NCBI RefSeq assembly: GCF_000003605.2
Contig: NW_003136512.1
Location: 1 to 28,430, forward strand
Length of the DNA stretch: 28,430 nucleotides
DNA from: Saccoglossus kowalevskii
Taxonomy: Eukaryota; Hemichordata; Enteropneusta; Harrimaniidae
Direction: 5' to 3'
The notes beneath the pieces are model-generated. The model saw nothing but the letters and a program-made list of their open reading frames with translations, searched no databases and was not told the DNA's origin. Numbering within the stretch: the stretch's first letter is position 1; every line of letters begins with the position of its first letter. A program made the translations under genes and the position numbers. Shown here piece after piece: positions 1-28,430 of the stretch.

Positions 1-44
1 GTTGAGTCTTTTAGTGTGTGCACAGTGGCGTGCCACGTTAATAT
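1..44 (+). repeat. Type B monomer with one inserted C (44 bp)
   Basis: A type B copy (GTTGAG, GTGTGTGCAC, GGCGTGCC) reading GCCACGTTAATAT instead of GCCAGTTAATAT. This is the only copy of this form I saw. The window begins exactly at monomer position 1 in the phase used here, which is probably chance. The array must continue to the left, because the first base is already inside a full copy. Confidence 0.9.
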
Positions 45-87
45 GTTAAGTCTTTTAGTATGTACACAGTGGTGTGCCAGTTAATAT
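45..87 (+). repeat. Reference monomer (type A, consensus)
   Basis: First exact copy of the consensus and the commonest form. It contains a T4 tract (9-12), the 6-bp palindrome TGTACA (17-22), the inverted repeat CACA-GTGG-TGTG (21-32) and TTAATAT followed by GTTAA of the next copy, which makes an imperfect palindrome TTAATATGTTAA across each monomer boundary. It has no CpG. TAA at 3-5 and 38-40 and TAG at 12-14 close the + strand; TTA at 2-4, 11-13 and 37-39 close the - strand. Confidence 0.97.
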
Positions 88-130
88 GTTAAGTCTTTTA
101 GTATGTACACAGTGGTGTGCCAGTTAATAT

Positions 131-474
131 GTTGAGTCTTTTAGTGTGTGCACAGTGGCGTGCCAGTTAATATGTTAAGTCTATTAGTGTGTACACAGTG
201 GTGTGCCAGTTAATATGTTAAGTCTTTTAGTATGTACACAGTGGTGTGCCAGTTAATATGTTGAGTCTTTTAGTATGTACACAGTGGTGTGCCAGTTAAT
301 ATGTTGAGTCTTTTAGTGTGTGCACAGTGGCGTGCCAGTTAATATGTTAAGTCTATTAGTGTGTACACAGTGGTGTGCCAGTTAATATGTTAAGTCTATT
401 AGTATGTACACAGTGGTGTGTCAGTTAATATGTTAAGTCTATTAGCGTGTACACAGTGGTGTGACAGTTAATAT
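131..474 (+). repeat. Cassette 1: B-C-A-X-B-C-D-E (8 monomers)
   Basis: A 344-bp ordered series of variants: B 131, C 174, A 217, X 260, B 303, C 346, D 389, E 432. The C, D and E copies share TCTATTAG (T to A at monomer position 10) and end in GCC, GTC and GAC respectively; E also has TAGCGTG. The same eight-copy order recurs at 4730-5073, 5246-5589, 5848-6191, 8468-8811 and 14826-15169. Shortened forms are at 3182-3353, 13065-13279 and 26888-27059, and a reworked form is at 27275-27489. E monomers, the best tag, start at 432, 3311, 5031, 5547, 6149, 8769, 12250, 13237, 15127, 27017 and 27447. Confidence 0.93.
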
Positions 475-1420
475 GTTGAGTCTTTTAGTGTGTGCACAGT
501 GGTGTGCCAGTTAATATGTTAAGTCTTTTAGTATGTACACAGTGGTGTGCCAGTTAATATGTTAAGTCTTTTAGTATGTACACAGTGGTGTGTCAGTTAA
601 TATGTTAAGTCTATTAGTGTGTACACAGTGGTGTGCCAGTTAATATGTTAAGTCTTTTAGTATGTACACAGTGGTGTGCTAGTTAATATGTTAAGTCTTT
701 TAGTATGTACACAGTGGTGTGCCAGTTAATATGTTAAGTCTTTTAGTATGTACACAGTGGTGTGCCAGTTAATATGTTGAGTCTTTTAGTATGTACACAG
801 TGGTGTGCCAGTTAATATGTTAAGTCTTTTAGTATGTACACAGTGGTGTGCCAGTTAATATGTCAAGTCTTTTAGTGTGTACACAGTGGTGTGCCAGTTA
901 ATATGTCAAGTTATTCAGTATGTACATAGTGGTGTGCCAGTTAATATGTTAAGTCTTTTAGTATGTACACAGTAGCATGCCAGTTAATATGTTGAGTCTT
1001 TTAGTATGTACACAGTGGTGTGCCAGTTAATATGTTAAGTCTTTTAGTATGTACACAGTGGTGTGCCAGTTAATATGTCAAGTCTTTTAGTGTGTACACA
1101 GTGGTGTGCCAGTTAATATGTCAAGTCTTTCAGTATGTACACAGTGGTGTGCCAGTTAATATGTCAAGTCCTTTAGTGTGTACACAGTAGCATGCCAGTT
1201 AATATGTTAAGTCTTTTAGTGTGTGCACAGTTGTGTGTCAGTTAATATGTTAAGTCTTTTAGTATGTACACAGCGGTGTGCCAGTTAATATGTCAAGTCT
1301 TTTAGTATGTACACAGTGGTGTGCCAGTTAATATGTTAAGTCTTTTAGTGTGTACACAGTGGTGTGCCAGTTAATATGTCAAGTCGTTTAGTATGTACAC
1401 AGTGGCGTGCCAGTTAATAT

Positions 1421-1893
1421 GTTGAGTCTTTTAGTGTGTGCACAGTTGTGTGTCAGTTAATATGTCAAGTCTTTTAGTATGTACACAGCGGTGTGCCAGT
1501 TAATATGTCAAGTCTTTTAGTATGTACACAGTGGTGTGCCAGTTAATATGTTAAGTCTTTTAGTATGTACACAGTGGTGTGCCAGTTAATATGTCAAGTC
1601 TTTTAGTGTGTACACAGTGGTGTGCCAGTTAATATGTCAAGTCTTTTAGTATGTACACAGTGGTGTGCCAGTTAATATGTCAAGTCTTTTAGTATGTACA
1701 CAGTGGTGTGCCAGTTAATATGTTGAGTCTTTTAGTGTGTGCACAGTGGTGTGCCAGTTAATATGTTAAGTCTTTTAGTATGTACACAGTGGTGTGCCAG
1801 TTAATATGTTAAGTCTTTTAGTATGTACACAGTGGTGTGTCAGTTAATATGTTAAGTCTATTAGTGTGTACACAGTGGTGTGCCAGTTAATAT
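1421..1893 (+). repeat. Cassette 4: N-O core (11 monomers)
   Basis: The 473-bp order is N, O, GTCAAG-GTATG, A, GTCAAG-GTGTG, GTCAAG-GTATG twice, GTTGAG-GTGCAC-GGTG, A, A ending GTC, C. Full-order copies also start at 9929, 10961, 14138, 16116, 18606, 19208 and 26157. Shortened or rearranged ones start at 7093, 7737, 9413, 11563, 17190, 20440, 21861, 22977, 24265 and 25125; the copy at 28393 is cut by the window end. At 1464 the O copy starts GTCAAG instead of the usual GTTAAG, shared only with 16159. Confidence 0.9.
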
Positions 1894-2366
1894 GTTAAGT
1901 CTTTTAGTATGTACACAGTGGTGTGCCAGTTAATATGTTAAGTCTTTTAGTATGTACACAGTGGTGTGCCAGTTAATATGTTAAGTCTTTTAGTATGTAC
2001 ACAGTGGTGTGCCAGTTAATATGTTGAGTCTTTTAGTGTGTGCACAGTGGCGTGCCAGTTAATATGTCAAGTCTTTTAGTATGTACACAGTGGTGTGCCA
2101 GTTAATATGTTAAGTCTTTTAGTATGTACACAGTGGTGTGCCAGTTAATATGTTGAGTCTTTTAGTGTGTGCACAGTGGCGTGCCAGTTAATATGTTAAG
2201 TCTATTAGTGTGTACACAGTGGTGTGCCAGTTAATATGTTAAGTCTTTTAGTATGTACACAGTGGTGTGCCAGTTAATATGTTGAGTCTTTTAGTATGTA
2301 CACAGTGGTGTGCCAGTTAATATGTTAAGTCTATTAGTGTGTACACAGTGGTGTGTCAGTTAATAT

Positions 2367-2709
2367 GTTAAGTCTTTGAGTGTGCACACAGTTTTGTTCC
2401 AGTTAATATGTTAAGTCTTTTAGTGTGTACACAGTGGTGTGCCACTTAATATGTTAAGTCTTTTAGTATGTACACAGTAGCATGCCAGTTAATATGTTAA
2501 GTCTTTTCGTATGTACACAGTAGCATGCCAGTTAATATGTTAAGTCTTTTAGTGTGCACACAGTTTTGTGCCGTTAATATGTTAAGTCTTTTAGTGTGTA
2601 CACAGTGGTATGCCAGTTAATATGTTAAGTCTTTTAGTATGTACACAGTAGCATGCCAGTTAATATATTAAGTTTTTGAGTGTGCACACAGTTTTGTGCC
2701 AGTTAATAT
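2367..2709 (+). repeat. Cassette 2: F-G-H-H-I-J-H-K (8 monomers)
   Basis: The 343-bp order is F 2367, G 2410, H 2453, H 2496, I 2539 (42 bp), J 2581, H 2624, K 2667. F, I and K share GTGTGCACACAGTTTTGT in place of the usual GTATGTACACAGTGGTGT, giving the 10-bp palindrome GTGTGCACAC; F has TTCC and K has TTAATATATTAAG. H carries GTAGCATGCC. The second H here has TTTTCGTATG. Full copies also lie at 3612-3956, 6278-6620, 8898-9240, 12379-12721, 13366-13708 and 22162-22504; partial ones are at 23278-23535 and 27490-27575. Confidence 0.95.
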
Positions 2710-2881
2710 GTTAAGTCTTTTAGTGTGTACACAGTGGTGTGCCAGTTAATATGTCAAGTCTTTTATTATGTACACAGTGGTGTGCCAGTTAATATGTTAA
2801 GTCTTTTAGTGTGTACACAGTGCTGTGCCAGTTAATATGTCAAGTCTTTTAGTATGTACACAGTGGTGTGCCAGTTAATAT

Positions 2882-2923
2882 GTCAAGCATTTAGTATGTA
2901 CACAGTGGTGTGCCAGTTAATAT
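2882..2923 (+). repeat. Type M monomer (42 bp), a cassette 3 tag
   Basis: GTCAAGCATTTAG replaces GTCAAGTCTTTTAG, a one-base loss with a local base change. Twelve copies start at 2882, 4129, 6793, 7437, 11950, 12851, 13838, 16890, 17534, 17748, 20282 and 22677. Ten of them are followed by an H-like GTGTAC-GTAGCATGCC copy and then a GTGCACAC copy, so M marks a fixed local order. The copy at 11950 reads ATTTAATATG and is followed by GTTGAG-GTGCACAC, and the one at 20282 is deleted at its 3' end. Confidence 0.94.
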
Positions 2924-3525
2924 GTTAAGTCTTTTAGTGTGTACACAGTAGCATGCCAGTTAATATGTTAAGTCTTTTAGTGTGCACACAGTTTTGTGCC
3001 AGTTAATATGTTAAGTCTTTTAGTGTGTACACAGTGGTGTGCCAGTTAATATGTCAAGTCTTTTAGTATGTACACAGTGGTGTGCCAGTTAATATGTTAA
3101 GTCTTTTAGTGTGTACACAGTGGTGTGCCAGTTAATATGTCAAGTCTTTTAGTATGTACACAGTGGTGTGCCAGTTAATATGTTGAGTCTTTTAGTGTGT
3201 GCACAGTGGCGTGCCAGTTAATATGTTAAGTCTATTAGTGTGTACACAGTGGTGTGCCAGTTAATATGTTAAGTCTATTAGTATGTACACAGTGGTGTGT
3301 CAGTTAATATGTTAAGTCTATTAGCGTGTACACAGTGGTGTGACAGTTAATATGTTGAGTCTTTTAGTGTGTGCACAGTGGTGTGCCAGTTAATATGTTA
3401 AGTCTTTTAGTATGTACACAGTGGTGTGCCAGTTAATATGTTAAGTCTTTTAGTATGTACACAGTGGTGTGTCAGTTAATATGTTAAGTCTATTAGTGTG
3501 TACACAGTGGTGTGCCAGTTAATAT

Positions 3526-4342
3526 GTTGAGTCTTTTAGTATGTACACAGTGGTGTGCCAGTTAATATGTTAAGTCTATTAGTGTGTACACAGTGGTGTG
3601 TCAGTTAATATGTTAAGTCTTTGAGTGTGCACACAGTTTTGTTCCAGTTAATATGTTAAGTCTTTTAGTGTGTACACAGTGGTGTGCCACTTAATATGTT
3701 AAGTCTTTTAGTATGTACACAGTAGCATGCCAGTTAATATGTTAAGTCTTTTAGTATGTACACAGTAGCATGCCAGTTAATATGTTAAGTCTTTTAGTGT
3801 GCACACAGTTTTGTGCCGTTAATATGTTAAGTCTTTTAGTGTGTACACAGTGCGCTATGCCAGTTAATATGTTAAGTCTTTTAGTATGTACACAGTAGCA
3901 TGCCAGTTAATATATTAAGTTTTTGAGTGTGCACACAGTTTTGTGCCAGTTAATATGTTAAGTCTTTTAGTGTGTACACAGTGGTGTGCCAGTTAATATG
4001 TCAAGTCTTTTATTATGTACACAGTGGTGTGCCAGTTAATATGTTAAGTCTTTTAGTGTGTACACAGTGGTGTGCCAGTTAATATGTCAAGTCTTTTAGT
4101 ATGTACACAGTGGTGTGCCAGTTAATATGTCAAGCATTTAGTATGTACACAGTGGTGTGCCAGTTAATATGTTAAGTCTTTTAGTGTGTACACAGTAGCA
4201 TGCCAGTTAATATGTTAAGTCTTTTAGTGTGCACACAGTTTTGTGCCAGTTAATATGTTAAGTCTTTTAGTGTGTACACAGTGGTGTGCCAGTTAATATG
4301 TCAAGTCTTTTAGTATGTACACAGTGGTGTGCCAGTTAATAT
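3526..4342 (+). repeat. Segmental copy, partner of 2281-3095
   Basis: Adjacent copy, two bases longer because of the J insertion at 3826-3870. It ends where an O-type monomer begins at 4343, which in other places follows N rather than this GTCAAG copy, so 4343 looks like a recombination joint. Confidence 0.92.
3612..3956 (+). repeat. Cassette 2 copy with 2-base insertion
   Basis: Same eight-monomer order as 2367-2709. The J copy (3826-3870, 45 bp) reads CAGTGCGCTATGCC instead of CAGTGGTATGCC, adding two bases and two CpG-like steps absent from the other J copies. I saw this form nowhere else in the window. Confidence 0.95.
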
Positions 4343-4729
4343 GTTAAGTCTTTTAGTATGTACACAGCGGTGTGCCAGTTAATATGTCAAGTCTTTTAGT
4401 ATGTACACAGTGGTGTGCCAGTTAATATGTTAAGTCTTTTAGTATGTACACAGTGGTGTGCCAGTTAATATGTCAAGTCTTTTAGTGTGTACACAGTGGT
4501 GTGCCAGTTAATATGTCAAGTCTTTTAGTATGTACACAGTGGTGTGCCAGTTAATATGTCAAGTCTTTTAGTATGTACACAGTGGTGTGCCAGTTAATAT
4601 GTTGAGTCTTTTAGTGTGTGCACAGTGGTGTGCCAGTTAATATGTTAAGTCTTTTAGTATGTACACAGTGGTGTGCCAGTTAATATGTTAAGTCTTTTAG
4701 TATGTACACAGTGGTGTGCCAGTTAATAT

Positions 4730-5073
4730 GTTGAGTCTTTTAGTGTGTGCACAGTGGCGTGCCAGTTAATATGTTAAGTCTATTAGTGTGTACACAGTGG
4801 TGTGCCAGTTAATATGTTAAGTCTTTTAGTATGTACACAGTGGTGTGCCAGTTAATATGTTGAGTCTTTTAGTATGTACACAGTGGTGTGCCAGTTAATA
4901 TGTTGAGTCTTTTAGTGTGTGCACAGTGGCGTGCCAGTTAATATGTTAAGTCTATTAGTGTGTACACAGTGGTGTGCCAGTTAATATGTTAAGTCTATTA
5001 GTATGTACACAGTGGTGTGTCAGTTAATATGTTAAGTCTATTAGCGTGTACACAGTGGTGTGACAGTTAATAT
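4730..5073 (+). repeat. Cassette 1 copy (B-C-A-X-B-C-D-E)
   Basis: Full eight-monomer cassette ending in E at 5031. It is the first of three closely spaced copies. Its E is 516 bp (12 monomers) before the next E, with the intervening four monomers mostly type A. Confidence 0.92.
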
Positions 5074-5245
5074 GTTGAGTCTTTTAGTGTGTACACAGTG
5101 GTGTGCCAGTTAATATGTTAAGTCTTTTAGTATGTACACAGTGGTGTGCCAGTTAATATGTTAAGTCTTTTAGTATGTACACAGTGGTGTGCCAGTTAAT
5201 ATGTTAAGTCTTTTAGTATGTACACAGTGGTGTGCCAGTTAATAT

Positions 5246-5589
5246 GTTGAGTCTTTTAGTGTGTGCACAGTGGCGTGCCAGTTAATATGTTAAGTCTATT
5301 AGTGTGTACACAGTGGTGTGCCAGTTAATATGTTAAGTCTTTTAGTATGTACACAGTGGTGTGCCAGTTAATATGTTGAGTCTTTTAGTATGTACACAGT
5401 GGTGTGCCAGTTAATATGTTGAGTCTTTTAGTGTGTGCACAGTGGCGTGCCAGTTAATATGTTAAGTCTATTAGTGTGTACACAGTGGTGTGCCAGTTAA
5501 TATGTTAAGTCTATTAGTATGTACACAGTGGTGTGTCAGTTAATATGTTAAGTCTATTAGCGTGTACACAGTGGTGTGACAGTTAATAT
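5246..5589 (+). repeat. Cassette 1 copy (B-C-A-X-B-C-D-E)
   Basis: Full cassette ending in E at 5547. The following GTTGAG copy at 5590 has GTGTAC rather than GTGTGCAC; the same substitution follows the E at 5031, supporting a direct 12-monomer duplication of this stretch. Confidence 0.92.
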
Positions 5590-5847
5590 GTTGAGTCTTT
5601 TAGTGTGTACACAGTGGTGTGCCAGTTAATATGTTAAGTCTTTTAGTATGTACACAGTGGTGTGCCAGTTAATATGTTAAGTCTTTTAGTATGTACACAG
5701 TGGTGTGCCAGTTAATATGTTGAGTCTTTTAGTGTGTGCACAGTGGCGTGCCAGTTAATATGTTAAGTCTTTTAGTATGTACACAGTGGTGTGCCAGTTA
5801 ATATGTTAAGTCTTTTAGTATGTACACAGTGGTGTGCCAGTTAATAT

Positions 5848-6191
5848 GTTGAGTCTTTTAGTGTGTGCACAGTGGCGTGCCAGTTAATATGTTAAGTCTA
5901 TTAGTGTGTACACAGTGGTGTGCCAGTTAATATGTTAAGTCTTTTAGTATGTACACAGTGGTGTGCCAGTTAATATGTTGAGTCTTTTAGTATGTACACA
6001 GTGGTGTGCCAGTTAATATGTTGAGTCTTTTAGTGTGTGCACAGTGGCGTGCCAGTTAATATGTTAAGTCTATTAGTGTGTACACAGTGGTGTGCCAGTT
6101 AATATGTTAAGTCTATTAGTATGTACACAGTGGTGTGTCAGTTAATATGTTAAGTCTATTAGCGTGTACACAGTGGTGTGACAGTTAATAT
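5848..6191 (+). repeat. Cassette 1 copy (B-C-A-X-B-C-D-E)
   Basis: Full cassette ending in E at 6149, 602 bp (14 monomers) after the previous E. Two CTATT monomers then lead straight into cassette 2 at 6278, so cassettes 1 and 2 are directly linked here, as they are at 8468-9240. Confidence 0.92.
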
Positions 6192-6277
6192 GTTAAGTCT
6201 ATTAGTATGTACACAGTGGTGTGCCAGTTAATATGTTAAGTCTATTAGTGTGTACACAGTGGTGTGTCAGTTAATAT

Positions 6278-6620
6278 GTTAAGTCTTTGAGTGTGCACAC
6301 AGTTTTGTTCCAGTTAATATGTTAAGTCTTTTAGTGTGTACACAGTGGTGTGCCACTTAATATGTTAAGTCTTTTAGTATGTACACAGTAGCATGCCAGT
6401 TAATATGTTAAGTCTTTTAGTATGTACACAGTAGCATGCCAGTTAATATGTTAAGTCTTTTAGTGTGCACACAGTTTTGTGCCGTTAATATGTTAAGTCT
6501 TTTAGTGTGTACACAGTGGTATGCCAGTTAATATGTTAAGTCTTTTAGTATGTACACAGTAGCATGCCAGTTAATATATTAAGTTTTTGAGTGTGCACAC
6601 AGTTTTGTGCCAGTTAATAT
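6278..6620 (+). repeat. Cassette 2 copy (F-G-H-H-I-J-H-K)
   Basis: Full copy following cassette 1 and two CTATT monomers. K at 6578 is also the left end of the block shared with 16675-17747. Confidence 0.95.
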
Positions 6621-7650
6621 GTTAAGTCTTTTAGTGTGTACACAGTGGTGTGCCAGTTAATATGTCAAGTCTTTTATTATGTACACAGTGGTGTGCCAGT
6701 TAATATGTTAAGTCTTTTAGTGTGTACACAGTGGTGTGCCAGTTAATATGTCAAGTTTTTTAGTATGTACACAGTGGTGTGCCAGTTAATATGTCAAGCA
6801 TTTAGTATGTACACAGTGGTGTGCCAGTTAATATGTTAAGTCTTTTAGTGTGTACACAGTAGCATGCCAGTTAATATGTTAAGTCTTTTAGTGTGCACAC
6901 AGTTTTGTGCCAGTTAATATGTTAAGTCTTTTAGTGTGTACACAGTGGTGTGCCAGTTAATATGTCAAGTCTTTTAGTATGTACACAGTGGTGTGCCAGT
7001 TAATATGTTAAGTCTTTTAGTGTGTACACAGTGGTGTGCCAGTTAATATGTCAAGTCTTTTAGTATGTACACAGTGGCGTGCCAGTTAATATGTTGAGTC
7101 TTTTAGTGTGTGCACAGTTGTGTGTCAGTTAATATGTTAAGTCTTTTAGTATGTACACAGCGGTGTGCCAGTTAATATGTCAAGTCTTTTAGTATGTGCA
7201 CAGTGGTGTGCCAGTTAATATGTTAAGTCTTTTAGTGTGTACACAGTAGCATGCCAGTTAATATGTTAAGTCTTTTAGTGTGCACACAGTTTTGTGCCAG
7301 TTAATATGTTAAGTCTTTTAGTGTGTACACAGTGGTGTGCCAGTTAATATGTCAAGTCTTTTAGTGTGTACACAGTGGTGTGCCAGTTAATATGTCAAGT
7401 CTTTTAGTATGTACACAGTGGTGTGCCAGTTAATATGTCAAGCATTTAGTATGTACACAGTGGTGTGCCAGTTAATATGTTAAGTCTTTTAGTGTGTACA
7501 CAGTAGCATGCCAGTTAATATGTTAAGTCTTTTAGTGTGCACACAGTTTTGTGCCAGTTAATATGTTAAGTCTTTTAGTGTGTACACAGTGGTGTGCCAG
7601 CTAATATGTCAAGTCTTTTAGTATGTACACAGTGGTGTGCCAGTTAATAT
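6578..7650 (+). repeat. Segmental copy, partner of 16675-17747
   Basis: Twenty-five monomers from K through L, M, N, O and a second M match 16675-17747 at offset 10,097. Shared rare markers: GTCAAGTTTTTTAG at 6750 and 16847, and GTATGTGCACAG in the copies at 7179 and 17276. Differences seen: GCCAGCTAAT near 7600 here, and TTTTATTGTGCAC near 17376 in the partner. Confidence 0.93.
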
Positions 7651-8467
7651 GTTAAGTCTTTTAGTGTGTACACAGTGGTGTGCCAGTTAATATGTCAAGT
7701 CTTTTAGTATGTACACAGTGGCGTGCCAGTTAATATGTTGAGTCTTTTAGTGTGTGCACAGTTGTGTGTCAGTTAATATGTTAAGTCTTTTAGTATGTAC
7801 ACAGCGGTGTGCCAGTTAATATGTCAAGTCTTTTAGTATGTACACAGTGGTGTGCCAGTTAATATGTTAAGTCTATTAGTGTGTACACAGTGGTGTGCCA
7901 GTTAATATGTTAAGTCTTTTAGTATGTACACAGTGGTGTGCCAGTTAATATGTTGAGTCTTTTAGTATGTACACAGTGGTGTGCCAGTTAATATGTCAAG
8001 TCTTTTAGTATGTACACAGTGGTGTGCCAGTTAATATGTTGAGTCTTTTAGTGTGTGCACAGTGGTGTGCCAGTTAATATGTTAAGTCTTTTAGTATGTA
8101 CACAGTGGTGTGCCAGTTAATATGTTAAGTCTTTTAGTATGTACACAGTGGTGTGTCAGTTAATATGTTAAGTCTATTAGTGTGTACACAGTGGTGTGCC
8201 AGTTAATATGTTAAGTCTTTTAGTATGTACACAGTGGTGTGCCAGTTAATATGTTAAGTCTTTTAGTATGTACACAGTGGTGTGCCAGTTAATATGTTAA
8301 GTCTTTTAGTATGTACACAGTGGTGTGCCAGTTAATATGTTGAGTCTTTTAGTGTGTGCACAGTGGCGTGCCAGTTAATATGTTAAGTCTTTTAGTATGT
8401 ACACAGTGGTGTGCCAGTTAATATGTTAAGTCTTTTAGTATGTACACAGTGGTGTGCCAGTTAATAT

Positions 8468-8811
8468 GTTGAGTCTTTTAGTGTGTGCACAGTGGCGTGC
8501 CAGTTAATATGTTAAGTCTATTAGTGTGTACACAGTGGTGTGCCAGTTAATATGTTAAGTCTTTTAGTATGTACACAGTGGTGTGCCAGTTAATATGTTG
8601 AGTCTTTTAGTATGTACACAGTGGTGTGCCAGTTAATATGTTGAGTCTTTTAGTGTGTGCACAGTGGCGTGCCAGTTAATATGTTAAGTCTATTAGTGTG
8701 TACACAGTGGTGTGCCAGTTAATATGTTAAGTCTATTAGTATGTACACAGTGGTGTGTCAGTTAATATGTTAAGTCTATTAGCGTGTACACAGTGGTGTG
8801 ACAGTTAATAT
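8468..8811 (+). repeat. Cassette 1 copy (B-C-A-X-B-C-D-E)
   Basis: Full cassette lying 2,620 bp after the copy at 5848-6191 and inside the larger duplicated block 8253-9283. The second CTATT monomer after E reads GTTAAATC, a private substitution near 8859. Confidence 0.92.
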
Positions 8812-8897
8812 GTTAAGTCTATTAGTATGTACACAGTGGTGTGCCAGTTAATATGTTAAATCTATTAGTGTGTACACAGTGGTGTGTCAGTTAATAT

Positions 8898-9240
8898 GTT
8901 AAGTCTTTGAGTGTGCACACAGTTTTGTTCCAGTTAATATGTTAAGTCTTTTAGTGTGTACACAGTGGTGTGCCACTTAATATGTTAAGTCTTTTAGTAT
9001 GTACACAGTAGCATGCCAGTTAATATGTTAAGTCTTTTAGTATGTACACAGTAGCATGCCAGTTAATATGTTAAGTCTTTTAGTGTGCACACAGTTTTGT
9101 GCCGTTAATATGTTAAGTCTTTTAGTGTGTACACAGTGGTATGCCAGTTAATATGTTAAGTCTTTTAGTATGTACACAGTAGCATGCCAGTTAATATATT
9201 AAGTTTTTGAGTGTGCACACAGTTTTGTGCCAGTTAATAT
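8898..9240 (+). repeat. Cassette 2 copy (F-G-H-H-I-J-H-K)
   Basis: Full copy 2,620 bp after the one at 6278 (61 monomers minus one I and two M single-base losses). It is followed at 9241 by a copy with GTGTCCCAG, a private substitution. Confidence 0.95.
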
Positions 9241-9498
9241 GTTAAGTCTTTTAGTGTGTACACAGTGGTGTCCCAGTTAATATGTCAAGTCTTTTAGTAT
9301 GTACACAGTGGTGTGCCAGTTAATATGTTAAGTCTTTTAGTGTGTACACAGTGGTGTGCCAGTTAATATGTCAAGTCTTTTAGTATGTACACAGTGGCGT
9401 GCCAGTTAATATGTTGAGTCTTTTAGTGTGTGCACAGTTGTGTGTCAGTTAATATGTTAAGTCTTTTAGTATGTACACAGCGGTGTGCCAGTTAATAT

Positions 9499-11519
9499 GT
9501 CAAGTCTTTTAGTATGTACACAGTGGTGTGCCAGTTAATATGTTAAGTCTTTTAGTATGTACACAGTGGTGTGCCAGTTAATATGACAAGTCTTTTAGTG
9601 TGTACACAGTGGTGTGCCAGTTAATATGTCAAGTCTTTCAGTATGTACACAGTGGTGTGCCAGTTAATATGTCAAGTCTTTTAGTGTGTACACAGTAGCA
9701 TGCCAGTTAATATGTTAAGTCTTTTAGTGTGCACACAGTTTTGTGCCAGTTAATATGTTAAGTCTTTTAGTGTGTACACAGTGGTGTGCCAGTTAATATG
9801 TCAAGTCTTTTAGTATGTACACAGTGGTGTGCCAGTTAATATGTTAAGTCTTTTAGTGTGTACACAGTGGTGTGCCAGTTAATATGTCAAGTCTTTTAGT
9901 ATGTACACAGTGGCGTGCCAGTTAATATGTTGAGTCTTTTAGTGTGTGCACAGTTGTGTGTCAGTTAATATGTTAAGTCTTTTAGTATGTACACAGCGGT
10001 GTGCCAGTTAATATGTCAAGTCTTTTAGTATGTACACAGTGGTGTGCCAGTTAATATGTTAAGTCTTTTAGTATGTACACAGTGGTGTGCCAGTTAATAT
10101 GTCAAGTCTTTTAGTGTGTACACAGTGGTGTGCCAGTTAATATGTCAAGTCTTTTAGTATGTACACAGTGGTGTGCCAGTTAATATGTCAAGTCTTTTAG
10201 TATGTACACAGTGGTGTGCCAGTTAATATGTTGAGTCTTTTAGTGTGTGCACAGTGGTGTGCCAGTTAATATGTTAAGTCTTTTAGTATGTACACAGTGG
10301 TGTGCCAGTTAATATGTTAAGTCTTTTAGTATGTACACAGTGGTGTGTCAGTTAATATGTTAAGTCTATTAGTGTGTACACAGTGGTGTGCCAGTTAATA
10401 TGTTAAGTCTTTTAGTATGTACACAGTGGTGTGCCAGTTAATATGTTCAGTCTTTTAGTATGTACACAGTGGTGTGCCAGTTAATATGTTAAGTCTTTTA
10501 GTATGTACACAGTGGTGTGCCAGTTAATATGTTGAGTCTTTTAGTATGTACACAGTGGTGTGCCAGTTAATATGTTAAGTCTTTTAGTATGTACACAGTG
10601 GTGTGCCAGTTAATATGTCAAGTCTTTTAGTGTGTACACAGTGGTGTGCCAGTTAATATGTCAAGTCTTTCAGTATGTACACAGTGGTGTGCCAGTTAAT
10701 ATGTCAAGTCTTTTAGTGTGTACACAGAAGCATGCCAGTTAATATGTTAAGTCTTTTAGTGTGCACACAGTTTTGTGCCAGTTAATATGTTAAGTCTTTT
10801 AGTGTGTACACAGTGGTGTGCCAGTTAATATGTCAAGTCTTTTAGTATGTACACAGTGGTGTGCCAGTTAATATGTTAAGTCTTTTAGTGTGTACACTGT
10901 GGTGTGCCAGTTAATATGTCAAGTCTTTTAGTATGTACACAGTGGCGTGCCAGTTAATATGTTGAGTCTTTTAGTGTGTGCACAGTTGTGTGTCAGTTAA
11001 TATGTTAAGTCTTTTAGTATGTACACAGCGGTGTGCCAGTTAATATGTCAAGTCTTTTAGTATGTACACAGTGGTGTGCCAGTTAATATGTTAAGTCTTT
11101 TAGTATGTACACAGTGGTGTGCCAGTTAATATGTCAAGTCTTTTAGTGTGTACACAGTGGTGTGCCAGTTAATATGTCAAGTCTTTTAGTATGTACACAG
11201 TGGTGTGCCAGTTAATATGTCAAGTCTTTTAGTATGTACACAGTGGTGTGCCAGTTAATATGTTGAGTCTTTTAGTGTGTGCACAGTGGTGTGCCAGTTA
11301 ATATGTTAAGTCTTTTAGTATGTACACAGTGGTGTGCCAGTTAATATGTTAAGTCTTTTAGTATGTACACAGTGGTGTGTCAGTTAATATGTTAAGTCTA
11401 TTAGTGTGTACACAGTGGTGTGCCAGTTAATATGTTAAGTCTTTTAGTATGTACACAGTGGTGTGCCAGTTAATATGTTAAGTCTTTTAGTATGTACACA
11501 GTGGTGTGCCAGTTAATAT
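9499..11519 (+). repeat. Largest segmental copy, partner of 24695-26715
   Basis: Forty-seven monomers match 24695-26715 at a constant offset of 15,196 bp, 2,021 bp with no net indel. Shared markers include the unique pair of GACAAG starts at 9585 and 24781, the TCTTTCAG copies, and N at 9929/25125 and 10961/26157. Differences seen: GTTCAG at 10445, CAGAAGC near 10727 and GTACACTG near 10896 here; GTTATATC at 25598 and GTGATG near 26097 in the partner; and an A ending GTC at 10316 facing a GTCAAG-GTGTG copy ending GTC at 25512. Confidence 0.93.
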
Positions 11520-11820
11520 GTCAAGTCTTTTAGTATGTACACAGTGGCGTGCCAGTTAATATGTTGAGTCTTTTAGTGTGTGCACAGTTGTGTGTCAGTT
11601 AATATGTTAAGTCTTTTAGTATGTACACAGCGGTGTGCCAGTTAATATGTCAAGTCGTTTAGTATGTACACAGTGGTGTGCCAGTTAATATGTTAAGTCT
11701 TTTAGTATGTACACAGTGGTGTGCCAGTTAATATGTCAAGTCTTTTAGTGTGTACACAGTGGTGTGCCAGTTAATATGTCAAGTCTTTTAGTATGTACAC
11801 AGTGGTGTGCCAGTTAATAT
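10574..11820 (+). repeat. Segmental copy, partner of 18219-19465
   Basis: Twenty-nine monomers, 1,247 bp, match at offset 7,645. Two N copies 602 bp apart (10961 and 11563) face two N copies 602 bp apart (18606 and 19208), and the rare GTCAAGTCGTTTAG at 11649 faces 19294. To the right, 11821 is L but 19466 is an ordinary GTCAAG copy, then the series part. Confidence 0.92.
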
Positions 11821-12206
11821 GTCAAGTCTTTTATTATGTACACAGTGGTGTGCCAGTTAATATGTTAAGTCTTTTAGTGTGTACACAGTGCTGTGCCAGT
11901 TAATATGTCAAGTCTTTTAGTATGTACACAGTGGTGTGCCAGTTAATATGTCAAGCATTTAATATGTACACAGTGGTGTGCCAGTTAATATGTTGAGTCT
12001 TTTAGTGTGCACACAGTTTTGTGCCAGTTAATATGTTAAGTCTTTTAATGTGTACACAGTGGTGTGCCAGTTAATATGTTAAGTCTTTTAGTATGTACAC
12101 AGTGGTGTGCCAGTTAATATGTTAAGTCTTTTAGTATGTACACAGTGGTGTGCCAGTTAATATGTTAAGTCTTTTAGTATGTACACAGTGGTGTGCCAGT
12201 TAATAT

Positions 12207-13064
12207 GTTAAGTCTATTAGTATGTACACAGTGGTGTGTCAGTTAATATGTTAAGTCTATTAGCGTGTACACAGTGGTGTGACAGTTAATATGTTAAGTC
12301 TATTAGTATGTACACAGTGGTGTGCCAGTTAATATGTTAAGTCTATTAGTGTGTACACAGTGGTGTGTCAGTTAATATGTTAAGTCTTTGAGTGTGCACA
12401 CAGTTTTGTTCCAGTTAATATGTTAAGTCTTTTAGTGTGTACACAGTGGTGTGCCACTTAATATGTTAAGTCTTTTAGTATGTACACAGTAGCATGCCAG
12501 TTAATATGTTAAGTCTTTTAGTATGTACACAGTAGCATGCCAGTTAATATGTTAAGTCTTTTAGTGTGCACACAGTTTTGTGCCGTTAATATGTTAAGTC
12601 TTTTAGTGTGTACACAGTGGTATGCCAGTTAATATGTTAAGTCTGTTAGTATGTACACAGTAGCATGCCAGTTAATATATTAAGTTTTTGAGTGTGCACA
12701 CAGTTTTGTGCCAGTTAATATGTTAAGTCTTTTAGTGTGTACACAGTGGTGTGCCAGTTAATATGTTAAGTCTTTTAGTGTGTACACAGTGGTGTGCCAG
12801 TTAATATGTCAAGTCTTTTAGTATGTACACAGTGGTGTGCCAGTTAATATGTCAAGCATTTAGTATGTACACAGTGGTGTGCCAGTTAATATGTTAAGTC
12901 TTTTAGTGTGTACACAGTAGCATGCCAGTTAATATGTTAAGTCTTTTAGTGTGCACACAGTTTTGTGCCAGTTAATATGTTAAGTCTTTTAGTGTGTACA
13001 CAGTGGTGTGCCAGTTAATATGTCAAGTCTTTTAGTATGTACACAGTGGTGTGCCAGTTAATAT
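12207..13064 (+). repeat. Segmental copy, partner of 13194-14051
   Basis: Twenty monomers from D-E through two CTATT copies, cassette 2, M and four more match at offset 987 (23 monomers minus one I and one M base). The shared GTCTGTTAG in H at 12636 and 13623 is found nowhere else, so these two are each other's closest relatives. Confidence 0.94.
12379..12721 (+). repeat. Cassette 2 copy with GTCTGTTAG in third H
   Basis: Full copy. The last H, at 12636, reads GTCTGTTAG, a substitution shared only with the H at 13623, which ties this cassette to the adjacent one as a recent duplicate pair. Confidence 0.95.
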
Positions 13065-13193
13065 GTTGAGTCTTTTAGTATGTACACAGTGGTGTGCCAG
13101 TTAATATGTTGAGTCTTTTAGTGTGTGCACAGTGGCGTGCCAGTAAATATGTTAAGTCTATTAGTGTGTACACAGTGGTGTGCCAGTTAATAT

Positions 13194-14051
13194 GTTAAGT
13201 CTATTAGTATGTACACAGTGGTGTGTCAGTTAATATGTTAAGTCTATTAGCGTGTACACAGTGGTGTGACAGTTAATATGTTAAGTCTATTAGTATGTAC
13301 ACAGTGGTGTGCCAGTTAATATGTTAAGTCTATTAGTGTGTACACAGTGGTGTGTCAGTTAATATGTTAAGTCTTTGAGTGTGCACACAGTTTTGTTCCA
13401 GTTAATATGTTAAGTCTTTTAGTGTGTACACAGTGGTGTGCCACTTAATATGTTAAGTCTTTTAGTATGTACACAGTAGCATGCCAGTTAATATGTTAAG
13501 TCTTTTAGTATGTACACAGTAGCATGCCAGTTAATATGTTAAGTCTTTTAGTGTGCACACAGTTTTGTGCCGTTAATATGTTAAGTCTTTTAGTGTGAAC
13601 ACAGTGGTATGCCAGTTAATATGTTAAGTCTGTTAGTATGTACACAGTAGCATGCCAGTTAATATATTAAGTTTTTGAGTGTGCACACAGTTTTGTGCCA
13701 GTTAATATGTTAAGTCTTTTAGTGTGTACACAGTGGTGTGCCAGTTAATATGTTAAGTCTTTTAGTGTGTACACAGTGGTGTGCCAGTTAATATGTCAAG
13801 TCTTTTAGTATGTACACAGTGGTGTGCCAGTTAATATGTCAAGCATTTAGTATGTACACAGTGGTGTGCCAGTTAATATGTTAAGTCTTTTAGTGTGTAC
13901 ACAGTAGCATGCCAGTTAATATGTTAAGTCTTTTAGTGTGCACACAGTTTTGTGCCAGTTAATATGTTAAGTCTTTTAGTGTGTACACAGTGGTGTGCCA
14001 GTTAATATGTCAAGTCTTTTAGTATGTACACAGTGGTGTGCCAGTTAATAT
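13194..14051 (+). repeat. Segmental copy, partner of 12207-13064
   Basis: Second copy of the 858-bp block, separated from the first by X, B and C monomers at 13065-13193; B there ends GCCAGTAAATAT. After 14051 it continues into a GTGTG copy, a GGCG copy and an N-O core at 14138. Confidence 0.94.
13366..13708 (+). repeat. Cassette 2 copy with GTCTGTTAG in third H
   Basis: Full copy 987 bp after 12379. J reads GTGTGAACACAG near 13597, a private T to A change that destroys the local palindrome; otherwise it looks the same as its neighbour. Confidence 0.95.
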
Positions 14052-14782
14052 GTTAAGTCTTTTAGTGTGTACACAGTGGTGTGCCAGTTAATATGTCAAG
14101 TCTTTTAGTATGTACACAGTGGCGTGCCAGTTAATATGTTGAGTCTTTTAGTGTGTGCACAGTTGTGTGTCAGTTAATATGTTAAGTCTTTTAGTATGTA
14201 CACAGCGGTGTGCCAGTTAATATGTCAAGTCGTTTAGTATGTACACAGTGGTGTGCCAGTTAATATGTTAAGTCTTTTAGTATGTACACAGTGGTGTGCC
14301 AGTTAATATGTCAAGTCTTTTAGTGTGTACACAGTGGTGTGCCAGTTAATATGTCAAGTCTTTTAGTATGTACACAGTGGTGTGCCAGTTAATATGTCAA
14401 GTCTTTTAGTATGTACACAGTGGTGTGCCAGTTAATATGTTGAGTCTTTTAGTGTGTGCACAGTGGTGTGCCAGTTAATATGTTAAGTCTTTTAGTATGT
14501 ACACAGTGGTGTGCCAGTTAATATGTTAAGTCTTTTAGTATGTACACAGTGGTGTGTCAGTTAATATGTTAAGTCTATTAGTGTGTATACAGTGGTGTGC
14601 CAGTTAATATGTTAAGTCTTTTAGTATGTACACAGTGGTGTGCCAGTTAATATGTTAAGTCTTTTAGTATGTACACAGTGGTGTGCCAGTTAATATGTTA
14701 AGTCTTTTAGTATGTACACAGTGGTGTGCCAGTTAATATGTTGAGTCTTTTAGTGTGTGCACAGTGGCGTGCCAGTTAATAT

Positions 14783-16674
14783 GTTAAGTCTTTTAGTATG
14801 TACACAGTGGTGTGCCAGTTAATATGTTGAGTCTTTTAGTGTGTGCACAGTGGCGTGCCAGTTAATATGTTAAGTCTATTAGTGTGTACACAGTGGTGTG
14901 CCAGTTAATATGTTAAGTCTTTTAGTATGTACACAGTGGTGTGCCAGTTAATATGTTGAGTCTTTTAGTATGTACACAGTGGTGTGCCAGTTAATATGTT
15001 GAGTCTTTTAGTGTGTGCACAGTGGCGTGCCAGTTAATATGTTAAGTCTATTAGTGTGTACACAGTGGTGTGCCAGTTAATATGTTAAGTCTATTAGTAT
15101 GTACACAGTGGTGTGTCAGTTAATATGTTAAGTCTATTAGCGTGTACACAGTGGTGTGACAGTTAATATGTTGAGTCTTTTAGTGTGTGCACAGTGGTGT
15201 GCCAGTTAATATGTTAAGTCTTTTAGTATGTACACAGTGGTGTGCCAGTTAATATGTTAAGTCTTTTAGTATGTACACAGTGGTGTGTCAGTTAATATGT
15301 TAAGTCTATTAGTGTGTACACAGTGGTGTGCCAGTTAATATGTTAAGTCTTTTAGTATGTACACAGTGGTGTGCCAGTTAATATGTTAAGTCTTTTAGTA
15401 TGTACACAGTGGTGTGCCAGTTAATATGTTAAGTCTTTTAGTATGTACACAGTGGTGTGCCAGTTAATATGTTGAGTCTTTTAGTATGTACACAGTGGTG
15501 TGCCAGTTAATATGTTAAGTCTTTTAGTATGTACACAGTGGTGTGCCAGTTAATATGTCAAGTCTTTTAGTGTGTACACAGTGGTGTGCCAGTTAATATG
15601 TCAAGTTATTCAGTATGTACACAGTGGTGTGCCAGTTAATATGTTAAGTCTTTTAGTATGTACACAGTAGCATGCCAGTTAATATGTTGAGTCTTTTAGT
15701 ATGTACACAGTGGTGTGCCAGTTAATATGTTAAGTCTTTTAGTATGTACACAGTGGTGTGCCAGTTAATATGTCAAGTCTTTTAGTGTGTACACAGTGGT
15801 GTGCCAGTTAATATGTCAAGTCTTTCAGTATGTACACAGTGGTGTGCCAGTTAATATGTCAAGTCTTTTAGTGTGTACACAGTAGCATGCCAGTTAATAT
15901 GTTAAGTCTTTTAGTGTGTGCACAGTTGTGTGTCAGTTAATATGTTAAGTCTTTTAGTATGTACACAGCGGTGTGCCAGTTAATATGTCAAGTCTTTTAG
16001 TATGTACACAGTGGTGTGCCAGTTAATATGTTAAGTCTTTTAGTGTGTACACAGTGGTGTGCCAGTTAATATGTCAAGTCTTTTAGTATGTACACAGTGG
16101 CGTGCCAGTTAATATGTTGAGTCTTTTAGTGTGTGCACAGTTGTGCGTCAGTTAATATGTCAAGTCTTTTAGTATGTACACAGCGGTGTGCCAGTTAATA
16201 TGTCAAGTCTTTTAGTATGTACACAGTGGTGTGCCAGTTAATATGTTAAGTCTTTTAGTATGTACACAGTGGTGTGCCAGTTAATATGTCAAGTCTTTTA
16301 GTGTGTACACAGTGGTGTGCCAGTTAATATGTCAAGTCTTTTAGTATGTACACAGTGGTGTGCCAGTTAATATGTCAAGTCTTTTAGTATGTACACAGTG
16401 GTGTGCCAGTTAATATGTTGAGTCTTTTAGTGTGTGCACAGTGGTGTGCCAGTTAATATGTTAAGTCTTTTAGTATGTACACAGTGGTGTGCCAGTTAAT
16501 ATGTTAAGTCTTTTAGTATGTACACAGTGGTGTGTCAGTTAATATGTTAAGTCTATTAGTGTGTACACAGTGGTGTGCCAGTTAATATGTTAAGTCTTTT
16601 AGTATGTACACAGTGGTGTGCCAGTTAATATGTTAAGTCTTTTAGTATGTACACAGTGGTGTGCCAGTTAATAT
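14783..16674 (+). repeat. Segmental copy, partner of 88-1979
   Basis: Second member of a 1,892-bp duplicate pair. It includes cassette 1, the GTTATTCAG monomer at 15600, two H-like copies and an N-O core beginning at 16116. Its right end at 16674/16675 is directly joined to a different source block (partner 6578-7650). Confidence 0.93.
14826..15169 (+). repeat. Cassette 1 copy (B-C-A-X-B-C-D-E)
   Basis: Full cassette matching 131-474 at an offset of 14,695 bp as part of the duplicated block 14783-16674. Only one A copy separates it from the preceding B at 14740, against two at the window start. Confidence 0.92.
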
Positions 16675-17747
16675 ATTAAGTTTTTGAGTGTGCACACAGT
16701 TTTGTGCCAGTTAATATGTTAAGTCTTTTAGTGTGTACACAGTGGTGTGCCAGTTAATATGTCAAGTCTTTTATTATGTACACAGTGGTGTGCCAGTTAA
16801 TATGTTAAGTCTTTTAGTGTGTACACAGTGGTGTGCCAGTTAATATGTCAAGTTTTTTAGTATGTACACAGTGGTGTGCCAGTTAATATGTCAAGCATTT
16901 AGTATGTACACAGTGGTGTGCCAGTTAATATGTTAAGTCTTTTAGTGTGTACACAGTAGCATGCCAGTTAATATGTTAAGTCTTTTAGTGTGCACACAGT
17001 TTTGTGCCAGTTAATATGTTAAGTCTTTTAGTGTGTACACAGTGGTGTGCCAGTTAATATGTCAAGTCTTTTAGTATGTACACAGTGGTGTGCCAGTTAA
17101 TATGTTAAGTCTTTTAGTGTGTACACAGTGGTGTGCCAGTTAATATGTCAAGTCTTTTAGTATGTACACAGTGGCGTGCCAGTTAATATGTTGAGTCTTT
17201 TAGTGTGTGCACAGTTGTGTGTCAGTTAATATGTTAAGTCTTTTAGTATGTACACAGCGGTGTGCCAGTTAATATGTCAAGTCTTTTAGTATGTGCACAG
17301 TGGTGTGCCAGTTAATATGTTAAGTCTTTTAGTGTGTACACAGTAGCATGCCAGTTAATATGTTAAGTCTTTTATTGTGCACACAGTTTTGTGCCAGTTA
17401 ATATGTTAAGTCTTTTAGTGTGTACACAGTGGTGTGCCAGTTAATATGTCAAGTCTTTTAGTGTGTACACAGTGGTGTGCCAGTTAATATGTCAAGTCTT
17501 TTAGTATGTACACAGTGGTGTGCCAGTTAATATGTCAAGCATTTAGTATGTACACAGTGGTGTGCCAGTTAATATGTTAAGTCTTTTAGTGTGTACACAG
17601 TAGCATGCCAGTTAATATGTTAAGTCTTTTAGTGTGCACACAGTTTTGTGCCAGTTAATATGTTAAGTCTTTTAGTGTGTACACAGTGGTGTGCCAGTTA
17701 ATATGTCAAGTCTTTTAGTATGTACACAGTGGTGTGCCAGTTAATAT
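16675..17747 (+). repeat. Segmental copy, partner of 6578-7650
   Basis: Begins with K at 16675, directly after a type A copy belonging to the 14783-16674 block; everywhere else a K with TTTTTGAG follows H. It ends at 17747, where another M starts and the last five monomers are repeated. Confidence 0.93.
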
Positions 17748-17961
17748 GTCAAGCATTTAGTATGTACACAGTGGTGTGCCAGTAAATATGTTAAGTCTTT
17801 TAGTGTGTACACAGTAGCATGCCAGTTAATATGTTAAGTCTTTTAGTGTGCACACAGTTTTGTGCCAGTTAATGTGTTAAGTCTTTTAGTGTGTACACAG
17901 TGGTGTGCCAGTTAATATGTCAAGTCTTTTAGTATGTACACAGTGGTGTGCCAGTTAATAT
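17534..17961 (+). repeat. Five-monomer tandem duplication (2 x 214 bp)
   Basis: M, H-like GTGTAC, GTGCACAC, GTGTAC and GTCAAG copies at 17534-17747 are repeated at 17748-17961. The second M ends GCCAGTAAATATG and its fourth copy starts after TTAATGTG (17872), marks absent in the first. The joint coincides with the right end of the 16675-17747 block. Confidence 0.92.
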
Positions 17962-18649
17962 GTTAAGTCTTTTAGTGTGTACACAGTGGTGTGCCAGTTA
18001 ATATGTCAAGTCTTTTAGTATGTACACAGTGGCGTGCCAGTTAATATGTTGAGTCTTTTAGTATGTACACAGTGGTGTGCCAGTTAATATGTTAAGTCTT
18101 TTAGTATGTACACAGTGGTGTGCCAGTTAATATATTAAGTCTTTTAGTATGTACACAGTGGTGTGCCAGTTAATATGTTAAGTCTTTTAGTGTGCACACA
18201 GTTTGTGCCAGTTAATATGTTAAGTCTTTTAGTATGTACACAGTGGTGTGCCAGTTAATATGTCAAGTTTTTTAGTGTGTACACAGTGGTGTGCCAGTTA
18301 ATATGTCAAGTCTTTCAGTATGTACACAGTGGTGTGCCAGTTAATATGTCAAGTCTTTTAGTGTGTACACAGTAGCATGCCAGTTAATATGTTAAGTCTT
18401 TTAGTGTGCACACCGTTTTGTGCCAGTTAATATGTTAAGTCTTTTAGTGTGTACACAGTGGTGTGCCAGTTAATATGTCAAGTCTTTTAGTATGTACACA
18501 GTGGTGTGCCAGTTAATATGTTAAGTCTTTTAGTGTGTACACAGTGGTGTGCCAGTTAATATGTCAAGTCTTTTAGTATGTACACAGTGGCGTGCCAGTT
18601 AATATGTTGAGTCTTTTAGTGTGTGCACAGTTGTGTGTCAGTTAATATG
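17790..18649 (+). repeat. Segmental copy, partner of 27619-28430
   Basis: Shared marks with the 3' end of the window: TTAATGTGTTAAG (17872 and 27702), a 42-bp copy with CACAGTTTGTGCC (18177 and 27964), and GTGCACACCG (18391 and 28178). The pair differs by one type A monomer, present at 18091 and absent downstream. A third relative lies at 23536-24307. Confidence 0.92.
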
Positions 18650-19465
18650 TTAAGTCTTTTAGTATGTACACAGCGGTGTGCCAGTTAATATGTCAAGTCT
18701 TTTAGTATGTACACAGTGGTGTGCCAGTTAATATGTTAAGTCTTTTAGTATGTACACAGTGGTGTGCCAGTTAATATGTCAAGTCTTTTAGTGTGTACAC
18801 AGTGGTGTGCCAGTTAATATGTCAAGTCTTTTAGTATGTACACAGTGGTGTGCCAGTTAATATGTCAAGTCTTTTAGTATGTACACAGTGGTGTGCCAGT
18901 TAATATGTTGAGTCTTTTAGTGTGTGCACAGTGGTGTGCCAGTTAATATGTTAAGTCTTTTAGTATGTACACAGTGGTGTGCCAGTTAATATGTTAAGTC
19001 TTTTAGTATGTACACAGTGGTGTGTCAGTTAATATGTTAAGTCTATTAGTGTGTACACAGTGGTGTGCCAGTTAATATGTTAAGTCTTTTAGTATGTACA
19101 CAGTGGTGTGCCAGTTAATATGTTAAGTCTTTTAGTATGTACACAGTGGTGTGCCAGTTAATATGTCAAGTCTTTTAGTATGTACACAGTGGCGTGCCAG
19201 TTAATATGTTGAGTCTTTTAGTGTGTGCACAGTTGTGTGTCAGTTAATATGTTAAGTCTTTTAGTATGTACACAGCGGTGTGCCAGTTAATATGTCAAGT
19301 CGTTTAGTATGTACACAGTGGTGTGCCAGTTAATATGTTAAGTCTTTTAGTATGTACACAGTGGTGTGCCAGTTAATATGTCAAGTCTTTTAGTGTGTAC
19401 ACAGTGGTGTGCCAGTTAATATGTCAAGTCTTTTAGTATGTACACAGTGGTGTGCCAGTTAATAT
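18219..19465 (+). repeat. Segmental copy, partner of 10574-11820
   Basis: Carries the private or regional marks GTCAAGTTTTTTAG at 18262 and GTGCACACCG at 18391; the latter is shared with 24050 and 28178 rather than with the partner, so this stretch has affinities to two other places. Confidence 0.92.
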
Positions 19466-19508
19466 GTCAAGTCTTTTAGTATGTACACAGTGGTGTGCCA
19501 GTTAATAT

Positions 19509-20110
19509 GTTGAGTCTTTTAGTGTGTGCACAGTGGTGTGCCAGTTAATATGTTAAGTCTTTTAGTATGTACACAGTGGTGTGCCAGTTAATATGTTAAG
19601 TCTTTTAGTATGTACACAGTGGTGTGTCAGTTAATATGTTAAGTCTATTAGTGTGTACACAGTGGTGTGCCAGTTAATATGTTAAGTCTTTTAGTATGTA
19701 CACAGTGGTGTGCCAGTTAATATGTTAAGTCTTTTAGTATGTACACAGTGGTGTGCCAGTTAATATGTTAAGTCTTTTAGTATGTACACAGTGGTGTGCC
19801 AGTTAATATGTTGAGTCTTTTAGTGTGTGCACAGTGGCGTGCCAGTTAATATGTTAAGTCTTTTAGTATGTACACAGTGGTGTGCCAGTTAATATGTTAA
19901 GTCTTTTAGTATGTACACAGTGGTGTGCCAGTTAATATGTTGAGTCTTTTAGTGTGTGCACAGTGGCGTGCCAGTTAATATGTTAAGTCTATTAGTGTGT
20001 ACACAGTGGTGTGCCAGTTAATATGTTAAGTCTTTTAGTATGTACACAGTGGTGTGCCAGTTAATATGTTGAGTCTTTTAGTATGTACACAGTGGTGTGC
20101 CAGTTAATAT
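19509..20110 (+). repeat. A/B/C-rich array stretch
   Basis: Fourteen monomers continue the N-O core that began at 19208: GTTGAG-GGTG at 19509, A, A ending GTC, C, three A, then B-A-A-B-C-A-X. This is the front of cassette 1, but the expected second B-C-D-E never comes; at 20111 the array switches to an isolated I monomer. Confidence 0.88.
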
Positions 20111-20320
20111 GTTAAGTCTTTTAGTGTGCACACAGTTTTGTGCCGTTAATATGTTAAGTCTTTTAGTGTGTACACAGTGGTGTGCCAGTTAATATGTTAA
20201 GTCTTTTAGTGTGTACACAGTGGTGTGCCAGTTAATATGTCAAGTCTTTTAGTATGTACACAGTGGTGTGCCAGTTAATATGTCAAGCATTTAGTATGAA
20301 CACAGTGGTGTGCCAGTCTT
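20111..20320 (+). repeat. Rearranged cassette 2-3 joint: lone I, then M
   Basis: A solitary 42-bp I monomer at 20111-20152 follows X. It is then followed by GTGTAC, GTGTAC, GTCAAG and M (20282), the same four copies that follow K at 13709-13838. Relative to the 13.5-kb copy, J, H and K are missing after I, and F, G, H and H are missing before it. Confidence 0.9.
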
Positions 20321-20359
20321 TTAGTATGTACACAGTGGTGTGCCAGTTAATATGTTAAG
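20282..20359 (+). repeat. 13-base deletion joining two monomers
   Basis: M at 20282 reads to GCCAG at 20312-20316 and then straight into TCTTTTAG of the next monomer. Thirteen bases covering TTAATAT and GTTAAG are gone. The intact sequence has AGT on both sides of the lost segment, so the break has a 3-base microhomology. It is the only indel over two bases that I found. The same monomer has GTATGAACACAG, another private change. Confidence 0.95.
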
Positions 20360-20611
20360 TCTTTTAGTGTGTACACAGTGGTGTGCCAGTTAATATGTCA
20401 AGTCTTTTAGTATGTACACAGTGGCGTGCCAGTTAATATGTTGAGTCTTTTAGTGTGTGCACAGTTGTGTGTCAGTTAATATGTTAAGTCTTTTAGTATG
20501 TACACAGCGGTGTGCCAGTTAATATGTCAAGTCTTTTAGTATGTACACAGTGGTGTGCCAGTTAATATGTTAAGTCTTTTAGTATGTACACAGTGGTGTG
20601 CCAGTTAATAT

Positions 20612-21041
20612 GTCAAGTCTTTTAGTGTGTACACAGTGGTGTGCCAGTTAATATGTCAAGTCTTTTAGTATGTACACAGTGGTGTGCCAGTTAATATGTC
20701 AAGTCTTTTAGTATGTACACAGTGGTGTGCCAGTTAATATGTTGAGTCTTTTAGTGTGTGCACAGTGGTGTGCCAGTTAATATGTTAAGTCTTTTAGTAT
20801 GTACACAGTGGTGTGCCAGTTAATATGTCAAGTCTTTTAGTGTGTACACAGTGGTGTGCCAGTTAATATGTCAAGTCTTTTAGTATGTACACAGTGGTGT
20901 GCCAGTTAATATGTCAAGTCTTTTAGTATGTACACAGTGGTGTGCCAGTTAATATGTTGAGTCTTTTAGTGTGTGCACAGTGGTGTGCCAGTTAATATGT
21001 TAAGTCTTTTAGTATGTACACAGTGGTGTGCCAGTTAATAT
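20612..21041 (+). repeat. Five-monomer tandem duplication (2 x 215 bp)
   Basis: GTCAAG-GTGTG, GTCAAG-GTATG, GTCAAG-GTATG, GTTGAG-GTGCAC-GGTG and A at 20612-20826 are repeated in the same order at 20827-21041, inside an N-O core that started at 20440. After the second set the usual A ending GTC and C follow at 21042 and 21085. Confidence 0.92.
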
Positions 21042-21772
21042 GTTAAGTCTTTTAGTATGTACACAGTGGTGTGTCAGTTAATATGTTAAGTCTATTAGTG
21101 TGTACACAGTGGTGTGCCAGTTAATATGTTAAGTCTTTTAGTATGTACACAGTGGTGTGCCAGTTAATATGTTAAGTCTTTTAGTATGTACACAGTGGTG
21201 TGCCAGTTAATATGTTAAGTCTTTTAGTATGTACACAGTGGTGTGCCAGTTAATATGTTGAGTCTTTTAGTGTGTGCACAGTGGCGTGCCAGTTAATATG
21301 TTAAGTCTTTTAGTATGTACACAGTGGTGTGCCAGTTAATATGTTAAGTCTTTTAGTATGTACACAGTGGTGTGCCAGTTAATATGTTGAGTCTTTTAGT
21401 GTGTGCACAGTGGCGTGCCAGTTAATATGTTAAGTCTATTAGTGTGTACACAGTGGTGTGCCAGTTAATATGTTAAGTCTATTAGTATGTACACAGTGGT
21501 GTGCCAGTTAATATGTCAAGTCTTTTAGTATGTACACAGTGGTGTGCCAGTTAATATGTTGAGTCTTTTAGTGTGTGCACAGTGGTGTGCCAGTTAATAT
21601 GTTAAGTCTTTTAGTATGTACACAGTGGTGTGCCAGTTAATATGTTAAGTCTTTTAGTATGTACACAGTGGTGTGTCAGTTAATATGTTAAGTCTATTAG
21701 TGTGTACACAGTGGTGTGCCAGTTAATATGTTAAGTCTTTTAGTATGTACACAGTGGTGTGCCAGTTAATAT

Positions 21773-21860
21773 GTTAAAGTCTTTTAGTATGTACACAGTG
21801 GTGTGCCAGTTAATATGTCAAGTCTTTTAGTATGTACACAGTGGCGTGCTCAGTTAATAT
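21773..21860 (+). repeat. Two consecutive 44-bp monomers
   Basis: The copy at 21773 starts GTTAAAG (one extra A) and the next, at 21817, has GCTCAGTT (one extra T or C). Length-variant copies are rare here and two in a row is unusual; N follows at 21861. Confidence 0.93.
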
Positions 21861-22418
21861 GTTGAGTCTTTTAGTGTGTGCACAGTTGTGTGTCAGTTAA
21901 TATGTTAAGTCTTTTAGTATGTACACAGCGGTGTGCCAGTTAATATGTCAAGTCGTTTAGTATGTACACAGTGGTGTGCCAGTTAATATGTTAAGTCTTT
22001 TAGTATGTACACAGTGGTGTGCCAGTTAATATGTCAAGTCTTTTAGTGTGTACACAGTGGTGTGCCAGTTAATATGTCAAGTCTTTTAGTATGTACACAG
22101 TGATGTGCCAGTTAATATGTTAAGTCTTTTAGTATGTACATAGTGGTGTGCCACTTAATATGTTAAGTCTTTGAGTGTGCACACAGTTTTGTTCCAGTTA
22201 ATATGTTAAGTCTTTTAGTGTGTACACAGTGGTGTGCCACTTAATATGTTAAGTCTTTTAGTATGTACACAGTAGCATGCCAGTTAATATGTTAAGTCTT
22301 TTAGTATGTACACAGTAGCATGCCAGTTAATATGTTAAGTCTTTTAGTGTGCACACAGTTTTGTGCCGTTAATATGTTAAGTCTTTTAGTGTGTACACAG
22401 TGGTATGCCAGTTAATAT
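21817..22418 (+). repeat. Segmental copy, partner of 22934-23535
   Basis: Fourteen monomers from a GGCG copy through N, O, the marker copies GTGATGTGCC and TACATAG, and F-G-H-H-I-J match at an offset of 1,116 to 1,117 bp. GTCGTTTAG at 21947 faces GTCTTTTAG at 23063. The partner lacks H-K afterwards. Confidence 0.92.
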
Positions 22419-22504
22419 GTTAAGTCTTTTAGTATGTACACAGTAGCATGCCAGTTAATATATTAAGTTTTTGAGTGTGCACACAGTTTTGTGCCAGTTA
22501 ATAT
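22162..22504 (+). repeat. Cassette 2 copy (F-G-H-H-I-J-H-K)
   Basis: Full copy preceded by two marker monomers, GTGATGTGCC and TACATAGTGGTGTGCCACTT, that also precede the truncated copy at 23278. Here F follows a GCCACTT (G-like) end rather than a CTATT monomer. Confidence 0.95.
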
Positions 22505-22933
22505 GTTAAGTCTTTTAGTGTGTACACAGTGGTGTGCCAGTTAATATGTCAAGTCTTTTATTATGTACACAGTGGTGTGCCAGTTAATATGTTAAGTCTT
22601 TTAGTGTGTACACAGTGGTGTGCCAGTTAATATGTCAAGTCTTTTAGTATGTACACAGTGGTGTGCCAGTTAATATGTCAAGCATTTAGTATGTACACAG
22701 TGGTGTGCCAGTTAATATGTTAAGTCTTTTAGTGTGTACACAGTAGCATGCCAGTTAATATGTTAAGTCTTTTAGTGTGCACACAGTTTTGTGCCAGTTA
22801 ATATGTTAAGTCTTTTAGTGTGTACACAGTGGTGTGCCAGTTAATATGTCAAGTCTTTTAGTATGTACACAGTGGTGTGCCAGTTAATATGTTAAGTCTT
22901 TTAGTGTGTACACAGTGGTGTGCCAGTTAATAT

Positions 22934-23535
22934 GTCAAGTCTTTTAGTATGTACACAGTGGCGTGCCAGTTAATATGTTGAGTCTTTTAGTGTGTGCACA
23001 GTTGTGTGTCAGTTAATATGTTAAGTCTTTTAGTATGTACACAGCGGTGTGCCAGTTAATATGTCAAGTCTTTTAGTATGTACACAGTGGTGTGCCAGTT
23101 AATATGTTAAGTCTTTTAGTATGTACACAGTGGTGTGCCAGTTAATATGTCAAGTCTTTTAGTGTGTACACAGTGGTGTGCCAGTTAATATGTCAAGTCT
23201 TTTAGTATGTACACAGTGATGTGCCAGTTAATATGTTAAGTCTTTTAGTATGTACATAGTGGTGTGCCACTTAATATGTTAAGTCTTTGAGTGTGCACAC
23301 AGTTTTGTTCCAGTTAATATGTTAAGTCTTTTAGTGTGTACACAGTGGTGTGCCACTTAATATGTTAAGTCTTTTAGTATGTACACAGTAGCATGCCAGT
23401 TAATATGTTAAGTCTTTTAGTATGTACACAGTAGCATGCCAGTTAATATGTTAAGTCTTTTAGTGTGCACACAGTTTTGTGCCGTTAATATGTTTAAGTC
23501 TTTTAGTGTGTACACAGTGGTATGCCAGTTAATAT
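22934..23535 (+). repeat. Segmental copy, partner of 21817-22418
   Basis: Second copy of the 602-bp block; the markers GTGATGTGCC (near 23217) and TACATAG (near 23257) repeat those near 22101 and 22138. Between the two copies lie H, K, L, M and following monomers (22419-22933). Confidence 0.92.
23278..23535 (+). repeat. Truncated cassette 2 (F-G-H-H-I-J only)
   Basis: F 23278, G 23321, H 23364, H 23407, I 23450 and J 23492. J is 44 bp because of one extra T (GTTTAAG at 23492). The expected H and K are missing; at 23536 the array switches to a GTCAAG run matching 17919 onward, so this is a breakpoint. Confidence 0.93.
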
Positions 23536-24307
23536 GTCAAGTCTTTTAGTATGTACACAGTGGTGTGCCAGTTAATATGTTAAGTCTTTAGTGTGTACAC
23601 AGTGGTGTGCCAGTTAATATGTCAAGTCTTTTAGTATGTACACAGTGGCGTGCCAGTTAATATGTTGAGTCTTTTAGTATGTACACAGTGGTGTGCCAGT
23701 TAATATGTTAAGTCTTTTAGTATGTACACAGTGGTGTGCCATTTAATATATTAAGTCTTTTAGTATGTACACAGTGGTGTGCCATTTAATATATTAAGTC
23801 TTTTAGTATGTACACAGTGGTGTGCCAGTTAATATGTTAAGTCTTTTAGTGTGCACACAGTTTGTGCCAGTTAATATGTTAAGTCTTTTAGTATGTACAC
23901 AGTGGTGTGCCAGTTAATATGTCAAGTCTTTTAGTGTGTACACAGTGGTGTGCCAGTTAATATGTCAAGTCTTTCAGTATGTACACAGTGGTGTGCCAGT
24001 TAATATGTCAAGTCTTTTAGTGTGTACACAGTAGCATGCCAGTTAATATGTTAAGTCTTTTAGTGTGCACACCGTTTTGTGCCAGTTAATATGTTAAGTC
24101 TTTTAGTGTGTACACAGTGGTGTGCCAGTTAATATGTCAAGTCTTTTAGTATGTACACAGTGGTGTGCCAGTTAATATGTTAAGTCTTTTAGTGTGTACA
24201 CAGTGGTGTGCCAGTTAATATGTCAAGTCTTTTAGTATGTACACAGTGGCGTGCCAGTTAATATGTTGAGTCTTTTAGTGTGTGCACAGTTGTGTGTCAG
24301 TTAATAT
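23536..24307 (+). repeat. Segmental copy related to 17919-18648 and 27749-28430
   Basis: Third member of a triplicated module. After X at 23664 it has A 23707 and two ATTAAG copies (23750 and 23793, both after GCCATTTAATAT), where the 17.9-kb copy has A plus one ATTAAG and the 27.7-kb copy has one ATTAAG and no A. The copy at 23579 is 42 bp (TCTTTAG). The region from 23836 matches 18177-18992 on to 24651. Confidence 0.91.
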
Positions 24308-24651
24308 GTTAAGTCTTTTAGTATGTACACAGCGGTGTGCCAGTTAATATGTCAAGTCTTTTAGTATGTACACAGTGGTGTGCCAGTTAATATGTTAAGT
24401 CTTTTAGTATGTACACAGTGGTGTGCCAGTTAATATGTCAAGTCTTTTAGTGTGTACACAGTGGTGTGCCAGTTAATATGTCAAGTCTTTTAGTATGTAC
24501 ACAGTGGTGTGCCAGTTAATATGTCAAGTCTTTTAGTATGTACACAGTGGTGTGCCAGTTAATATGTTGAGTCTTTTAGTGTGTGCACAGTGGTGTGCCA
24601 GTTAATATGTTAAGTCTTTTAGTATGTACACAGTGGTGTGCCAGTTAATAT
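23921..24651 (+). repeat. Segmental copy, partner of 24781-25511
   Basis: Seventeen monomers match 24781-25511 at an offset of exactly 860 bp (20 monomers), N 24265 facing N 25125. The first copy of the partner starts GACAAG and this one GTCAAG; the CACACCG at 24050 here is CACACAG in the partner. Confidence 0.9.
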
Positions 24652-24694
24652 GTTGAGTCTTTTAGTATGTACACAGTGGTGTGCCAGTTAATAT

Positions 24695-26715
24695 GTCAAG
24701 TCTTTTAGTATGTACACAGTGGTGTGCCAGTTAATATGTTAAGTCTTTTAGTATGTACACAGTGGTGTGCCAGTTAATATGACAAGTCTTTTAGTGTGTA
24801 CACAGTGGTGTGCCAGTTAATATGTCAAGTCTTTCAGTATGTACACAGTGGTGTGCCAGTTAATATGTCAAGTCTTTTAGTGTGTACACAGTAGCATGCC
24901 AGTTAATATGTTAAGTCTTTTAGTGTGCACACAGTTTTGTGCCAGTTAATATGTTAAGTCTTTTAGTGTGTACACAGTGGTGTGCCAGTTAATATGTCAA
25001 GTCTTTTAGTATGTACACAGTGGTGTGCCAGTTAATATGTTAAGTCTTTTAGTGTGTACACAGTGGTGTGCCAGTTAATATGTCAAGTCTTTTAGTATGT
25101 ACACAGTGGCGTGCCAGTTAATATGTTGAGTCTTTTAGTGTGTGCACAGTTGTGTGTCAGTTAATATGTTAAGTCTTTTAGTATGTACACAGCGGTGTGC
25201 CAGTTAATATGTCAAGTCTTTTAGTATGTACACAGTGGTGTGCCAGTTAATATGTTAAGTCTTTTAGTATGTACACAGTGGTGTGCCAGTTAATATGTCA
25301 AGTCTTTTAGTGTGTACACAGTGGTGTGCCAGTTAATATGTCAAGTCTTTTAGTATGTACACAGTGGTGTGCCAGTTAATATGTCAAGTCTTTTAGTATG
25401 TACACAGTGGTGTGCCAGTTAATATGTTGAGTCTTTTAGTGTGTGCACAGTGGTGTGCCAGTTAATATGTTAAGTCTTTTAGTATGTACACAGTGGTGTG
25501 CCAGTTAATATGTCAAGTCTTTTAGTGTGTACACAGTGGTGTGTCAGTTAATATGTTAAGTCTATTAGTGTGTACACAGTGGTGTGCCAGTTAATATGTT
25601 ATATCTTTTAGTATGTACACAGTGGTGTGCCAGTTAATATGTTAAGTCTTTTAGTATGTACACAGTGGTGTGCCAGTTAATATGTTAAGTCTTTTAGTAT
25701 GTACACAGTGGTGTGCCAGTTAATATGTTGAGTCTTTTAGTATGTACACAGTGGTGTGCCAGTTAATATGTTAAGTCTTTTAGTATGTACACAGTGGTGT
25801 GCCAGTTAATATGTCAAGTCTTTTAGTGTGTACACAGTGGTGTGCCAGTTAATATGTCAAGTCTTTCAGTATGTACACAGTGGTGTGCCAGTTAATATGT
25901 CAAGTCTTTTAGTGTGTACACAGTAGCATGCCAGTTAATATGTTAAGTCTTTTAGTGTGCACACAGTTTTGTGCCAGTTAATATGTTAAGTCTTTTAGTG
26001 TGTACACAGTGGTGTGCCAGTTAATATGTCAAGTCTTTTAGTATGTACACAGTGGTGTGCCAGTTAATATGTTAAGTCTTTTAGTGTGTACACAGTGATG
26101 TGCCAGTTAATATGTCAAGTCTTTTAGTATGTACACAGTGGCGTGCCAGTTAATATGTTGAGTCTTTTAGTGTGTGCACAGTTGTGTGTCAGTTAATATG
26201 TTAAGTCTTTTAGTATGTACACAGCGGTGTGCCAGTTAATATGTCAAGTCTTTTAGTATGTACACAGTGGTGTGCCAGTTAATATGTTAAGTCTTTTAGT
26301 ATGTACACAGTGGTGTGCCAGTTAATATGTCAAGTCTTTTAGTGTGTACACAGTGGTGTGCCAGTTAATATGTCAAGTCTTTTAGTATGTACACAGTGGT
26401 GTGCCAGTTAATATGTCAAGTCTTTTAGTATGTACACAGTGGTGTGCCAGTTAATATGTTGAGTCTTTTAGTGTGTGCACAGTGGTGTGCCAGTTAATAT
26501 GTTAAGTCTTTTAGTATGTACACAGTGGTGTGCCAGTTAATATGTTAAGTCTTTTAGTATGTACACAGTGGTGTGTCAGTTAATATGTTAAGTCTATTAG
26601 TGTGTACACAGTGGTGTGCCAGTTAATATGTTAAGTCTTTTAGTATGTACACAGTGGTGTGCCAGTTAATATGTTAAGTCTTTTAGTATGTACACAGTGG
26701 TGTGCCAGTTAATAT
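24695..26715 (+). repeat. Largest segmental copy, partner of 9499-11519
   Basis: Second member of the 2.0-kb pair. Its own left half is in turn a duplicate of 23921-24651 at 860 bp (20 monomers), so this copy lies in a region with two nested duplication events. Confidence 0.93.
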
Positions 26716-27489
26716 GTTAAGTCTTTTAGTATGTACACAGTGGTGTGCCAGTTAATATGTTGAGTCTTTTAGTGTGTGCACAGTGGCGTGCCAGTTAATA
26801 TGTTAAGTCTTTTAGTATGTACACAGTGGTGTGCCAGTTAATATGTTAAGTCTTTTAGTATGTACACAGTGGTGTGCCAGTTAATATGTTGAGTCTTTTA
26901 GTGTGTGCACAGTGGCGTGCCAGTTAATATGTTAAGTCTATTAGTGTGTACACAGTGGTGTGCCAGTTAATATGTTAAGTCTATTAGTATGTACACAGTG
27001 GTGTGTCAGTTAATATGTTAAGTCTATTAGCGTGTACACAGTGGTGTGACAGTTAATATGTTGAGTCTTTTAGTGTGTGCACAGTGGTGTGCCAGTTAAT
27101 ATGTTAAGTCTTTTAGTATGTACACAGTGGTGTGCCAGTTAATATGTTAAGTCTTTTAATATGTACACAGTGGCGTGCCAGTTAATATGTTAAGTCTATT
27201 AGTGTGTACACAGTGGTGTGCCAGTTAATATGTTAAGTCTTTTAGTATGTACACAGTGGTGTGCCAGTTAATATGTTGAGTCTTTTAGTGTGTGCACAGT
27301 GGCGTGCCAGTTAATATGTTAAGTCTATTAGTGTGTACACAGTGGTGTGCCAGTTAATATGTTAAGTCTATTAGTATGTACACAGTGGTGTGCCAGTTAA
27401 TATGTTAAGTCTTTTAGTATGTACACAGTGGTGTGCCAGTTAATATGTTAAGTCTATTAGCGTGTACACAGTGGTGTGACAGTTAATAT

Positions 27490-27575
27490 GTTAAGTCTTT
27501 GAGTGTGCACACAGTGTTGTTCCAGTTAATATGTTAAGTCTTTTAGTGTGTACACAGTGGTGTGCCACTTAATAT
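27490..27575 (+). repeat. Cassette 2 remnant (F-G only)
   Basis: An F copy with GTGTTGTTCC instead of GTTTTGTTCC, followed by G (GCCACTT). It follows E at 27447 directly, skipping the two CTATT monomers seen elsewhere, and is followed by A and then the block matching 17790 onward. Both flanks are therefore rearranged. Confidence 0.9.
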
Positions 27576-27618
27576 GTTAAGTCTTTTAGTATGTACACAG
27601 TGGTGTGCCAGTTAATAT

Positions 27619-28430
27619 GTTAAGTCTTTTTAGTGTGTACACAGTAGCATGCCAGTTAATATGTTAAGTCTTTTAGTGTGCACACAGTTTTGTGCCAGTT
27701 AATGTGTTAAGTCTTTTAGTGTGTACACAGTGGTGTGCCAGTTAATATGTCAAGTCTTTTAGTATGTACACAGTGGTGTGCCAGTTAATATGTTAAGTCT
27801 TTTAGTGTGTACACAGTGGTGTGCCAGTTAATATGTCAAGTCTTTTAGTATGTACACAGTGGCGTGCCAGTTAATATGTTGAGTCTTTTAGTATGTACAC
27901 AGTGGTGTGCCAGTTAATATATTAAGTCTTTTAGTATGTACACAGTGGTGTGCCAGTTAATATGTTAAGTCTTTTAGTGTGCACACAGTTTGTGCCAGTT
28001 AATATGTTAAGTCTTTTAGTATGTACACAGTGGTGTGCCAGTTAATATGTCAAGTCTTTTAGTGTGTACACAGTGGTGTGCCAGTTAATATGTCAAGTCT
28101 TTCAGTATGTACACAGTGGTGTGCCAGTTAATATGTCAAGTCTTTTAGTGTGTACACAGTAGCATGCCAGTTAATATGTTAAGTCTTTTAGTGTGCACAC
28201 CGTTTTGTGCCAGTTAATATGTTAAGTCTTTTAGTGTGTACACAGTGGTGTGCCAGTTAATATGTCAAGTCTTTTAGTATGTACACAGTGGTGTGCCAGT
28301 TAATATGTTAAGTCTTTTAGTGTGTACACAGTGGTGTGCCAGTTAATATGTCAAGTCTTTTAGTATGTACACAGTGGCGTGCCAGTTAATATGTTGAGTC
28401 TTTTAGTGTGTGCACAGTTGTGTGTCAGTG
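27619..28430 (+). repeat. Segmental copy, partner of 17790-18649, cut by window end
   Basis: Begins with a 44-bp H-like copy (TCTTTTTAG, one extra T) and follows the 17.8-kb block to the last base. The final partial copy, N at 28393, is 38 bases long and ends CAGTG where CAGTT is expected; one base is too little to call an array edge. Confidence 0.92.

What the first reader, a model, noticed from the sequence alone, without database searches (positions are those of the whole stretch)
1..28430. A 28-kb, 661-copy 43-bp satellite with mosaic higher-order structure
The variant order is not random, yet no single higher-order period fits. Cassettes of 8, 8, about 10 and 11 monomers recur, joined at varying distances (10, 12, 14, 20, 23, 24, 26, 29 and 61 monomers). 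This is unlike the regular higher-order repeats of human alpha satellite (established for that family) and suggests repeated local amplification with shifting unit size. The family is unknown to me, so it may be undescribed.
Basis: partly seen in the sequence, partly recalled or inferred. Interest (0 to 1): 0.7.

Follow-up and report, generated by a model that had tools for sequence, protein, structure and literature searches.

The report
Scrambled 43-base tandem repeat array
A long stretch of acorn-worm-like DNA is one 43-base unit repeated about 660 times; the order of its variants looks patchy because one 46-unit pattern has probably been cut and re-duplicated many times, which is ordinary behaviour for tandem repeats.

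Summary
The window is one whole contig, a single 43-bp tandem array (TRF 660.9 copies; contig length), with strongly non-random variant order and no dominant period. The reading needs correcting. One ring of 46 monomers (1,976 bp) threads all 28,430 bases with 94 mismatches and 84 jumps, 73 of 84 exactly in monomer phase; order-shuffled controls need 316-373 jumps. So it is best read as one long higher-order repeat scrambled by in-register duplications and deletions; a tuned simulation gives similar statistics. At up to 3 mismatches the family sits in two places of the 572-Mb assembly: here, and in a more divergent 45.5-copy array on contig C2957 that begins at the stop codon of an inferred gene and ends 98 bases before the first AATAAA, so probably in a 3' UTR. 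The mitochondrial contig has the gene arrangement published for Saccoglossus kowalevskii. Ten of ten other satellite contigs tested are also non-randomly ordered. Verdict: a new member of a known kind (large minisatellite or satellite with degraded HOR structure). No function is indicated.

The parts
1..28430 (+). Uninterrupted 43-bp tandem array, consensus GTTAAGTCTTTTAGTATGTACACAGTGGTGTGCCAGTTAATAT; both contig ends lie inside the array
   Evidence: TRF 660.9 copies over 1-28429; 662 monomers parsed, 629 of 662 of 43 bp; the contig C2837 is 28,430 bases long
5606..7187 (+). Longest unbroken stretch of the 46-monomer ring (1,582 of 1,976 bp)
   Evidence: Base-level threading
88..1979 (+). First copy of a duplicated block, monomers 2-45 (0-based)
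   Evidence: 39 of 44 monomers identical at lag 342 without gaps; coordinates
14783..16674 (+). Second copy of that block, monomers 344-387
   Evidence: all 7 ring junctions of the first copy recur here in the same order, with one more at the end
9499..11519 (+). First copy of a second duplicated block, monomers 221-267
   Evidence: 42 of 47 monomers identical at lag 354 without gaps; coordinates
24695..26715 (+). Second copy of that block, monomers 575-621
   Evidence: 3 of the 4 junctions of the first copy recur in order
20290..20347 (+). Local 30-bp partial-monomer duplication, the largest out-of-phase event
   Evidence: TRF second row; jump with phase offset 13 at 20315

Best explanation
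Non-coding tandem-repeat DNA whose structure comes from recombination within the array. Shown: a 43-bp unit; a 46-monomer (1,976-bp) order that recurs in pieces; rearrangements that keep monomer phase. Inferred: an array of variant monomers was amplified as a roughly 2-kb higher-order repeat into many copies, then unequal exchange, gene conversion or replication slippage between misaligned but in-register monomers duplicated and deleted blocks of about 10-20 monomers, some 80-100 times, until no complete copy of the unit and no constant period remained. A second, more divergent and so probably older or less homogenised array of the same family lies directly behind the stop codon of an inferred gene on contig C2957. 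I infer no host function for the window array; it probably evolves neutrally.
For: Ring threading: 94 mismatches and 84 jumps over 28,430 bp; 73 of 84 jumps exactly in phase, 82 of 84 within 1 bp. Controls: 4 runs with the window's monomers shuffled gave 340-373 jumps, 4 with the ring order shuffled 316-342; the best-scoring of 28 contiguous 46-mers tried as ring needed 102 jumps and 130 mismatches. Hold-out word test. Simulation with 14 ring copies and 80-100 in-register indels of mean 12-18 monomers: medians of 72.5-90.5 jumps (observed 84), 49-67 distinct junctions (observed 55), lag-46 match 0.060-0.062 (observed 0.057). Longest stop-free stretch 51 codons in six frames. Ten of ten other short-unit satellite contigs tested show ordered monomers above the shuffle mean.
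Against: The ring was read off the same window, so its fit is partly by construction; the controls and the hold-out test answer this only in part. No complete 46-monomer copy exists in the window (longest unbroken stretch 1,582 bp), so the ancestral regular HOR is inferred, not seen. The simulation was tuned: a first mutation setting gave far too few shared runs (medians 8-48 against 201), the rate was then lowered, and still gives too few shared runs (medians 140-170.5 at 80-100 events), too few distinct types (62-71 against 82) and a longer longest run (27-35 against 21); it also compares true simulated jumps with jumps inferred by threading. The 120-event settings gave too many jumps (104.5-105.5). 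Growth by random duplication from one or three ring copies fitted worse, so large-unit amplification is needed by these models but not demonstrated. The sequencing technology is unknown, so assembly mis-joins cannot be excluded.
Confidence: 0.8

Rival explanations
1. Assembly artefact: the true array is a regular 46-monomer HOR, and the assembler mis-joined near-identical copies in register, producing the mosaic.
For: Misassembly would also keep monomer phase; the contig begins and ends inside the array; the assembly has 4,830 contigs and many of the small contigs fetched are pure tandem arrays.
Against: A gap-free block of 44 monomers (1.9 kb) recurs 14.7 kb away with all 7 of its ring junctions in the same order, and a block of 47 recurs 15.2 kb away with 3 of 4; independent mis-joins would hardly repeat the same chain, though one mis-joined path used twice could. 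Ten other satellites in the same assembly also show ordered monomers.
Confidence: 0.12
2. The window is a greatly expanded allele, or the other haplotype, of the C2957 gene-side array, not a separate locus.
For: Those are the only two places of the family found in the assembly; the two consensus sequences are identical; the window has no flanks that would place it.
Against: Only 2 of the 36 distinct monomer forms at C2957 occur in the window; common window variants are absent or rare there (C at column 3: 178 of 662 against 0 of 47; C at column 19: 50 of 662 against 0 of 47; G at column 16: 300 of 662 against 5 of 47). A recent expansion should share more.
Confidence: 0.15
3. A functional array, for example centromeric or another chromatin-organising satellite.
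For: Long arrays with HORs are typical of centromeres in several taxa (recalled).
Against: Two loci only and about 30 kb in a 572-Mb assembly; no CENP-B-box-like motif by the consensus I recalled (0 on both strands of the window), which is a weak test outside mammals. The assembly may hold only part of the array.
Confidence: 0.05

Closest known systems
Hypervariable minisatellites with variant-repeat (MVR) maps, such as human MSY1 (PMC2599865, abstract seen)
   Same: Short unit (11-60 bp class by PMC12692304, passages seen), few loci, mosaic blocks of variant units; the abstract finds gene conversion by synthesis-dependent strand annealing likely for MSY1
   Different: Array at least 28 kb, 662 units against a 77-repeat progenitor allele studied for MSY1; a 46-unit order underlies it; no alleles or mutants could be compared here
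Human alpha satellite cascading and variant HORs (PMC11050224, abstract seen)
   Same: A multi-monomer order with repeated monomer types inside the unit and many variant copies
   Different: There 65% of 429 copies of the 15mer are canonical; here no canonical copy survives; unit 43 bp instead of about 171 bp (the latter as in the start of an abstract on macaques, PMC9221937, listing)
Satellites with long homogenised arrays plus short divergent arrays near genes (described in PMC12692304, passages seen)
   Same: One long array, and one short array of greater divergence beside an inferred gene
   Different: Only one array of each sort is found in the assembly

Membership tests
Satellite or large minisatellite DNA | Head-to-tail tandem repeats of one non-coding unit over a long array | tested here: met
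   660.9 copies of 43 bp over 28,429 bp; longest stop-free stretch 51 codons
Satellite or large minisatellite DNA | Unit of 11-60 bp (minisatellite class by length, PMC12692304 passage) | tested here: met
   43 bp (passage)
Satellite DNA in the sense of an abundant family | Many copies at many or large loci in the genome | tested here: inconclusive
   Two loci in the assembly: 666 = 634 + 32 and 672 = 632 + 40 matches; the true array length is unknown because the contig ends inside it
Regular higher-order repeat array (Willard type) | A constant multi-monomer period, with copies nearly identical at that lag | tested here: not met
   Lag-46 match 5.7%, best lag up to half the array 12.9%
Irregular, variant or cascading HOR array | A common monomer order present in copies with internal duplications and deletions | tested here: met
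   Ring threading against controls; the ring itself was derived from the window
Hypervariable minisatellite | Length and internal-structure polymorphism between alleles | not testable with these tools
   One sequence of the array only
Centromeric satellite | Centromere location, CENP-A association | not testable with these tools
   No flanks, no ChIP
Named satellite in Dfam or Repbase | Sequence match to a named family | not testable with these tools
   Those libraries are not available here; a 37-bp exact pattern in IMG/VR gave 0, which says little about an animal repeat

The most novel reading that the evidence does not exclude
The family was born in the 3' untranslated region of one gene (the first, degenerate monomer on C2957 starts at that gene's stop codon) and later seeded, at a second site, an array that became a 46-unit higher-order repeat: a traceable case of a satellite with a gene-tail origin.
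Probability: 0.2. Interest if true: 0.45.

Novelty: new member of a known kind. Interest (0 to 1): 0.22.

Why it matters
As a repeat family it is ordinary. Its use is methodological: the absence of a higher-order period did not mean the absence of a higher-order unit; ring threading recovered a 46-monomer order where the match at that lag is at chance. If the C2957 array really lies in a 3' UTR and is the older copy, the pair would let one follow a satellite from a gene-side seed to a long homogenised array.

Tried and rejected
Coding repeat: rejected, no stop-free stretch over 51 codons in six frames. Random order: rejected. Regular HOR with constant period: rejected. Growth by random small or large duplications from one or three ring copies: fitted worse than scrambling of a pre-formed 14-copy HOR. 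Kinship with ten other short-unit satellites and the 5S unit of the same genome: of 11 consensus sequences compared, 9 score within the range of 50 composition shuffles; the 54-bp unit of L015 (24 against a shuffle maximum of 20) and the 216-bp 5S unit (22 against 21) score slightly above it. I take these as no kinship, because the observed score is the better of two strands and the shuffles used one, but I did not test it further. A gapped self-alignment with cheap gaps was uninformative and was replaced by a stricter one. Literature: 9 searches. None of the papers listed for Saccoglossus kowalevskii with satellite DNA (3) or Saccoglossus with minisatellite (2) was about its satellites, judged from titles and abstract starts only.

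Full report
What is there. The window is the entire contig C2837 (28,430 bases) of a 572,110,611-base, 4,830-contig assembly. Tandem Repeats Finder reports one array from 1 to 28429, period 43, 660.9 copies, 92% matches. A wraparound alignment to the consensus gives 662 monomers, 629 of them 43 bp long; there are 76 distinct aligned forms (82 counting insertions, 39 of these seen once), and the mean identity to the consensus is 95.3%. No frame on either strand is open for more than 51 codons. The contig begins and ends inside the array, so its true length and its neighbours are unknown.

Is the order non-random? Yes. There are 201 exact off-diagonal runs of six or more monomers, longest 21; 50 shuffles average 0.02 such runs. 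Of 326 six-monomer words in the second half, 139 occur in the first half; 200 shuffles average 0.0 and the reversed sequence gives 0. No single lag is dominant: against 6.4% expected, the best lag up to half the array matches 12.9% of monomers. Longer lags reach 19-20% (342 and 354) and 28% (576, over 24 matches) and reflect block duplications.

What underlies it. Following the most constant successors of the rarer monomers (transition table) gives one cyclic order of 46 monomers, 1,976 bp. At monomer level the window is 65 segments of this ring, with 553 of 662 monomers exact and 630 of 662 within one difference; five shuffles need 137-146 segments with 250-277 exact. At base level the ring explains 28,430 bases with 94 mismatches and 84 jumps (55 distinct monomer-level junctions); 73 of 84 jumps are exactly in monomer phase and 82 of 84 within one base. 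With the monomers of the window shuffled, 340-373 jumps are needed (4 runs); with the ring order shuffled, 316-342 (4 runs); the best-scoring of 28 contiguous 46-mers of the window used as ring needs 102 jumps and 130 mismatches. The ring was built from the window itself, so part of the fit is by construction; the hold-out test and the controls are the answer to that. No complete ring copy survives: the longest unbroken stretch is 1,582 bp, and the match at lag 46 is 5.7%, about the chance level. Two larger duplications are visible: monomers 2-45 with 344-387 (39 of 44 identical, 14.7 kb apart) and 221-267 with 575-621 (42 of 47, 15.2 kb apart). In the first pair all 7 ring junctions of the first copy recur in the same order in the second, which has one more; in the second pair 3 of 4 recur.

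How it most likely arose. Simulations that start from 14 copies of the ring and apply 80-100 in-register duplications or deletions of mean 12-18 monomers (4 settings, 20 runs each) give medians of 72.5-90.5 jumps, 49-67 distinct junctions and a lag-46 match of 0.060-0.062, beside the observed 84, 55 and 0.057. They give fewer shared runs (medians 140-170.5 against 201), fewer distinct types (62-71 against 82) and longer longest runs (27-35 against 21); two settings with 120 events gave too many jumps (104.5 and 105.5). An earlier mutation setting gave far too few shared runs (8-48) and was lowered. Growth from one or three ring copies by random small or large duplications fits worse: far more jumps, or far longer exact repeats and fewer junctions. 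Parameters were tuned, so this shows sufficiency only. The reading is therefore: amplification as a roughly 2-kb higher-order unit, then scrambling by homologous, in-register exchange or conversion. The pathway is inferred; unequal exchange, strand-annealing conversion and slippage are not told apart here.

Where else it occurs. Two patterns from different, partly overlapping parts of the monomer, each with up to 3 mismatches, find 666 and 672 places in the assembly, all on one strand, with 0 for the backward control. The window holds 634 and 632 of them and the first 10 kb of C2957 hold 32 and 40, which together are exactly all. So at this stringency the family has two loci in this assembly. 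More diverged copies could be missed, and withheld stretches read N. The C2957 array (3580-5512, 45.5 copies by TRF; 47 full or partial monomers by my parse) is more diverse: mean pairwise identity 81% against 92% in the window (gaps counted as differences), 36 distinct forms, 2 of them shared with the window, yet with the same consensus. Upstream of it lie two inferred exons, read by eye, with a donor-like GTAAGT and an acceptor-like pyrimidine-rich tract and AG, ending in a stop codon at 3535-3537 (sequence, translation). A degenerate monomer begins at that stop codon (alignment score 40; 0 of 2000 shuffles reach it), and the first AATAAA after it is at 5610, 98 bases beyond the end of the array. 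The array probably fills most of the 3' UTR of that gene. No Pfam family matches the two exons. No transcript evidence was available, and a stretch that reads N upstream (L008:1-2475) hides what lies there.

Which organism. Contig C4830 (17,037 bases) is a mitochondrial genome: ND5 and CYTB adjacent, ND6 on the minus strand, COX1 on the minus strand, ND2 before ND1 (read by eye; rRNA and tRNA genes). [quoted passage not shown] PMC2697986 (passages seen) gives ND5-CYTB adjacency for both hemichordates. The genome is therefore most likely S. kowalevskii or a close relative. This is an inference from gene order, not a sequence match.

How ordinary is it? Of the 20 contigs fetched, two were wholly N; 12 of the 18 at least partly readable ones were tandem arrays over more than 8 of their first 10 kb, with units of 24, 26, 34, 43 (a different sequence), 44, 54, 63, 64, 65, 83, 216 (5S rDNA) and 363 bp. 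I tested the ten with units under 130 bp (the 216- and 363-bp arrays were left out): in 10 of 10 the number of exact runs of four or more monomers exceeds the mean of ten shuffles. The smallest ratio is L021 (684 against 399.3), the smallest count L020 (5 against 0.1); the first 10 kb of the window (49 against 0.1) is much like L028 (55 against 0.2).

Verdict. It is a new member of a known kind: a long minisatellite-class array with degraded higher-order structure, with MVR-type minisatellites and variant HORs as closest parallels. Nothing I found points to a host function.

Noticed in passing
G000 contigs C2832-C2836, C2838-C2841, C4825, C4827, C4828 (L015-L023, L027, L028, L030): 12 of 18 readable contigs fetched are tandem arrays over more than 8 of their first 10 kb, with 12 different unit lengths: a varied set of satellites among the small contigs of one genome.
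   Followed up: partly
L008:3535-5610 (C2957): The only other array of the family found starts at the stop codon of an inferred gene and ends 98 bases before the first AATAAA, so it probably occupies most of a 3' UTR.
   Followed up: partly
L029 (C4826:1-10000): Tandem array of about 466-bp units with tRNA-Trp genes: 13 tRNA-Trp (CCA) genes in 7.5 kb of readable sequence.
   Followed up: partly
L016 (C2833:1-10000): 5S rRNA gene array with a 216-bp unit; the Rfam scores of its copies range from 102 down to 43 bits, so some copies look degenerate.
   Followed up: no
window 1-28430: CpG is strongly depleted: 103 against about 870 expected from base composition; the 43-bp consensus itself has no CG, so this is not evidence of methylation by itself.
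   Followed up: no
L025:1-671 (C4830): The mitochondrial contig begins with 4.8 copies of a 141-bp tandem repeat.
   Followed up: no
L013 (C2830:1205-6231): Two long open frames on opposite strands (627 and 607 codons) that resemble each other and look like glycoside hydrolases, by eye only.
   Followed up: no
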